NCBI RefSeq assembly: GCF_010983895.1
Contig: NZ_CP048836.1
Span: forward strand, 2,108,001 to 2,172,000
DNA length: 64,000 bases
Direction: 5' to 3'
Source: Nitrogeniibacter mangrovi
Lineage (GTDB): Bacteria; Pseudomonadota; Gammaproteobacteria; Burkholderiales; Rhodocyclaceae
Part shown: positions 1 to 64,000 of the stretch, piece after piece
How the letters are laid out: the number at the start of each line of letters is the position of its first letter
Numbering within the stretch: the first letter of the stretch is position 1
Translations under genes and position numbers: made by a program
The notes under the pieces: model-generated
Databases searched by the model: none
What the model saw: only the letters and a program-made list of their open reading frames with translations
Told to the model about the DNA's origin: nothing

Positions 1-451
1 GGGTCTCGGGTGAGGGCACCACACTGAGGTTGCCGATCGCCAGCGTCGCCTGCAGCGCCCCCACACAGGCGGAGAAGGCGGCCGTGTCGCGGCTTTCGAT
101 GCTCAACGCGCTGCGCATGCGCCAGGCGCTGATGGTCCGGCTGTTCTTGGCATACACCGGCCAGGTGGCGGTCTGGGCCGTCTGCACCGTGACCGTCGGA
201 TAGCGTTTGGCCACGGCCAGGGCGTCGGCGATGCGCCGATTCACCTCGGCCGAGACCTGACGCGGATCGTCGCCGGTCGCTTCGGCATAGGCCTCGGCGC
301 GCGCCAGATCGTTGTCGGCCTCCGCCTGACCGTCGGCGGACAGGTTGACCGTGGGCAGCTCCTGCGCGCCGGCCCGGGTCGGCAGGGCCAACAGCAAGCA
401 AACCGCCAGCAGCGGCGCACACCAGCGGCAGACGTTGATCCGTGACAGCAT
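1..451 (-). CDS. SIMPL-domain (DUF541) secreted protein, 3' end beyond window
   Basis: Reading from an ATG at 451 towards position 1 gives about 150 open codons that run off the window, so the C-terminus is missing. Residues 1-29 form a signal peptide (basic start, then a Leu/Ala-rich core ending TRAGAQE). The mature part starts with LPTVNLSADGQAEA, the usual opening of SIMPL/DUF541 proteins, and continues with a helix-rich segment and a second strand containing TATWPVYAKN and ISAWRMR, also typical. SIMPL proteins are periplasmic or membrane-associated with poorly defined roles; no enzymatic function is implied. It is divergent from the EamA transporter gene at 602. Confidence 0.8.
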   Translation of the reverse strand, partial: MLSRINVCRWCAPLLAVCLLLALPTRAGAQELPTVNLSADGQAEADNDLARAEAYAEATGDDPRQVSAEVNRRIADALAVAKRYPTVTVQTAQTATWPVYAKNSRTISAWRMRSALSIESRDTAAFSACVGALQATLAIGNLSVVPSPET

Positions 452-601
452 GTCGATGGCACACCTGTTGAATTCGGGTAGCCCCTTATACCGGAACACG
501 GCCGCCACGGCGAGCTTTGCCATGTAAAGCGATGTGAATTGAGGTCGATTGACAGGGGTGGAGCACGCCACGAGAATCGACGCTTTCATGACGGATGGGC
601 C

Positions 602-1468
602 ATGACTCCACGAGCGCTCGGCGTGTTCCAGACGGCGGTGTCGGCCATCTGCTTCGGCGCCATGGCCATCCTGGCGCGCCACGCCTATGCCGAAGGCACC
701 GACGTGGTGGCGCTGCTGCTGGTGCGCTTCGGTCTGGCATCGGCCGTCATGGTGCCGACCCTCGCCGTGCGCGGCATCCGCTGGCCCCGCGGGCGCACCC
801 TGGTGATGCTGTGCCTCATGGGCGGGGTGGGCTACGTGAGTCAGTCCTATAGTTTCTTTACCGCCTTGCACTATGCCAGCGCGGCACTCGTCGCCCTGTT
901 GCTCTACCTGCATCCTGCGCTCGTTACCCTTGGTGCAGCGCTGCTCTATGGTCATCGGCTTACCCGAGTGCGCATTGCATGTGTCGTCGTCGCCCTCGTC
1001 GGCACCGGACTGGTCATCGGTGGTGACCTGAGCGGGCAGGCACTGGGCTATGGCTTCGGCCTTGCCGCCGCGTGCATCTACGCGCTCTACCTGCTCACCG
1101 GTCATCGGGTGTTGCAGCATGAAGCCCCCGAATCGGCAGCTGCCGTGGTGATGCTGTCGGCCACGACCGTGTTCGCTTTCGTCGCGCTTGCGCATCCACC
1201 GTCGTGGCCTGTCTCCGCCACCGGCTGGGCGGCATTGGTGACCATTTCACTGGTGTCCACCGTGGGCGCCATGCTGCTGCTGTTCTCCGGTGTCGCGCGA
1301 CTCGGGGCGGCAGACGCCTCCACCATCTCGACCCTCGAGCCGGTGGTCACGGCGGTGCTCGCCGCAGTGTTTCTCGGCGAATCGCTGGCTCCGGTGCAGT
1401 GCTTGGGCGGTGCGCTGGTGTTGGGCGCGGTGGTCGTACTCGGACGCTGGGGCGCCCCGCGCCGGTGA
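602..1468 (+). CDS. EamA/DMT-family transporter
   Basis: A 288-residue protein made almost entirely of hydrophobic helices, about ten membrane segments arranged as two EamA repeats. The start VFQTAVSAICFGAMAILAR and the second-repeat motif STLEPVVTAVLA are typical of the drug/metabolite transporter superfamily (RhaT/YdcZ-like inner-membrane exporters). The ATG at 602 is preferred because the hydrophobic first helix follows at once. An in-frame TTG at 539 would add 21 polar residues with no sign of function. Substrate is unknown. The gene stands alone, with a minus-strand terminator just beyond its 3' end. Confidence 0.85.
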   Translation: MTPRALGVFQTAVSAICFGAMAILARHAYAEGTDVVALLLVRFGLASAVMVPTLAVRGIRWPRGRTLVMLCLMGGVGYVSQSYSFFTALHYASAALVALLLYLHPALVTLGAALLYGHRLTRVRIACVVVALVGTGLVIGGDLSGQALGYGFGLAAACIYALYLLTGHRVLQHEAPESAAAVVMLSATTVFAFVALAHPPSWPVSATGWAALVTISLVSTVGAMLLLFSGVARLGAADASTISTLEPVVTAVLAAVFLGESLAPVQCLGGALVLGAVVVLGRWGAPRR

Positions 1469-1488
1469 GCCGGCCACAAAAAAGAAAA

Positions 1489-1511
1489 GGCGCGTACCGG
1501 TTGTACGCGCC
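1489..1511 (-). terminator. Rho-independent terminator after the gamma-carbonic-anhydrase-like gene
   Basis: A perfect 9-bp stem (GGCGCGTAC with GTACGCGCC) and 5-nt loop. Read on the minus strand the stem is followed by a T-rich run (the + strand shows CACAAAAAAGAAAA just before it), so it would stop transcription coming from the gene that ends at 1615. Confidence 0.75.
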
Positions 1512-1614
1512 AAGGAGACAATGTCTGGAGGAGTGTGGGCAAAGAGGCAGCCCACGCGATGCAGTCTAGGTGCCCACCGCTGCGCGCACCTTGACCTGGC
1601 GCAAGTCTTCGCCG

Positions 1615-2169
1615 CTATTCGGCGAGATAGCCGTTGGCCGAGGGCGCGTCGATGCGGCGCAGGCCGTCGCGGTGCTCGCTCAGATGGCGCACGTAGTTGG
1701 CGGCGCTGTCCATTTGCGCGGCGATCTCTTCTTCGGTGAGCTGGCGGATGATGCGCCCGGGCGAGCCGACCACCAGCGAGCCGTCCGGAATGTCACGCCC
1801 CTCGGGGATCAGCGCATTGGCGCCGATCAGGCAGTTGCGCCCGATGCGCGCGCCGTTGAGCACGATCGCGTTGATGCCGATCAGCGAGCCGTCGCCCACC
1901 TCGCAGCCGTGGAGCATGGCCATGTGGCCGATGGTGACGTTGCGACCGATGGTCAGCGGCACGCCGTCGTCGGTGTGCAGCACCGAGCCGTCCTGCACGT
2001 TGCTGTTGTCGCCGATGGTGATCGGGTCGTTGTCGCCGCGCAGCACGGCGCCGTACCAGATGCTGACGTTCTCACCGAGCACCACCCGTCCGGCCACGGT
2101 CGCGTTGTCCGCCACCCAGCTGCCCCGACCCAGTACCGGCACCCGAGTATCGAGCGCAAAGACTCCCAT
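1615..2169 (-). CDS. Gamma-carbonic-anhydrase-family hexapeptide-repeat protein (YrdA/PaaY-like)
   Basis: A 184-residue protein. Residues about 15-140 are hexapeptide repeats (V.G...IG pattern) that fold as a left-handed beta-helix trimer. Three candidate zinc histidines are visible: one in VLHTDDG and two in [10 protein letters not shown], the arrangement of the gamma-carbonic-anhydrase-like YrdA/CaiE/PaaY group. The C-terminal tail ([14 protein letters not shown] and following) is the usual helical extension. Such proteins bind zinc, but many lack measurable carbonic anhydrase activity and some act as thioesterases, so the reaction is uncertain. Transcribed alone, divergently from rlmJ. Confidence 0.88.
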
Positions 2170-2375
2170 CCCTATACCTCACACCGTTCGCTGGACGTCT
2201 GTGCGTCCATGCTGCCATGTCTGGCCGCGAAAAAAAGCGCAATCATATCAATCGTATGGTGCAGTGCAAACTCTATTTGCAGGGCGCGGACGAGCGGTTC
2301 GCCCGATCCCGCCCCCGGTTCCTGCCTGCGGCGATGATACGATCTCGTTCTGTCCAACCCGGCAACACCGCGCCA

Positions 2376-3220
2376 ATGCTCAGCTATCGCCACGCTTTCC
2401 ATGCCGGCAATCATGCCGACGTCCTCAAGCACCTGGTGCTGGTCCAGGTGCTCGATTACTTCAACCGCAAGGGCGCCCCCTACTGGTACATCGACACCCA
2501 CGCCGGTGCCGGACAGTATGCCCTCGACAGCGCCCATGCGCGCAAGCTGGGCGAGGCCGAGGAGGGCGTCGTCCGCCTTGCCGGCGTCGCCGACGCGCCG
2601 CCCGCGGTTGCCCGTTATCTGGCCGTGAGCGGATTCGACCGCGCCGGATCGCGCCACTATCCCGGCTCCCCCGAGATCGCCCATCGGCTGATGCGCGCGA
2701 GCGACACGCTGCGCCTGTTCGAACTGCATCCGAGCGACGCCCGCTCCCTGACCGCCCATTTCGCCAGCGCCGGCAAGCGCGTGCAGGTCCGGGTCGAGGA
2801 CGGCTTCGCCGGGCTCAAGGCCAGCCTGCCGCCCCGAGCCGGCGCGCGGTGGTCCTGATCGATCCGTCGTACGAGATCAAGCACGACTACGACACCGTGG
2901 TCGCGGCCCTCGAGGATGCGCTCACCCGGTTCGCCACCGGCTGCTACCTGGTCTGGTATCCGGTGCTGGCCAACGGCGGTTCGCGCTCGCTGCCCCGGCG
3001 CCTGCAGGCGCTCGCCGGTGACGCCCACAGCTGGCTGCATGCCCGTCTCGACGTCACCCTGCCGGCCGCCGACGGCTTCGGCATGACCGGCAGTGGCATG
3101 TTCGTCGTCAATCCGCCGTACACCCTGCGCGATACCCTGGCGCAAGCGCTGCCCTGGCTGGTCGAGCGGCTCGGCACCCATGAGGGGGCCCGCTTCGAGC
3201 TCGACGGCCAGCAGCTGTGA
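2376..3220 (+). pseudogene. rlmJ: 23S rRNA (adenine2030-N6)-methyltransferase RlmJ, interrupted by a one-base frameshift
   Basis: The first part (from ATG 2376, MLSYRHAFHAGNHADVLKH) and second part (RRAVVLIDPSYE through to the TGA at 3220) are the two halves of RlmJ in different frames. The N-terminal signature, the THAGAG SAM-binding motif and the IDPSYE catalytic-type motif are all present. The span of 845 nt is one base short of 282 codons; RlmJ is about 280 residues. Adding one C to the CCCC run at 2832-2835 restores continuous reading as LPPPSRRAVVLIDPSYE. Without repair the product stops at 2858, losing the catalytic half. RlmJ methylates A2030 of 23S rRNA. A sequencing indel is the likeliest cause. 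Confidence 0.85.
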
Positions 3221-3230
3221 GAATCGCCCC

Positions 3231-3608
3231 ATGACCGTTTCTCAAGACACCCTCGAATTGCTGCGCGATCGGCTGCGCGACTTTGCCGAAGCACGCGACT
3301 GGACGCAGTTTCACACCCCCAAGAACCTGGCGATGGCCCTCGTCGGCGAAGCCGCCGAGGTGGTCGAGCACTTCCAGTGGCTCACGCCCGAGGCGTCCGC
3401 CGAGCTCGACGATGCGGATCGACAGGCGGTGTCCCATGAACTGGCGGACGTGCTGCTCTATCTGGTGCGCCTGGCCGACCGGCTCGACATCGACCTGCGC
3501 GCCGCGGCGCTGGAGAAGCTCGCGATCAACGCCGAACGCTATCCGGTGGATCGCGCCTACGGCCGCGCCGACAAATACACCCGACTGGGAACCGACGACG
3601 ATGACTGA
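3231..3608 (+). CDS. MazG-like nucleotide pyrophosphohydrolase
   Basis: A 125-residue all-alpha protein with the MazG-superfamily metal-binding pattern: GEAAEVVEHFQW (ExxE) around residues 39-46 and SHELADVLLYL (ExxD) around 67-75. The length and the N-terminal WTQFHTPKNLAMAL are typical of the RS21-C6/dCTPase-like subgroup, which hydrolyses non-canonical or excess (d)NTPs to monophosphates and pyrophosphate. It lies 10 nt after rlmJ and its last 8 bases overlap the crotonase start, so the three genes probably share a transcript. The exact nucleotide substrate cannot be read from sequence. Confidence 0.85.
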   Translation: MTVSQDTLELLRDRLRDFAEARDWTQFHTPKNLAMALVGEAAEVVEHFQWLTPEASAELDDADRQAVSHELADVLLYLVRLADRLDIDLRAAALEKLAINAERYPVDRAYGRADKYTRLGTDDDD

Positions 3609-4383
3609 TTTCCTCCTGACCGACCGCCATGAGGGCGTGGTGACGCTCACCCTCAACGCGCCGGAGACCCGCAACGCGCTGAGCTCACCGGCGCAGTGGG
3701 ACGCCATCGTCGACGCCTGCGCGCAGCTCGAGCACGACGACGACGTGCGTGCGGTGGTGCTCACCGGCGCCGGCTCCGCCTTCTGTGCCGGGGGCAACGT
3801 CAAGGACTTCCGCGACCGCAAGGGCCTGGCCGAGGGCGACGCCATGCAGGTCCGGGAGAACTATCGGCGCGGCATCCAGCGCATTCCGCTGGCCCTGTGG
3901 CAGCTCGACATCCCGACCATCGCGGCGGTCAACGGGCCGGCGGTGGGGGCGGGATGCGACCTGGCGTGCATGTGCGACCTGCGCGTGGCCGGCCGCTCGG
4001 CCCGCTTCGCGGAAAGCTTCGTCAAGCTCGGCCTGATTCCCGGCGACGGCGGCGCCTGGTGGCTGCAACGCGTGGTGGGCTACCAGCGCGCGGCGCTGAT
4101 GAGCCTGACCGGCGACATGATCGATGCGCAGACCGCACTCGACTGGGGCCTGGTGATGGCGGTGGTCGATGACGCCGACCTGCTGGCTCATGCGCAGAGC
4201 GTGGCCGCCCGCATCGCCGCCAACCCGGGGCCGGCGGTGCGCATGACCAAGCGCCTGCTGCGCGAGGCCCAGACCCAGCGGCTCGACAGCATCCTGCAAC
4301 TGGCCGCGGCCTACCAGGCGCTCACCCACGACAGCGACGACCACGCCGCGGCGGTCAATGCCTTCCTGTCCGCGCGCCGATAG
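3601..4383 (+). CDS. Enoyl-CoA hydratase/isomerase (crotonase) family protein
   Basis: A 260-residue crotonase fold. The two oxyanion-hole segments are clear: SAFCAGGNVKDF around residues 59-70 and NGPAVGAGCDL around 110-120. By eye against classical enoyl-CoA hydratases, the two catalytic glutamates appear replaced: the segment before LGLIPGDGG reads FAESFVK, and the second site reads AALMSLTG. Simple hydratase chemistry is therefore doubtful; isomerase, hydrolase or a degenerate role are alternatives. The start overlaps the upstream pyrophosphohydrolase gene by 8 nt. It converges with the ACT-domain gene, with 9 nt between stops. Confidence 0.85.
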   Translation: MTDFLLTDRHEGVVTLTLNAPETRNALSSPAQWDAIVDACAQLEHDDDVRAVVLTGAGSAFCAGGNVKDFRDRKGLAEGDAMQVRENYRRGIQRIPLALWQLDIPTIAAVNGPAVGAGCDLACMCDLRVAGRSARFAESFVKLGLIPGDGGAWWLQRVVGYQRAALMSLTGDMIDAQTALDWGLVMAVVDDADLLAHAQSVAARIAANPGPAVRMTKRLLREAQTQRLDSILQLAAAYQALTHDSDDHAAAVNAFLSARR

Positions 4384-4392
4384 GGCGCCGAC

Positions 4393-4917
4393 TCAGATGG
4401 AGACGACCTCGTCCAGCGAGATGTCCACGATCAGGTCGTTGGACAGGGCTTCCAGATCGGTTTTGAGGGCACCGGCGTCGAGGTCGCGATCGGCCTGCAG
4501 GCTGGCCCGGGCATGGAACAGCGTCTCGCCCGACATGGGCGCGCTCGAGGTGAGGGTGTTGAGCTCTTCCACGTTCACCCGGTGGCGTGCCAGCACCTGC
4601 GAGACTTCACGCACGATGCCGACCCGGTCCTGGCCCACCAGGGTCAGGTGCAGACGACGCGGGGCCGCACCACTTGCCGGCGGCGCGCCCGCCTGGGTGA
4701 CGTGCACCTTCAAGGCTTCCAGGCCTTCGAGTGCCTCGATCAGCGCCGCCGCTTCGGCATCGGCCACGTCGACGCGCAGAATGCCGGCGAACTTCCCCGC
4801 CAGTTGCGCCATGGACGACTCGAGCCAGTTGCCGCCCTGGTCGCTGATGAGACGCGACAGTTCGCCCACGAGGCCGGGGCGGTCGTCGCCGATGACGGTC
4901 AGTACGAGGCTTTTCAT
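4393..4917 (-). CDS. Tandem ACT-domain protein (GcvR-like)
   Basis: A 174-residue protein with two ACT domains, residues about 3-75 (LVLTVIGDDRPGLVGELSRL) and about 90-165 (LHLTLVGQDRVGIVREVSQVL). The DRxGLV-type turn binds small ligands such as amino acids in this fold. The layout matches the glycine cleavage system repressor GcvR family, which acts by protein-protein contact and has no DNA-binding domain. No gcv genes are nearby, so the partner is unknown. Start ATG 4917 was chosen because the first ACT strand begins immediately; longer in-frame upstream reading is low-complexity. Divergent from the DUF3301 gene. Confidence 0.82.
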   Translation of the reverse strand: MKSLVLTVIGDDRPGLVGELSRLISDQGGNWLESSMAQLAGKFAGILRVDVADAEAAALIEALEGLEALKVHVTQAGAPPASGAAPRRLHLTLVGQDRVGIVREVSQVLARHRVNVEELNTLTSSAPMSGETLFHARASLQADRDLDAGALKTDLEALSNDLIVDISLDEVVSI

Positions 4918-5031
4918 GCGATCACGCTCCAATGAATCCACGGGCCCGGCCGCACCGCGGCCGACCGGGGACGATGTCCTGTGTCCGATTGTAGGCCATG
5001 CGGACGGCGCCCGTCGCCTGCGGGAGGCGCC

Positions 5032-5382
5032 ATGATCACACCCTGGGATCTGCTGCCGTTCGCGCTGATCGGCCTGTTCGTCTGGTTCTGGATGGATTCG
5101 CTGAAGACGCGCGAGATCGCGCTGGCGGCGGCGCGCAAGGCCTGCGAGCGGGTCGGCCATCAGTTTCTCGACGAGACCGTGGCTACCGAACGCACCCGGC
5201 CGGCGCGCAACGCCGAAGGGCAGCTGTGCCTGCGCCGCGTCTATCGCTTCGAGTATTCGGACACCGGCGACAACCGGCACCGGGGCGCGGTGGTCATGCT
5301 CGGTCGCGCGGTCGATGTGGTGCAGATCGCCGGCATGCTGGAGCTGGTGACCTCGTCGCCGACGCGCTCACGACTCCACTGA
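5032..5382 (+). CDS. DUF3301 domain membrane-anchored protein
   Basis: A 116-residue protein with one N-terminal membrane helix (about residues 6-20, LLPFALIGLFVWFW), then AREKAC-type sequence (ALAAARKACERVGHQFLDETVA) and a beta-rich domain with RVYRFEYSDTGDNRHRG. These are hallmarks of DUF3301, a short inner-membrane family of unknown function in beta- and gammaproteobacteria. The 3' end overlaps the convergent phosphoesterase gene by 15 nt. Confidence 0.83.
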   Translation: MITPWDLLPFALIGLFVWFWMDSLKTREIALAAARKACERVGHQFLDETVATERTRPARNAEGQLCLRRVYRFEYSDTGDNRHRGAVVMLGRAVDVVQIAGMLELVTSSPTRSRLH

Positions 5383-6198
5383 AGCGGCGGCCGGCAGTGG
5401 CGCCGCCTGTTCCTCGTTGGCGTCCGTTTCGGGCTCCGGGCCGGGCAGGGCACGCGGGATCGCGTGGCCGATCCACTCGACCAGTTCGAGACGGCCGTCC
5501 ATGTGCTCGATGATACCGGTGCAGCTGTCGACCCAGTCACCGCAATTGACGTAGGTGATGCCGTCGATGTCCTTGATGGCGGCAGCGTGGATGTGGCCGC
5601 AGATCACTCCGTCGACACCGCGCTCGCGCACCGCATGGATCACCGAGTCCTCGAAATCGAAGATGAAGCTCACCGCGCTCTTGACCTTGCGCTTGGCATA
5701 ACCGGCCAGCGACCAGTAGCCGGGCCGGCCGAGGCGCCGTCGCAGGCGGGACAGGTAGGTGTTGATCCACACCAGGGTGTTGTAGGCGATGTCGCCGAGC
5801 ACCGCGACCCACTTGTGGTAGCGCGTCACCTGGTCGAATTCGTCGCCGTGCAGGAGCAGGAAGCGGCGCCCGTCGGCGGTGGTGTGCTCGACTTCGTTGA
5901 TGAGCTGGATGTCGCCGAAGGCAATGCCCGAGTATTCGCGCAGGGCTTCGTCATGGTTGCCCGGCACGAAGATCACCTGGCAACCCTTGCGCGCCCGCCG
6001 CAGGACCTTCTGGATCACCGTGTTCTGCGTCGGCGACCAGTGGATGCTGCGTTTCATCGCCCAGAAATCGACGATATCACCGACCAGGTAGAGATACTCC
6101 GACTCGTAGTGGCGCAGGAAATCGAGCAGGCGGTCGGCCTGGCAGCCACGCGTACCCAGATGGACGTCGGAGATGAAGATTGCGCGAACGTTTTGCAT
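5368..6198 (-). CDS. UDP-2,3-diacylglucosamine diphosphatase-like metallophosphoesterase
   Basis: A 276-residue calcineurin-like phosphoesterase. The two-metal motifs are in order: ISDVHLG (residues 9-15), GDIVDFW (40-46), GNHDEAL (around 80), a mid-protein LLLHGDEFD and CGHIHAA near residue 200. The sequence resembles the LpxH-like group that cleaves the pyrophosphate of UDP-2,3-diacylglucosamine to lipid X in lipid A synthesis, but it is longer than classical LpxH (about 240) and has an acidic Pro/Ala-rich tail. A role in lipid A or membrane lipid metabolism is likely but not proven. Confidence 0.8.
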   Translation of the reverse strand: MQNVRAIFISDVHLGTRGCQADRLLDFLRHYESEYLYLVGDIVDFWAMKRSIHWSPTQNTVIQKVLRRARKGCQVIFVPGNHDEALREYSGIAFGDIQLINEVEHTTADGRRFLLLHGDEFDQVTRYHKWVAVLGDIAYNTLVWINTYLSRLRRRLGRPGYWSLAGYAKRKVKSAVSFIFDFEDSVIHAVRERGVDGVICGHIHAAAIKDIDGITYVNCGDWVDSCTGIIEHMDGRLELVEWIGHAIPRALPGPEPETDANEEQAAPLPAAASVES

Positions 6199-6287
6199 GC
6201 AGCGTCACGGTCAGAGCCTGAACGGCGACAAGGCTAGTGACTGTGTGTGACAGCGCCGTGACGTTGTAACAATCGTGCCGGCAGGCC

Positions 6288-7490
6288 TCAGAGCGCCTGC
6301 GCGGCGGCATGCCCCGAGGCCCAGGCCCACTGGAAGTTATAGCCGCCCAGATGGCCGGTCACGTCCACCACCTCGCCGATGAAATACAGGCCGGGCCGGG
6401 CGGTGGCCGCCATGGTCTTGGACGACAGCGCACGGGTGTCGACGCCGCCCAGGGTTACCTCCGCCTTGGCGAAACCCTGCGTGCCCGAGGGCGTCAGCGC
6501 CCAGTGGGACAGCGCCTGCGCCAACGCCTGGCGTTCCCGTTCGCTCATCTGCGCCAGGGCGCGCTCGGCACCCTGAAGCTGCGCCCAGGCGCGGGCGAAA
6601 CGCCGCGGCAGGCGCTCGGCAAGCAGGTTGCCGGGCAGGGCGTTGCTGTTGGCATGGGCGTCGAGCCAGGCGTCGGCATCGTCGCCGGCGAACAGGTCGA
6701 GCACCACCGGCTCGGGATGGCCCGCGGCACAGGCGGCCTGCCAGTAGCTGGAGATCTGCAGGATCGCCGGCCCCGACAAGCCCTTGTGCGTGACCAGCGC
6801 CTGTTCGCGGAAGCGCCCGTCGCCGCAGCGCGCCTCCACCGTGAACGCGACGCCGGCCAGCGGTGCCAGCGCATCGAGCGTGGCGCGATCGAGGGTGAGC
6901 GGCACCAGCGCCGGGCGGGGCGTCACCACGGGGATGTCGAACTGGTGTGCGATGCGGTAGCCGAAATCGGTGGCGCCGATCTTGGGGATGGACAGCCCGC
7001 CGGTGGCGATGACGAGGCTCGGCGCGTCGAATTCGCCCCGATCGGTGCGCACCCGGTAGCCGGCCGCCGCCTCGTGGGCGACGTCGAGCACCCGGGCCGG
7101 CTGGGCCCAGTGCACCTGACCGTCGGCGCATTCGCGCTCGAGCATCTCGATGATCTGGGCGCTGCTCTCGTCGCAGAACAGCTGGCCGAGGGTCTTCTCG
7201 TGATAGCGGATGCCGTGGCGCTGCACCAGGGCGATGAAATCCTGTGGGGTGTAGCGCGCCAGCGCCGAGCGGCAGAAATGCGGGTTGGACGACAGAAAGT
7301 TGGCCGCGGAGACGTTCAGGTTGGTGAAGTTGCACCGCCCGCCGCCGGAGATGCGGATCTTCTCGGCGCGCTTTTCCGCGTGATCGACGAGCACCACCCG
7401 GCGGCCGCGCTGACCGGCCTGGGCGGCACACATCATCCCTGCCGCACCGGCGCCGATGACGATCACGTCGACACTCTGATTGAAACCCAT
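6288..7490 (-). CDS. HI0933/YhiN-family FAD-dependent oxidoreductase
   Basis: A 400-residue flavoprotein. The N-terminal dinucleotide fold VIVIGAGAAGMMCAAQAG (residues 9-26) binds FAD, followed by the family hallmark RISGGGRCNFTN around residue 50. ATGGLSIPKIGATDFGY lies mid-protein, and the C-terminal GEVVDVTGHLGGYNFQWAWASG is diagnostic for the YhiN/BaiN group. Members are often annotated aminoacetone oxidase or BaiN-like; the physiological substrate is generally unknown. Start ATG 7490 places the FAD motif close to the N-terminus. Divergent from the DUF748 gene, 138 nt apart. Confidence 0.88.
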   Translation of the reverse strand: MGFNQSVDVIVIGAGAAGMMCAAQAGQRGRRVVLVDHAEKRAEKIRISGGGRCNFTNLNVSAANFLSSNPHFCRSALARYTPQDFIALVQRHGIRYHEKTLGQLFCDESSAQIIEMLERECADGQVHWAQPARVLDVAHEAAAGYRVRTDRGEFDAPSLVIATGGLSIPKIGATDFGYRIAHQFDIPVVTPRPALVPLTLDRATLDALAPLAGVAFTVEARCGDGRFREQALVTHKGLSGPAILQISSYWQAACAAGHPEPVVLDLFAGDDADAWLDAHANSNALPGNLLAERLPRRFARAWAQLQGAERALAQMSERERQALAQALSHWALTPSGTQGFAKAEVTLGGVDTRALSSKTMAATARPGLYFIGEVVDVTGHLGGYNFQWAWASGHAAAQAL

Positions 7491-7628
7491 GGGAACGCCG
7501 GCGGTCTGGGAGAAAGGGACGCAATTCTCTCCCGGGGGATGCGCCGCGGGCAACCGCCACGTCGGTGCGGCGCCGTGTTCACACCACCCGGGGGCGCTGA
7601 TAAGCTGAAGAACAAAGGAGACCGCGCC

Positions 7629-10600
7629 ATGGGGGACTACCGCACGCCGCCCGAAGCCCGGCCGGCGCGTATCAGACGCTGGCTGTGGCGGGTCGCCATC
7701 GCACTGGGCATCTATGCGGCGCTCGGTTTTCTGGCGCTGCCGGCGCTGATCGAATGGCAGCTGCCGCGTCAGGCGAGCGAAACGCTCGGTCGCACGGTCA
7801 CGCTGGGCAAGGCGCAGTTTAACCCCTTCCTGCTGCGGCTGCGGCTCGAACAACTGGCCGTCAAGGAAGCCGACGGGCAGGGCGACGCGGCCGCCGTCGA
7901 CGCCATCGAGACGCAGCTGCAGTGGCGCTCGATCATCCACTGGGGGCTGATCTTCTCGCGGCTCGACATCGACGCCCCGCGCTTCGTGTTCACCCGCCTC
8001 GACGCACACACCAGCAACTGGTCCGACGTGCTGGCGCGATTCAAGACGTCCTCACCCGAGCCGACGCCCAAAGACGACGGCCCGGCGCGCTTTTCGGTGA
8101 ACAACATCCGTATCGATGCCGGCCAGATCGACATCAACGATCGGCCGGCGGGGCTCACCCACACGGTGCGCGCGCTCAAGATCGGCATTCCGTTCATCTC
8201 GGGCTTCCCGGCGCAGGTGGAGCATTACGTCCAGCCCGAACTGTCGGCACTGATCAACGGCTCGCCGCTCGAGCTGCATGGCCGTACCCGACCGTTCACC
8301 AAGGATCTGGCCACCGACGTGGACATCACGCTCGCCCCCTTCGATGTGGCGCCGTATCTGGCCTATCTGCCCTATGACCCGGATTTCCGCCTCGCGAGCG
8401 GCCAACTCGCGCTCGATCTGCAGCTGGGCTTCGAACAGCCGGCCACCGGCGCGCCGCGGCTGACCCTCTCCGGCACCGCCACCGTGAGCGACCTGGCGAT
8501 CACCGACCGCGACGCCCGCGCCCTGGTGAGCGCCTCCCGGGTGACGGCCAAGCTGGCCGAGTACGACATCTTCGCGCAGCGGATGCATCTGGCCGACGTG
8601 GGCGTCGAGGCGCCGCAGGTCAACGTGGTCCGTTCGGCCGCAGGCAAGCTCAACCTGATGGCGCTCGCGCCGCCCCAGGCAGCCGGGCCGAAGACGGAAG
8701 CGCAGGCACCCCAGGCGGCACAAGGCGCGCCCTTCGTCCTGAGCCTCGACCGGTTCTCGGTCTCCGACGGGCAGGTGAGCATCGCCGACGCCATGGCCCC
8801 GGCCGGACCGTTCTCCACCACGCTGTCCGGCCTTGGTATCGAACTCACCGGGCTGGATACGGCATCGGCCACGCCGGCCCATCTCGTGCTCTCCGCGCAC
8901 AGCGACGCCGGGGAGACGCTGAGCCATGACGGCACGATACAGCTCGCGCCCTTCCAGGCAACGGGCGAAATCGACCTCGCGGCGCTGCCGGTGGTGCGCT
9001 ACCGACCCTATTTCGGCCAGGCGCTCCAGGGCGCGGCGGTACAGGGCGGCACCCTCGGCGCGCACGTCCCGTACCGCTTCGACGACACGGGCTTTGTCAT
9101 CAAGGACGCCACAGCCCGGCTCGATGCCTTCGCGCTGGCGCTGGACAACGCCAAGGCGGCCGCGATTTCACTCAAGCGCCTCGAGCTCGGCGGCGTCGAC
9201 GTCACCGCCGCGCCACTCGCGGTCAGCATCGCCAACGTGAATGCCACGGGCGGCACCGTGCGCCTGAACCGTGACCGCAACGGCGGCATCGACCTGGCCG
9301 GCATCGTGAAGCCGTCCGAGGCGTCCGAACCCGCCACCGCATCGGCCACCGCGCCGCCGGCCGTCCGGATCGGCCAGACCTCGCTGGAGGGCTGGACGAT
9401 CAGCGTCGCCGATCAGAGTGTCAGGCCCGTCGCCCGGCTCGAGGCCGGGCGGCTCAACGCCCGTGTCGGCGCCATCGACCTGGCGCATCCGGGCGCGATC
9501 AGCGTCGAATTGAGCACGGTGCTCAACCGCACCGGCTACCTGGCCATCAAGGGCAAGAGCCGGCTCGACACCTTCGACACCGCGCTGCGCGTGGACCTCA
9601 AGAAGCTCGATCTGCGCGCCTTCCGGGGGTACATCCCGCGCGCCAAGGCGATCGACATCCGTTCGGCGCAGGCCTCCGTCGCCGGACAGCTGACTCTGTC
9701 GAACCTGACATCCAACGCGCCGCGCATCCGTTATCGCGGCGATGCCGGCGTGGGCGAGCTCATCGCCCGGGACACGATCAACGACACCGACTTCCTGCGC
9801 TGGCAGGACTTCCGGCTCAAGGGCCTGGATGTGGACACCGCCCCCCTGTCGCTGGCGGTGGACGAGATCGATCTTGCCGATTTCTACTCGCGGCTGATTC
9901 TCGACGCGAAAGGGCGCCTCAATTTCCGCGAGCTGACCGGCGCCGAAGCCGACGCCGAGCCGCCCAAGGGCGAAGTCGCCAAGGCGGAGGTTCCGCCGCC
10001 GTCGGAGGCACTGCCGCCGATCCGGATCGGCAAGATCGCGGTCACCGGAGGCAACGTCCAGTACAGCGACCGTTTCGTGCGCCCCAACTACGACGCCAAC
10101 CTGACCGAAGTGTCCGGCACCCTGGAAGGCCTGTCGTCCTCGGCGGACAGCGTCGCCATCCTGTCGCTCAATGGCGCCATCGACCACGGCGCGCCGGTGG
10201 AGGTCACCGGGAAACTCAATCCCCTGCGTCAGGACCGCTATCTCGACATTCTCGCCACGGTGCGGGATTTCCAGCTGCCGACCATCTCCCCTTATTCGGG
10301 CAAGTACATCGGCTACGGGATCAGCAAGGGCAAGCTCTCGGCGGATCTGAACTACAAGGTCGAGGATCGTGTCCTGACCGCACAGAACAAGGTCCTGCTC
10401 GATCAGCTCACCTTTGGTGACAAGGTCGAGAGCAAGGATGCGGTGAATCTACCGGTGCAGCTCGCCGTGGCGCTGCTCAAGAACGGCCGCGGCGAGATCA
10501 ACCTGTCGGTGCCGGTCAGTGGCACCCTGGATGACCCCAAGTTCAGCGTCGGCGGCCTCGTCTGGCGAGCCTTCTTCAACCTCATCGTCAAGGCGGTGAC

Positions 10601-11195
10601 CTCGCCATTCGCCCTGATCGGCTCGATGTTCGGCGGCGGCGAGGAACTGGCCTATGTCGATTTCGCGCCGGGCTCGAGCCGGCTCGAGCCGACCGCCGTG
10701 AAGAAGCTGGAAACCCTGGCCAAGGCGCTGACCGAACGCCCCGCGCTCAAGATCGAAATGACCGGGCGCACCGATCCGGCGGCGGACGAGCGTGGCCTGC
10801 GCCAGCACTGGCTCGACGATCGCATGCGCGAAGTGATCCGCGAGGAACTGATCGACGCCGGCAAGCCGCCGGCGTCCCTCGAGTCCATCGAGATCCCCGC
10901 CGAGCGGCGCGATGCGCTGTTGAAGGACGCCTATGACGAAGCCGACATCAAGAAGCCCCGCAACCTCATCGGTTTCGCCAAGACGATTCCGGCCGAGCAG
11001 ATGCGCGCACTGATGCTCGCCAGCGCCCCCGTCACGGCCGAAACCGTCGCCGCGCTCGGCAAGCATCGCGCCCAGGCGGTGCGCGACTGGCTGGTGGGCA
11101 CCGGCAAGATCAACGCTGCGCGCATTTTCCTCGTGGCCCCCAAGGGCGGCAACGCCGACAAGGCCCAGCCCCGGGTCGATTTTTCCCTCAAGTAA
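7629..11195 (+). CDS. DUF748 (AsmA-like) giant envelope protein
   Basis: A 1188-residue protein with one N-terminal membrane anchor (about residues 19-40, [21 protein letters not shown]) and a very long repetitive beta-strand body rich in D-x-A-x-L patterns. This is the AsmA-like repeat architecture that forms a lipid-binding groove across the periplasm. Near residue 1005 it enters the conserved [15 protein letters not shown] segment, which resembles the opening of OmpA-like domains and is typical for DUF748 proteins. AsmA-like proteins are implicated in phospholipid transport to the outer membrane; whether this member does so is inference. The pterin dehydratase gene follows after 14 nt. Confidence 0.85.
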
Positions 11196-11209
11196 GACGG
11201 AGCAGACCG

Positions 11210-11500
11210 ATGAGCAAGAAACTGACCGGTGATGTGCTGACCCAGAACCTGGCGGCGCTCGAAGGCTGGCACCTGAATGCGGACGGCAGCGCCATCAGCC
11301 ACAGCTTCCGCTTCGCGGACTTCAACGCGGCTTTCGGTTTCATGAGCCGCATCGCGCTCATGGCCGAACGACTCGATCACCACCCCGACTGGCACAACGT
11401 CTACAACACCGTGAATATCACCCTGTCGACCCACGACGTGGGCGGCCTGAGCGACAAGGACATGGTGCTCGCCCGCTTCATCTCTTCGCTCGCTGCATGA
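11210..11500 (+). CDS. phhB: 4a-hydroxytetrahydrobiopterin dehydratase (pterin-4a-carbinolamine dehydratase)
   Basis: A 96-residue protein matching the PCD/PhhB family over its full length. It has the active-site histidine cluster [11 protein letters not shown] and the conserved C-terminal [13 protein letters not shown]. The enzyme dehydrates 4a-hydroxytetrahydrobiopterin, recycling the cofactor of aromatic amino acid hydroxylases. No phenylalanine hydroxylase gene is in this window. Stand-alone PCDs in bacteria have also been linked to molybdopterin biology, so the role here is open. Confidence 0.92.
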
Positions 11501-11636
11501 CCGACGAAGGTGGGCAGGCGCTTTATTGCGCTGCGCCATGTTCTCGCCCGCCGCCAGTGCTATGCTCCTGCACCGACGCACCATCACTTCAGTACCCGGA
11601 TCAGAACAATCATATCGGGGTCAGGCAGGAGAACCG

Positions 11637-12494
11637 ATGAAGCAGATGGACTGGCGCCCGTTTCCCTATGGAGACCGGGCGTATCGCTACGCGGGATCCG
11701 CGTTGTCCGAGCAATGGAGTCGACTGCACCGGGGCGATCGGGAGCCATTCCCCGATCCGGAACGGGTTGCCGAACGGATCAATCGATGCGGACGGGCACT
11801 GGTCATCGACACCGACCCGAACCGGCTCGCCAACGGGCTGCAGTCGGCCTGGCGGGATTACCACGCGGGCGACTTCGGCACCGCCATCCGCACCGCCCAG
11901 GCACTCGGTCCGATCGGCGCTGTGGTGGCGGCTCGGGCGCAGATTGCCTACGCCACCTATCTGGAGAACAACGACCGTGAAGCGCTCGCCCTGCTGTGTG
12001 CCGCGGCGCGTCTTTGCGAGGATCTGACCCACATCGACCCGGGCTGCGCGAATGCCTGGTTCCTGCACGCGCTTGCGCTCGGTCGTTACAGCCAACGCAT
12101 CTCGGTGGTCAAGGCGCTTGCCCGCGGGCTCGGCGGCAAGATTCACCACAGCCTGAACACCGCCCTCGCACTCGAACCGAGCCACGCCGCCGCCTATGCC
12201 ACGCTGGGCGTCTATCACTTCGAAGTGATCGACAAGGTCGGCACGGTGGTCGGCCGGGTCACCCATGGCGCCAGCCGGGAAGCGGGCCTGCGGTGCTTCG
12301 AAAAGGCGCTCTCGCTCGATCCCGACAGTCCCGTCACCCGCATGGAGTTCGCCCACGTGCTGTCGATGGGACGGCGTCACGACAACGAACAGGCGGTGGA
12401 ACACAACATGACCGCTGCCGCCACCTGCCAGCCTTTCGACGCACTCGCCCGCCTCGACGTCGAACGCGCCCGCACCGCTTTGAGCAGCGTCTGA
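11637..12494 (+). CDS. TPR-like helical repeat protein of unknown function
   Basis: A 285-residue soluble protein. From about residue 65 onward it is a series of Ala-rich helical pairs (AARAQIAYATYLENNDREAL, HIDPGCANAWFLHALALGRY, LEPSHAAAYATLGVYHFE, LSLDPDSPVTRMEFAHVL) with tetratricopeptide-repeat spacing, implying protein binding. No signal peptide or catalytic motif is seen. The ATG at 11637 was chosen because AGGAG lies just upstream at suitable spacing; earlier in-frame starts lack one. A bidirectional terminator follows directly. Confidence 0.7.
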   Translation: MKQMDWRPFPYGDRAYRYAGSALSEQWSRLHRGDREPFPDPERVAERINRCGRALVIDTDPNRLANGLQSAWRDYHAGDFGTAIRTAQALGPIGAVVAARAQIAYATYLENNDREALALLCAAARLCEDLTHIDPGCANAWFLHALALGRYSQRISVVKALARGLGGKIHHSLNTALALEPSHAAAYATLGVYHFEVIDKVGTVVGRVTHGASREAGLRCFEKALSLDPDSPVTRMEFAHVLSMGRRHDNEQAVEHNMTAAATCQPFDALARLDVERARTALSSV

Positions 12495-12510
12495 GCGCTC
12501 GGCGCCCACA

Positions 12511-12541
12511 AAAAAACCGGCGTCGAAACGCCGGTTTTTTT
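12511..12541. terminator. Bidirectional rho-independent terminator
   Basis: ACCGGCGT-CGAA-ACGCCGGT hairpin (stem 12516-12535) flanked by six As on the left and seven Ts on the right. It lies between the convergent genes ending at 12494 and 12563, so it can terminate both. Confidence 0.88.
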
Positions 12542-12562
12542 GATCTCCGCGAGACCTCCCGA

Positions 12563-13834
12563 TCACACCGCGGCCAGCGCCTGCTCCAGATCGGCCAGGA
12601 TGTCGTCCACATGCTCGATGCCGATCGACAGGCGGACCATATCCTCGCTGACGCCGGCCTTTTCGAGTTCCGCCGGCGAGAGTTGCCGGTGTGTCGTGCT
12701 CGCCGGGTGGCAGGCCAGTGACTTGGCGTCGCCGATATTGACCAGCCGCGTCACCAGCTGCAGTGCATCCTGGAAACGTCCGCCGGCCTCGCGCCCGCCC
12801 TTGACTCCGAAGGACAGGATGCCCGACGCCCGGCCGCCCATGTATTTGGCCACCAGCGCATGGTCGGCATGGTCCGGCAGGCCGGCGTAGCGCACCCACT
12901 CGACCTTGTCATGCCCTTGCAGGAATTCAGCGACACGGACCGCGTTCTCGCAGATCCGGTCCATGCGCAGGGCGACCGTCTCGATTCCCTGCAGAATCAG
13001 AAAGGCGTTGAACGGGCTCATGGCGGCGCCGGTGTTGCGCAGCGGCACGACGCGTGCGCGCCCGATGAATGCCGCCGGCCCGAGCGCCTCGGTGTAGACG
13101 ACCCCGTGGTAGGAAGGGTCGGGTTCGTTCAGCCGGCGGAAGCGGGCCTTGTGCTCCGCCCACGGGAACTTGCCCGAATCGACGATCATGCCGCCGATGG
13201 AATTGCCATGGCCGCCCAGGTACTTGGTGAGCGAATGGACCACGATGTCGGCGCCATGCTCGATCGGTCGGCACAGGTAGGGCGTCGGCACCGTGTTGTC
13301 CACGATCAGCGGCACCCCGTGTCGATGGGCGATGTCGGCCAGCTTTTCGAAATCGGTGACGTTGCCCAGCGGATTTCCGACCGACTCGCAGAAGATCGCC
13401 CGCGTCCGGTCGTCGATCAGGCGTTCGAAGGCATCCGGATCGCGATAGTCGGCGAAGCGCGTCTGGATGCCCATCTGCGGCAGGGTATGGGCGAACAGGT
13501 TGTAGGTGCCCCCGTACAGGGTCGAGGCCGACACGATGTTGTCGCCCACTTCGGCGATGGTCTGGATCGCGTAAGTGATCGCGGCCATCCCCGAGGCCAG
13601 CGCCAGCCCCGCGATACCCCCTTCCATGGCCGCCACGCGCGCCTCGAGCACGGCGTTGGTCGGGTTCATGATCCGGGTGTAGATGTTCCCCTCGACTTTC
13701 AGATCGAACAGGTCGGCACCGTGCTGGGTGTCGTTGAACGCATACGAGGTCGTCTGGTAGATCGGCACGGCAACCGCATTGGTGGTCGGGTCGGGCGAAT
13801 AGCCGCCATGGACGGCCAGCGTTTCGAGCTTCAT
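12563..13834 (-). CDS. metY: O-acetylhomoserine aminocarboxypropyltransferase (sulfhydrylase)
   Basis: A 423-residue PLP enzyme of the Cys/Met metabolism family. The PLP lysine is K204 in HSLTKYLGGHG, and the phosphate-binding SGMAAITYA lies around residue 82. The N-terminal LETLAVHGGY and the length distinguish MetY (O-acetylhomoserine plus sulfide to homocysteine) from the shorter MetB/MetZ enzymes. It acts in direct sulfhydrylation for methionine synthesis. GGAGATGA lies just upstream of ATG 13834. I recognise no SAM or SAH riboswitch in the leader. Confidence 0.92.
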   Translation of the reverse strand: MKLETLAVHGGYSPDPTTNAVAVPIYQTTSYAFNDTQHGADLFDLKVEGNIYTRIMNPTNAVLEARVAAMEGGIAGLALASGMAAITYAIQTIAEVGDNIVSASTLYGGTYNLFAHTLPQMGIQTRFADYRDPDAFERLIDDRTRAIFCESVGNPLGNVTDFEKLADIAHRHGVPLIVDNTVPTPYLCRPIEHGADIVVHSLTKYLGGHGNSIGGMIVDSGKFPWAEHKARFRRLNEPDPSYHGVVYTEALGPAAFIGRARVVPLRNTGAAMSPFNAFLILQGIETVALRMDRICENAVRVAEFLQGHDKVEWVRYAGLPDHADHALVAKYMGGRASGILSFGVKGGREAGGRFQDALQLVTRLVNIGDAKSLACHPASTTHRQLSPAELEKAGVSEDMVRLSIGIEHVDDILADLEQALAAV

Positions 13835-14198
13835 CGAGTCATCTCCTCAGCGTTGTTCTTGATGGATGCACGCCCGCTTCGACACCCGGGCGACGTCGGC
13901 GCTGCCGGCCAATCGGCCACGGGCGGTCGTGTGACCGGGGCGAGGTGGAAGGCAGTATAGCGCGTCGCCGGGCGCGCGAGTTCCGACGAACGGCGGAAGG
14001 CGCTAGAGCGCCGTGGTCATGCGAACCGGGTCGAATTCGTCAAAATCGGTTACACAGGCATGGCCGCCGATGGGCTGTTTTTCATTGACCGTGACTTATT
14101 ACCGGTCTAAACCAAAATTCTAAAAGCTAAAAATGTCCAATGCGCCGCGCATGCCATGAGCATCGGCATCTCCACGGTGCTTTACGACGGAGGAGTCC
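13835..14198. other. 364-nt intergenic region between divergent genes
   Basis: The region holds the metY leader on the minus strand and the promoter of the Cys-rich hypothetical gene on the plus strand. The part near 14085-14135 is strikingly AT-rich for this genome. I find no convincing ORF and no structured RNA I can name. Confidence 0.6.
14085..14113 (+). promoter_or_regulatory. Possible sigma-70 promoter for the Cys-rich hypothetical gene
   Basis: TTGACC at 14085-14090 and TAAACC at 14108-14113 are separated by 17 nt, inside an AT-rich patch. The -35 element is good and the -10 element is poor. Confidence 0.35.
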
Positions 14199-14546
14199 AT
14201 GATCGCTTCCACCGAACAACGGGCGGGGTGGCTCGATATCGCCGCCGCACCAATCTGGCAAGGGCGTCAGGCCAAGGTGTGCATCCACGCCGTATGTCTT
14301 CACGATTGCACCTGCCACGCGATTTCCCTCAATGGCCGCTGGGTCTGCTCCACCGATGGCAGCCTGAGCATTTTCCAGACCCATGAATCCGCGGAGCACT
14401 TTCTCGAGCTGGCCCATGTGAGCTGCTACGAGGACGGCGAAGCGGCGGAGCTGGCGCCCGAATGCGACGCCCACATGCAGTGCATCAGCTTCCAGCAGAA
14501 GTCCGGTCTCGGCCCGTGTCGCGCCGCCTGCGCCGAGTCCCACTGA
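14199..14546 (+). CDS. Cysteine-rich hypothetical protein
   Basis: A 115-residue protein I do not recognise. It carries nine cysteines, including CLHDCTC in the first half, one in WVCSTD, one in VSCYED, and CDAHMQC and CRAAC near the C-terminus. Several histidines suggest possible metal binding. There is no signal peptide or membrane helix. A strong Shine-Dalgarno (GGAGGAG) sits 6 nt before ATG 14199, and an AT-rich promoter-like region lies upstream, which supports real expression. It converges with the macro-domain gene across a 31-bp inverted repeat. No function can be assigned. Confidence 0.65.
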   Translation: MIASTEQRAGWLDIAAAPIWQGRQAKVCIHAVCLHDCTCHAISLNGRWVCSTDGSLSIFQTHESAEHFLELAHVSCYEDGEAAELAPECDAHMQCISFQQKSGLGPCRAACAESH

Positions 14547-14570
14547 GCGAATAGTCCATCCTTGAAGCGT

Positions 14571-14601
14571 CGATGGCCGAATCTTCAAGATTCGGCCATC
14601 G
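14571..14601. repeat. Perfect 31-bp inverted repeat at the convergent 3' ends
   Basis: A 15-bp left arm (14571-14585) and its exact reverse complement (14587-14601) flank a single C at 14586. The repeat overlaps the stop codon of the macro-domain gene and lies 24 nt beyond the Cys-rich gene. Neither side has a strong T run, so it may be a transcript-end hairpin rather than a classical terminator. Confidence 0.8.
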
Positions 14602-15102
14602 CCTTTTCCAGCACCCGTACCATCGTCGGATCGAACGCCACCAGGTCGATCCGCTCGAGGTCAGGGTGCGTTGCAAGCGCCTGGCGGCACTGGACGACGG
14701 CGATGGCGGCCGCGGCCTCGGGCGGGTAACCATAGACACCGCAGCTGATCGCGGGAAACGCCATGGTCGCGAGCCGGTGCTCGGCCGCCAGGGCGCAGCT
14801 GTTCCGGTAGCAGGCCGCGAGCAGATCCGCCTCGCCGGCGTTTCCGCCGCGCCACACCGGACCGACCGTGTGGATGATCCAGCGTGCGGGCAACGAAAAT
14901 CCGGGCGTGATCTTGGCCTCGCCGGTGGCGCATCCACCCAGTGTCCGGCAGTGGGCGAGCAACTCCGGGCCGGCGGCGCGATGAATCGCGCCATCGACGC
15001 CCCCCCCCCAAGCAGGCTGTTATTGGCGGCATTGACGATCGCATCGACGGCGAGCATCGTGATGTCCGCCTGACGCACAATCAAGCCGCTTGCCGAGCTC
15101 AT
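14585..15102 (-). pseudogene. Macro-domain ADP-ribose hydrolase (YmdB-like), frameshifted in a G tract
   Basis: The N-terminal part from ATG 15102 (LIVRQADITMLAVDAIVNAAN) and the C-terminal part ([21 protein letters not shown] through [14 protein letters not shown]-type sequence to the stop at 14585) together make one YmdB-like macro domain. The family binds ADP-ribose and deacylates O-acetyl-ADP-ribose. The break lies in the loop that should read [12 protein letters not shown], encoded by a run of ten Gs on the coding strand (15000-15009); eleven would restore frame. The span of 518 nt is one short of 173 codons. Unrepaired, the product loses the second half of the binding site. Sequencing error or true tract-length variation are both possible. 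Confidence 0.85.
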
Positions 15103-15172
15103 CGTTTCGATTCCGTTGTTCCCGGCGCAACCAGCGGAACCGGCTGTCATCAGGCAGCGGGAGCCGGTGCGC

Positions 15173-15194
15173 TACAATCGGTCACTATAGACCG
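15173..15194 (+). promoter_or_regulatory. Candidate promoter/operator of the parA-like operon
   Basis: TACAAT (15173-15178) resembles a -10 element. It abuts a dyad, TCGGTC-N6-GACCGA (15178-15195), 20 nt before the parA-like start. ParA-type operons are often autoregulated, so this is a reasonable operator, but no -35 box stands out. Confidence 0.3.
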
Positions 15195-15214
15195 AAATCA
15201 GCAAGGATTCCTCG

Positions 15215-15883
15215 ATGGCCCGTGCGCCTGTCATCACCCTGGTGTCGCAAAAGGGCGGGGCTGGAAAGTCCACCCTCACCATGCAACTGGCCGCCGGCCT
15301 GGCGCGACACGGCAAGCAGGTGGAGATCGGCGATCTGGACGCACAGGAATCGGCCACCCGCTGGGCGGCTGCGGCGCCGACCGACGCACCGTTTCCGGCA
15401 CGAGTGCATGCCTTCACCGGCGATCCGCACGAGTTGCCTGCCAAGCTGGAAAAATGGTGCAGGCGCGCCGATGTGGTGTTGCTCGACTGCCCGCCGGCGC
15501 TCGACCATCCGCGCACCCTGGCGGCACTCAATCACACCGATCTGGCGATCATTCCGGTGGTGCCGAGCCCGACCGATCTGTGGTCGACCCGCGCCATCGA
15601 ACGACTGATCGTCGAGCGCCAGCAGCAACGGCCGCAGCTGCGCGCCGTGCTGGTCGCCAACCGGGTGACGCGCACGGCGCTGGCGGCCGATGTCATCGAG
15701 GTCATGCGCACGTTCCGGCTCCCGATCCTGTCCGCCGCCCTGGGCCAACGCAACGCCTATGCCCAGAGCGCGGCGATCGGCGGCTCGGTGTTCGATCTGG
15801 GCAGCGCTGCGCAGGTCGCCCAGATCGAAGTGCAGCGCCTGGTCGACGCCGTGCGCAAACGTTTAGGGGAGAGCACACCGTAA
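15215..15883 (+). CDS. ParA-family partition ATPase
   Basis: A 222-residue deviant-Walker ATPase: KGGAGKST at residues 13-20 carries the signature lysine, LLDCPP forms Walker B around residue 92, and IGDLDAQESATRWA is the switch region. The size and lack of an N-terminal helix-turn-helix match orphan ParA/MipZ-like proteins that position chromosomes, plasmids or protein clusters. Its stop overlaps the start of the ribbon-helix-helix gene (TAATG), indicating translational coupling. The chromosome's main parAB pair is usually elsewhere near the origin, so this is probably an accessory positioning system. Confidence 0.88.
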   Translation: MARAPVITLVSQKGGAGKSTLTMQLAAGLARHGKQVEIGDLDAQESATRWAAAAPTDAPFPARVHAFTGDPHELPAKLEKWCRRADVVLLDCPPALDHPRTLAALNHTDLAIIPVVPSPTDLWSTRAIERLIVERQQQRPQLRAVLVANRVTRTALAADVIEVMRTFRLPILSAALGQRNAYAQSAAIGGSVFDLGSAAQVAQIEVQRLVDAVRKRLGESTP

Positions 15884-16242
15884 TGCGTGATCGAATCAAG
15901 GATGCGCTGCGCGCCAGCATCGACACCGAGGACGCCGCCGTCGAGAAGCGCCTCGCGACCGGCGGGGACAAGCGCAAGCGCGCCGTGAAACAGGCCGTCA
16001 AGGCGGCGCGGCGCCAGGCGGAAGAAGCGACCACGACGGTCGACGCGGCCAAGCCGCTGGAGGTGACACTCTCGTCGGACGAGGCGGCGGCCCTCAAGCG
16101 GCTCCGGTCGCAGTTGCGCGATCAGGGCCATGGGGTCAGCAAGGGCGAGCTGATCCGGATCGCCGTCGCGCTGCTCGCCGAGCAAAGCGACGAGACCGTG
16201 GCCACGCTGCTGGCCGCGCTGCCGAAACTGGCGCCACACTGA
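15883..16242 (+). CDS. Ribbon-helix-helix-like partner protein of the ParA homologue
   Basis: A 119-residue, very basic protein. The N-terminal half (residues 1-60) is a Lys/Arg/Ala-rich helix likely to bind nucleic acid or the ATPase. Residues about 64-105 (LEVTLSSDEAAALKRLR, then VSKGELIRIAVALL) have the strand-helix-helix pattern of ribbon-helix-helix DNA-binding domains, as in small partition partners. The start codon overlaps the parA-like stop by one base. DNA binding is inferred from pattern only. Confidence 0.65.
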   Translation: MRDRIKDALRASIDTEDAAVEKRLATGGDKRKRAVKQAVKAARRQAEEATTTVDAAKPLEVTLSSDEAAALKRLRSQLRDQGHGVSKGELIRIAVALLAEQSDETVATLLAALPKLAPH

Positions 16243-16264
16243 CGCCATCGACGGAAAGGCACAC

Positions 16265-16627
16265 ATGAAACGCAACTCGCGCGGGGGGCTGGTCTATTCG
16301 ACCGAAGTCGGACGCACCTGCCCCCGATGCCGCCAGGCCATCGACGCCTGTACCTGCGGGGCGCCAGTCGAACCCACCGCAGCGGCCGGCACGCCGGTGC
16401 GCGTACAGCGCGATCGCAAGGGGCGCGCGGGCAAGACGGTGACCGTGATCAGCGACATTCCGCTGCCTGCCCTCGGCCTGGCCAGACTGTGCCAGACACT
16501 CAAGGCGCGGTGCGGTGCAGGCGGCACCGTGAAGGGCAACACGATCGAGGTCCAGGGTGACCACATGGACACGGTGGTCACCGTGCTCGAAGCCGAGGGT
16601 TTCCGGGTCAAGCGCGTGGGGGGCTGA
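16265..16627 (+). CDS. yciH: Sui1/YciH-family translation initiation factor-like protein
   Basis: A 120-residue protein. An N-terminal segment with two cysteine pairs (CPRCRQAIDACTCG, residues 19-32) could bind a metal. The Sui1 domain (about 50-118) carries the conserved RKGRAGKTVTVI, CGAGGTVKG and GFRVKRVGG segments. Sui1/eIF1 homologues bind the small ribosomal subunit and affect start-codon choice; the role of bacterial YciH is only partly known. It follows the ParA/RHH pair by 22 nt, suggesting co-transcription. Gene symbol follows E. coli usage. Confidence 0.88.
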   Translation: MKRNSRGGLVYSTEVGRTCPRCRQAIDACTCGAPVEPTAAAGTPVRVQRDRKGRAGKTVTVISDIPLPALGLARLCQTLKARCGAGGTVKGNTIEVQGDHMDTVVTVLEAEGFRVKRVGG

Positions 16628-16634
16628 GCGCCGC

Positions 16635-17219
16635 TCAGGCGGCACTGTCCAGATCGGCCGGCGTATCCACATCGACAAAAATGCCGGGCGACGTGCACGC
16701 GACCTGCGTCACCCGGGCCGCCGCGATCAGCGCGCGCGCGCCGGCGTCCCCTTGCAGGCGACACAGGTGCTCGTACCAGGCCGCACCGAAGCCGACCGGA
16801 TGTCCACGCCGGCCGGCGTGAAACGGCGCCACGCAGGCATCGGGACGATCGATCCGCTGCGCCACCGCACAGAGCACCTCGGCCGGAATCGCCGGCATGT
16901 CCCCCAGGGCGACCAACCATCCGCTCGCCTCGGCGCTCGCCCGCACCGCCGCGGCGAGGGCATGGCCCATGCCGCGTTCGGCCTCGGCGCATTCGAGCAC
17001 CCGGCATCCGCACGCTTCGAGCACCGCCCGACGGGCCGTCTGGCCGGGGCGGATGATGGCGATGGGCCCGGGCGTGGCCACGGCCAACCGGGATGCGGCG
17101 TGGGCCAGCAGCGGGCGGTCATCGCTCATGGGTTGGAGCAGCTTGTCGTGCCGGCCCGTGGGGTCGAAGCGGCGGCCAAAGCCGGCCGCCAGCAGGACAC
17201 CCTGGATGTCGTGACTCAT
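16635..17219 (-). CDS. MocA-like molybdenum cofactor nucleotidyltransferase
   Basis: A 194-residue NTP transferase. The N-terminal LLAAGFGRRFDPTGRHDKLL (residues 9-28) is the nucleotide-binding loop of the MobA/MocA fold, and ALGDMPAIP around residue 104 holds the metal-binding Asp. The C-terminal GHPVGFGAAWYEHL and DVDTPADL are typical. MocA adds CMP to molybdopterin to make the cytosine-dinucleotide cofactor used by xanthine-dehydrogenase-type enzymes. Its ATG overlaps the XdhC stop (ATGA) and it ends the molybdoenzyme operon, so it probably makes cofactor for the enzyme encoded upstream. Confidence 0.82.
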   Translation of the reverse strand: MSHDIQGVLLAAGFGRRFDPTGRHDKLLQPMSDDRPLLAHAASRLAVATPGPIAIIRPGQTARRAVLEACGCRVLECAEAERGMGHALAAAVRASAEASGWLVALGDMPAIPAEVLCAVAQRIDRPDACVAPFHAGRRGHPVGFGAAWYEHLCRLQGDAGARALIAAARVTQVACTSPGIFVDVDTPADLDSAA

Positions 17220-18235
17220 TTTCGGCAGGCAGACAGGGCGTCCGCCGCCACTTCCAGCGCCGCCTTGGCTTCACCCACCGGCAGCACCCGCTCCGGGGTT
17301 ACACCGTTCTTGACCGCCACCAGTTCGGCGGCGATCGACACCGCGATCTCGGCCGGCGTGCGGCTGCCGATGTAGAGGCCCGCCGGACCCCGCAGCGCTG
17401 CCACCTGATCCTCGCTCACGTCGAATTCGCGCAGGCGCTCCCGCCGCTGGGCATTGTTGCGCCGCGAGCCGAGCGCCGCCACATAGAAGGCGGGCGAGCG
17501 CAAGGCCTCCATCAGCGCCAGATCGTCGAGCTTGGGATCGTGGGTGAGGGCGACCACCGCCATACGCGCATCGGGCCGCATGGCGATGACCAGATCGTCG
17601 GGCATCAGGCGCGACAGCGTCGTGCCTGCCACCTCCCATTCGTCGGCCCACTCCGCGCGCGGATCGCAGACGGTGACCGCGAAATCCAGCGCCAGCGCCA
17701 TGCGCGCCAGTACCGCGGAGAGCTGGCCGGCGCCGATGATCAGCAGCCGGTAGCGGGGGCCGAACACGCTCACCAGCCGGCGCCCGTCGAAGCTGGTGCC
17801 CTGTTCCGGGTGGGCCGGCGCCAGTTCGGCCCGGCCGCTGGCCAGATCCAGCGTGCGGGCCACCAGCGCACCGGCATCGATGCGCTCGATCAGGGCATCC
17901 AGGGCGTCGGCCATGCCCAGCGGCTCGAGCACCAGTTCCATGGTGCCGCCGCACGGCAGGCCGAAACGTCGCGCTTCCTCCGCACTCACGCCGTAGCTGA
18001 CCGTTCGCGCATGCGCGGGCATGCCCTCGTCGGCGAGGCGACGGATGAGATCGTCCTCGATGCAGCCACCGGAGACCGACCCCACCGCATGGCCGTCATC
18101 GCGCAAGGCGACCAGTGCCCCGGGGGGCCGCGGCGACGACCCCCAGGTGCGCACCACCGTGGCCAGCAGCACGCGGTGGCCCTCATGCAGCCACTGGCGC
18201 GCCCGGCCCAGCACTTCCTTGTCGAGGCTGTCCAT
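17216..18235 (-). CDS. xdhC: XdhC-family molybdenum cofactor insertion/maturation protein
   Basis: A 339-residue protein with the XdhC/CoxI N-terminal domain (LATVVRTWGSSPRPPGA, then GSVSGGCIEDDL, about residues 25-62) and a C-terminal Rossmann-like XdhC_C domain (YRLLIIGAGQLSAVLARMA and YVAALGSRRNNAQRRERL). XdhC proteins bind the molybdenum cofactor, promote its sulfuration and deliver it to the apoenzyme. It starts 4 nt after the catalytic-subunit gene and overlaps the MocA-like gene, so the operon carries its own maturation functions. Confidence 0.9.
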   Translation of the reverse strand: MDSLDKEVLGRARQWLHEGHRVLLATVVRTWGSSPRPPGALVALRDDGHAVGSVSGGCIEDDLIRRLADEGMPAHARTVSYGVSAEEARRFGLPCGGTMELVLEPLGMADALDALIERIDAGALVARTLDLASGRAELAPAHPEQGTSFDGRRLVSVFGPRYRLLIIGAGQLSAVLARMALALDFAVTVCDPRAEWADEWEVAGTTLSRLMPDDLVIAMRPDARMAVVALTHDPKLDDLALMEALRSPAFYVAALGSRRNNAQRRERLREFDVSEDQVAALRGPAGLYIGSRTPAEIAVSIAAELVAVKNGVTPERVLPVGEAKAALEVAADALSACRK

Positions 18236-18239
18236 GGTG

Positions 18240-20474
18240 TCAGGCGCTCAGCTGGTCGCCGATCGGCAGGCGCGTGATCTGCTTGCCCACGGCCGCATGA
18301 ATGGCATTGGCCAAGGCGGGCGCCAGCGGCGGTACGCCGGGCTCGCCCACGCCGGTCGGCTTTTCGGCGGAGGGCACGATGTGCACCTCCACCTTCGGCA
18401 TCTGGTTGATGCGCAACACGGTGTAGTCATGGAAGTTCGACTGCACCACCTGGCCGTCCTCGATGGTGATCTCGCCGCTGAGCGCCGCGGCCAGCGCGAA
18501 GCCGATGCTGCCTTCCATCTGTGCGCGAATCACATCCGGGTTGACCGCCACGCCGCAGTCGACCGCGCACACGACGCGATCGACCGACAGCTCGCCGCCG
18601 TCGGACACGGTCACTTCCACCACCTGGCCAACGATCGTGTTGAAGGACTCATGGACCGCCACACCTCGGCCACGCCGCCCGCCGTTGCCTTTCGCCAACG
18701 GGCGGGACCAGCCGGCCTGTTCGGCGGCCAGCTTCAGCACCGCCGCATGGCGCGGGTGCTTGTCGAGCAGCGCCAGCCGGTAGTCGACCGGATCGGCCTT
18801 GGCCGCGCGGGCCAGCATGTCGATGAAGACCTCGGTGGAGAAGCCCGTATGGGTCGAACCCACCGAACGCCACCATTGCACCGGCACCGCCACCTGGTCA
18901 TTGGTGGTGTGCAGGTCCACCTGCAGGTTGGGGATCGCGTAGGGCAGGGTGGCCGCGCCCTCCACCGAGGTCACGTCCACCCCGTCCTTGATCAGCATGC
19001 CTTCGAAGGGTGAGCCCTTGATGATCGACTGGCCGACGATCCGATGCGACCAAGCCGCCGGCTTGCCGTCGGCGCCGAGTGCGGCGGTGATCCGGTGCAC
19101 ATAGAGCGGCCGGTAGTAGCCGGCGCGCATGTCGTCTTCACGCATCCACACCATCTTCACCGGTGCGCGGCCATCGATGGCCTTGGCGATGTGGGCCGCC
19201 TCGAGCACATAGTCGGAGGTGGGTGAGGCGCGCCGGCCGAAGCTGCCGCCGGCGAAGAGCATGTTCAGCTTCACCTTGGAGACGTCCAGCCCGAACAGCT
19301 CGGCCAGCACCTTCTGGTCGCTGGTCTGGAACTGCTCGCCGTTCCACACCTCGCACATGCCGTCGTGCAGGTGCACCACGCAGTTGAGCGGCTCCATGGC
19401 CGCATGCGCCAGATACGGGAACACGAATTCGGCCTCGACCGGCGCCTTGGCCGCCGCCAGGGCGGCCGGCGCGTCACCGTCCTTGCGCGCGGGCAGGCCC
19501 GGCTCGCTCGCCAGTTTGCGATAGCTTTCGATCAGGCCGGCGCTGCTGCCACGCCACGCCTTGGACTCGTCCCAGGTGATCTTGAGCGCGTCACGGCCTT
19601 TCTTGGCTGTCCACGTGTCATGGGCGAGCACCGCCACCCCGGTGGGAATGCGCACCACATCGACGACGCCCTTGAGCTTGCGCGCCGCGGCATCGTCCAC
19701 GGTCTTGACCGTGGCGCCGAAGCGGGGCGGATGGGCGACGACCGCCACCAGCATCCCGGGCAACTGCATGTCCTGGGTGAAGTGCGCCTTGCCGGTGCAC
19801 TTGGCGGCGCTGTCCTTGCGCGGGGCGCGCTTGCCGATCAGGACGAAATCCTTCGGGTCCTTCAGCGTCGGGTTCTCCGGCACGGCCTGTCGTGCCGCGG
19901 CATCGGCCAGGGCACCGAAGCGCAGCTCGCGTTTGCTGGCCGCATGGCTGAGCACACCACGGCGCACCGAGATCTCTTCGGGCTTCACGCCCCATTCGGC
20001 GGCCGCGGCGGCGACCAGCATGGCCCGCGCGGCGGCGCCAGCCTGACGCATCTGCATGAAGGAGTTGGCGATCGCGGTGCTGCCGCCAGTGCCCTGGTTC
20101 GGTCCCCAGAACAGGTTGTTGTAGTGACTGGCGTCGGCCGGCGCGCCTTCGACCACCACCCGATCCCAGTCGGCGTCGAGCTCCTCGGCCACCAGGGTGG
20201 CCAGGCCGGTGTGGCTGCCCTGGCCCATTTCCAGGTGTTTGGCGACCACGGTGACCGTGTCGTCCGCGCCGATCCGCACGAAGGCGTTGGGCGTGAACCG
20301 GCCGTCGACCACGGCGGCATCACCCGCCTTGCCCGGGCCAGCCACGCCAGCGGCGGCGAACACCTTGTGGGTCGCGGCGGGCAGCATCAGGCCCAGGGTG
20401 AGGCCGGTGCCCTGTTTGAGGAAGCCGCGGCGCGACACGTTGGCGATTGTCGTGTTGTGTTTGTTCATGGACAT
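18240..20474 (-). CDS. Molybdopterin-binding catalytic subunit, isoquinoline 1-oxidoreductase type
   Basis: A 744-residue protein of the xanthine oxidase family, IorB-like branch. A Tat signal (SRRGFLKQGTGLTLG, residues 14-28) predicts export as a folded protein. Cofactor-binding segments include HLEMGQGSHTGLATL, FAGGSFGRRASPTSDY, WWRSVGSTHTGF and, at the C-terminus, GVGEPGVPPLAPALANAI with the expected catalytic Glu. This family hydroxylates N-heterocycles or oxidises aldehydes using water as oxygen donor; the substrate here is unknown. ATG 20474 is preferred over 20468 because GAGGAG lies 5 nt upstream. The 2Fe-2S subunit ends 7 nt upstream. Confidence 0.88.
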   Translation of the reverse strand: MSMNKHNTTIANVSRRGFLKQGTGLTLGLMLPAATHKVFAAAGVAGPGKAGDAAVVDGRFTPNAFVRIGADDTVTVVAKHLEMGQGSHTGLATLVAEELDADWDRVVVEGAPADASHYNNLFWGPNQGTGGSTAIANSFMQMRQAGAAARAMLVAAAAAEWGVKPEEISVRRGVLSHAASKRELRFGALADAAARQAVPENPTLKDPKDFVLIGKRAPRKDSAAKCTGKAHFTQDMQLPGMLVAVVAHPPRFGATVKTVDDAAARKLKGVVDVVRIPTGVAVLAHDTWTAKKGRDALKITWDESKAWRGSSAGLIESYRKLASEPGLPARKDGDAPAALAAAKAPVEAEFVFPYLAHAAMEPLNCVVHLHDGMCEVWNGEQFQTSDQKVLAELFGLDVSKVKLNMLFAGGSFGRRASPTSDYVLEAAHIAKAIDGRAPVKMVWMREDDMRAGYYRPLYVHRITAALGADGKPAAWSHRIVGQSIIKGSPFEGMLIKDGVDVTSVEGAATLPYAIPNLQVDLHTTNDQVAVPVQWWRSVGSTHTGFSTEVFIDMLARAAKADPVDYRLALLDKHPRHAAVLKLAAEQAGWSRPLAKGNGGRRGRGVAVHESFNTIVGQVVEVTVSDGGELSVDRVVCAVDCGVAVNPDVIRAQMEGSIGFALAAALSGEITIEDGQVVQSNFHDYTVLRINQMPKVEVHIVPSAEKPTGVGEPGVPPLAPALANAIHAAVGKQITRLPIGDQLSA

Positions 20475-20481
20475 GCGCTCC

Positions 20482-20940
20482 TCAGGCCAGCTCGCCGGCG
20501 GCTTCGTGAATCGCCGCACGGATGCGCACATAGGTCGCGCAACGGCAGATGTTGCCCGCCATGGCGGCATCGATGTCGGCATCGGTGGGTGTGCGGTTGC
20601 TGCGCAGCAAGGCCGTCGCGGACATGATCTGGCCCGACTGGCAGTAGCCGCACTGCACCACGTCGAGCTTCTGCCACGCCGCCTGCACGGCCGCGCCGAC
20701 CGGATCTTCGCCGATCTGCTCGATGGTAGTGACCGATTTGCCAGCCACGGTGGAGATCGGCGTCGAACAGGCGCGTACCGGGTCGCCATCGACATGCATG
20801 GTGCAGGCCCCGCACAGACCCATGCCGCAGCCGAATTTGCTGCCGGTCATATGGAAGCCGTCGCGAACGGCCCAGAGCAAGGGGGTGTCATCGGGCAGCT
20901 CGGTTTGCACCGGCTTGCCGTTGAGCGTGAAGCGGATCAT
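20482..20940 (-). CDS. (2Fe-2S)-binding subunit of the molybdenum hydroxylase, IorA type
   Basis: A 152-residue protein with the two [2Fe-2S] domains of the xanthine oxidase family. The plant-ferredoxin-like cluster uses [13 protein letters not shown] (about residues 38-50) plus the following Cys in ACSTP. The helical second domain has [10 protein letters not shown] and [12 protein letters not shown]. It passes electrons from the molybdenum centre to an acceptor; no FAD subunit is present, as is usual for the Ior type, which often uses membrane cytochromes. It is the first gene of the operon; GGAGG precedes ATG 20940. Confidence 0.92.
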
Positions 20941-21058
20941 TGAAGCCTCCGGAGGGTGTCTCTTCATTGGGGCGCGGCGCGTCCGAAGGCGCCGACATTG
21001 GGTTTCAACAGCTTACGCGCTTTGAGTATTAAGATTGATCCCTGAATGGAAACAAGGC

Positions 21059-21077
21059 TTTTAAGATGTACTTAAAA
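21059..21077. promoter_or_regulatory. Dyad overlapping the LysR start codon
   Basis: TTTTAAG-N5-CTTAAAA is a perfect 7-bp inverted repeat centred on the ATG at 21066. It lies at the head of the LysR gene divergent from the molybdoenzyme operon. Possible autoregulatory site or leader hairpin. Confidence 0.4.
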
Positions 21078-22016
21078 ATAGAACCCGCGCTGCTGCCGGC
21101 CCTGGCCGCATTCGAATGCGTGGCGCGACATGAAAACTTCAGCCGCGCGGCGGCGGACATGGGCCTGTCTCCCTCGGCCCTGTCCCAGTCGGTCCGCAAC
21201 CTGGAGCGGCGCCTCGGCGTCCGTCTGCTGACCCGCACCACGCGGCGGGTGCGCCTTACGGAAGAGGGCGCCGCGATCCTCGAGCAGGTGCGTGGCGGCC
21301 TCACCCAGCTGTCCGCCGCCCTCGAAACGCTGGAGCAGCGCAGCACCCGACCGGCTGGCACGGTGCGGATCACGCTCCCACGCATGGCCTTCGCCCGCTA
21401 CTTTCTGCCCCGCCTGACGGCGTTTCGCGAGCGCTACCCTGACGTGGAAGTGGAGTTCTCCCTCGACGACCATCTGATCGACATCGTCGGCGAAGGTTTC
21501 GACGTGGGTGTGCGCCTGGGCGAACAACTGGACGCGGACATGGTGGCCCTGCCGCTGGGCCCGTCGGTCCGGCTACGCACCGTCGCCGCGCCGGCGTACT
21601 TCGAGCGCCATCCGGTGCCGCAAACCCCGGACGAGCTCGGCGGCCACGACTGCAGCCGTTACCGTTTCGCCTCGAGCGGTCGGGTCGCGCCCTGGATGTT
21701 CCAGCGCGACGGCGAGCCACTGGAGGTGAAGGTCGACGGCACGCTGCTCATCAACGACCTCGCCGCCGAGATCGAGATCGCGCGCAGCGGGCTGGCACTG
21801 ATCCAGACCGTCGAATCGCATGTGATCGATGACATCCGCGCCGGGCGGCTGGTGCCGGTGCTGGACACCTTCTCGGTGTCCCTGGGCCGGCTGTACCTGT
21901 ATTTTCCAAGCCGCGCCCACATGGCACCGCGCCTGCGCGCCTTCATCGATCACTTCAGGGCCGAGCCACCGCCGGAGACCACCGCCCGTTCATCGGCCGG
22001 TGTAAAGAATAGGTAA
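21066..22016 (+). CDS. LysR-family regulator divergent from the molybdoenzyme operon
   Basis: A 316-residue LysR regulator. The N-terminal winged helix-turn-helix occupies residues about 8-67 (LPALAAFECVARHENFSRAAADMG and SQSVRNLERRLGVRLLTRTTR). The substrate-binding domain begins near residue 95 (GTVRITLPRMAFARYFLPRL) and runs to the C-terminus, with the usual GLALIQTVE hinge segment. The divergent position 125 nt from the 2Fe-2S subunit gene suggests it controls that operon. Inducer unknown. Confidence 0.88.
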   Translation: MYLKIEPALLPALAAFECVARHENFSRAAADMGLSPSALSQSVRNLERRLGVRLLTRTTRRVRLTEEGAAILEQVRGGLTQLSAALETLEQRSTRPAGTVRITLPRMAFARYFLPRLTAFRERYPDVEVEFSLDDHLIDIVGEGFDVGVRLGEQLDADMVALPLGPSVRLRTVAAPAYFERHPVPQTPDELGGHDCSRYRFASSGRVAPWMFQRDGEPLEVKVDGTLLINDLAAEIEIARSGLALIQTVESHVIDDIRAGRLVPVLDTFSVSLGRLYLYFPSRAHMAPRLRAFIDHFRAEPPPETTARSSAGVKNR

Positions 22017-22212
22017 TTTCCCCATTCAAGTTCTCGGCGCTTGCGCCGATAATGTGCCAAATAAACCAAAAATTCCAAATCATCCGGTTCGGACATCGAC
22101 ATCCATCCGGTAGCAGCGGTGAGCGACGACACGAGGCATGACGAGACAATGGTGGCCCCGGCGAGAGCCCGGACATGATCGACCGGTTCAAGGCGCGACC
22201 CTCAGGGGCTTG

Positions 22213-25560
<3,348 letters not shown>

Positions 25561-25617
25561 GCACGTACCCGGCGCGCCGAGACGCACGCCGGTCCATCGG
25601 GTTGCCGGCCGCCGGCG

Positions 25618-27066
25618 TCAGCCCGAGCGCGACATGGCGGGCGCCTCCGGCGCCGGGGTATCGCAAAGCGCCCCCCAGCCGCCGCCGATGGCGCGGATCA
25701 GCGCGACCGTGGCCTGAAACCGCGCCGCACGCACTTGCAACGCGGCGCGGCGATTGGCCAGTTCGCTGCGACGCGCATCGAGCACATCGAGCTGGCTGAC
25801 CAGCCCGTCCCGATAACGGTAGTCCGACAGCGTCGTCGCCCGCTTGGCGGCGGCCACCGCGCGCGCCTGGGCTTCGGCCTGCGCCGCCAGCAGGCGCAGG
25901 GCCGCGAGCTGGTCATCCACATCCTTGAACGCCACCAGCACGCGTTCGCGATAGGTCCCCAGTGCGATGTCGAGCTGCGCCGCCGCGTTCTCGATCGCGG
26001 CGTCACGCCGGCCGCCGTCGAAGATCGGCAGCGACAGCAGCGCGCCGATGCCCCACGAGCGCGCGGACCACTTGAACACGTCCTCCAGATCCGGCGAGGC
26101 GTAGCCCCCGTTGGCGGTCAGCGAAAAGCTCGGGAACCAGGCGGCCTTGGCCACCCCCACGCGGGCCTGTGCGGCCAGCATCGCACGCTGCGCCGCCGCC
26201 ACGTCCGGACGGCGGGTGAGCACGGTGCTGGGCACCCCCGCCGGGATCACCGGCAAGTCGCTGCGCCAGTCTTCCTCGATCAGGCTGAAGTTGGCCGTCG
26301 CGTCTCCCATGAGCACCGCCAGGGCGTGTTCCAGCGCCGTGCGCTGGCGGTCGAGCGCCAGCGCCTGCGATTCGTTCGCGGCCAGCTCGGTCTGCACCCG
26401 GGCCACCTCCAGTTCGCCGACGTCACCCGCGTCATAGCGGCGCTGGGTGAGGGCCAGGGTGTCCCGGTAGGCATCGACGCTCTGGCGCACCAGAGCGCGC
26501 TCGGCATCCACCGCGCGCAGCGCCAGATAGGACTGGGCCACGTTGGACTGGATCAGCAGGCGGGCGTCCTGGAGCAGCGCCGCCTGGGCGTCGGCATCGA
26601 GGCTCGCCGCACGCGAGGCCTCGGCGAGGCGGCCGAACAGGTCCACCTCGTAGGCCAGCGTCGCACCGACCCGGCCCAGCGTCCCATCGGTACCCGAGGC
26701 CCGCGCCAGGGTCCCGCCCTGGCGCACCACCGACGCATCCACGCCGAGCTGTGGCGCGCGATCCGCCTCGGTCGCACGAACCAGCGCACGCGCCTGGGCC
26801 AGCCGGGCGGTGGCGATGCGGATTTCGTTGTTGCGTTCGATGGCGCGTGCCTCCAGCGCATCGAGCACCGGGTCGTCGAACACCTTCCACCACTGCCCGC
26901 GCGGCTGGTCTTCGGCCGGCGGCGCCTGGGTCCATGCGGCATTGCCTTCCTTGAACGCCGGCGGCACCAATGGCAGGTCGGCCGGATCGATGGCGGGCAC
27001 CGTGGTGCAGCCGACCAGGAGGAGGGCGGCGGCCAGGGGCATCAGTCGTCTTTTGCTTGCTTTCAT
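25618..27066 (-). CDS. RND efflux outer-membrane factor (OprM/NodT family lipoprotein)
   Basis: A 482-residue TolC-like channel. A lipoprotein signal peptide ends at LLLVGCTT, with the acylated Cys near residue 20. Two repeats of the outer-membrane efflux family follow (QWWKVFDDPVLDALEARAIERN, then ARVGVAKAAWFPSFSLTANGGY) with long Ala/Gln-rich helices. It is the last gene of the efflux operon, 17 nt after the pump, and completes the tripartite system. It converges with the hybrid kinase gene. Confidence 0.9.
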   Translation of the reverse strand: MKASKRRLMPLAAALLLVGCTTVPAIDPADLPLVPPAFKEGNAAWTQAPPAEDQPRGQWWKVFDDPVLDALEARAIERNNEIRIATARLAQARALVRATEADRAPQLGVDASVVRQGGTLARASGTDGTLGRVGATLAYEVDLFGRLAEASRAASLDADAQAALLQDARLLIQSNVAQSYLALRAVDAERALVRQSVDAYRDTLALTQRRYDAGDVGELEVARVQTELAANESQALALDRQRTALEHALAVLMGDATANFSLIEEDWRSDLPVIPAGVPSTVLTRRPDVAAAQRAMLAAQARVGVAKAAWFPSFSLTANGGYASPDLEDVFKWSARSWGIGALLSLPIFDGGRRDAAIENAAAQLDIALGTYRERVLVAFKDVDDQLAALRLLAAQAEAQARAVAAAKRATTLSDYRYRDGLVSQLDVLDARRSELANRRAALQVRAARFQATVALIRAIGGGWGALCDTPAPEAPAMSRSG

Positions 27067-27083
27067 GATCGGTGCGCTCCTGC

Positions 27084-30000
27084 TCACACGGTGTCGTTGC
27101 GTGGCGCCGCCGGCGCCGGGTCGGGGCTCGCGCCGGGGGCACCGGCAAAGGCGTCCAGATGCGCCTCGCGGCCGTGCAGCTTGAGCTTGCGATTGCCGCT
27201 CAGGGCACGCAGGGTCACGTAGAACACCGGGGTCAGGAACAGGCCGAAGGCGGTCACCCCGATCATCCCGGAGAACACCGCCACGCCCATCGCCTGACGC
27301 ATCTCGGCGCCGGCACCGCTGGCCAGCACCAGGGGCAGCACGCCCATGATGAAGGCCATCGAGGTCATGAGGATGGGGCGCAGCCGCAGGCGGCTGGCCT
27401 CGATCGCGGCCTGCAGCGGCGTGCGATCGGCCAGTTCCAGCTCGCGGGCGAATTCGACGATGAGAATCGCGTTCTTCGCCGACAGCCCCACCAGCACCAT
27501 CAGCCCGATCTGGGTGAACACGTTGTTGTCCCCGTGCGACAGCCACACCCCGGTCATGGCGGCAAACAGGCTCATCGGCACGATGAGGAGAATGGCCAGC
27601 GGCAGCGCCAGGCTCTCGTACAGCGCCGCCAGCACCAGGAACACCAGCAGGATCGCGAGCGGATAAACCCACACCGCCGAGTTGCCGGCGAGGATCTCCT
27701 GGTAGGTCAGCTCGGTCCATTCGTAGCTGATGCCGCGCGGCAGGGTCTCGGCGGCGATGCGCTCGACCGCCTCACGGGCCTGCCCCGAAGAGTAGCCCGG
27801 TGCCGGCCCGCCGTTGATGTCCGCCGACAGGAAGCCGTTGTAACGCATCGCCCGCTCCGGGCCGACGCTGGAGTCGACTCGCAGCAGCGCCGCGAGCGGA
27901 ATCATCGCCCCCGAGGCCGAGCGCACCTCCAGCTTGCCCACGTCGTCGGCGCGGGCGCGGAAGGGTGCATCCGCCTGGACACGCACCGAGTAGGTCCGGC
28001 CGAACTTGTTGAAGTCATTCACATACAGGCTGCCCAGGTAGATCTGCATGGTCTCGAGCACATCGGTGACCGCCACGCCGAGCTGGCGCGCCCGGGTGCG
28101 GTCGATGTCGGCATACAGCTGGGGCACGTTCACCCGGTAGCTGGTGAACAGATGCCCGAGCTCGGGCGCCTGCGCCGCCTTGGCCATGAACGCCCGGGTG
28201 GCCGCATCGAGCGCCTTGAATCCCTGGGCACCGCGATCCTCGAGCTGCAGCTTGAAACCGCCGGTGGTGCCGAGCCCGTGCACCGGGGGCGGCGGGAACA
28301 TGACGATGGTGGCGTCCTGGATCTTGCTGTAGGCCGCGTTCAGGCGTCCGGCGATCGCCCCGGCGCTGTGGCCCGGCCCCTTGCGTTCGTCGAAATCCTT
28401 GAGCGTGGTGAACACGATGCCGGAGCTCGACGAGTTGGTGAAGCCGTTGATGGACAGGCCGGGGAACGCCACCGCATGCGCCACGTCCGGATCTTTCAGC
28501 GTGATCTCGCCCATGCGCCGGATGACCGCTTCGGTGCGATCCAGTGTCGCCCCGTCGGGCAGCTGGGCAAAGCCGATGAGGTACTGCTTGTCCTGTGCCG
28601 GCACGAAGCCCTTGGGCACTTCCTGGAACAGGCCGTAGGTCAATGCGGCCAGCGCCAGATACACGCCCAGCATGACGCCGCGGCGCCCGATACCGGCGCT
28701 CACGCCGCGGCCGTAAGCATCCGCCCCACGGTGGAACAGCCGGTTGAAACCGCGGAAGACGGGGCCGAACACGGTGTCCATGAAACGGGTGAGGGCGTCC
28801 GGCCGCGCGTGCCGGTCCCTGAGCAGCAAGGCGGCCAGGGCGGGAGAGAGGGTCAGCGAGTTGATCGCGGAGATGACGGTGGAGATGGCGATGGTGAGCG
28901 CGAACTGGCGGTAGAACTGCCCCGACAGGCCGCTGATGAAGGCCAGCGGCACGAACACCGCGATCAGCACCAGGGCGATGGCGACAATGGGCCCCGAGAC
29001 CTCGCGCATGGCCCGGTAGCTGGCCTTGCGTGGCGACAGCCCGGCCTCGATGTTGCGTTCCACGTTCTCGACCACCACGATGGCGTCGTCCACGACGATG
29101 CCGATGGCCAGCACCAGCCCGAACAGCGACAGGGCGTTGATCGAGAAGCCGAACAGGTACATCACCGCGAAGGTCCCGACCACCGACACCGGCACCGCCA
29201 GCAGCGGAATGATCGACGCGCGCCAGGTCTGCAGGAACAGGATCACCACGACCACCACCAGGGCGATGGCCTCGAGCAGGGTATGCACCACCGACTCGAT
29301 GGAGGCGCGCACGAACTGGGTCGGGTCGTAGACGATCTCGTAGTCCACGCCGTCGGGCATGGTCTCCTTGATCTGCGCCATGGTCGCGCGCACGCCGTCG
29401 GAAATCTGCAGGGCGTTGGCACCGGGTGCGGCGGAGATCGGGATCGCCACCGCGTCCTTGTTGTCGAGCAGCGAGCGCAGCGAATAGTCGGAGGCCCCCA
29501 GCTCCAGCCGGGCGACGTCGCGCAGCCGCGTGACCGCCCCGTCCGGCCGGCTCTTGATGATGATGTCGCCGAACTCTTCCTCGTTCTCCAGCCGCCCCTT
29601 GGCGTTGATGGTCAGCTGCAGGTCGACGCCATCGAGGCCGGGTGACGCACCCACCATGCCCGCCGCCGCCTGCACGTTCTGGCTGCGGATCGCGGCGACC
29701 ACGTCGCTGGCGGACAGGCCGAGCGCGGCCATTTTCTGCGGATCGAGCCACACCCGCATGGCGTAGTCGCCGGCGCCGATCAGACGCACCTCGCCGACGC
29801 CTTCGACCCGGGCGAGCCGGTCCTTGACGTTCAGCAGCGCGTAGTTGCGCAGGTAGGTCATGTCGTAGCGCCCGTTGCGCGAGAGCAGGTGCACCACCAT
29901 GGTCAGGTCCGGCGAGCTCTTGATGGTGGTCACGCCCAGGCGGCGCACCTCCTCCGGCAGGCGTGGCAGCGCCTGCGAGACCCGGTTCTGGACGAGCTGC

Positions 30001-30317
30001 TGCGCCTTGTCCGGATCGGTACCGAGCTTGAAGGTGACGGTGAGGGTCAGCAGGCCGTCGCTGGTCGCCTGGCTGAACATGTAGAGCATGTCCTCCACGC
30101 CGTTGACCGCTTCTTCGAGCGGGGTGGCGACGGTCTCGGCGATGACCTTGGGGTTGGCGCCGGGGAACTGCGCGCGCACCACCACCGAAGGCGGCACCAC
30201 TTCCGGGTATTCCGAGATGGGCAGACCGCGCACCGCGATCACCCCGGCCAGGAAGATGAGCAGGGACAGCACGCCGGCAAAGATCGGCCGGTCGATAAAG
30301 AACTTGGAGATATTCAT
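27084..30317 (-). CDS. RND multidrug efflux pump, inner-membrane permease (AcrB/HAE1 type)
   Basis: 1077 residues, the usual length for an HAE1 pump. It starts MNISKFFIDRPIFAGVLS and has twelve membrane segments in two halves with two large periplasmic loops. The proton-relay aspartate pair is in GIVVDDAIVVVENVERN (first half, TM4), and the second-half GLSAKNAILIVEFA carries the matching Lys motif. LPDGATLDRTEAVI and the porter-domain sequences fit MexF-like pumps. Driven by proton influx, it exports drugs or solvents. It lies between the adaptor and outer-membrane genes. Confidence 0.93.
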   Translation of the reverse strand: MNISKFFIDRPIFAGVLSLLIFLAGVIAVRGLPISEYPEVVPPSVVVRAQFPGANPKVIAETVATPLEEAVNGVEDMLYMFSQATSDGLLTLTVTFKLGTDPDKAQQLVQNRVSQALPRLPEEVRRLGVTTIKSSPDLTMVVHLLSRNGRYDMTYLRNYALLNVKDRLARVEGVGEVRLIGAGDYAMRVWLDPQKMAALGLSASDVVAAIRSQNVQAAAGMVGASPGLDGVDLQLTINAKGRLENEEEFGDIIIKSRPDGAVTRLRDVARLELGASDYSLRSLLDNKDAVAIPISAAPGANALQISDGVRATMAQIKETMPDGVDYEIVYDPTQFVRASIESVVHTLLEAIALVVVVVILFLQTWRASIIPLLAVPVSVVGTFAVMYLFGFSINALSLFGLVLAIGIVVDDAIVVVENVERNIEAGLSPRKASYRAMREVSGPIVAIALVLIAVFVPLAFISGLSGQFYRQFALTIAISTVISAINSLTLSPALAALLLRDRHARPDALTRFMDTVFGPVFRGFNRLFHRGADAYGRGVSAGIGRRGVMLGVYLALAALTYGLFQEVPKGFVPAQDKQYLIGFAQLPDGATLDRTEAVIRRMGEITLKDPDVAHAVAFPGLSINGFTNSSSSGIVFTTLKDFDERKGPGHSAGAIAGRLNAAYSKIQDATIVMFPPPPVHGLGTTGGFKLQLEDRGAQGFKALDAATRAFMAKAAQAPELGHLFTSYRVNVPQLYADIDRTRARQLGVAVTDVLETMQIYLGSLYVNDFNKFGRTYSVRVQADAPFRARADDVGKLEVRSASGAMIPLAALLRVDSSVGPERAMRYNGFLSADINGGPAPGYSSGQAREAVERIAAETLPRGISYEWTELTYQEILAGNSAVWVYPLAILLVFLVLAALYESLALPLAILLIVPMSLFAAMTGVWLSHGDNNVFTQIGLMVLVGLSAKNAILIVEFARELELADRTPLQAAIEASRLRLRPILMTSMAFIMGVLPLVLASGAGAEMRQAMGVAVFSGMIGVTAFGLFLTPVFYVTLRALSGNRKLKLHGREAHLDAFAGAPGASPDPAPAAPRNDTV

Positions 30318-30412
30318 GGGGCGCTCCGGGGGGAATGCTCAGGGCGGCAGGCGCCCGCCACGTGCGGCATCGCCGCCGTGGGGACTGTGCAGGTGTATCG
30401 GGTCACGGCGCG

Positions 30413-31612
30413 TCAGCGACCTTCGGCGGGGGTGGTGTCACCGGCCGGTTTCGGGTCGACCAGTGCGCCCGGGCGAATCCGTTGCCAGCCACTGGCGACC
30501 ACACGATCGCCGGCGGCGAGGCCGGCCGTGACCACCCGTTCGCCGGCCACGCTGGCGCCCAGCGTCACCTCGCGGTACTGCGCGTGGTTCTCGTTGTCGA
30601 CGACCAGCACGAACTTCTTGTCCTGGTCGGTCCCCACGGACCGTTCGTTGATCAGCAAGGCGTCGTGCGACACGCTGCTGCCCATCCGTACGCGGGCGAA
30701 CTGACCCGGCATCAGGACCCCGTCGGGATTGTCGAAGATGGCGCGCAGGCGCACCGTGCCGCTGGCCGCATCCACCTGGTTGTCCACCAGCTGCAGATGG
30801 CCCTCGAGAGGTGTATCGCCGGTGACGGCGGTCTGCATCCGCACCGGAATGGCCTCGATCTTCGGATGCCCGGCGGGGTCGCGCGGCGCCTCCTGGAGTG
30901 CCTGGGCGACGATGCCCTCGTCGGCGTCGAAGCTCGCATAGATCGGGCTCACCGACACCAGCGTGGTGAGCACCGGCGCATCGGGGCCGGCGGCCACGAG
31001 GTTGCCGACGGTCACTTCCAGGCGTCCGACACGGCCCGACACCGGCGCCTTGATGCGGGTGTAGCCCAGGTCGAGTCGCGCCGTGCGCAAGGCCGCTTCG
31101 GCCGCCCGCAACTGGGCCGCCGCCTCGCGGCCGGCATTGCGACGCTCGTCGAGCTCGCGCTCGGCAATGGCCTTGACCTTCCAGAGCCGCTCGGCACGTG
31201 CCAGTTCGCTCTTGGTGAACGCCACCCGCGCGCGCGCCGCCACCACCTGCGCCTCGGCCCGGTCCACCTCGGCGGCATAGGGCGCCGGATCGATGGTGAT
31301 CAGCAGGTCACCGGCCTTGACCAGCGACCCTTCGCGAAAATGCACCGACTGGATCGTGCCCATCACGCGGGCCCGGATCTTGACCCGCTCGACCGCTTCG
31401 AGACGGCCCGAGAACGCCTGCCACACATCGACCGGACGCTCGGCCATGGTGAGGACGGTGACCGGGACCGCGGCCGCGGGCGACGGCGCCGGTTTCGCAT
31501 CCGCCACGCTGGCGCGGCTCACGAGCCACGCGGCGCCCACGGCCGCCAGCGCGACGACCACGACACCGGTCGCCATCAGCCGGCGACGGGAAGGGGCTGT
31601 TTGCTTGTTCAT
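30413..31612 (-). CDS. RND efflux periplasmic adaptor (membrane fusion protein)
   Basis: 399 residues. The N-terminal hydrophobic segment (about 15-38) serves as anchor or signal. The biotinyl-lipoyl-like halves are VKIRARVMGTIQSVHFREGSLVKAGDLL and YTRIKAPVSGRVGRLEVTVGNLV, separated by a helical hairpin (about 110-180). Beta-barrel and membrane-proximal domains follow (ALLINERSVGTDQDKKFVLV). The start codon overlaps the alpha/beta hydrolase stop by four bases (ATGA), with AGGAG 8 nt before it. Confidence 0.92.
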   Translation of the reverse strand: MNKQTAPSRRRLMATGVVVVALAAVGAAWLVSRASVADAKPAPSPAAAVPVTVLTMAERPVDVWQAFSGRLEAVERVKIRARVMGTIQSVHFREGSLVKAGDLLITIDPAPYAAEVDRAEAQVVAARARVAFTKSELARAERLWKVKAIAERELDERRNAGREAAAQLRAAEAALRTARLDLGYTRIKAPVSGRVGRLEVTVGNLVAAGPDAPVLTTLVSVSPIYASFDADEGIVAQALQEAPRDPAGHPKIEAIPVRMQTAVTGDTPLEGHLQLVDNQVDAASGTVRLRAIFDNPDGVLMPGQFARVRMGSSVSHDALLINERSVGTDQDKKFVLVVDNENHAQYREVTLGASVAGERVVTAGLAAGDRVVASGWQRIRPGALVDPKPAGDTTPAEGR

Positions 31613-32514
31613 TGGGGGGACTCCTGTTGGGATTGCATCGAATGCCGTGTATCGCAGACCCGTTGGCGGGCTTCTGTTGTCATGTTCCGGACCATGAAGG
31701 CGCGCATCGCTTCGCGCATCGGCACGGCCCACGTGGCCGGAGCCGGTGGCGGCGCGCTCAGGCTGCATGGCCAGCCGGTGTGTGCTTCCAGTTCGAGGCC
31801 GTAGGCAAACACGCCGGCCTGCTCGAGGCGCGTCGCATAGGCGAGCGCCTCGTCGTGAAACGGGTCGTCGCCGGCGGTCAGCACCAGCGCGGGCGCCAGG
31901 CCGCCGAGCCGCCGCGCCCGCGCCGGCAAGGCATAGGGATGATCCGCCGCGGTGCCGCAGCCCAGGTAGGCGCGCCAGCCGTCGGCCCAGCGACAGCCCA
32001 CCGGTCCGGCCTCGCATTTGCGCATCGAGGCCGTGCCCAGGCGGGCGTCGAGCATGGGCGAGATCAGCAACTGCCCGGCCAGGCCGGGCGCACGCCGATC
32101 GCGCGCCACCATGGCGATGGCGGCGGCCAGATTGCCGCCGGCTTCTTCGCCGGCCACGAACAGGCCGGCCTGCTTGCCGGCGAGCCGGCAGCGCTGCCCG
32201 TCGGCCCACTTGAGCACCGCATAGCCCACGTCCACCGCGGCGGGGAAGGGGTGCGCGCCGGCAAGCGGATAATCCACCGACACCACCACGGCCCCCGCCT
32301 GCGCGAGCAAGCCGGCCACGGTGGCGCCGCTGTCCAGCGACCCCGCAACGAAGGTGCCGCCGTGAAAATGGACGACCAGCGCCCCCGGGCGGCCCGCCGT
32401 GTCGCCATAGATCCGCACCGGCACCGGGGCGCCGCCGTCCACGTCGACGACGCCATCACGCCCGTCGGCGCAACGACGGGCATCGTCGGGAGTTGGCAGG
32501 GTATCGGAGGTCAT
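31609..32514 (-). CDS. Alpha/beta-hydrolase-fold protein with substituted nucleophile, first gene of the efflux operon
   Basis: 301 residues resembling the hormone-sensitive-lipase family: HFHGG oxyanion motif at 49-53, acidic residue in GDDPFHDEALAYA (D217), possible His 245 in EAHTGW. The nucleophile elbow, normally GDSAGG, reads GEEAGG at 122-127, so the catalytic Ser is replaced by Glu 124. Classical esterase activity is therefore unlikely unless chemistry differs. ATG 32514 (MTSDTLPT) begins close to the fold; an in-frame start at 32628 would add an unlikely tail inside the promoter region. It is translationally coupled to the adaptor gene. Confidence 0.8.
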   Translation of the reverse strand: MTSDTLPTPDDARRCADGRDGVVDVDGGAPVPVRIYGDTAGRPGALVVHFHGGTFVAGSLDSGATVAGLLAQAGAVVVSVDYPLAGAHPFPAAVDVGYAVLKWADGQRCRLAGKQAGLFVAGEEAGGNLAAAIAMVARDRRAPGLAGQLLISPMLDARLGTASMRKCEAGPVGCRWADGWRAYLGCGTAADHPYALPARARRLGGLAPALVLTAGDDPFHDEALAYATRLEQAGVFAYGLELEAHTGWPCSLSAPPPAPATWAVPMREAMRAFMVRNMTTEARQRVCDTRHSMQSQQESPQ

Positions 32515-32565
32515 GGCACGGTATGTCCGCAGCATCGGGGGAAACGAATAGGCGACACGATACTG

Positions 32566-32581
32566 TCCATAAGTTGATGGA
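32566..32581. promoter_or_regulatory. Candidate operator in the divergent efflux/LysR promoter
   Basis: TCCAT-N6-ATGGA, a 16-bp dyad located 52 nt upstream of the hydrolase start and 79 nt upstream of the LysR start. Position and symmetry fit a LysR-type site, but no T-N11-A core is exact. Confidence 0.3.
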
Positions 32582-32659
32582 TAAACCCGGGAATCGTGGA
32601 CGCTTTGTTTCCGCTGGTGAATAATCAACTCAACCCGTCATCGATTCAGGAGGTGCGCA

Positions 32660-33574
32660 GTGGACCAGATGTTGGCGCTCCGGGTGTTCGCCCGTGTCGT
32701 CGAAGCCGGCTCGTTCACGCGCGCGGCCGACTCGCTGCAGATGCCCAAGTCGACGGTGTCCAAGGCCATCCAGAACCTCGAGGATCATCTGCACGTCAAG
32801 CTGTTCCACCGGACCACCCGGCAGGTGAGCCTGACCACCGAGGGTGCCGCCTACTACGAGAGCACCTCGCGGCTGGTGTCCGAACTCGAGGAGATCGACG
32901 CCAACCTGGCCAACGCCCAGGCGGCCCCCAAGGGGCGCATCCGGGTCGACGTCCCGGCCGCCGTCGCCCTGCAGCTGATCGTGCCCGGCCTGTGTGCCTT
33001 CCATCAGCGCTATCCCGACATCGAGATCGATCTGGGGGCAGGGGACCGTCTGGTGGACCTGATCGCCGACAACGTGGACTGCGTGATCCGGGGCGGCAAC
33101 ATCTCCGACGAATCGCTGGTCGCGCGCCGGCTCGGCGACCTGAAGTTCATCACCTGCGCCGCGCCCGCCTATATCGACCGCTACGGCACCCCGACCCATC
33201 CCCGGGATCTGGACGGCGATCACTTCGTGGTGGGGTATTTTTCCGCCGGCAGCGGGCGCGCCTTTGCGCTCGACTTCACCCGCGACGAGGAACGCATCGA
33301 GCTGTTCGGTCGCTCCCGCGTCGCGGTCAATGACAGCAACGCCTATCTGGCGGCCTGCCTTGCCGGGCATGGGGTCATCCAGCTCCCGATCTTTTCGGCC
33401 AAGCCGCATCTCGACACCGGCGGCTTGGTTGCGCTACTGCCGGAGTGGAACGTCGATACCACCCCGGTGTTCGCGGTGTATCCGCCAAACCGGCGCCTGA
33501 GCGCCAAGGTGAGGGCGTTCGTGGACTGGATGGCCGAGTGTTTCGCGCAGATGCCGACGACCCTCGACGGCTGA
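32660..33574 (+). CDS. LysR-family regulator divergent from the RND efflux operon
   Basis: 304 residues. HTH at about 3-62 (MLALRVFARVVEAGSFTRAADSL, then KAIQNLEDHLHVKLFHRTTRQ), followed by the LysR substrate domain from about 90 (GRIRVDVPAAVALQLIVPGL), including GDRLVDLIADNVDCVIRGG and the C-terminal AYLAACLAGHGVIQLP. Sequence type matches the CrgA/DsdC-like group that often flanks efflux operons. AGGAGG lies upstream of the start at 32660. Likely controls the divergent pump genes. Confidence 0.88.
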   Translation: MDQMLALRVFARVVEAGSFTRAADSLQMPKSTVSKAIQNLEDHLHVKLFHRTTRQVSLTTEGAAYYESTSRLVSELEEIDANLANAQAAPKGRIRVDVPAAVALQLIVPGLCAFHQRYPDIEIDLGAGDRLVDLIADNVDCVIRGGNISDESLVARRLGDLKFITCAAPAYIDRYGTPTHPRDLDGDHFVVGYFSAGSGRAFALDFTRDEERIELFGRSRVAVNDSNAYLAACLAGHGVIQLPIFSAKPHLDTGGLVALLPEWNVDTTPVFAVYPPNRRLSAKVRAFVDWMAECFAQMPTTLDG

Positions 33575-33634
33575 CGGCGCATCCGGCCGGTCATCGGCGA
33601 CATGGCGCCTTGCCTTGGCGCCGGATGGCGCCGT

Positions 33635-35053
33635 TCAGTCGCCCGATGCCGTCGCCTGCTGACTGGCGAATCGAACGCTGAAGCGGGTGCGTTGCGCGTC
33701 CGACGAGACGCTGATGTCACCGCCGTGCGCGATCGCGATCGCGCGCGTGATGGCCAGGCCCAGGCCGCTGCCCTCGACGGCACCGTGACGGCGTGCCTTG
33801 TCGGCCCGGTAGAAGCGATCGAACAGATGAGGTATGTCGGCCGGCGCGATGGGAGTGCCGGTGTTGTCGATGCGAACCACGACACCGTCTTGCGAGGGCT
33901 CGACCGCGACGTCGATCCGCCCGCCGGACGGGGTGTGCCTGAGGGCGTTCGACAACAGGTTGCTCAGCGCCCGACGCACCATCAAGCGGTCGCCGTTGAA
34001 ACATCCCTGACCCGAAGCGTGCAGGCGGACCCCGCGGGTTTCGGCCAGCGCGTCATAGAACTCGAACAGCTCGCTCACTTCGTTTTCGACACGGACCGCC
34101 GAAATCGACGGCAGCATCAGGCCATGTTCCGCCTTGGCGAGAAACAGCATGTCGGAGACCATTTTCGCCAGCCGCTCGAATTCCTCGGCGTTCGACGCCA
34201 GGGTCTCCCGATAGGCGTCCGCGTCGCGCCGCTGCGCGAGCGCCACCTGGGTCTGCGTCATCAGATTGCTGATCGGCGTACGCAGCTCATGGGCCAGATC
34301 GGAGGAAAAGTTCGACAAGCGGCGAAACGCATCCTCGAGCCGTTCGAACATGTCGTTCAGGGTATGGGCCAGATGCGCCAGCTCCACCGGAAACGATTCT
34401 TCGGGCAGGCGCCGGTCCAGCCGGGTCGGGGTGACCGCGGAGGCGCGCTCGCTCATGTCGCGCAGCGGCGCCAGGCCGCGACGGGCCACCCCCCAGCCGA
34501 GCACGCCGCTGACCGCGGCGGCAAACAGCGAAAAAGCCAGCAGTGAGGCCTTGAAGCGCTCGAGGAAGAGGGCGTGGTGGCGGATGTCGATGGCGACGGC
34601 GACCACGATCGGCCCGGTGTCCGGCAGGCGGGTATCGAGGGCGGCCGCCAGCCCTCGGTAGGCGACGCCCTTTTCGCGCCAGTCGAAGGTTTCCGCCGAG
34701 CGCGGCGTGGTGTGCCGGCGCAGACGCTCGAGCGGAAAATGCACGCCGGGCGTCGCCAGCAGCGGCAGGCCATCGGGGCCGAGCGCCATGACCACCAGGT
34801 CACGATGGCCGACGAAGGCATCCCGAAGCCGATCGCCGAGCATCGCCAGCGCCGCGGCGGAGTCCACCCGGGAGACCACGTTCTCGACCAGCATGATCTT
34901 GCCTTGCAGCTCGTCGCGATCGAGCTCCACGAAATGCTTGCCGACCACGTTGATCATGAACATCCCGAGCGCGGCGATCACGCCACAAGAGACAAGGGCG
35001 AAGAAGATCGTCAGCCGGGTGGTCAGGGAATATCGAAAGGGTCGCTTGCTCAT
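33635..35053 (-). CDS. cusS: Heavy-metal sensor histidine kinase, CusS/CopS type
   Basis: 472 residues. TM1 at about 13-38, a periplasmic sensor domain (about 39-165), TM2 at about 168-190, HAMP (RRGLAPLRDMSERASAV), then HisKA with H255 in SSDLAHELRTPISN. HATPase motifs follow: N-box NLLSNALRHTPSGG, RIDNTG, FDRFYRADKARR and GSGLGLAITRAIA. The heavy-metal kinase family senses periplasmic Cu/Ag. It is divergent from copA with a cop-box-like dyad between. Unusually, no response-regulator gene is adjacent in this window, so its partner is encoded elsewhere or lost. Confidence 0.9.
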   Translation of the reverse strand: MSKRPFRYSLTTRLTIFFALVSCGVIAALGMFMINVVGKHFVELDRDELQGKIMLVENVVSRVDSAAALAMLGDRLRDAFVGHRDLVVMALGPDGLPLLATPGVHFPLERLRRHTTPRSAETFDWREKGVAYRGLAAALDTRLPDTGPIVVAVAIDIRHHALFLERFKASLLAFSLFAAAVSGVLGWGVARRGLAPLRDMSERASAVTPTRLDRRLPEESFPVELAHLAHTLNDMFERLEDAFRRLSNFSSDLAHELRTPISNLMTQTQVALAQRRDADAYRETLASNAEEFERLAKMVSDMLFLAKAEHGLMLPSISAVRVENEVSELFEFYDALAETRGVRLHASGQGCFNGDRLMVRRALSNLLSNALRHTPSGGRIDVAVEPSQDGVVVRIDNTGTPIAPADIPHLFDRFYRADKARRHGAVEGSGLGLAITRAIAIAHGGDISVSSDAQRTRFSVRFASQQATASGD

Positions 35054-35122
35054 GCCGGCTCCGGTGCCTCGGGGCGTCGCCTGTGGCCACCAGTGTGCCA
35101 GTTCCCGGCGGTGGACCGCCGA

Positions 35123-35140
35123 GATTACACAGATGTAATC
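35123..35140. promoter_or_regulatory. Cop-box-like operator 1, cusS/copA intergenic
   Basis: GATTACA-CAGA-TGTAATC, a perfect 7-bp inverted repeat with 4-nt spacer, followed four bases later by CGTCAGCTTCGCGTCG. Two similar copies occur at 38557 and 43054. The sequence resembles CopR/CusR/PcoR operator sites. It lies between the divergent cusS and copA genes. Confidence 0.75.
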
Positions 35141-35243
35141 GACCCGTCAGCTTCGCGTCGACGCCGCGCCCCGACACTCCGACATCGCAGCGTCATGGCC
35201 CCGACCGCCATGGTGCCGTGGCTCAAAGCGATAAGGAGAAACC

Positions 35244-37040
35244 ATGGCTTCCCGCCCCCCCAACCTGATTCAAGCGCCCGCCCGCTCGCGGCGCCGCTTC
35301 GTTCAAGGCCTCGTCGCCGGCGGTGTCGTGGCTGCGCTGCCGGGCATGGCCCGCGCCGACAGCGCAGCACGCGGCGCAACCCGGACCGGCTCCGCCCCCG
35401 AACTGACCGGCACCGAGTTTCATCTCGAGATCGGCGAGACCCTCGTGAACTTCACCGGCGCGCCGCGCATGGCCACCACGGTCAACGGCGCCATCCCGGC
35501 GCCCACGCTGCGCCTGCGCGAAGGCGACGAGGTGACCATCCATGTCACCAACCGGCTGCGCGAGACCTCCTCGATCCACTGGCACGGCATCATCCTGCCC
35601 TACCAGATGGATGGCGTCCCCGGCATCAGCTACCCGGGCATCGCACCCGGCGAGACCTTCACCTATCGCTTCACCGTGCGCCAGAGCGGCACCTACTGGT
35701 ATCACTCGCACTCCGGCATGCAGGAGCTCACCGGCCTCTACGGGGCGCTGATCGTCGAGCCGCGCGGCGGCGAGCGCATCCGCGTCGACCGCGATCATGT
35801 CGTCCAGCTGTCCGACTGGACCGACGAGAACCCGATGCGGGTGTTCGCCAAGCTCAAGGCCCAGAGCGACTACTACAACTACCACCAGCCGACCGCGATG
35901 GATTTCTTCCGCGACGCTGCCCATGACGGCGTCGGCGCCGCGCTGACCCGCCGGCGGATGTGGAACAGCATGCGCATGAGCCCCACCGATCTGGCCGACC
36001 TGTCGGGCGCCACGCTCACCTATCTGATGAACGGCACGACGCCGTCGGGAAACTGGACGGCACCGTTCCGCCCGGGCGAGCGCGTGCGCCTGCGCTTCAT
36101 CAACGGTGCCGGCAACAGCTTCTTCGACGTGCGCATCCCCGGCGTGAAGATGACCGTGGTGCAGTCCGACGGCGTGGATGTCGAACCGGTCACGGTGGAC
36201 GAATTCCGCTTCGGTCCGGGCGAAACCTACGACGTGATCGTCCAGCCGCAGGACGATGCCTGCACGATCTTCGCCCAGTCCATGGACCGCAGCGGCTTCG
36301 CCCGCGGCACCCTGGCGGTGCGCGCCGGGCTCGAAGCGCCGGTCCCGGCACTGGACAAGGTGCAGTGGCTGACCATGGGCGACATGATGGGCGCCATGGG
36401 CGCGGGCGGCGCCATGGCAGGCATGCCGGGCATGGCAGGCGATGCGATGCCCGGCATGAACCACGGCATGGACCACGGGGCGCATGGCATGGCCGCCGCT
36501 GCGCAGGCACCGGCCACACCCGCGGCCCGTCATGCGCGCACCGAATACGGCGCCTCCACCGACATGCGCGTCGACACCCCGCGCACGAATCTCGACGACC
36601 CCGGCGTGGGGCTGCGCAACAACGGCCGGCGCGTGCTCACCCTGGCGGACCTGTCCACCCTGGGCGGCGCGCTCGATCCGCGCGAGCCCGGACGCGAGAT
36701 CGAGCTGCATCTGACCGGCAACATGGAACGCTACACCTGGTCCTTCGACGGCGTCGAATTCGGCCAGAGTACGCCGGTGCATTTCCACCACGGCGAGCGC
36801 CTGCGCGTCACCCTGCACAACGACACCATGATGACCCACCCCATGCACATGCACGGCATGTGGAGCGAGCTCGAATCGCCGCAGGGCGGCTTCCAGGTCC
36901 GTCGTCACACGATCCCGGTCCAACCGGCCCAGCGCATCAGCTTCCTGGTCAACGCCGATGCCCCCGGCCGTTGGGCGTGGCACTGCCACCTGATGTTCCA
37001 CATGGAAGCGGGCATGTTCCGCGAGGTGCTGGTGGCATGA
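35244..37040 (+). CDS. copA: Copper-resistance multicopper oxidase CopA (PcoA-like)
   Basis: 598 residues. Tat signal (RSRRRFVQGLVAGGV, about 14-28). Copper-ligand motifs: HWHG at 112-115, HSHSG at 154-158, then near the C-terminus HPMHMHG and HCHLMFHMEAGM (type 1, 2 and 3 coppers). A Met/His-rich loop (about residues 376-415, repeated MxGM and NHGMDHG) is typical of PcoA/CopA and binds or oxidises Cu(I). Acts in the periplasm. Its last bases overlap an ATG for CopB, and a cop-box lies upstream. Confidence 0.95.
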   Translation: MASRPPNLIQAPARSRRRFVQGLVAGGVVAALPGMARADSAARGATRTGSAPELTGTEFHLEIGETLVNFTGAPRMATTVNGAIPAPTLRLREGDEVTIHVTNRLRETSSIHWHGIILPYQMDGVPGISYPGIAPGETFTYRFTVRQSGTYWYHSHSGMQELTGLYGALIVEPRGGERIRVDRDHVVQLSDWTDENPMRVFAKLKAQSDYYNYHQPTAMDFFRDAAHDGVGAALTRRRMWNSMRMSPTDLADLSGATLTYLMNGTTPSGNWTAPFRPGERVRLRFINGAGNSFFDVRIPGVKMTVVQSDGVDVEPVTVDEFRFGPGETYDVIVQPQDDACTIFAQSMDRSGFARGTLAVRAGLEAPVPALDKVQWLTMGDMMGAMGAGGAMAGMPGMAGDAMPGMNHGMDHGAHGMAAAAQAPATPAARHARTEYGASTDMRVDTPRTNLDDPGVGLRNNGRRVLTLADLSTLGGALDPREPGREIELHLTGNMERYTWSFDGVEFGQSTPVHFHHGERLRVTLHNDTMMTHPMHMHGMWSELESPQGGFQVRRHTIPVQPAQRISFLVNADAPGRWAWHCHLMFHMEAGMFREVLVA

Positions 37041-37066
37041 ACACAGACGACCGGAAGGACACGACA

Positions 37067-37984
37067 ATGAACCGACTGACGCTGATCGGCACGCTGCTCG
37101 CCGCCATGGCCGGGTCGCCGGCGCTGGCACAGGACGGCGCCCACGCGGGGCACATGAACATGGACCACGGCGCGATGCAGGGCACGAATACCCGTGACCC
37201 CGGCGCGATGAAGATGGACCAGGGTTCGATGAAGATGGACGCGCCAGCGGCGCCGGAAGGCGCCCGTGACCCGGATGCCTACTCCGGCGGCTACACCCTC
37301 GAGCGCGGGCCCTACGTGCTGCCGGGTCCGCGCCAGCTGCGCTTCGCGGACGAACACCGCTTCGCCACACTCTGGTTCGATCGCCTGGAGCGGGTCGACA
37401 CCCATGACGCGACCGTGACCGCCTGGGATGCCCAGGCACGCATCGGGCGCGACTACGACAAGCTCGCCCTCAAGTCGGAAGGGGACTACGGAAACGGACG
37501 GCTCGAGGAGGCGCGCACCGAAGTGCTGTGGACCCACGCCATCGCCAGTTTCTGGGACACGCAACTGGGCTGGCGTCACGACAGTGGCGGTACCGACCCG
37601 GAGCGCGACTGGCTGGCCATCGGCGTGCAGGGCCTCGCACCGTACTGGTTCGAGGTCGACGCCACCGCCTATGTGGGCGAACGCGGACGCAGCGCGCTGC
37701 GCCTGTCGGCAGAGTACGAGTTGCTGCTGACCCAGCGGCTCATCCTGCAGCCACGCGCCGAGATCAACGTCTATGGCAAACGCGACGAAGCGCGCGGCAT
37801 CGGCGCTGGGCTCTCCGACGCGCTGGCCGGCATTCGCCTGCGCTACGAGTTCTCGCGCCAGTTTGCGCCCTATGCCGGGGTGGAATGGAGCGGGCGCTTT
37901 GGCCAAACCGCCGATCTGGCGCGGCAGTCGGGCACGCGCGCCAAGGAAACCCGTCTGGTGGCCGGCGTGCGCATGTGGTTCTGA
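37067..37984 (+). CDS. copB: Copper-resistance outer-membrane protein CopB
   Basis: 305 residues. Signal peptide 1-21 (LTLIGTLLAAMAGSPALA). A Met/His-rich linker (about 22-62, HAGHMNMDHGAM and MKMDQGSMKMD) precedes the CopB beta-barrel domain (LWFDRLERVDTHD and ATVTAWDAQARIGRDYDKL, ending VAGVRMWF). CopB is thought to sequester or move copper at the outer membrane. ATG 37067 is chosen for its signal peptide and the GGAAGGA upstream; ATG 37037 overlaps the copA stop and would add ten polar residues. Confidence 0.92.
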   Translation: MNRLTLIGTLLAAMAGSPALAQDGAHAGHMNMDHGAMQGTNTRDPGAMKMDQGSMKMDAPAAPEGARDPDAYSGGYTLERGPYVLPGPRQLRFADEHRFATLWFDRLERVDTHDATVTAWDAQARIGRDYDKLALKSEGDYGNGRLEEARTEVLWTHAIASFWDTQLGWRHDSGGTDPERDWLAIGVQGLAPYWFEVDATAYVGERGRSALRLSAEYELLLTQRLILQPRAEINVYGKRDEARGIGAGLSDALAGIRLRYEFSRQFAPYAGVEWSGRFGQTADLARQSGTRAKETRLVAGVRMWF

Positions 37985-38036
37985 GACCGGCTTGCGGCCG
38001 GCGGGTCGATGAATCGTTCCGCCGCTCGCGTCCACC

Positions 38037-38435
38037 TCAAGGTGCGCGGGAATCGTGCCCCGCCGACGCATCGCACGCCCCCCGTCCGGGGGGCGAACCG
38101 ATATCGGCTTCGACGCACAAGGTCAGGCCGTCGACCGCGACCACGCGGACCGGATCGCCTGCCGTCAGCGTCGAAGCGTCCGACCGGGCGGCCCAGGTCT
38201 CGCTGTTGACGCGGACGTACAGCCCCCGCTCGTCACAGGCCACGACCTTGCCCGATCGGCCGATCAGGGTCGATACTCCAAACAGCGCCGGCAAGTGCAT
38301 GACCTTGACCATCAGCAGATAGGTCGCCGCCGACAGGCCCAGCACCACGGTGTAAACGCCGATGGCCGGCCCCTCCGGCAGCAGCCAGAAGACCGGCAAT
38401 GCCAACAGGGGCATGAGCAGCAGGATGTGGCACAT
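38037..38435 (-). CDS. NfeD-like/OB-fold membrane protein
   Basis: 132 residues. Two membrane helices (about 3-20 and 25-44), then a C-terminal beta-rich OB-like domain with LIGRSGKVVACDERGLYVRVNSETWAAR-type sequence and DPVRVVAVDGLTLCVE, characteristic of NfeD C-terminal domains. Such proteins usually partner stomatins; none is adjacent. It is opposite in strand to the copper genes and converges with copB. Start is uncertain among nearby codons. Confidence 0.72.
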   Translation of the reverse strand: MCHILLLMPLLALPVFWLLPEGPAIGVYTVVLGLSAATYLLMVKVMHLPALFGVSTLIGRSGKVVACDERGLYVRVNSETWAARSDASTLTAGDPVRVVAVDGLTLCVEADIGSPPGRGACDASAGHDSRAP

Positions 38436-38556
38436 GGTGACCGCCTCGCGTCCTTGACCGGCGCCGTACCGACGTCCGTCGTCGATCGGCACGCCCACCG
38501 GAATCCGCCTTGCGCAGACCTGCCCAGTGTGCCGGTTTTCGGCGTGCGGGGAACAA

Positions 38557-38574
38557 GATGACACGAATGTAATC
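38557..38574. promoter_or_regulatory. Cop-box-like operator 2, upstream of cytochrome c/P-ATPase genes
   Basis: GATGACA-CGAA-TGTAATC followed by N4 and GGTCAGCTTGGCGTCG. Seventeen of the last 22 bases or so match copy 1 beyond the dyad, pointing to a shared promoter module. It lies 147 nt before the cytochrome start at 38721. Confidence 0.72.
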
Positions 38575-38720
38575 GCACGGTCAGCTTGGCGTCGGCGCGA
38601 CACGGTCACACTGCGGCACGAACAACGATGGGCCGTTACCGCGCCGCCTGGCCCGCGAGACCGCCAACCCTGCCGTCCGGGGCTGTGCCGGTCCATTCAC
38701 CCAACACGGGAGAGACCACG

Positions 38721-39335
38721 ATGAAGCATTTCATTCTCGGGGTGGTGACCACGGTGATCGTCACCCTGGCCGCCGTCGCCGGCATCGCCTATTCCGGCAC
38801 GGTCGACGTCGCTGCCGACGTCCCCCATCATCCCTGGCTGTTCCGGATGCTGACGACCACCCGCGAGCGGGCCATCGAGAAAAGCGCGCGCGATATCTTG
38901 GTGCCCGCGGATCTGTCCGATCAGGAGCGGGTCCGGCGTGGGGCCGGCAACTACGAGGCCATGTGCGCCAGCTGCCATCTGACGCCCGGCGAGGCCGACT
39001 CGGAAATCCGCAAGGGCCTGTATCCGGTGCCGCCGAACCTCACCAAGGCCATGACCGAGGCCCATGAAGAGGAAGATGCCCCCGGTACGCCCCACGAAGC
39101 GCAGCATTTCTGGGTCATCAAGCACGGCATCAAGGCCACCGGCATGGCTGCCTGGGGGAAGGGCGGCATGAGCGACGACAACATCTGGGATCTGGTCGCC
39201 TTCATCCAGACCCTGCCGCAGATGGGCCCGGCCGAATACCGCGCCTGGGTCATGGCCAGTGACGGTCACCAGCACGGCGACGGCGCCATGCATGGCGACG
39301 ACGAGCACGATCATTCGGACGACCATCACCACTGA
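38721..39335 (+). CDS. Membrane-anchored monohaem cytochrome c of the copper island
   Basis: 204 residues. An N-terminal hydrophobic helix (about 5-27) acts as anchor or signal. One haem site, CASCH at 82-86, and a likely Met ligand in GIKATGMAAWG or GKGGMSDDNIW. The C-terminal tail is strongly His/Asp-rich (HQHGDGAMHGDDEHDHSDD), suggesting metal binding. Similar cytochromes recur in copper/silver resistance islands; electron partner unknown. It lies directly upstream of the P-type ATPase gene (78 nt). Confidence 0.85.
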   Translation: MKHFILGVVTTVIVTLAAVAGIAYSGTVDVAADVPHHPWLFRMLTTTRERAIEKSARDILVPADLSDQERVRRGAGNYEAMCASCHLTPGEADSEIRKGLYPVPPNLTKAMTEAHEEEDAPGTPHEAQHFWVIKHGIKATGMAAWGKGGMSDDNIWDLVAFIQTLPQMGPAEYRAWVMASDGHQHGDGAMHGDDEHDHSDDHHH

Positions 39336-39413
39336 CGTCCTCCCGCCGCGCGCCCCTGCGCCTCAGGCAAACCGACGCGGCCGCGGCTCGGAGGCTTGAC
39401 AGAGGAGACGCAG

Positions 39414-41804
39414 ATGACGACATCCGCACAGGGAACACAGCACACCCACGGTGACCATGACGGCAGCGCGGCCTCCACCCCGGCCGCGCCCCATGGCACC
39501 GAATATGTCTGCCCGATGCATCCGGAGGTCGTGCGCGACGCGGCCGGGGACTGCCCCAAGTGCGGCATGCATCTCGTGCCCGCCGACACGGCAGGCGAGG
39601 CGGGCCATCATGGCCACCGTGCCGCCCCCCATGACTCCGACGCGGGCGGGCGCTACGACACCGTACCGCCCGGGCATACCGGCCCGGTGTACACCTGCCC
39701 GATGCACCCCGAAGTGCGCCAGACGGCCCCGGGCGCGTGCCCGCTGTGCGGCATGGGGCTGCAGCAGGAGTCCGGCGCGGCGGCCGACGACGGCCCCAAT
39801 CCGGAACTGGTCGATTTCACCCGGCGGCTCCGGGTCGGCCTCGCGCTGACGGTACCGCTGCTGGTTCTAACCATGGCGCCCTTGTTCGGTGTCACGGCGA
39901 TCCGCAGCTTCTTTGGCGAGACCACCGCGTTGTGGCTCGAGTTCGTCCTCGGCACGCCGGTGATCCTGTGGTCAGGAAAGCCCTTCCTCGTGCGCGGCTG
40001 GACGTCGTTCCGCACGCAGAAGCTCAACATGTTCTCGCTGATCGCCATGGGCGTGGCCGCGTCCTACCTGTACTCGCTGGTCGCCCTGATCGCGCCGGGG
40101 ATCTTTCCGGCCGGTTTCCGCGACCCGGACACCGGCGCGGTGGGGGTGTATTTCGAGGCGGCGGCGGTTATCGTCACCCTGGTGCTCCTCGGCCAGGTGA
40201 TGGAACTGCGCGCCCGCGAAGGCACCGGCAAGGCCATTCGTGCGCTGCTCGACCTGGCGGCCAAGACCGCACGGGTGATCCGGCCGGACGGCTCGGAAGA
40301 GGAGATTGCGCTCGAAGACGTGCAGGTGGGCGACCGGCTGCGCGTGCGGCCCGGCGACAAGATCCCCGTCGACGGCGTGGTGGCGGAGGGCCATTCCTCC
40401 ATCGACGAGAGCATGATCACCGGCGAGCCGGTACCCGTGGAGAAGGGCGCCGGCGATTCGCTTACCGGCGCTACGATCAACGGCACTGGCGCCCTGGTAA
40501 TGGAGGCCACGCGCGTGGGCAACGACACCATGCTCGCGCAGATCGTCGAGATGGTCTCGAGCGCGCAGAAGAGCCGCGCGCCGATCCAGAAGTTCGCCGA
40601 CATGGTGGCCGGCCGTTTCGTCCCGGCGGTCATCGGCGTCGCGGTGCTCGCCTTCGTCGCCTGGGCGATCTGGGGGCCGGCGCCGGCCTATGCCTATGCG
40701 CTGGTCTCGGCGGTCTCGGTGCTGATCATCGCCTGCCCGTGCGCGCTCGGTCTGGCCACACCGATGTCGATCATGACCGCCACCGGACGTGGCGCCCAGG
40801 CCGGGGTGCTGATCAAGAACGCCGAGGCACTGGAGCGTTTCGAGAAGGTCGACACCCTGATCGTGGACAAGACCGGCACGCTGACCGAAGGCAAGCCGAA
40901 GCTGGTCGCGGTCCTGCCCGAGGCGAACCATGCTGAAACCGAGGTGTTGCGGCTCGCCGCCTCGCTCGAACGCGGCTCGGAGCACCCCCTGGCAGAGGCC
41001 ATCGTCAGCGGCGCCGAGGCGCGCGGCGTGACGCTGGCCGAGGCCGGCGACTTCGAAGCGGTCACCGGCAAGGGCGTGAAAGGCACGGTGGACGGCAAGG
41101 CCGTGGCGCTCGGCAATGCCGCCCTGATGGCCGACATGGGCCTCGACGGCGGCGACCTGGCCGAACAGGCCAACGCACGCCGCGACGAGGGCGAAACGGT
41201 CATGTTCGTGGTGCTCGACGGCGCCATCGCCGGCATGGTCAGCGTCGCCGATCCGACCAAGGAAAGCACACCAGCGGCGCTCAAGGCGCTGCACGAGCTG
41301 GGGTTTCGCATCATCATGGCCACCGGCGACAACGAACGCACGGCACGCGCCGTGGCCAAGCGTCTGGGCATCGACGAGATCCGCGCCGACGTGCTGCCGG
41401 CGGACAAGGCCAGCATCATCAAGGACCTCCAGGCGCAGGGCCGCAAGGTCGCCATGGCGGGCGACGGCGTGAACGACGCCCCCGCGCTGGCACAGGCCGA
41501 TGTGGGCATCGCCATGGGCAGCGGCGCGGACGTGGCCATCGAGAGCGCCGCGTTCACCCTGGTCAAAGGCAACCTGGAAGGCATCGTGCGAGCCCGGCGC
41601 CTGGCCCTGGCCACCATGCGCAACATCCGCCAGAACCTGTTCTTCGCGCTGATCTACAACGGCGTCGGCGTACCGATCGCCGCCGGCGTGCTCTATCCCT
41701 TCCTCGGCCTGCTGATCAGCCCGATGTTCGCCGCCTTCGCCATGAGCGCATCGTCCATCTCGGTGGTCCTCAACGCGCTGCGGCTGCGGCGCGTATCGCT
41801 CTGA
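39414..41804 (+). CDS. Cu(I)-type heavy-metal P1B ATPase with two N-terminal Cys/Met/His metal-binding motifs
   Basis: 796 residues. Instead of an HMA domain, the N-terminus has two short motifs, YVCPMHPEV...CPKCGM (31-52) and YTCPMHPEV...CPLCGM (93-114), separated by a His-rich linker. Core: transmembrane CPC at 441-443, phosphorylation D485 in [17 protein letters not shown] motif in SEHPLAEAI, and [13 protein letters not shown] plus C-terminal [12 protein letters not shown] indicates a monovalent copper (or silver) exporter. GAGGAG precedes ATG 39414; TTG 39396 is less likely. Symbol left blank to avoid confusion with the multicopper oxidase copA. Confidence 0.93.
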
Positions 41805-41851
41805 GACGGCGCTCGACAACCTTTTCCCGACTCTCATCGACCGAATCCATC

Positions 41852-42975
41852 ATGCGTTTCTCATTCCTGCTGGCCCTGACCTCGTCCGCCGCGCTCGCGT
41901 CCCCCGATCTGGGGCACATCCAGTCTCTCGTGGCGCAAGGGCCGGGGGTTTTGGTGGCCAGCGACACGGGCCTGTATTTTGCCGGCCACGACGGCCGGAT
42001 CGTCCAGCGCGGCACTCGTCAGGGCGGGTTTTCCGCCCTCGTGGCGGATCGCGCCGATCCGCAGCGCCTCTACGCCAGCACGCCGGACACCCCCGTCCTG
42101 CGCTCGACCAACGGCGGTCGCCAGTGGCAGGCGGTGTCCGGCCTGGGGGCGAAACCGTTCACCATCCTGAGCGCCGGCCCCGCCGGATCGGACATCCTGT
42201 ACGGCGTCGCCGACGGCATCTATCGGAGCGCCGACGAGGGACGTCACTGGACGCGGAGCGGCGACCTGCCGGAAAAGACCATCACCGTGGCCGCATCGCC
42301 GACAACCGCCGGCACCCTGTTCGCCGGCACCATGACCGGTCTCGTCGTCAGTCGCGACGACGGCGCCACATGGACACGCCAGAGCGCCGGCAAGGGCCCC
42401 ACCACACTCGTCGAACCCGGGCCGGGCGGTGGCTTCCTGAGCTTCGCCTGGGGGAGGGGCTGTCGCGGGTGGCGCAGTCGGGTCAGGCGGCGGGGGCACT
42501 GAACAACGGTTTCGGCGGTCAGGTAATCCTGCACCTGGCCCGCAATGGCGACACCCTGACGGCCGCCACCAGCGCGGACAAGCTGTTCGTCAGCCAGGAC
42601 GATGGTCGTCACTGGCGCCCGCTGGGGGGCTACCCGGCGCCGCAGACGGCGGCCGAACGGCACGGAGAACAGCTCTACACCACCAACTGCCAGGCGTGCC
42701 ATGGCGATCATGGCATCGGTGAGTCGCCCGCGCCGGGCAAGACCTCGCTCGCGCCCGCCCTCGACGAGACCGCTCACGCCTGGCATCACACCGACGAGCA
42801 ACTGGAAAAGGTCATCCTCGAGGGCCTGCCGTCGCCCAGCCGCATGCCGGCCTGGTCCGGCACCCTGACACCGACCGATGCCCGCGATCTGATCGCCTAC
42901 ATGAAAAGCCTGTGGGACGCGCGGGCACTGCGCTGCCAGGGGCCGAAGCACATGTCGCCCGAGTGCCGTCGCTGA
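41852..42975 (+). pseudogene. BNR/sialidase-like repeat protein fused to cytochrome c, one-base frameshift
   Basis: The N-terminal part (from ATG 41852) has a signal peptide (FSFLLALTSSAALA) and BNR-type propeller repeats: LRSTNGGRQW, YRSADEGRHW and VVSRDDGATW, as in Ycf48/sortilin-like beta-propellers. After the frame change the second part has another repeat (FVSQDDGRHW) and a C-terminal cytochrome c domain with CQACH near nucleotide 42688 and MPAWSGTLT as likely Met ligand. Adding one G to the run at 42450-42454 joins the halves (FAWGEGLSRVAQ). The span of 1124 nt is one short of 375 codons. As written, translation stops at 42502 without haem. Confidence 0.8.
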
Positions 42976-43053
42976 GCGCGTGCGCAGCCCGGATCCTTGC
43001 CGTGCGGCCCCCCGATACCGACGGCACTGCCGGCGGCATCGAAGGATGCGGGC

Positions 43054-43071
43054 GATGACAAAGATGTCATG
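43054..43071. promoter_or_regulatory. Cop-box-like operator 3, upstream of the DUF2933-cytochrome-thioredoxin unit
   Basis: GATGACA-AAGA-TGTCATG followed by N4 and CGTCAGGGATCCGTCG. Same architecture as copies 1 and 2, including the downstream GTCAG and CGTCG spacing. It is 117 nt before the start at 43188. Confidence 0.7.
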
Positions 43072-43187
43072 TTCCCGTCAGGGATCCGTCGAGCTTGCCC
43101 CCGTAGGCTGATCGCCATTGATTCGATCAGCGGCGCGACGCCCGGCTCCGATCAGGGCCGGGGTGTCGCGCCGGGCAAGGAACCCTC

Positions 43188-43433
43188 ATGGACACACAGA
43201 CAGCTTCCGCACAAACCGGCGCACCGCGCATCGCGTGGTACCGCAACAAGGCCACCCTCGTAGGCATCGGACTCGGCGTTGCCGCCCTGCTGATGGTATC
43301 CGTCGAATTCCGGGCCTGGTTCGCCCGGGCATGGCCGTATCTGCTCTTTGCGCTGTGCCCGCTGATGCACCTGTTCGGCCACGGCCACCACGGCAAACAC
43401 GGCCACCACGGCGACGACCGGCCGGAGGGTTGA
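43188..43433 (+). CDS. DUF2933-type small membrane protein
   Basis: 81 residues. One or two membrane segments (about 25-60), a central LFALCPLMHLF and a C-terminal Gly/His stretch (GHGHHGKHGHHGDD). This pattern matches DUF2933, small proteins common in metal-resistance islands. The Cys/Met/His content suggests copper or silver binding, unproven. First gene after operator 3; the cytochrome gene begins 4 nt later. Confidence 0.8.
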   Translation: MDTQTASAQTGAPRIAWYRNKATLVGIGLGVAALLMVSVEFRAWFARAWPYLLFALCPLMHLFGHGHHGKHGHHGDDRPEG

Positions 43434-43437
43434 TCCG

Positions 43438-43788
43438 ATGGGCGCAGGGCTCACATCGGCACTCGTCGCCCTCGGGATTGTCGGCACCACGCCGAGCGCG
43501 CTCGCCGACGAGGGCGTGTCCGGCGAACGGGTCTATGCCCGCGCCTGCCTCTCATGCCATGGCGCAGACGGCATGGGCAGCTTCCCGGGCGTGCCCGATC
43601 TCACCGAACCCACCAGTGCCCTGGCCGGAAATCGAAGCGATCTCCTGCGCCGCGTCATCGCCGGCGTCCGCACACCGGGCGCCGCGATGGCCATGCCGCC
43701 TCGTGGCGGCGATCCGTCGCTGAGCGACGACGACCTTGCCGCAGCGCTGGACTACATGCGCACCGAGTTCCTGCCCATCCAGAAATGA
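43438..43788 (+). CDS. Small periplasmic monohaem cytochrome c
   Basis: 116 residues. Signal peptide 1-23 (ALVALGIVGTTPSALA), then a class I cytochrome c domain with CLSCH at 37-41 and a probable axial Met in AMAMPPRGG. GGAGGG at the end of the preceding gene is its Shine-Dalgarno. It may carry electrons from Cu(I) oxidation, but the partner is not identifiable here. Confidence 0.88.
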   Translation: MGAGLTSALVALGIVGTTPSALADEGVSGERVYARACLSCHGADGMGSFPGVPDLTEPTSALAGNRSDLLRRVIAGVRTPGAAMAMPPRGGDPSLSDDDLAAALDYMRTEFLPIQK

Positions 43789-43801
43789 TTCTGAAACGGA
43801 G

Positions 43802-44800
43802 ATGAAAATCGCCATGAAGCATCTCGAGTCCATCGCCAAGGCCCTGCTGGTGTTCGGTGCCGTCGCGACCGCTGATGCAGCGCCGACCGCGTACATTCCG
43901 CTCGGCACCGCGAACGAAGTGATCGCCGTCGATACCGCAAGCCACAGGATCATTCAGCACTACACCGGGGTCGCGAACCCGCACGGCCTTGTCGTGACCC
44001 CGGACGGGGAATACCTGATCGCCGGCAGTCTGACCGAAACGCCCCTGGCGGCCGGCGCGTCGGCGGACACCCCGAACAGCAAACTCTACGTCATCCATCC
44101 GGTGCACGGCCATGTGATGAGCGAGATCCCCGTCGCGGGCTGGACGCACCACGAAGCCATCACCCCGGACGGTCGCTACGTGATCTCGACCCATCCGACC
44201 CGTGGCGGCGTCAGCGTGGTCGACCTGGATGCCAACCGCGTAATCAAGACCATCCTCACCGGTGCCACCCCGAACTACACCATCGTGACCCGCGACGGGA
44301 AACGCGCCTATGTCAGCAACACCGGCGATGCCAGCCTCAGCGAGATCGACGTGGCAAGCTGGACCGTGTCGCGTCGCCTGGACGCCGGCCCGACGCCCGA
44401 GCATCTGGTGTTCTCCCCCGACGAGCAGAGCATCTACGTGTCCAACGACCGGAAAGGCACCGTCTCGGTGATATCGGTGGCCAGCGGCAAGGTGGAAAAG
44501 ACCTATACGATCGGAAAGCGGATCCACGGGCTGGACCTGGGGGATGACGGATTCACCCTGTTTGCGAGCGACAGGGCAGGGGACCGGCTGGTCGCCGTGG
44601 ACACCCGTACCGGCGAGCAACGGGAAATCACGCTCTCGCCGGCGCCGTATCATCTCGACCGCATCGCCGGCACCGGCACCCTGTATGTGTCGAGCAGCAA
44701 GGCGGCGAAGATCTGGGTCATCGACCAGCAGCAGTTCAAGGTCACGGCCACCATCGATCTGCCCGGCGGGGCCGGGCACCAGGCCGCGGTGATCGAGTGA
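43802..44800 (+). CDS. YncE-like periplasmic seven-bladed beta-propeller
   Basis: 332 residues. Signal peptide, then repeats of the YVTN/NHL type: VIAVDTASHRIIQHY, PHGLVVTPDGEYLIAGS, RYVISTHPTRGGVSVVDLDANRV, RAYVSNTGDASLSEID, QSIYVSNDRKGTVSVIS and others. YncE-like proteins are periplasmic binding or scaffold propellers, sometimes metal-regulated; no catalytic residues are evident. The start is ATG 43802 or 43814 (GGAG lies upstream of both). Its stop overlaps the TlpA-like start. Confidence 0.82.
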   Translation: MKIAMKHLESIAKALLVFGAVATADAAPTAYIPLGTANEVIAVDTASHRIIQHYTGVANPHGLVVTPDGEYLIAGSLTETPLAAGASADTPNSKLYVIHPVHGHVMSEIPVAGWTHHEAITPDGRYVISTHPTRGGVSVVDLDANRVIKTILTGATPNYTIVTRDGKRAYVSNTGDASLSEIDVASWTVSRRLDAGPTPEHLVFSPDEQSIYVSNDRKGTVSVISVASGKVEKTYTIGKRIHGLDLGDDGFTLFASDRAGDRLVAVDTRTGEQREITLSPAPYHLDRIAGTGTLYVSSSKAAKIWVIDQQQFKVTATIDLPGGAGHQAAVIE

Positions 44801-45465
44801 TGCAGCCCGCCACCGAAAACACGCTGGACCGGTCCGTCGACGACCGGCCCCATGCCCCGGACTCCAGCCCGCGGCGACCACTGCGGGCCTTCCTGCCGCT
44901 GGTGATGTTCCTGCTGATCGCCGTGGTACTCGGCGTCGGGCTCTTTCTCGACCCGAGGGAGGTGCCGTCGCCCCTGATCGGCAAACCCGTCCCCGAATTC
45001 AGTCTGGCGCCGGTCCAGGGACGAACGCTTGGCCTGTCGACGGCCGACCTCAAGGGCGATGTCGCCCTAGTCAATGTGTTCGCCTCCTGGTGTGTGGCCT
45101 GCCGCGAGGAACATCCGCTGCTGGTCGATCTCGCCCGCCGCGGCATCGTCACCATCCACGGCCTCAACTACAAAGACAAACCGGAAGACGCCGCCGCCTG
45201 GCTCGACAGCCTGGGCGACCCGTACACGCGCACCGGTGCCGACCGTGACGGCCGTGTCGCCATCGACTGGGGCGTCTATGGTGTGCCCGAGACCTTCGTG
45301 GTCGGCCCCGATGGGCGTATCGCCTACAAGCGCATCGGGCCGATGACCGAGGCGTTCATCGAAGAGACCCTGATTCCGATGGTCCGCCGCCTGCGCGCAC
45401 AAGGCGGTGGCGCGTCGCCACCACAGCCGGCCTCAGGCGTGGCGGGAGCGGCCCGCGGTGACTGA
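44800..45465 (+). CDS. TlpA/DsbE-family membrane-anchored thioredoxin
   Basis: 221 residues. One N-terminal helix (about 30-50, LPLVMFLLIAVVLGVGLF) anchors a periplasmic thioredoxin domain with FASWCVACREEHP (active-site CVAC) and a GVPETFVVGPDG cis-Pro region. DsbE/CcmG and TlpA proteins reduce apocytochrome c or copper-centre cysteines, using electrons from CcdA or DsbD. Start ATG 44800 overlaps the propeller stop by one base. Paired with ccdA immediately downstream. Confidence 0.88.
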   Translation: MQPATENTLDRSVDDRPHAPDSSPRRPLRAFLPLVMFLLIAVVLGVGLFLDPREVPSPLIGKPVPEFSLAPVQGRTLGLSTADLKGDVALVNVFASWCVACREEHPLLVDLARRGIVTIHGLNYKDKPEDAAAWLDSLGDPYTRTGADRDGRVAIDWGVYGVPETFVVGPDGRIAYKRIGPMTEAFIEETLIPMVRRLRAQGGGASPPQPASGVAGAARGD

Positions 45466-46201
45466 GATCGGTGCCATCGGGCTGGCCGGCGCCGTGGCCG
45501 CCGGCATGATCTCATTCCTGTCGCCATGCGTGCTCCCGCTCGTGCCCGGGTACGTATCCTACGTTTCCGGCCACGCCGCCCACGCACCAGAAGAGAAAAC
45601 AAGGCTCGAGCAGCATGTGCGCTCGGCGCTGCTCAGTCTGTGCTTCGTGCTCGGATTCAGCGTGGTGTTCATCGCCCTGGGGGCCAGCGCGAGCGTCATC
45701 GGGCGCCTGCTGCTCAGCTTCCGCACCGAACTGAACATGCTCGGCGGCGCCATCGTGATCGCTTTCGGTTTGTTCATGATCAAACCGTTTCACCGCTTGA
45801 GGTGGTTGAATCGAGACATGCGCTTTCACCCCGGAATCAAGGGCGGGCGTCCGGCGGCCGCATTCACGCTGGGCATGGCCTTCGGGTTCGGATGGACGCC
45901 CTGCATCGGGCCGATCCTGGGCGTCATTCTGACCGCCGGCGCCATGCAAAGCTCGCTGGGTGGCGCGGTCGGTCTGCTGGCCGCCTACGCGCTGGGGCTC
46001 GGCGTCCCCTTCGTGCTCGCGGCACTGTTCATGCGCGAACTGACGCACCGGCTCAAGTCGCTGCGTCGGGCGTCGCGACCGCTGCAGGTGGTCGGCGGCA
46101 GCGTCATGATCGTCATGGGCGTCGCCATGGTCACCGGGCAACTGACGGCCTTCAGTTACTGGCTGCTGGAACGTTTTCCGGTGCTTGGTCAGATCGGATA
46201 A
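45458..46201 (+). CDS. ccdA: CcdA-type thiol-disulfide transmembrane electron carrier
   Basis: 247 residues, about six membrane helices. The two redox cysteines sit in FLSPCVLPLVPGY and GWTPCIGPILG, the hallmarks of the CcdA/DsbD membrane domain. It carries reducing power from cytoplasmic thioredoxin to periplasmic thioredoxin-like proteins. The start is GTG 45458, overlapping the TlpA-like gene by 8 nt and beginning VTEIGAIGLAG; this avoids an implausible Arg/His-rich N-terminus. Confidence 0.9.
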   Translation: MTEIGAIGLAGAVAAGMISFLSPCVLPLVPGYVSYVSGHAAHAPEEKTRLEQHVRSALLSLCFVLGFSVVFIALGASASVIGRLLLSFRTELNMLGGAIVIAFGLFMIKPFHRLRWLNRDMRFHPGIKGGRPAAAFTLGMAFGFGWTPCIGPILGVILTAGAMQSSLGGAVGLLAAYALGLGVPFVLAALFMRELTHRLKSLRRASRPLQVVGGSVMIVMGVAMVTGQLTAFSYWLLERFPVLGQIG

Positions 46202-46262
46202 TTCCTACAACCGGGCGTTGGCAACGCAGCCAGCGGCGCAAACTCACAGGAGGAAAGGGCAC

Positions 46263-46397
46263 ATGAAAACCTGGCTCAAGAACATCTGGAACGCCTTCAA
46301 GGCATGGTGCGCTGAAAACCGGGCGGCCCACGAAAAAGCCCCGGTCTCGCCGTGCTGCTCGGCACCGCCGCCAGGCGCCGGACAGAAACGACCATGA
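46263..46397 (+). CDS. Small hypothetical protein with CC motif
   Basis: 44 residues (MKTWLKNIWNAFKAWCAE start). An amphipathic Trp/Lys-rich helix is followed by a tail with VSPCCSAPP. A very strong AGGAGG lies 9 nt before the ATG, which supports expression. The Cys pair suggests metal or thiol chemistry in keeping with the copper island; function unknown. Confidence 0.6.
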   Translation: MKTWLKNIWNAFKAWCAENRAAHEKAPVSPCCSAPPPGAGQKRP

Positions 46398-46503
46398 TCG
46401 CAGACAGAACCGATCAGCGTCGGATCGGGGCGTCGGACGACGGCGACGCGACTCGCCTGAGAAATGACCGCGGCCGCAGGGTCGCCAAACGGAGGATCGA
46501 ACG

Positions 46504-46728
46504 ATGTGGGACTCTGGTGCGTATCACATGGGATGGAACGGCATGGGCTTCGGGATGATTCTCGTCTGGGTGTTGCTCATCATCGCCTTGGTCGTTGTCG
46601 TGCGCGGCTGGCGTGGTCGCGAATCCGACGCGCCACAAAAGCCGATCGACATCCTCAAGACGCGCTATGCGCGCGGCGAGATCGACAAGGACGAGTTCGA
46701 ACGCAGACGGCGTGACATCGAGCAATGA
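46504..46728 (+). CDS. SHOCT-domain small membrane protein
   Basis: 74 residues. One membrane helix (about 17-34, GMILVWVLLIIALVVVV) precedes a C-terminal SHOCT motif (ILKTRYARGEIDKDEFERRRRDI). The short N-terminus contains Met, His and Trp residues. SHOCT proteins are frequent in copper and other metal islands, with unknown roles. GGAGG lies 8 nt upstream. Confidence 0.85.
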   Translation: MWDSGAYHMGWNGMGFGMILVWVLLIIALVVVVRGWRGRESDAPQKPIDILKTRYARGEIDKDEFERRRRDIEQ

Positions 46729-46777
46729 CGCACATGTCGCGCTGTTGTCTCGGCCAGCATGCGACTGCGCAGAGTTT

Positions 46778-46811
46778 GCCGCCTTACCGGGCTGCAGCCC
46801 GCTAAGGCGGC
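46778..46811. terminator. Strong hairpin at the end of the copper island
   Basis: A near-perfect 34-bp palindrome: GCCGCCTTA pairs with TAAGGCGGC and CGGGCTG with CAGCCCG, with one C-C mismatch and essentially no loop. A weaker hairpin (GCGGAA...TTCCGC) follows. Located between the convergent SHOCT and oprD genes. No U tract, so possible factor-assisted terminator or mRNA end. Confidence 0.5.
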
Positions 46812-46917
46812 AAGGCGGAAGTCTGAACTTTCCGCTTCTGATCGGTCCTGCTTCGGTGTCAGCCTCGCCCGGACGGCCTGTTCCCGGCGGGAGGTCGTGT
46901 GACACCTCGGTCGGAAA

Positions 46918-48234
46918 TCAGAAGAAACGATAGGTGTAGTCGATGTACAGGCGATGATCGCGTTCGTCGTCTTTCACACCGTCCAGACGGCCGGTCTTGT
47001 CGGACTTGTAGTCAAGATAGGTGTAGCGGACGCCAAGCCCCTTGAGCAGCGGGATAGCGTAGCGCACGTCCAGTGCCAGTTCACTCTCGTCGGCTTTGCC
47101 CAGCGCGGGCACATGGCTGTTGCGGGCACCGGTGCCTTTCTTGTAGCTGATCGTGGTCTTCAGGCCCTTGATGTAGTCCTTCCAGTTGTATCCGGCTTTG
47201 AGCATCCACACCCGTTCGTCTCGGTTGGTGAAGTCGGCCAACACGCCTCCGGTGGGGAACACATTGGTGCCGTGGTCACCGGCGAAGTTGTCTTCGATCC
47301 AGGCGCCGTCGAACTTTGCCACGGCCCCCCCGAGCAGAACATTGCCGAAGCTCCAGTCCGCCGCCACATAAACGCCGAGACCGTCGTTGTCGCTGGCGGT
47401 GGTGCCAGCTTTCGAACCGGGGACGTCTTCGTCATCCAGCTCGCCGCTTTCCGCGCCGGTCACGAACAGCTTGCCATCGTCATGGGAGGTGTGCACGCCG
47501 CCGGTGAGCTTCAGCTTCGACTTATTGGCCAGGTCGAAGGTGTACGACGCCACCAGACCGGTCTTGCGCAGGAAGTTGTCGGACTTCAGGTATTCCAGAT
47601 CGACACTGAAGGGGCCGGCGTCGTAGCTCACACCGATCAGGCCGATGTAGTCGATGTCGCCTTCGTCGGAACGGTCGGTCTTGAATTCGTGGAAGTGGGC
47701 ATCCGAGCGCGGCGACCATTCGTTGTACATGGCGCCATAGACCTTCAGGCCCTTCATCGGCTTGATATCGATGGTGCCGCCCGAGAAGGTGTTGGGAATC
47801 GCGCGGCTGCCCGAACTGCTCAGCAGCAGGCTCTTGTGAACCTGGCGGCCCAGCTTGGCGCTGACCACATCCTTGAACTTGAGCTTGACGAAGGCCTGGC
47901 CGATCTTGCCGAAGGAGTCGTGTACGTCGCCGTCTTTGTCCACCGACAGGATGTCGGAGGTCAGGTGGCCGCTTGCCCCCAACTTGGTCACGCTATAGCC
48001 CGACAAGCCGATCCCGATGAAGTCCCGGAAATAGGGCGATTCGTAGTTCAACTGCAGACCCAGCGCCGACTGGCTGCGATCTTTGGCGTCGTTCTCGTAG
48101 TCACGGTCGAAGTAGATACCGCGTGTCTTGAGTTCCAGCGAATGGCCCTCGGTGTCTGCGGCCGTGGCCGTTCCGCTCACGGCCAGCGCGCCGAGCATGA
48201 ACGGGAGCAGGGGGGAAATGTGATGCTGCTTCAT
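46918..48234 (-). CDS. OprD-family outer-membrane porin
   Basis: 438 residues. Signal peptide 1-25 (LPFMLGALAVSGTATA), then the OprD barrel: SLELKTRGIYFDRDYEN, QAFVKLKFKDVVSAKLGRQV, the loop SSSGSRAIPNTFSG, and a C-terminal aromatic YTYRFF. OprD porins take up amino or carboxylic acids; P. aeruginosa OpdH, for cis-aconitate, is a known member. Its position at the end of the tricarboxylate block and on the same strand makes uptake of those acids plausible. It has its own leader with a palindrome. Confidence 0.88.
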   Translation of the reverse strand: MKQHHISPLLPFMLGALAVSGTATAADTEGHSLELKTRGIYFDRDYENDAKDRSQSALGLQLNYESPYFRDFIGIGLSGYSVTKLGASGHLTSDILSVDKDGDVHDSFGKIGQAFVKLKFKDVVSAKLGRQVHKSLLLSSSGSRAIPNTFSGGTIDIKPMKGLKVYGAMYNEWSPRSDAHFHEFKTDRSDEGDIDYIGLIGVSYDAGPFSVDLEYLKSDNFLRKTGLVASYTFDLANKSKLKLTGGVHTSHDDGKLFVTGAESGELDDEDVPGSKAGTTASDNDGLGVYVAADWSFGNVLLGGAVAKFDGAWIEDNFAGDHGTNVFPTGGVLADFTNRDERVWMLKAGYNWKDYIKGLKTTISYKKGTGARNSHVPALGKADESELALDVRYAIPLLKGLGVRYTYLDYKSDKTGRLDGVKDDERDHRLYIDYTYRFF

Positions 48235-48258
48235 GGTGTCTCCTCTTGATTCTTCTGG

Positions 48259-48276
48259 ATTTGCCTCGAGGCAAAT
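48259..48276. promoter_or_regulatory. Perfect 18-bp palindrome upstream of oprD-type gene
   Basis: ATTTGCCTCGAGGCAAAT, two 9-bp arms with no spacer, 24 nt before the porin start. Likely a repressor-type operator controlling porin expression; the binding protein is unknown. Confidence 0.6.
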
Positions 48277-48397
48277 GCGGTGTTGGACGCAGCGCGCCAG
48301 GTGCCTTCTGATTTCGCCACCTTGATCGAAGTATGGTGGTCCTCATTGATGCGCGGAAATGCATTGCGTGCGCTAATTTATTCGATTAACGCAACAA

Positions 48398-48423
48398 CAA
48401 GGCGTACCGGGAGGCACGCCTTG
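48398..48423 (-). terminator. Terminator of the carboxylate operon
   Basis: CAAGGCGT-N10-ACGCCTTG hairpin about 67 nt beyond the PrpF-family stop, followed on the minus strand by TTGTTGCG, a modest U-rich run. It would separate the operon from the porin gene. Confidence 0.5.
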
Positions 48424-48490
48424 AACAGCGCGACAACGGTTCTCGAGGACAGGGTGGAGCGCCGGGGATGCGGGCTGCCCGGCGAGGGGA

Positions 48491-49588
48491 TCAGGCGGCC
48501 TGGTGGATTTGACCGACCGGGACGTGGACCACGCCGACGAACAGCGGGCGTGCGGTGCGAACCAGCCCGGCCACGGCGAAGCGGGGTGCCTCGGGGGTGG
48601 AGTCCGGGGCCTCTCCCATGCGGATGTCCAGGCCGCCGGCGGGGTGCTCGATGCCGATCAGATCGGGATCGTCCGCCGAGCGCCGGGCGTAGCGGGCCGG
48701 CACCGTACCGGCGATGCTGGCCGCCGCCGCGAGGCACAACGCGCCGGTGACGGCGAAGGCCGAGTGGCAGGACCACGGCGTGAAATAGCGCGAGGCGATG
48801 GTGCCGCCGCGCCCGGGGGCGGCCACCAGGGCGATTTTCGGCAGCACCGACTGGCGCACGTCGCCCAGCCCGGCGCGCAGGGCGATCTCGATGCGGATGG
48901 CTTCGAGGCGGGCCTTCAGCGCCGTGTCAGCGTCGAGTTCCTGCTTGGTTTCGTAACCGGTCTTGCCCAGGGCCTCGGCCGCCACGAAGACCAGCGGCGA
49001 CGCGAAATCGATGCAGGTCACCTCGATGCCGTCGACCCGGTCGATGCGTTGCCCGGTGGGGAACAATTGGCCAGTCTTGGCGCCGGCGGCATCGAGAAAA
49101 TTGAGCACGATCGGCGCCCCCGTGCCGGGCACGCCGTCGATCCGCGTGTCGCCTTCGTAGGTCACGACGCCGCCCGGCGTCTGCACCACGGCCTCGACGA
49201 TCTTGCCGGTGTTGCGGTTCAGGATGCGCAGCCGGGTGACCGGATCCTGCGCAGCGACCAGCCCGTTCTCGATCGCGAAGGGGCCGACGCCGGCAAGCAT
49301 GTTGCCGCAGTTGGGCATGGTGTCGACGGTCGACTGATCGACCGAGACCTGGGCAAACAGGTACTCGATGTCGATGTCCTCGCGCGACGAGGGGCTCACC
49401 ACCACCGCCTTGCTGGTGAGCGTGTCGCCGCCGCCGATGCCATCCACCTGGCGGATATGCGGCGAGCCCATGGCCGCGAGCAGCGTCCGGTCGCGCTCGA
49501 CCGGATCGCTCGGCAGGTCACAGGCCTGGAAGTAGGGCCCCTTCGAGGTGCCGCCGCGCATCAGGGTGCAGGGAATGTTCTTGAACAT
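48491..49588 (-). CDS. PrpF/GalD-family isomerase (aconitate isomerase candidate)
   Basis: 365 residues. The N-terminal LMRGGTSKG and GIGGGDTLTSKAVVV and the central DTMPNCGNMLAGVGPFA (Cys 94) are diagnostic for the PrpF/DapF-fold family, which moves double bonds by proton transfer on 2-methylaconitate, oxalomesaconate or aconitate. It is closest in style to 4-oxalomesaconate tautomerase GalD, but there are no gallate genes here. Fungal Adi1, converting cis- to trans-aconitate, is in this family, and the neighbours handle aconitate-related acids. It is the last gene of the block. Confidence 0.82.
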   Translation of the reverse strand: MFKNIPCTLMRGGTSKGPYFQACDLPSDPVERDRTLLAAMGSPHIRQVDGIGGGDTLTSKAVVVSPSSREDIDIEYLFAQVSVDQSTVDTMPNCGNMLAGVGPFAIENGLVAAQDPVTRLRILNRNTGKIVEAVVQTPGGVVTYEGDTRIDGVPGTGAPIVLNFLDAAGAKTGQLFPTGQRIDRVDGIEVTCIDFASPLVFVAAEALGKTGYETKQELDADTALKARLEAIRIEIALRAGLGDVRQSVLPKIALVAAPGRGGTIASRYFTPWSCHSAFAVTGALCLAAAASIAGTVPARYARRSADDPDLIGIEHPAGGLDIRMGEAPDSTPEAPRFAVAGLVRTARPLFVGVVHVPVGQIHQAA

Positions 49589-49691
49589 GGATTCCTCGTT
49601 CGCAGTTCAACCACAAGCGCTCCATTCTCACGCGCGAGGGTTGATGACTGAAGTGAAAACTTCAGCCTTACTGATGCCTTTTGAGCAATAG

Positions 49692-50660
49692 TCAGCGTGT
49701 TGCGGCGGCGCTGAGATACGCGCGCACATGGCCAAACGCATTATCGAAATACGCCTCATAGGTGTCGCGCTCCACGAAGCCCAGATGCGGCGTGCACAAA
49801 ATGCGCGGGTGGCCCAGGTAGGCCTGCACGCCGCCCGGTTCGTCCTCGAACACATCGAGTGCGGCAAAACCCGGCCGCCCGGCAGCCAACGCAGCGAGCA
49901 GGGCGCCGGGGGCGATCAGTTCGGCACGGCTGGTGTTGACCAACAAGGCATGGGGCTGCATGGCGGCAAGGTCGGCGGCGGTGACGATGTGGCGCGTCTC
50001 CGGGGTCATGCGCAGGTGCAGGCAGAGCACATCGGCTTGCGCGAAGAAGGCCTTGCGGTCGGCCTCGAAGTGGTCGCCTGCCTGAGTGGCGGCCTGCTCG
50101 GAGCCGTCGCGCCCGTGGGCAATCACCCGCATGCCGAAGGCGCGACCGAAGCTCGCGACCCGCGCGCCGATTCGTCCGTAACCCCAGATGCCCAGCGTGC
50201 GGCCGTGGAGCACCGTGCCAAGCGTCTCGTCTTCGCGTTGCTCGGCGCTGCGCTGCCAGCGGCCGGCCTCGAGCTGGCGCACGTAGGGCACCAGCCGGCG
50301 CGACGCGGCCAGTACCAGCGCCCAGGTCAGTTCGGCCGGTGCGATGGGGTTGCCGCTGCCCTCGCGTACGATCACGCCGTGGCGGGCGCAGGCGTCGAGG
50401 TCGATGCACGAGGCGAGCCGCCCGGTCTGCACGATCAGTTCGAGCTTGGGCAAGGCGGCGATGAGCTCGGCGCCGATGCGGGTGCGCTCGCGGATGAGCA
50501 CCAGACAGCGGGTCTCGCGCAGGGCGTCGATGAGTGCCGCGTCGTTGTCCAGCGGCTCGTGCAGCACCTGCAGGTGCGCATCGAGGCCGTCGAGCAGGCG
50601 CGTGGCGTCGAGGCGCGACACGACGCCCTGATAGTCGTCCAGCACGGTGATGCGGTTCAT
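49692..50660 (-). CDS. D-2-hydroxyacid dehydrogenase family protein
   Basis: 322 residues. NAD-binding fold GIWGYGRIGARVASFGRAFG (about residues 145-165). The catalytic triad positions are recognisable: Arg in NTSRAELI, Glu in DVFEDEPGG and His in CTPHLGFVE. The family reduces 2-oxoacids or oxidises D-2-hydroxyacids. The substrate is not evident; an acid intermediate of this block is plausible. ATG 50660 is preferred because GGAG precedes it. Confidence 0.85.
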   Translation of the reverse strand: MNRITVLDDYQGVVSRLDATRLLDGLDAHLQVLHEPLDNDAALIDALRETRCLVLIRERTRIGAELIAALPKLELIVQTGRLASCIDLDACARHGVIVREGSGNPIAPAELTWALVLAASRRLVPYVRQLEAGRWQRSAEQREDETLGTVLHGRTLGIWGYGRIGARVASFGRAFGMRVIAHGRDGSEQAATQAGDHFEADRKAFFAQADVLCLHLRMTPETRHIVTAADLAAMQPHALLVNTSRAELIAPGALLAALAAGRPGFAALDVFEDEPGGVQAYLGHPRILCTPHLGFVERDTYEAYFDNAFGHVRAYLSAAATR

Positions 50661-50680
50661 GGGCAGCTCTCCGGAAGGGA

Positions 50681-51982
50681 TCATTCGCTTGAGCGGGGCG
50701 CGATGCCCTGGGCGGCATACAGGGGGCGCAGGTGTACCCGCATGGATTCAAGTCGCAGATAGAAGCGTGCGCCCGCGCCCATCAGCAGCAAACCGGCCGC
50801 GAGCAGCGCTGCTTCGGGGCCGATGAGGCCGCCCACCCAGCCGACCAGCAGGCCGCCGACAGCCGCGGCACCGAGGTTGGCGGCGGTGTACAGCGCCAGC
50901 ACCCGCCCGCGCAGCCCCTCGGGCAGGATCGTCTGCAGGATGGTGTTGGTCGAGGCATTGCACACGATCATGCTGAAGCCGAGCAGGAACAATTGCACCA
51001 GGGCCAGCCACAGCGCGTCGGTCAGCGCGAAGCCGGTGAGCGACACCCCGGCGAGCAGATTGGCGTGCAGGATGCTGCCGGTGAGGCCGCGCACCGAGGG
51101 GCGCGACATCAGATAGGCCGAGGCCACCAGTGCGCCGGCGCCGGCGCTGCCGAGCAGCACGCCGAGGGTGTTCGGCCCGCCGGCGAACACGTCGCGAGCG
51201 AAGGCCGGCATCATCGGCAGATAGCTCGCGGCAAAGAAGTTCAGCAGGGCCACCTGCGTCAGCAGCATGCGCACCGGCACGCTGCTTCGGACGTAGCCGA
51301 AGCCCTCGCGCATCGCCGTGCCGAAGGGCGTGGGCGCCGCTGGCGAGGCGGACGGGGCGAGCCTGCGCAGCGCCAGGATCAAGGCCAGGAACGAGACGCC
51401 ATTGACCGCAAAGCACACCGCCGCCGAGGTGGCCGCCAGCAGCAGCCCGGCCGCCGGCGGGCCGATGAAGCGGGCGACGTTGAAGGTCAGCGTATTGAGC
51501 GCGATGGCGTTGGGGATGTCCTCGCGCCGGGGGACGAGCTGTCCGGCCAGCGAATGGCGCAGCGGCGCGTCGAAGCTGTTGAGCACTCCCAGCACGCCGG
51601 CGGCGACCAGAATCAGCCAGGGGGTGATCCAGCCGACATAGGTGAACACCGCCAGAAACACCGCCTGCGCCAACATCAGCGTCTGGACTTGCAGCATCAG
51701 GCGTTTGCGGTCGCTGCGGTCGATGATGATGCCGGCGAAGGGGGCCACCATCAGCTGGGGGGCGTTGCTCAGAAACGCCACGGCGCCCAGCAGCACGGTC
51801 GAGTCGGTGAGCCGGTAGACCAACCAGCCGAGGGCCACCTGCTGGATCCAGGTGCCGACCAGTGACAGCAACTGGCCGAAGAAGTAATGCCGGTAGGCCG
51901 GCGAGCCCAGCGCGCGCCAGGCCTGGCGACGCGCCGGGTTCGCCGGCCTCGTGGGTGTCGTTTCTGGTAAGGACCTAGCCAT
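50681..51982 (-). CDS. MFS transporter, EntS-like (MFS_3)
   Basis: 433 residues with about twelve membrane segments. [38 protein letters not shown] and [14 protein letters not shown] are characteristic of the EntS/MFS_3 group, usually exporters. In the Salmonella tcu operon the transporter TcuC is also MFS but of a different subgroup (metabolite:H+ symporter), so this may export rather than import. Its start overlaps the tcuB stop by 8 nt. Confidence 0.85.
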
Positions 51983-53144
51983 CGCTGCCGACGCCGATCG
52001 GATTGGGGCGTCGCTTCTCGATCGCCCACTTGAGCAGCGCCGCGCTACGGTAGAAACCGTGGGCGAACTTGCCGTAGGGCATGGTCAGGAACAGGCCCAT
52101 CACCACGCCGAGGTGGATCGCCAGCAGCACGCCCATGGCGCCCGTGTCGCGGCCGGCGAGCAAGGCCAGACCGCTCAGGCTGGTGAACAACAGCAAGGCA
52201 ATGAAGCCGCGATCCATCGGCTTTTGCGCTGCGTCACCATGTTCGGGGTGACGCTTCAGGTTCAGCCAGAACAGCCCGGCCGGGCCGATCAGCAGGCCGA
52301 TGCCGCCCACGGTGCCAAGCACCACCGGCAGGCTGGTGAAGGCATAGGGCGCCTCCCAGCCGAACACGTAGTGATACAGCGTGGCGACGCTGGTGGCGGC
52401 AAAGCACAGCATGAAACCGTAAAAGGTCAGGTGATGGAAGCGCCGCCGCGCGAGGGTGAAGGCATCGTCGGCGTTGTTGCAGCCGAGGCCGTGGCCACCG
52501 TCGAGGTAGGTCAGGCGCAGCACGTCATGGGTGGTCTCTGCGATGGCCTCGCCGCTGGCCGCGCCGGGGGCGGCCTCGCGCCAGAAGCGGGTGACGCCGA
52601 TGCCCAGCGCCAGCGCCGCGAACAGGAACACCGGCGCGAACATCGACACCAGCAGGTTGTGCGGGAAGATGGCGTAGAAGTCGCCGGCCAGCGGTGTGTG
52701 GAAGAGCGTGCCTTGCAGGGCGAGCGCGAGCACCAGGAACAGGGCCAATCCGCCGGCGACGGCCAGCGCGACGGTCACGCCGTTGTTGCGGTAGAGCTTG
52801 CCAAAACCGGTCGGCCAGGCAAAGTCCGAATAAGTGTGCGCGCGCACCCTGGCCATGGCCTGGGGCACGTTGACTGCGAACTCGTGCGGCGGCGCGTACT
52901 GGCAGGCGTGCAGGCAGGCACCGCAGTTGTGGCACAGATTGGCCAGGTAGTGCACGTCGGCCTTGTCGAAGCAGAGCCGACGGGTCATGGCCGGGAACAC
53001 CGCGCAGAAGCCTTCGCAGTAGCGGCAGGCGTTGCAGATCTGCAGGATCCGGCTGACCTCGGCTTCGTCGGCCTGGGGGGCGGGCAGGGCGCGTCCGGCG
53101 GCCAGGTCGGCCGCTTCGCGGGTGAGGGTGTCAAGCGTGTGCAT
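51975..53144 (-). CDS. tcuB: Tricarballylate utilisation Fe-S membrane protein TcuB
   Basis: 389 residues. Two Fe-S motifs near the N-terminus: [15 protein letters not shown] (about 37-51) and [16 protein letters not shown] (about 72-87). About six membrane helices follow, with histidines that could bind haem. TcuB accepts electrons from the flavin of TcuA and passes them to quinone, allowing oxidation of tricarballylate to cis-aconitate. Start overlaps the tcuA stop region by 14 nt. Confidence 0.92.
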
Positions 53145-54555
53145 GGGTTGCTCCCTGGCGCGCGGCTGCCGCGGCATGGGCGCCGGCGATGCGGCCGAAG
53201 GTCGTGCCGATGGTCATGCCGACCCCGGCGGTGTAGCCCTTGCCGAGCACGTTGCCGGCCATCATTTCCCCGGCGACGAACAGGTTGGGGCTGGGCTGGC
53301 CCGAGAAATGGACGGCGGCGTGTTCGTCCACTTTCAGGCCCAGGTAAGTGAAGGTGATGCCCGGCTTGAGCGCGTAGCCGCGGAAGGGCGGGGTATCGAT
53401 GGGCAGCGCCCAGTGGGTCTTGGCCGGCGACAGGCCTTCGGTGTGGCAGTCGTCCTGGATGGTGTGATCGAAGGTGCCGACGCGACAGGCGGCGTTGTAC
53501 GCGTGCACCGTGCGCACGAAGGCAGCCTCGTCGATGCCCAGCTGGCGGGCGAGTGCTTCGAGCGTGTCGGCCTGGGCGCCGGGAAACACCGGCGGCATGA
53601 AGCGGCCATTGGCCTTGGCGTCGATGATCGAGAAGCCGATCTGCCCGGGTTGCTGGGCGACCAGGCGCCCCCAGATGGCGTAGCGCTTGGGCCAGAAGTC
53701 CTCGCCTTCGTCGTAGAAGCGCTCGGCGTGCTGGTTGACCACGATGCCCAGCGAGACGCAGTCGATGCGGGTGCAGATGCCGCCGTCGTACTCCGGGGCG
53801 CGTGCATCAATGGCCACGCAGTGCGATTGCGAGGGGTCGCCGACGGTGTCGGCGCCGGCGTCGATCATGGCCTTGAGCAGCACGCCGCGATTGAAGCGGG
53901 TGCCGCGGATGGCGAAGTTGTCGGCCGGCCACTCGCCGTTCTCGTTCTGCCCCCAGGCCTCGCGCAGCCACTCACGGTTGGACTCGAAGCCGCCGGCGGC
54001 CATCACGCAGGCGCGGGCGGCGATGCGTTCGTTGCCGACCCAGGCGGCGCGAAAGGCGCCGTCTTCCAGCTCGATCCGGTCCACCGGCGACGCGTAGCGG
54101 ATGCGCACACCCAGTGCCTCGGCACTACGGTAGTAGGCATTGACCAGCGCCTTGCCACCGCCCATGAAGAAGGCATTGGTGCGCGACAGGTGCAGCGTGC
54201 CGGACAGCGACGGCTGGAAATTGACGCCATGCTTGCGCATCCAGTCGCGGCAGCCGGACGACTCGCGGATGGCGAGGCGGGCGAGCCTCTCGTTGGTGAG
54301 GCCGCCGGTGACCTTGAGCAGGTCTTGCCAGAATTCTTCTTCGGGATAGCGGTCGGTCAGCACGTCCTGTGGCGCGTCGTGCATGCAGCGCAGGTTACGG
54401 GTGTGACTGGAGTTGCCGCCGCGCCAGGCCCGGGGGGCGGCTTCGAGCAGCAGCACCGAGGCGCCGGCTTCGCGGGCGACCAGCGCGGCGCACAGCGCGG
54501 CGTTACCGCCGCCGATGACCAGGACGTCCACCGTGTGGGCGTGCGCGTGTTCCAT
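53131..54555 (-). CDS. tcuA: FAD-dependent tricarballylate dehydrogenase TcuA
   Basis: 474 residues. FAD fold [19 protein letters not shown] (about 10-28), then [15 protein letters not shown] and the fumarate-reductase-like middle with [15 protein letters not shown]. The C-terminal [22 protein letters not shown] is typical of TcuA. It oxidises tricarballylate to cis-aconitate. AGGAG precedes ATG 54555. Confidence 0.92.
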
Positions 54556-54638
54556 GAGTCGTGCTCCTGTTCGCAATGGTGTTGAGCTCGACTATCGCGG
54601 TTTCGGAGCAGGTTGCCCTAAGTCGAAGCCATATCTGG

Positions 54639-55574
54639 CTATCTCGATTCGAGATGGAGCGCGGTGACGCCACGCCAGCGGCCGCTGTCGACCAGCTGGC
54701 CGACGGTGCGCTGCAAGGTGCTGCGGGTGGCGATGGCGGCGGGCGACAGTTCGTCCTCCGACAGGCTGCACACCAGGTTGCGCCGCGCGGTGCCGTCGTC
54801 CTCGAGTTCGCACCAGCGCAGGCACGCGTCTGCGTCGGGCTGGCGGGCGAGGGCCGCCCAAGGCTGCACGCTGGCGCCCAGACCGTTGCGGACCATGTCC
54901 ATCAGGACATAGAGCGAGTCGACCTCGGCGATCACGTTGGGGGTGATGCCCAGCGCGTTGAAGGCGTTGTCGAGTACGCGGCGCAGGCCGTGGCGCGGGG
55001 TGGGCAACACCAGCGGCAAGCCGTTCAGCGCGCCCAGCCGGGTGGGCAGCGGCGCGGGTGGGGTGTCGGCGCCGGCGATGACGAACAATCGCTCGTCGAG
55101 CATCGGCTGGATGGACCAGCGCCGCGCCTGGTGGCCGTCGAAGAGCACCGCGATGTCGAGTTCACGGCTGTTGAGCATCTGGCCGAGGTGGCCGGACATG
55201 GCCTCGACGAGCCGGATGCGGATATCGGGATACTGACGGTGCATCGCTTCCATCAGCGGCATGCCGAGCACGCCGGCGGTGGTGGGCGCCAGGCCAACGC
55301 TCACCACGCCCGACAGGCGGGCCTGCCGGGCGGCGCTGGCCGCTTCGTCGGCATGGCGCAGGCTGAGCTGCGCATGGGCGATGAAGGCCAGCCCGGCTTC
55401 GGTCGGCAAAATACCGTGGGGGCCGCGCTCGAGCAGGCGGGTGGAGAGCTCGCTCTCGAGCTTCTGGATCTGCAGGCTGACGGCCGACTGCGCCACACCG
55501 AGGTCGAGCGCCGCCTGGCTGATGCTGCCCAGTTCGATCGTTCGCAAGAGATAACGCAGTTGTCGCAGTTCCAT
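54639..55574 (-). CDS. LysR-family regulator, TcuR-like
   Basis: 311 residues. HTH at about 3-60 (LRQLRYLLRTIELGSISQAALDL and IQKLESELSTRLLERGP), effector domain from about 90 (GVVSVGLAPTTAGVLGMPLM). The LysR gene TcuR activates tcuABC in Salmonella; here the gene lies on the same strand 83 nt upstream of tcuA. It may control the whole carboxylate block. Confidence 0.85.
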   Translation of the reverse strand: MELRQLRYLLRTIELGSISQAALDLGVAQSAVSLQIQKLESELSTRLLERGPHGILPTEAGLAFIAHAQLSLRHADEAASAARQARLSGVVSVGLAPTTAGVLGMPLMEAMHRQYPDIRIRLVEAMSGHLGQMLNSRELDIAVLFDGHQARRWSIQPMLDERLFVIAGADTPPAPLPTRLGALNGLPLVLPTPRHGLRRVLDNAFNALGITPNVIAEVDSLYVLMDMVRNGLGASVQPWAALARQPDADACLRWCELEDDGTARRNLVCSLSEDELSPAAIATRSTLQRTVGQLVDSGRWRGVTALHLESR

Positions 55575-55638
55575 CGCTGTCGATGCCCGTCAAAAGTGAA
55601 ACGGGCACGGCGTGGCCGCCTGCCCGTTTCGGTGCGAG

Positions 55639-55818
55639 TCAGTTCTCGCTCAGAATGGCGACCCGGCCCATGTCGCTCGATCGCGCCGGGTCGTCGCCAG
55701 CGGGGCGGGGCGCCTCGGCACGTTCCCCGTCCCTTGCTTGGCTGATCGAACCGAACATGACCGGGCAGTCGAGCTGATGCCGAGCCAGCTCGTTGAGTTG
55801 CCTGTCCGAGGCTTGCAT
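55639..55818 (-). CDS. Possible small ORF following the fumarase-like gene
   Basis: 59 codons, starting one nucleotide after the preceding stop (TAAGATG). The product is polar with no recognised domain (starts MQASDRQLNELARHQ, ends VAILSEN). Coupled reading is possible, but coding potential is uncertain and it may be chance. Confidence 0.3.
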   Translation of the reverse strand: MQASDRQLNELARHQLDCPVMFGSISQARDGERAEAPRPAGDDPARSSDMGRVAILSEN

Positions 55819-55819
55819 C

Positions 55820-57178
55820 TTATTTCCCCGCGGCGGCTGCGCGGGCCAGCACCTTGTCCACCATCACGCCGGCCTGGCCGAGGTAGTTGGCCGGATCGCA
55901 CAGTTTGGCCAGCGCGTCGCGATCCAGGTGCACATTGATCTCCGGGTCCTCGGCGAGGATGTCGAGCAGCGGTCGATCGGTACGGATCGCCTCGCGGCAC
56001 AGGTCATAGACCAGGTCATGGGCATACTCACGGCCGATGTAGGGGCCCAGGCCCATCATCACCGCCTCGGACATGACCAGACCCTTGGTCAGATCGATGT
56101 TGGCGCGCATGTTGTCTTCGCTCACCTCCAGCCCCTCGAGCAAGAAGCGCGTCTGTTTGAGCGCGCCAGCGAGCAGGCAGAAGGCCTCGGGCAGGGCGAT
56201 CCACTCGATCTCCCACGGGCCGGTGGAGCGTTCGTGGTCGGCGATCATCGCGTCCATCAGGGCCGCCGAGTGCTGGCGCACCACCGACACGGCGGCGTGG
56301 ATGTAGCAGCTCGAGATCGGGTTGCGCTTCTGCGGCATGGTGCTGCTCGAGCCGCGGCCCGGGTGGAAGGGCTCGAAGACCTCGGCCACCTCGTGCTGCA
56401 TCATGAGTTTCACGTCCATGGCGATCTTGCCCAGCGAGCCGCCCACCAGGCCGAGGAAGGCGCCCACCTCGGCGATGGTGTCGCGCACGGTGTGCCAGGC
56501 GATGTCGGGCTGGGCCAGGCCAAGTTCTTCCATCAGCCCGGCCTGGGTTTCCATGGCGCCGGACTCGATGGAGGCCAGCGTGCCGCAGGCGCCGCCGAAC
56601 TCGCCCATCAGCACACGGGGGCGCAACTGGGCCAGGCGCTCGCGGTGGCGCTCGATGCCGGCGAGGATGGATGCGGTCTTGAAGCCGAAGGTGACGGGGA
56701 TGGCCTGCTGCAGATTGCTGCGGCCGATCACCGGGGTGTCGCGATAGCGCGTGGACAAGGCCACCAGCGCGGCCGAGATGGCGGCGAGTTCCTGGTCGAT
56801 GATTTCCAGCCCTTCGCGGATCTGCATCACCGTGGCGGTGTCGGTAATGTCCTGGGTGGTGGCGCCCCAGTGCACGAACTCGCCGAGCTTGTCGCGGCAC
56901 AGCTGGTTGATCTGGGTGACCACGCCGAGCACCGGGTAGCCGATGCGCTCGGTCTGTTCGCGCAGTCGGTCCATGTCCATCTTGTCGATGTCGCAGTTGC
57001 TGATGATTTCATCGGCGGCTTCCTGCGGGATGATGCCCAAGCGGCCTTGCACCACGGCCAACGCGCGTTCGATGGCGACGTAGTGGCGGGTGCGGTTGCG
57101 GTCGGACCACACCTCGCGCATGGCGTCGGTGCAGAAAATGTTGCCGAAGATGCTGGAGTCGATGATGCTCGCGGCCAT
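55820..57178 (-). CDS. Fumarase/aspartase-superfamily enzyme (candidate trans-aconitate decarboxylase)
   Basis: 452 residues. Superfamily signature GSSSTMPQKRNP at 276-287 and VHWGATTQDITDTA at about 102-115. General similarity is to adenylosuccinate lyase and 3-carboxymuconate cycloisomerase. The RTHxQ (lyase) or RTWLQ (cycloisomerase) site reads RSNLQ (N155), so neither function is well supported. Muconate-pathway genes are absent. Fungal trans-aconitate decarboxylase Tad1 is also in this superfamily, and the gene is embedded among itaconate-degradation genes, so itaconate formation is a reasonable hypothesis. Confidence 0.82.
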   Translation of the reverse strand: MAASIIDSSIFGNIFCTDAMREVWSDRNRTRHYVAIERALAVVQGRLGIIPQEAADEIISNCDIDKMDMDRLREQTERIGYPVLGVVTQINQLCRDKLGEFVHWGATTQDITDTATVMQIREGLEIIDQELAAISAALVALSTRYRDTPVIGRSNLQQAIPVTFGFKTASILAGIERHRERLAQLRPRVLMGEFGGACGTLASIESGAMETQAGLMEELGLAQPDIAWHTVRDTIAEVGAFLGLVGGSLGKIAMDVKLMMQHEVAEVFEPFHPGRGSSSTMPQKRNPISSCYIHAAVSVVRQHSAALMDAMIADHERSTGPWEIEWIALPEAFCLLAGALKQTRFLLEGLEVSEDNMRANIDLTKGLVMSEAVMMGLGPYIGREYAHDLVYDLCREAIRTDRPLLDILAEDPEINVHLDRDALAKLCDPANYLGQAGVMVDKVLARAAAAGK

Positions 57179-57219
57179 GGTGTTGCTCCTTGAATGGGGG
57201 GATTCCGTGTTGTCAGGTG

Positions 57220-58041
57220 TCAGTGGGGGTCGCCGGCGCGGCTGCGGGCGAGGATGGCCCGTGCCTTGAGCATCACCGGCCGGTCGATCATCTTTCCGTC
57301 GAGCTGGACGGCACCATCGGCGGCCTCGGCCGCGGCCAGCACCCGGTGCGCCCAGTCCTGTTCCTCGGCGCTGGGGCGGGCGGCTGCATGGATCCACGCC
57401 ACCTGTTTGGGGTGAATGCACATCTTTGCGCCGAAGCCGAAGGTCCGCGCAAAGGCGAAGTCGGCGAGCACGCGCGCCTCGTCGGTGACCGAGGGGGTGA
57501 CGCCGGCCACCGGCGAGGGCAACTCGGCACAGCGTGCGGCAATGGCGATGCGAGAGGACGCGTAGGCCAGGCCCGCCTCGTCGCCTGACAGGTCGAGGTC
57601 CACCGCATAGTCCAGCGTACCGAAGGCCAGCCGTGCGACGCCGTCGGAGGTGGCGATCTGATCGACGTTGTGGATGCCGCGCGCGGTTTCGACCAGCGCC
57701 AGCACCTCGGCGCCGGGTGCCGTCGAGCGGACCCGATCGATCTGTTCCGGCCATTCGCTCTTGGGCAGCATCACCCAGCGAATCCCGGCCTCGCGGATCA
57801 TGGCCAGATCGTCGGAAAACCACACCGATTGGGTGTCGTTGATGCGCACGGCGATGCGCTCGGCCAGTGTCGCGTGCTGGCCGACCCAGGTGGCGATCGC
57901 GTCGCGTGCGGCCGACTTGTCCGTGGGGGCCACCGCATCCTCGAGGTCGAGAATGATCGTCCCGGCGTCGGTGGCGAAGGCCTTGTCAAACCGCTCCGGA
58001 CGGTTGCCCGGAACGAAGAGATAGGTGATGGGCGGGTGCAT
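57220..58041 (-). CDS. ccl: CitE-like CoA-ester lyase, candidate (S)-citramalyl-CoA lyase
   Basis: 273 residues. TYLFVPGNRPERFDKA start, metal and substrate residues in IILDLEDAV, ALVETARGIHN and FGTLDYAVDL, as in the CitE/HpcH family. With the CoA transferase and MaoC hydratase next to it, it matches Ccl of the Yersinia/Pseudomonas itaconate pathway, cleaving citramalyl-CoA to acetyl-CoA and pyruvate. Malyl-CoA lyase activity is an alternative. Confidence 0.82.
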   Translation of the reverse strand: MHPPITYLFVPGNRPERFDKAFATDAGTIILDLEDAVAPTDKSAARDAIATWVGQHATLAERIAVRINDTQSVWFSDDLAMIREAGIRWVMLPKSEWPEQIDRVRSTAPGAEVLALVETARGIHNVDQIATSDGVARLAFGTLDYAVDLDLSGDEAGLAYASSRIAIAARCAELPSPVAGVTPSVTDEARVLADFAFARTFGFGAKMCIHPKQVAWIHAAARPSAEEQDWAHRVLAAAEAADGAVQLDGKMIDRPVMLKARAILARSRAGDPH

Positions 58042-58062
58042 GATGAGTGTCTCCGGTGCCGC

Positions 58063-59244
58063 TCAGATCACGCCAGCGGCCTTGAGCTCTTCCACCTGGT
58101 CGGCCGGATAGCCGAGCTCGGCGAGGATCGCCGCGGAGTGGGCGCCCAGGGCGGGCACCGGATCCATGCGCGGATCGCCTTGTTCCCACGAGCCGGGCGG
58201 CAGCAATGCCGGGACGGTGCCGACCGAGGTCTGGACCTCGCGCCAGCGCTTGCGCGCCTTGAGCTGGGGGTGCGCCCATACGGCATGCATGTCGTTGACC
58301 TGGGCATTGGCGATCTGCGCGGCATCGAGCCGTTCGACCACCTGCGCAGCGCTCAGCTCGGCGAAGGCGTCGATGATGATCTGGCGCAACTCGACGCGCG
58401 CGGCGCTGCGCCGCGAGTTGCTCGAGAAGCGTTCCTCGTGCGCCAGCTCGGGCTGGAGCAGGACCTTGGCGCAGAAGCCGGCCCATTCGCGTTCGTTCTG
58501 CAAACCGAACATCACCGTCTTGCCGTCGCCGGCCGGGAAGGGGCCGTAGGGGTAGATGGTGGCGTGGCTGGCGCCGGTGCGCGGCGGCGGGGCGGCGCCG
58601 TCGAAGGCGTAGTAGAGCGGGTAGGTGGTCCATTCGACCAGGCTCTCGAGCATCGAGATGTCCAGATGCTGGCCGCGGCCGGTCTTCTGGCGCTGCATCA
58701 GGGCGGCGAGGATGTTGGTGTAGGCGTACATGCCGGCCGAGATGTCGGCGATCGAGGGGCCTGCCTTGCAGGGCTCGTCCTCGGTGCCGGTCACCGAGAG
58801 GAAGCCGGATTCGCTCTGGATGAGCAGGTCGTAGGCCTTCTTGTCGCGGTAGGGGCCGTCGGCGCCGTAGCCGGAGATGTCGCACACGATGATCTCGGGC
58901 TTGATGGCCGACAGCGCCTCGTACGACAGGCCGAGCCGCGCCGCCGCGCCGGGCGCCAGGTTCTGTACCACCACGTCGGCCTCTTCGACGATCAGCTTCA
59001 TGAGCGCGGCCTGCGCCTCCGGATGCTTGACGTCGAGGGTGAGGGATTCCTTCGAGCGGTTGATCCAGACGAAGTGCGAAGCCAGGCCGCGAACGCGCTC
59101 GTCGTAGCCGCGGGCGAAGTCGCCCACGCCGGGGCGCTCGACCTTGATCACGCGCGCGCCCAGGTCGGCGAGCTGGCGGGTGGCGAAGGGCGCCGCGATG
59201 GCGTGTTCGAGGGTGACGACGGTAATGCCTTCAAGGGGTCTCAT
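58063..59244 (-). CDS. ict: CaiB/BaiF family III CoA transferase, candidate itaconate CoA transferase
   Basis: 393 residues. Start LEGITVVTLEHAIAAPFATRQLADLGARVIKVERPG is the family signature, and the catalytic Asp lies in GPSIADISAGM. It transfers CoA from succinyl-CoA or similar to a carboxylate. Context with Ich and Ccl homologues indicates itaconate as substrate. The gene starts 9 nt after the MaoC hydratase. Confidence 0.85.
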   Translation of the reverse strand: MRPLEGITVVTLEHAIAAPFATRQLADLGARVIKVERPGVGDFARGYDERVRGLASHFVWINRSKESLTLDVKHPEAQAALMKLIVEEADVVVQNLAPGAAARLGLSYEALSAIKPEIIVCDISGYGADGPYRDKKAYDLLIQSESGFLSVTGTEDEPCKAGPSIADISAGMYAYTNILAALMQRQKTGRGQHLDISMLESLVEWTTYPLYYAFDGAAPPPRTGASHATIYPYGPFPAGDGKTVMFGLQNEREWAGFCAKVLLQPELAHEERFSSNSRRSAARVELRQIIIDAFAELSAAQVVERLDAAQIANAQVNDMHAVWAHPQLKARKRWREVQTSVGTVPALLPPGSWEQGDPRMDPVPALGAHSAAILAELGYPADQVEELKAAGVI

Positions 59245-59253
59245 GGGCGTTCC

Positions 59254-60099
59254 TTACTTGATGACGGCGGTGGCTTCCATGGTCAGCCAACCCTCGTGGT
59301 CCTTCGCCCACAGGCGGAAGGTCTTGCCGTCGGGCTGCGGCTCGCCGCAGACGAAGAAGTGGTTGATGTCGAATACCGGGCGCACCGCGCGGAACTCGTA
59401 GCTGGCGAGTTCGGCGTCGGGCAGCTGGTGGCGCAGCAGATCGAGCAGCAGGGTGGCGACCATCGGGCCGTGCACCACCAGGCCGGGGTAGCCCTCGACC
59501 TCGGTCACGTACTTTCGGTCGTAGTGGATGCGGTGGCCGTTGAAGGTCAGCGCCGAGTAACGGAACAGCAGCACGTCGTCGGGCACCCACTTCTTTTCCC
59601 AGGTGGCGCTCGCCGGCGCGGCCTTGGGCGGCGGCGCGACGTCATCGGGTTTGGCAGCCTCGCGATAGACGATGTCGTGAAACTCGGTCAGCGCGATGTC
59701 CGCTTCGCCTTCGCGGCGGATTTCGTGGCGCACCTTCACGAACACCAGCGGTCCGGTGCGGCCGCTCTTCTCGGTGACGTCGTGGATGGTCGAGGTGCGT
59801 GTCATCGCGTCGCCGATGTGCAAGGGCTTGTGAAAGGTGAATTGGCTGCCGGCCCACATGCGGCGGGGCAGGGGCACTGGCGGCAGGAAACCACCGCGCT
59901 TGGCGTGACCGTCAGGGCCGATTTCCGACTGGCGGTGGAGCGGCAGGAAATACAGCCAGTGCCACAGGCCGGGCAGCGGCGTGCCGACCGGCGGGCGTTC
60001 GGCGGGGCGGTCAAAGGTCGCCGACAGGGCGGCATAGGGGGTGGCGGTGGCGATGTCGGAAACCGTTTCCGAGCGGCCGATCCAGTCCTTGAGGTTCAT
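59254..60099 (-). CDS. ich: MaoC-like hydratase, candidate itaconyl-CoA hydratase
   Basis: 281 residues with two hot-dog domains. The second carries the MaoC motif region FNGHRIHYDRKYV and LVVHGPMVATLL. Size and neighbours fit itaconyl-CoA hydratase (Ich, as in the P. aeruginosa and Yersinia itaconate clusters) and the related mesaconyl-C4-CoA hydratase. It would form citramalyl-CoA. ATG 60099 (MNLKDWIGRSE) has an acceptable GGAG upstream. Confidence 0.83.
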   Translation of the reverse strand: MNLKDWIGRSETVSDIATATPYAALSATFDRPAERPPVGTPLPGLWHWLYFLPLHRQSEIGPDGHAKRGGFLPPVPLPRRMWAGSQFTFHKPLHIGDAMTRTSTIHDVTEKSGRTGPLVFVKVRHEIRREGEADIALTEFHDIVYREAAKPDDVAPPPKAAPASATWEKKWVPDDVLLFRYSALTFNGHRIHYDRKYVTEVEGYPGLVVHGPMVATLLLDLLRHQLPDAELASYEFRAVRPVFDINHFFVCGEPQPDGKTFRLWAKDHEGWLTMEATAVIK

Positions 60100-60144
60100 G
60101 CAGTATCTCCAGCGGGGAGGATTGCGGGGTAATGTCGGCCCGCC

Positions 60145-60165
60145 GCGCGCCCGCACGGGGCGCGC
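60145..60165 (-). other. Hairpin between dctM and ich-like genes
   Basis: GCGCGCCC-N5-GGGCGCGC stem-loop in the 76-nt gap. No U run follows, so it is more likely a processing or stability element than a terminator. Confidence 0.4.
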
Positions 60166-60175
60166 GAGCGGCGCG

Positions 60176-61459
60176 TCACATCATTCCGAGGGTCTTCGGC
60201 AGCCACAGCGAGAGCGGCGGCCAGTAGGTGACGATGGCGAGGAACACCAGCATGGTCAGCAGCCAGGGGCCGACCGCCTTGCTCATGTCGGTCATGCCGA
60301 GCTTGGTGATGCCGCTGGCCACGTAGAGGTTGAGGCCGACCGGCGGGGTGATCATGCCGATCTCCATGTTCACCGTGATCATCACGCCGAAATGCACCGG
60401 GTCGATGCCCAGGCTCGTCGCGATCGGGAAGAGGATCGGCGCGAAGATCAGGATGATCGACGAGGGCTCCATGAAGTTGCCCGCGACCAGCAGGATGATG
60501 TTGGTGAGCAGCAGGAAGCCGATCGTGCCCAGCCCGCTGTCGATGATCCATCCCGACATTTGTTGAGGGATCTGCTCGTTGGTGAGCAGGAAGGAGAACA
60601 GGACCGCGTTGGTGATGATGTAGAGCAGCATCGCCGACAGGTTGGCCGACGAGATCAGCACCTTCTTGAGGTCCTTCAGCTTGAGGTCCTTATAGACGAA
60701 CACCGCGATCACGAAGGCATAGACCGCGCTCATCGCCGCCGCCTCGGTGGCAGTAAAGATGCCGGAGTAGATTCCGCCCATCACCACCACGATCAGCAGC
60801 AGGCCCCAGATCGATTCACGGAAGGCCTTGACGCGCTGGGCCCAAGTCGCACGCGGTGCGCGCGGGTAATTGTTCTTGCGCGCCAGCCACCAGGTGGTGA
60901 ACAGCAGCATGCTGGCCAGCACCAGGCCCGGGAAGACACCGGCCATGAAGAGCGCACCGATCGAACTGTTGGTCGATACCGCGTACATGACCATCGCGAT
61001 CGAGGGCGGAATCAGGATGCCGAGGCCGCCCGCCGAGGCGACCACGCCGGCGCCGTACTTGACCGGATAGCCGGACTTGACCATGGCGGGCAGCAGGATC
61101 GAGCCGATCGCCACCACCGTGGCCGGGCTCGAACCCGAGACCGCGGCAAACAGCGCGCAGGCCACCACCGCACTCAGACCGAGGCCGCCGGCCATGTGTC
61201 CCACCATCGAGGTGGCGAAGTTGATCATTCGCCGCGCGACACCGCCGTGGGTCAGGAAGTTGCCCGCCAGGATGAAGAAGGGCACCGCCATGATCTCGAA
61301 CTTCTCGATGCCGGTGAAGAGCTTGAGGGCCACGCTTTCGATCGGCACCTGGCTCATGAAGAAGAGGAAACTCAGCACGGTCAGACCGAGCGAGATCGAG
61401 ATCGGCATGCCAGTGACCATGAGCCCCAGCAGCAATGCAAAGATGATGGCTGTGCTCAT
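60176..61459 (-). CDS. dctM: TRAP transporter large permease DctM
   Basis: 427 residues with about twelve membrane segments. FFILAGNFLTHGGVARRMINFA, SGSSPATVVAIGSILLPAM and GILIPPSIAMVMYAVST are DctM signatures. With DctP and DctQ it imports carboxylates using an ion gradient. Its ATG overlaps the DctQ stop by four bases. Confidence 0.93.
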   Translation of the reverse strand: MSTAIIFALLLGLMVTGMPISISLGLTVLSFLFFMSQVPIESVALKLFTGIEKFEIMAVPFFILAGNFLTHGGVARRMINFATSMVGHMAGGLGLSAVVACALFAAVSGSSPATVVAIGSILLPAMVKSGYPVKYGAGVVASAGGLGILIPPSIAMVMYAVSTNSSIGALFMAGVFPGLVLASMLLFTTWWLARKNNYPRAPRATWAQRVKAFRESIWGLLLIVVVMGGIYSGIFTATEAAAMSAVYAFVIAVFVYKDLKLKDLKKVLISSANLSAMLLYIITNAVLFSFLLTNEQIPQQMSGWIIDSGLGTIGFLLLTNIILLVAGNFMEPSSIILIFAPILFPIATSLGIDPVHFGVMITVNMEIGMITPPVGLNLYVASGITKLGMTDMSKAVGPWLLTMLVFLAIVTYWPPLSLWLPKTLGMM

Positions 61460-62133
61460 TTCGAGCCTCCGTTCTTTTCGTGTTGCCCGTGGTCCAGATC
61501 GCGCGGATAGACGTCGCTGGGATCGGGTGCCTCGACGCCCATGTCAATGTCGTCCATGCCGTCGACATGGCCATGGTCGTGATGGGGCAACTCGCCGGTT
61601 CGGATGAAGGACCAGCACACCTGCAGGAAGCGGAAGCACATCAGGGCGCTGCCGAGCGGGATGGCCGAATAGACGATCCAGGTCGGCCATTCGAGATCGA
61701 CCGTGGTCGGGCCTTCGAGCGCATCTCCGGTGTCCAGGCCGAGGCTGCTGAAGATCGAGTAGTGGGCACCGTTGTCCCACACGAACTGCGCACCCACCGT
61801 GGCAATGATGCCGGTGAACAGGGCGCCCGCGAGCAGGCCGAAGACGATGAACTTGAAGCGCAGCTTGTCGGAGAGCCGGTTGATCAGTACGTCGACACCG
61901 ACGTGGATGCCGGTTCGCACGCCATAGGCGGCACCGAACTTGGCCATCCAGACGAACATGATGATGGTCAGTTCCTGCGCCCAGGCCATGTTGATGGAAA
62001 TGAGCCAGTCCTGCAGGCCGGGGATGGCGAATCCGCTCGCGTAGCGATGAACCACCGCAAGGAAGGTGATGACCGTCGCCGCCCCGATCAGGAACGTGAT
62101 GAGCCACTCCTCGAGGGCGTCAAGAAATTTCAT
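61456..62133 (-). CDS. dctQ: TRAP transporter small permease DctQ
   Basis: 225 residues. Four membrane segments with the DctQ pattern (ALEEWLITFLIGAATVITFLAVVHRY and later WAQELTIIMFVWMAKFGAAYGVRTG). The C-terminal tail is long and Asp/His-rich (HHDHGHVDGMDDIDMG), more extended than usual. Small subunit of the DctPQM importer. Confidence 0.9.
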   Translation of the reverse strand: MKFLDALEEWLITFLIGAATVITFLAVVHRYASGFAIPGLQDWLISINMAWAQELTIIMFVWMAKFGAAYGVRTGIHVGVDVLINRLSDKLRFKFIVFGLLAGALFTGIIATVGAQFVWDNGAHYSIFSSLGLDTGDALEGPTTVDLEWPTWIVYSAIPLGSALMCFRFLQVCWSFIRTGELPHHDHGHVDGMDDIDMGVEAPDPSDVYPRDLDHGQHEKNGGSK

Positions 62134-62161
62134 GATGGAACCTCTCAGGGAAATCGAGGGC

Positions 62162-62191
62162 GCGGGCGGCCGCTGTGGCCGTCCCGCCCGC
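62162..62191 (-). other. Hairpin between dctP and dctQ
   Basis: GCGGGCGG...CCGCCCGC stem with an inner GGCC/GGCC pairing, in the 63-nt gap after dctP. No U run. Such hairpins often protect binding-protein mRNA and lower permease expression. Confidence 0.5.
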
Positions 62192-62196
62192 TAGCC

Positions 62197-63189
62197 TTAC
62201 TCGGCGCCCGTTTCCTTGCGGATTGCGCTGACAAGATCCTTGCCGACGCGCGAGGCGAGTTCGTCCTGCACGGGGGCCATGGCCTCGACCCACTGCGCCT
62301 TCTCCTGCGGCGTCGGGACGTGGATCTCCGTCTTGCCGGAAGCCTTGATCGCGGCCAACGCGGTGGCTTCGTCCTCTTCGGCGATCTTCTCGTTGAAGGC
62401 AGTCGCTTCATCGACCGCTTTTTCGAGGCTTGCGCGGATGTCGGCCGGCAGCTTCTCCCAGAAAGGCTTGTTCACCACCACCACGTAGCCGCTGTAGGTG
62501 TGGTGCGTGAGCGTTGCGTACTTCTGCACCTCGTACTGCTTCTGCGTGTAGAGGTTGGGCAGGTTGCCGTCCGTGCCGTCCACCACGCCGGTCTGCAAAG
62601 CCTGATAGACCTCGGAGAACGCCATGCTCTGCGGCAGTGCGCCGATCGAGCGGATGATCGCCTGGTTCACCTTGGAGGAGTTGACGCGAATCTTCTGCCC
62701 CTTGGCCTCGTCCGGCGTGCGAATCGGTTTGTTGGAGCTCAGCACGCGAAAACCCGCGTCCCAGAAAGCCAGACCGACCATGCCGCGCGGCTCGAGCTTC
62801 TTCAGCAGCGATGCACCGATCGGTCCGTGGGTGATGCGATGCAGCGATTCGGTATCCGGGAAGATGTAGGGCATGTCGAAGACTTCAAATTCCTTCACGC
62901 CGGCCGGACCGAATTTCCCGGCCACGGGCGCAAGCATCTGCACCGAACCCAGCTGCAGGGCTTCGAGCTCCTCCTTGTCCTTGTAAAGGATGCTGTTGGG
63001 GTAGATTTCTACCTTGACCTTGCCCTTGGTGAGCGCCTCGGCACGCTCCTTGAAGAATTCGGCTGCGCGGCCCTTCGGGGTATCGGCCGCCGCAACGTGC
63101 GAAAACTTGATGACGATTTCGTCTTGTGCCAGCGCGGCGCCGGAAGTGAGCATGGCGACTGCTGCGGTGATAGCAAAGATTCGCTTCAT
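62197..63189 (-). CDS. dctP: TRAP transporter substrate-binding protein DctP
   Basis: 330 residues. Signal peptide 1-22 (FAITAAVAMLTSGAALA), then IVIKFSHVAAADTPKGRAA, LGSVQMLAPVAGKFGP and the GQKIRVNSSKVNQAIIRSIGALP region with the conserved Arg that binds a carboxylate. Periplasmic receptor of the importer. AGGAG precedes ATG 63189. Confidence 0.93.
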   Translation of the reverse strand: MKRIFAITAAVAMLTSGAALAQDEIVIKFSHVAAADTPKGRAAEFFKERAEALTKGKVKVEIYPNSILYKDKEELEALQLGSVQMLAPVAGKFGPAGVKEFEVFDMPYIFPDTESLHRITHGPIGASLLKKLEPRGMVGLAFWDAGFRVLSSNKPIRTPDEAKGQKIRVNSSKVNQAIIRSIGALPQSMAFSEVYQALQTGVVDGTDGNLPNLYTQKQYEVQKYATLTHHTYSGYVVVVNKPFWEKLPADIRASLEKAVDEATAFNEKIAEEDEATALAAIKASGKTEIHVPTPQEKAQWVEAMAPVQDELASRVGKDLVSAIRKETGAE

Positions 63190-63239
63190 GGTTTGTCTCC
63201 TGTTATCGGAATAGGTCTGACCAGAAACCTCGATCGCGC

Positions 63240-64000
63240 TTACGCTGCCGAGCTGACTTGGCCGGTTTGTGGAACATGGCGCCCGGGACGGGCGAATACG
63301 CAACCGGTCAGCAAGGGACGTGCACTCGTCACGACCCTTGCTGAGTCGAATACCGGTATTCCGTGGTCGTTGTGACCGCGAATCTCGAGGTGAATGGTCA
63401 TGGAACCGCTCGGGTGTTCGATGGCGATGCGGCCCAATTGCTGGGCGTCGAGTTCGACCAGATCTTCTGCCACCGAGCCCGTGACATGGCAGGCGGCGGC
63501 CAGTGCCACCGCGCCGGAGATGCCGAAGGTGGCATGGCACCATTTCGGCGAAAAGTAGCGCGCCGCGATATTGCCGCCCCTGCGTGGCGAGGCCACGATG
63601 GCGATCTTGGGCAGGGCAACGCTCTGGTGGTCCTCGAGTCCCATCCGCTTGGCGGCGTCCAGGCGGATCGCTTTGAGACGGTCCGAAAACACCGTGTCGG
63701 CGTCGAGTGCTTTTTTCGACTCGTGACCGGTCTTGCCGAGCGCTTCGGCCTTGACGAGAACCAGTGGAATCGCGCAGTCGATACAGGTCGCCTCGACGCC
63801 ACAGATGATGTCGCGGGCCCGACCCGTCGGCAGCAACATGCCAGTGCCGGTTCCGGCCGGTTCGAGAAAGCGCAGTTCGATCGGGGCGAAACTGCCGGGG
63901 ACACCGTCGAGTTGGAAGCTGCCTTCGTAGGTCACCTTGCCGCCGGGCGTGCGCACGGTCACTTCGGCAATCTTGCCGCTGTTCAGGTTGAGTACGCGGA
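63240..64000 (-). CDS. Second PrpF-family isomerase, 5' end beyond window
   Basis: About 253 residues of the C-terminal two-thirds, reading off the right edge. VLNLNSGKIAEVTVRTPGG at the window edge and CIDCAIPLVLVKAEALGKTG match the paralogue at 48491-49588. WCHATFGISGAVALAAA corresponds to the paralogue's CHSAFAVTGALCLAAA. The catalytic-Cys motif is outside the window. First known gene of the block in transcription order; dctP follows after 50 nt. Confidence 0.85.
   Translation of the reverse strand, partial: RVLNLNSGKIAEVTVRTPGGKVTYEGSFQLDGVPGSFAPIELRFLEPAGTGTGMLLPTGRARDIICGVEATCIDCAIPLVLVKAEALGKTGHESKKALDADTVFSDRLKAIRLDAAKRMGLEDHQSVALPKIAIVASPRRGGNIAARYFSPKWCHATFGISGAVALAAACHVTGSVAEDLVELDAQQLGRIAIEHPSGSMTIHLEIRGHNDHGIPVFDSARVVTSARPLLTGCVFARPGRHVPQTGQVSSAA

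Follow-up and report, generated by a model that had tools for sequence, protein, structure and literature searches.

Itaconate is known as a product of fungi and as an antimicrobial of immune cells; trans-aconitate decarboxylase is of interest for itaconic acid production. In Salmonella, the TcuABC/TcuR route for tricarballylate ends at cis-aconitate. In Ustilago maydis, the PrpF-family protein Adi1 and Tad1 carry cis-aconitate through trans-aconitate to itaconate (PMC4720413). Published bacterial use of trans-aconitate proceeds via cis-aconitate and the TCA cycle, and the main text of PMC11495376, on the tar system of Bacillus velezensis, contains neither "itaconate" nor "itaconic". The known Ict-Ich-Ccl cluster for itaconate degradation also encodes an acyl-CoA dehydrogenase, together with a methylsuccinate isomerase of the MmgE/PrpD family (PMC12290011). 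Among the matches listed from open-licence PMC literature, we recognised no report of a bacterial trans-aconitate decarboxylase or of aconitate breakdown via itaconate; for purple bacteria, the reverse direction is speculated on in PMC8307300.

The window analysed here, 64,000 nucleotides of the Nitrogeniibacter mangrovi genome, ends in a block of fifteen minus-strand genes of named families, which occupies the window from 46.9 kb onwards and has short gaps or overlapping reading frames between neighbours. Comparison of the encoded sequences suggests, with a probability of about 0.8, that these genes form a catabolic cluster taking aconitate and tricarballylate through itaconate. Every family named in the preliminary description (tcuAB, LysR, two PrpF, a fumarase-superfamily gene, CaiB, MaoC, CitE, DctPQM and OprD) was present on that strand. 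The features, from high to low coordinates, are as follows.

63240..64000, minus strand: PrpF2, PrpF-family isomerase paralogue, C-terminal part (Pfam PF04303, 174 bits; ORF 63998-63240 cut by the window edge; complete ORF of 371 aa, L085:8241-9356, to about 64355 in window numbering)
62197..63189, minus strand: DctP, TRAP solute-binding protein (TIGR00787, 304 bits, cut-off 175)
61456..62133, minus strand: DctQ, TRAP small membrane subunit (PF04290, 74 bits, cut-off 28)
60176..61459, minus strand: DctM, TRAP large membrane subunit (PF06808, 438 bits, cut-off 24)
59254..60099 (ORF 60156-59254), minus strand: Ich, predicted itaconyl-CoA hydratase, MaoC/FAS1-DH type (start codon picked by eye)
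58063..59244, minus strand: Ict, predicted itaconate CoA-transferase, family III (PF02515, 354 bits)
57220..58041, minus strand: Ccl, predicted (S)-citramalyl-CoA lyase, CitE-like (HpcH/HpaI) (best PDB and NCBIfam matches)
55820..57178 (ORF 57193-55820), minus strand: Tad, predicted trans-aconitate decarboxylase, Lyase_1/ADSL_C, fumarase/CMLE superfamily (start codon picked by eye)
54639..55574, minus strand: LysR-type regulator separating the Tad part from the Tcu part (PF03466, 118 bits; PF00126, 68 bits)
53131..54555, minus strand: TcuA, FAD tricarballylate dehydrogenase (NF006130, 770 bits, cut-off 369; start picked by eye)
51975..53177, minus strand: TcuB, 4Fe-4S membrane partner of TcuA (NF011607, 696 bits, cut-off 524)
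50681..51982, minus strand: MFS_3 transporter (PF05977, 216 bits)
49692..50684, minus strand: D-2-hydroxyacid dehydrogenase (PF02826, 164 bits)
48491..49588, minus strand: PrpF1, predicted cis/trans aconitate isomerase (PF04303, 388 bits; NF033377, 494 bits, cut-off 440)
46918..48234, minus strand: OprD-family porin (PF03573, 135 bits)

The MFS_3 and D-2-hydroxyacid dehydrogenase genes, between TcuB and PrpF1, were missing from the earlier list. The block outruns the window by about 355 bases, and a divergent LysR-like gene lies beyond the complete PrpF2.

In the proposed route, the OprD porin and the TRAP transporter would import the acids, and TcuA and TcuB would convert tricarballylate to cis-aconitate, as is known for their families. 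PrpF1, judged by its family and catalytic residues, would interconvert cis- and trans-aconitate, and Tad, by its kinship to the assayed fungal Tad1, would decarboxylate trans-aconitate to itaconate and CO2. The last steps would follow the known itaconate pathway, with Ict forming itaconyl-CoA from itaconate and succinyl-CoA, Ich giving (S)-citramalyl-CoA, and Ccl cleaving the latter to acetyl-CoA and pyruvate. trans-Aconitate is an aconitase inhibitor, and the probable benefit is its consumption without passage through aconitase. The preliminary description took the route to run via itaconate and not through aconitase; aconitase genes are also present in the genome, so the route would be an alternative to aconitase and not a substitute for a missing enzyme.

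Conserved co-occurrence of these families, suggested beforehand as a check, was observed. The module sample comprises the closest 80 of 216 relatives, whose loci are mutually non-independent, and the full-flank set the 50 loci with 8 kb flanks, the 30 of 80 with less than 8 kb on one side being left out. By tblastn, run identically on modules and controls, the complete trio of Ich, Ict and Ccl lay within 7 kb of Tad in 37 of 51 module loci with 7 kb flanks, whereas Ich or Ccl lay within 7 kb in 0 of 36 control loci with more distant homologues (4 of 40 controls have less than 7 kb on one side). Plain phmmer within 9 kb found, in the 50 full-flank loci, Ich in 45, Ict in 45, Ccl in 39, the complete trio in 37 and PrpF in 40. 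Counts from iterated HMMs were discarded because overlapping or fused ORFs were drawn in, which made Ccl scores false and PrpF scores too high. Where ORFs lay within 400 bases (57 loci), the end of Ccl ranges from 12 bases inside Tad, counted from its aligned start, to 101 bases ahead of that start. The arrangement is not due to chance, since most of the 80 relatives fetched have parts of it around Tad. The core in most of these relatives is Ich-Ict-Ccl-Tad plus PrpF, with TcuAB and TRAP as lineage-specific additions; the D-2-hydroxyacid dehydrogenase gene is found in 16/80 loci, the OprD porin gene in 14/80 and the MFS_3 gene in 10/80.

The trio was absent near Tad in 6 of 80 loci and in 4 of the 50 with full flanks (L025, L046, L058 and L076), PrpF being absent too from L058 and L076; this list comes from the iterated-HMM run, whose looser search could only shorten it. 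At L206, a gene between Ich and Tad was considered as a hidden CoA-transferase; its matches, weak ones, are to alpha/beta hydrolases. Across an unbiased sample of 399 genomes of the order, Tad occurs in six, and the same six are the sole carriers of Ich at 70% identity or above; Ict and Ccl stand beside Tad only in the window's genome (1/6). In G399, G438, G517 and G553, Tad adjoins Ich, Ict (63-68%) is on a different contig and the Ccl candidates are 37-43% identical; G558 has Tad and Ich on separate contigs, and its best Ict reaches 44%.

PrpF1 contains both the Lys and the Cys that were mutated in LigU structures. PrpF2 has the catalytic Lys with Ser in place of the catalytic Cys, a replacement found in all 16 PrpF2 rows that can be read at this position, that of the window among them; row L009 is unreadable there. 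Of the two PrpF isomerases expected beforehand, both genes are thus present, but the full catalytic pair is found in PrpF1 only. PrpF1 passes the cut-off of NF033377, a 4-oxalomesaconate tautomerase model; the nearest homologue of known function of Adi1 is also an oxalomesaconate tautomerase (PMC4720413, Table 1), so the model need not tell the two activities apart. LigA (protocatechuate 4,5-dioxygenase) had no match in the genome, nor in any of 14 control genomes. PrpF and a tricarboxylate-receptor (TctC) domain share a single ORF in 30 of 80 loci (Pfam-checked in 3).

TcuA and TcuB both score above their curated cut-offs, and a LysR gene immediately precedes TcuA in 18 of 22 TcuA loci. The predicted route from tricarballylate and aconitates, both proposed as substrates at the outset, is supported, but TcuAB is optional and found near Tad in a minority of full-flank relatives (16/50). 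Because TcuAB is such an add-on, trans-aconitate is the likelier core substrate; it is probably the compound on which the module is centred, with tricarballylate entering via TcuAB and PrpF. Possibly, though doubtfully, the block instead holds two systems that work side by side but independently, one for tricarballylate (TcuAB, PrpF1, porin) that supplies aconitase with cis-aconitate and one for trans-aconitate/itaconate (PrpF2, TRAP, Ich-Ict-Ccl-Tad) that acts on imported substrate only. A 245-base gap and the LysR gene part the Tad half from the Tcu half, each half has one PrpF, TcuA is absent from the neighbourhood of Tad in 34 of 50 full-flank relatives, and, given the aconitase genes in the genome, cis-aconitate could feed the TCA cycle directly. 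However, of the 22 loci with TcuA near Tad, 20 have it downstream of Tad and in the same orientation, and PrpF1, which has both catalytic residues, belongs to the Tcu half, where it could convert the TcuAB product to the Tad substrate.

Within the single catabolic route that we favour, the decarboxylating step would fall to the fumarase-superfamily protein, whose identity as the bacterial counterpart of Ustilago Tad1, and hence as a predicted trans-aconitate decarboxylase, is supported. To our knowledge, this enzyme is otherwise known only from smut fungi. Against PDB sequences, Tad1 chains are the best matches of Tad (515-526 bits), followed by 3c8t (458) and CMLE (362). Tad is 55.4% identical to Tad1 over 435 residues; other bacterial members reach up to 60.7%, and none of the 11 outside homologues listed exceeds 49.5%. 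Foldseek also ranks the Tad1 structure 9h3i first, at 53-54% identity versus 38-40% for CMLE 1re5, although the TM-scores of the two are alike (0.88-0.90) and the fold by itself is not decisive. In a 52-row tree, Tad1 and 24 module rows form one clade with support of 100/100, leaving the muconate-cycloisomerase-like rows outside; besides the window, this tree covers 23 of 80 module loci, and 13 of 40 outside rows were dropped (seven long branches, six near copies). The other tree covers 39 of the 80 in addition to the window. Constraining Tad1 to either outside group gave p-AU values of 0.0102 and 0.0111.

Eighteen positions are Tad-specific between module and outside rows, Tad1 S320 among them, which is Ser in 81/81 module rows and in 0/40 outside rows. 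Outside the module this column holds Ala in 15/15 rows at 47-53% identity and in 2/2 at 45-46%, and in the 23 lower-identity rows Gly in 22 and Ala in 1. R360 is Arg in 81/81 module rows and in all 38 outside rows listed. By their PDB titles, 9h4h is Tad1 S320A and 9h4g is R360A, with trans-aconitate. The genome holds one Tad-like protein above 29% identity, inside the block. The earlier suggestion of a Tad1-type enzyme feeding Ict, Ich and Ccl thus gains from the best match, the phylogeny, the Tad-specific serine and the conserved linkage.

The near-outside group (45-53% identity) was considered as a second Tad and dropped, since it lacks S320 and has neither Ich nor Ccl in its neighbourhood. 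Six of its neighbour genes were scanned: the five in L117 include an M29 peptidase and a TPR-type regulator adjoining the homologue, and the one in L121 encodes a GntR regulator.

It is unlikely that Tad uses another fumarase/CMLE-superfamily substrate, for instance a product of aromatic ring cleavage or an adduct of an amino acid, with Ich-Ict-Ccl serving that other compound. Its best NCBIfam model is 3-carboxy-cis,cis-muconate cycloisomerase (488.8 bits) and several further lyase models match, but Tad misses the cut-off of the former (595) and that of TIGR02426 pcaB (347.3 versus 355.75 bits). Tad1 is closer to it than CMLE by sequence and by tree, and S320 and other Tad-specific residues are present. 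A search of the genome for pcaH (protocatechuate 3,4-dioxygenase) gave no match, with 4 of 14 control genomes positive. A CMLE/PcaB identity is not favoured on the cut-offs, the tree and the pcaH result.

Ict, Ich and Ccl, encoded by adjacent genes on one strand for a family III CoA-transferase, a MaoC-like hydratase and a CitE-like lyase, are predicted to be itaconate-degrading enzymes on sequence grounds. At E 0.001 in PDB, the sole matches of Ich are 8khg (itaconyl-CoA hydratase, 232 bits) and 8huc (229 bits), with which it shares the stretch TFNGHRIHYD; in Pfam, FAS1_DH_region is above cut-off and MaoC_dehydratas reaches 19.3 of the 27 bits needed, and no NCBIfam model matched at E 0.001. 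The best NCBIfam model for Ict is succinate-glutarate CoA-transferase (253 of 750 bits), with no match to an itaconate-specific model in that collection, and Ict homologues 67-72% identical are close to Ich as well as Ccl in 6 of the 13 Tad-less Ich loci that were fetched. Ccl is closest to 8khl/9nzb in PDB (171 bits, then 106), and its best NCBIfam model is RipC_Ccl at 148 bits, below the cut-off of 375. Single matches in the genome to Ich (E 1e-25), Ict (1e-60) and Ccl (1e-25) all lie within the block. It is very improbable that the pathway supplies itaconate as an exported antimicrobial in the manner of Ustilago, with Ict-Ich-Ccl as self-protection: the fungal tad1/adi1 genes share a biosynthetic cluster with an MFS exporter (PMC4720413) and the block has its MFS_3 gene, but it also has TRAP, porin and TcuAB genes, and each trio gene occurs near Tad in 58-67 of 80 loci, far more often than the MFS gene (10/80).

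Under the catabolic reading, decarboxylation to itaconate would be a second bacterial fate of trans-aconitate besides the published isomerisation to cis-aconitate, and trans-aconitate users counted by PrpF homologues alone would mix both fates. The block supplies bacterial candidates for trans-aconitate decarboxylase, and itaconate degradation genes of environmental bacteria need not mean exposure to host itaconate. More tentatively, at somewhat less than even odds, a recurrent proteobacterial route may degrade trans-aconitate and tricarballylate, with itaconate made and destroyed internally, and smut Tad1, perhaps with Adi1, may share its origin with the module by horizontal transfer, in either direction; the homologues sampled are bacterial.

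With Ustilago maydis Adi1/Tad1 the block shares a PrpF-family isomerase and a Tad-type enzyme; the fungal system is biosynthetic and exports itaconate (PMC4720413), whereas the bacterial block has uptake-type transport genes and the itaconate-degrading trio. With the Ict-Ich-Ccl cluster of P. aeruginosa and C. necator (PMC12290011) it has in common three enzyme families, adjacent and on one strand. To these the block adds Tad, PrpF and transport genes, and its Ccl is divergent, below the RipC_Ccl cut-off; family searches of its fifteen genes found neither an acyl-CoA dehydrogenase nor an MmgE/PrpD member. Like Salmonella TcuABC/TcuR, it has TcuA and TcuB above cut-off and a LysR gene beside TcuA, and it adds Tad and the itaconate trio. 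The tar system of Bacillus velezensis likewise assimilates trans-aconitate and has an aconitate isomerase of the PrpF family along with a transporter and a regulator; it turns trans-aconitate into cis-aconitate (PMC11495376), whereas the block is predicted to decarboxylate trans-aconitate.

The fifteen genes reading along the minus strand from 46918 to the end of the window (G000:C1:2108001-2172000, in a genome consisting of one 4.24-Mb contig) are predicted to degrade aconitate and tricarballylate through itaconate, a reading to which we assign a probability of about 0.80. We set it no higher because the putative itaconyl-CoA hydratase (Ich), itaconate CoA-transferase (Ict) and (S)-citramalyl-CoA lyase (Ccl) all lie beside the predicted trans-aconitate decarboxylase (Tad) in only one of six Tad genomes of our unbiased sample. 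The gene families named in the preliminary description are all present on this strand. In order of transcription the fifteen genes begin with PrpF2, DctP, DctQ, DctM, Ich (MaoC-like), Ict (CaiB-like), Ccl (CitE-like) and Tad (fumarase superfamily), followed by LysR, TcuA, TcuB, MFS_3, a D-2-hydroxyacid dehydrogenase, PrpF1 and OprD. With the start codons we picked, the intergenic gaps from Ich through Ict and Ccl to Tad measure 9, 21 and 41 bases, and 245 bases precede the LysR gene.

63240-64000, minus: PrpF2, running beyond the window (whole ORF at L085:8241-9356, followed by a divergent LysR-like gene, both read in that fetched locus)
55820-57178, minus: Tad
49692-51982, minus: MFS_3 transporter and D-2-hydroxyacid dehydrogenase, between TcuB and PrpF1
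48491-49588, minus: PrpF1
43438-46201, plus: cytochrome c, YncE-like beta-propeller, TlpA-like redoxin and DsbD/CcdA-like membrane protein, adjoining the block

Of 80 loci, 10 contain the MFS_3 gene and 16 the dehydrogenase gene, and no pathway step requires either. Upstream of the block and the divergent LysR-like gene, on the block's strand, L085:10811-16202 holds FdhD, a molybdopterin oxidoreductase whose iron-sulfur domains resemble those of NuoG, and a NuoF-like protein; the set fits an NAD-dependent formate dehydrogenase.

Among all PDB chains, the best matches of Tad are those of Tad1 from Ustilago (515-526 bits over about 440 residues), followed by 3c8t (458 bits) and then 3-carboxy-cis,cis-muconate cycloisomerase (CMLE; 362 and 336 bits). 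A Foldseek search with the predicted Tad structure (pLDDT 87, pTM 0.89) likewise ranks Tad1 (9h3i) first at 53-54% identity, with CMLE 1re5 next at 38-40%; their TM-scores are about equal, so the fold alone is not decisive. Tad1 shares 55.4% identity with the window's Tad and as much as 60.7% with other bacterial members, against at most 49.5% with the 11 outside homologues listed. In an 81-row tree, the 40 module rows (Tad and its relatives) form one clade (SH-aLRT 96) with Tad1 as its sister (99). The more careful 52-row tree, from which 13 of 40 outside rows were excluded, unites Tad1 with 24 module rows at 100/100, and constraining Tad1 to either outside group gives p-AU values of 0.0102 and 0.0111; both trees place Tad1 on a long branch.

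Eighteen positions are Tad-specific, that is, the residue is shared by Tad1 and no fewer than 95% of the 81 module rows but occurs in at most 15% both of 15 rows at 47-53% identity and of 23 lower rows; at four of them (N33, V48, E105 and A311) two further outside rows (45-46%) carry the same residue. The set includes S320 of Tad1, which is Ser in 81/81 module rows and Ala or Gly outside (Ala in 15/15 rows at 47-53% and 2/2 at 45-46%; Gly in 22/23 and Ala in 1/23 of the lower rows). PDB titles identify 9h4h as Tad1_S320A and 9h4g as Tad1-R360A with trans-aconitate; the Ser-to-Ala change of 9h4h was already apparent in the PDB alignments, and our criterion made no use of it. R360 is conserved in every group compared. 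The homologues at 47-53% (L115-L129), with Ala at the S320 position, form a separate CMLE-superfamily group, one member of which (in L117) adjoins an M29 peptidase.

The neighbourhood of Tad was surveyed in the best 80 of 216 relatives from a species-level genome collection, each at least 74% identical; by Tad identity and gene order the nearest of these are Denitromonas (Zoogloeaceae, Rhodocyclales; 95-96%). In the 50 loci with at least 8 kb on either side, Ich and Ict each lie within 9 kb of Tad in 45, Ccl in 39 and all three in 37; PrpF does so in 40, the trio plus PrpF in 33, TcuA in 16, OprD in 12 and DctM in 10. In four of the 50, Ich, Ict and Ccl are all missing from the surroundings of Tad. 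The 37 trio-bearing loci come from Beta-, Alpha- and Gammaproteobacteria; six of them carry no genus name and the rest fall into 18 named genera, some labels on metagenome-assembled genomes (such as Granulosicoccus and Bordetella) possibly being wrong. Across 40 control loci of homologues at 34-53% identity, drawn from a phylum-wide sample, Ich, Ccl, PrpF and Tcu matches were absent, and two held a CaiB relative at 38-39%. For the trio, 37/50 versus 0/40 gives 1.7e-14 by Fisher's test, on loci that are not independent. Under identical treatment with 7-kb flanks, the trio lies within 7 kb of Tad in 37/51 module loci, and Ich or Ccl in 0/36 control loci. At L058:7330-10812 a Tad orthologue stands apart from any other block gene, next to an acetyl-CoA-synthetase-like AMP-binding protein. 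The role first guessed for Tad from resemblance thus gains support from Tad1 as best PDB match, the 100/100 clade, the Tad-specific residues and this linkage, its activity being predicted from sequence.

Tad is rare yet coupled to this Ich: of 399 genomes from the order, a set that includes the window's own, six carry Tad (E <= 1e-170), and these are the same six that carry Ich at 70% identity or more (the next is at 69%), while in the phylum sample a Tad-type protein above 53% occurs in 1/398, the window's own genome. Ich homologues in general (E <= 1e-25) occur in 101/399. At odds with the simple picture, Ict and Ccl lie beside Tad in only one of the six, the window's own genome; in four others Tad adjoins Ich and TctC, with TcuAB too in two, and there Ict (63-68%) lies on another contig, Ccl candidates are 37-43% identical and some contigs end close by. 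In the sixth, G558, Tad and Ich are on separate contigs and the best Ict reaches 44%. Loci L205 and L208 show the order Ich-Tad-TctC-TcuA-TcuB; neither Ict nor Ccl is close by, and the Ict-like genes sit on other contigs. Thirteen fetched Ich loci without Tad have Ict (67-72%) near in seven, Ccl (40-48%) in eight, both in six and neither in four; by their gene content, the six with both look like ordinary itaconate degradation clusters.

As to substrate entry, TcuA and TcuB both exceed curated cut-offs, and PrpF1 retains the Lys and Cys altered in LigU structures 6p3h and 6p3k. Shewanella PrpF, in which K73 and C107 fill these roles, binds trans-aconitate, and its C107S variant functioned weakly in vivo, with no function measurable in vitro (PMC5690661). 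Since Ser replaces this catalytic Cys in 16/16 readable PrpF2 rows, PrpF2 may by analogy be slow or act on another substrate; among 16 loci with a PrpF2, 14 hold a normal PrpF1 as well, and in the other two (L004 and L012) the contig ends less than 6 kb downstream of Tad. PrpF and a TctC tricarboxylate-receptor domain form a single ORF in 30/80 Tad loci (including L025:7865-10000 and L057:13352-15442; Pfam check in three of the 30), a joining that fits a tricarboxylate substrate. In some of these ORFs a stretch resembling a signal peptide still separates the two domains; it is missing from the Variovorax loci, so that a periplasmic receptor seems to have been incorporated into a cytosolic enzyme. 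Away from the block, the genome holds a third PrpF gene (G000:C1:534191-535321, L212), which possibly belongs to the 2-methylcitrate cycle. The route first proposed, from aconitate via itaconate to pyruvate and acetyl-CoA, is supported overall as a set of predicted activities, with TcuAB reduced to an optional entry (16/50) and one PrpF of doubtful activity.

Aconitase-family genes are present in the genome, so cis-aconitate could feed the TCA cycle. Aconitase is inhibited by trans-aconitate, according to a 1949 title cited in PMC13188880; a route that decarboxylates on the way to pyruvate and acetyl-CoA would bypass it, which we infer as the reason for the route. The fungal Adi1/Tad1 pair is already described (PMC4720413), as is bacterial itaconate degradation, where extra genes in a known cluster serve methylsuccinate (PMC12290011), and an itaconate regulator of P. 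aeruginosa is reported to be inducible also by cis- and trans-aconitate (PMC8526614). Among the open-licence PMC papers listed by our searches, we found none joining these steps in a bacterium. Bacterial trans-aconitate use has been described as isomerisation to cis-aconitate, in a paper whose main text is free of the words itaconate and itaconic (PMC11495376); the block studied here would instead combine known enzyme families in a pathway apparently unpublished within the open-licence literature searched.
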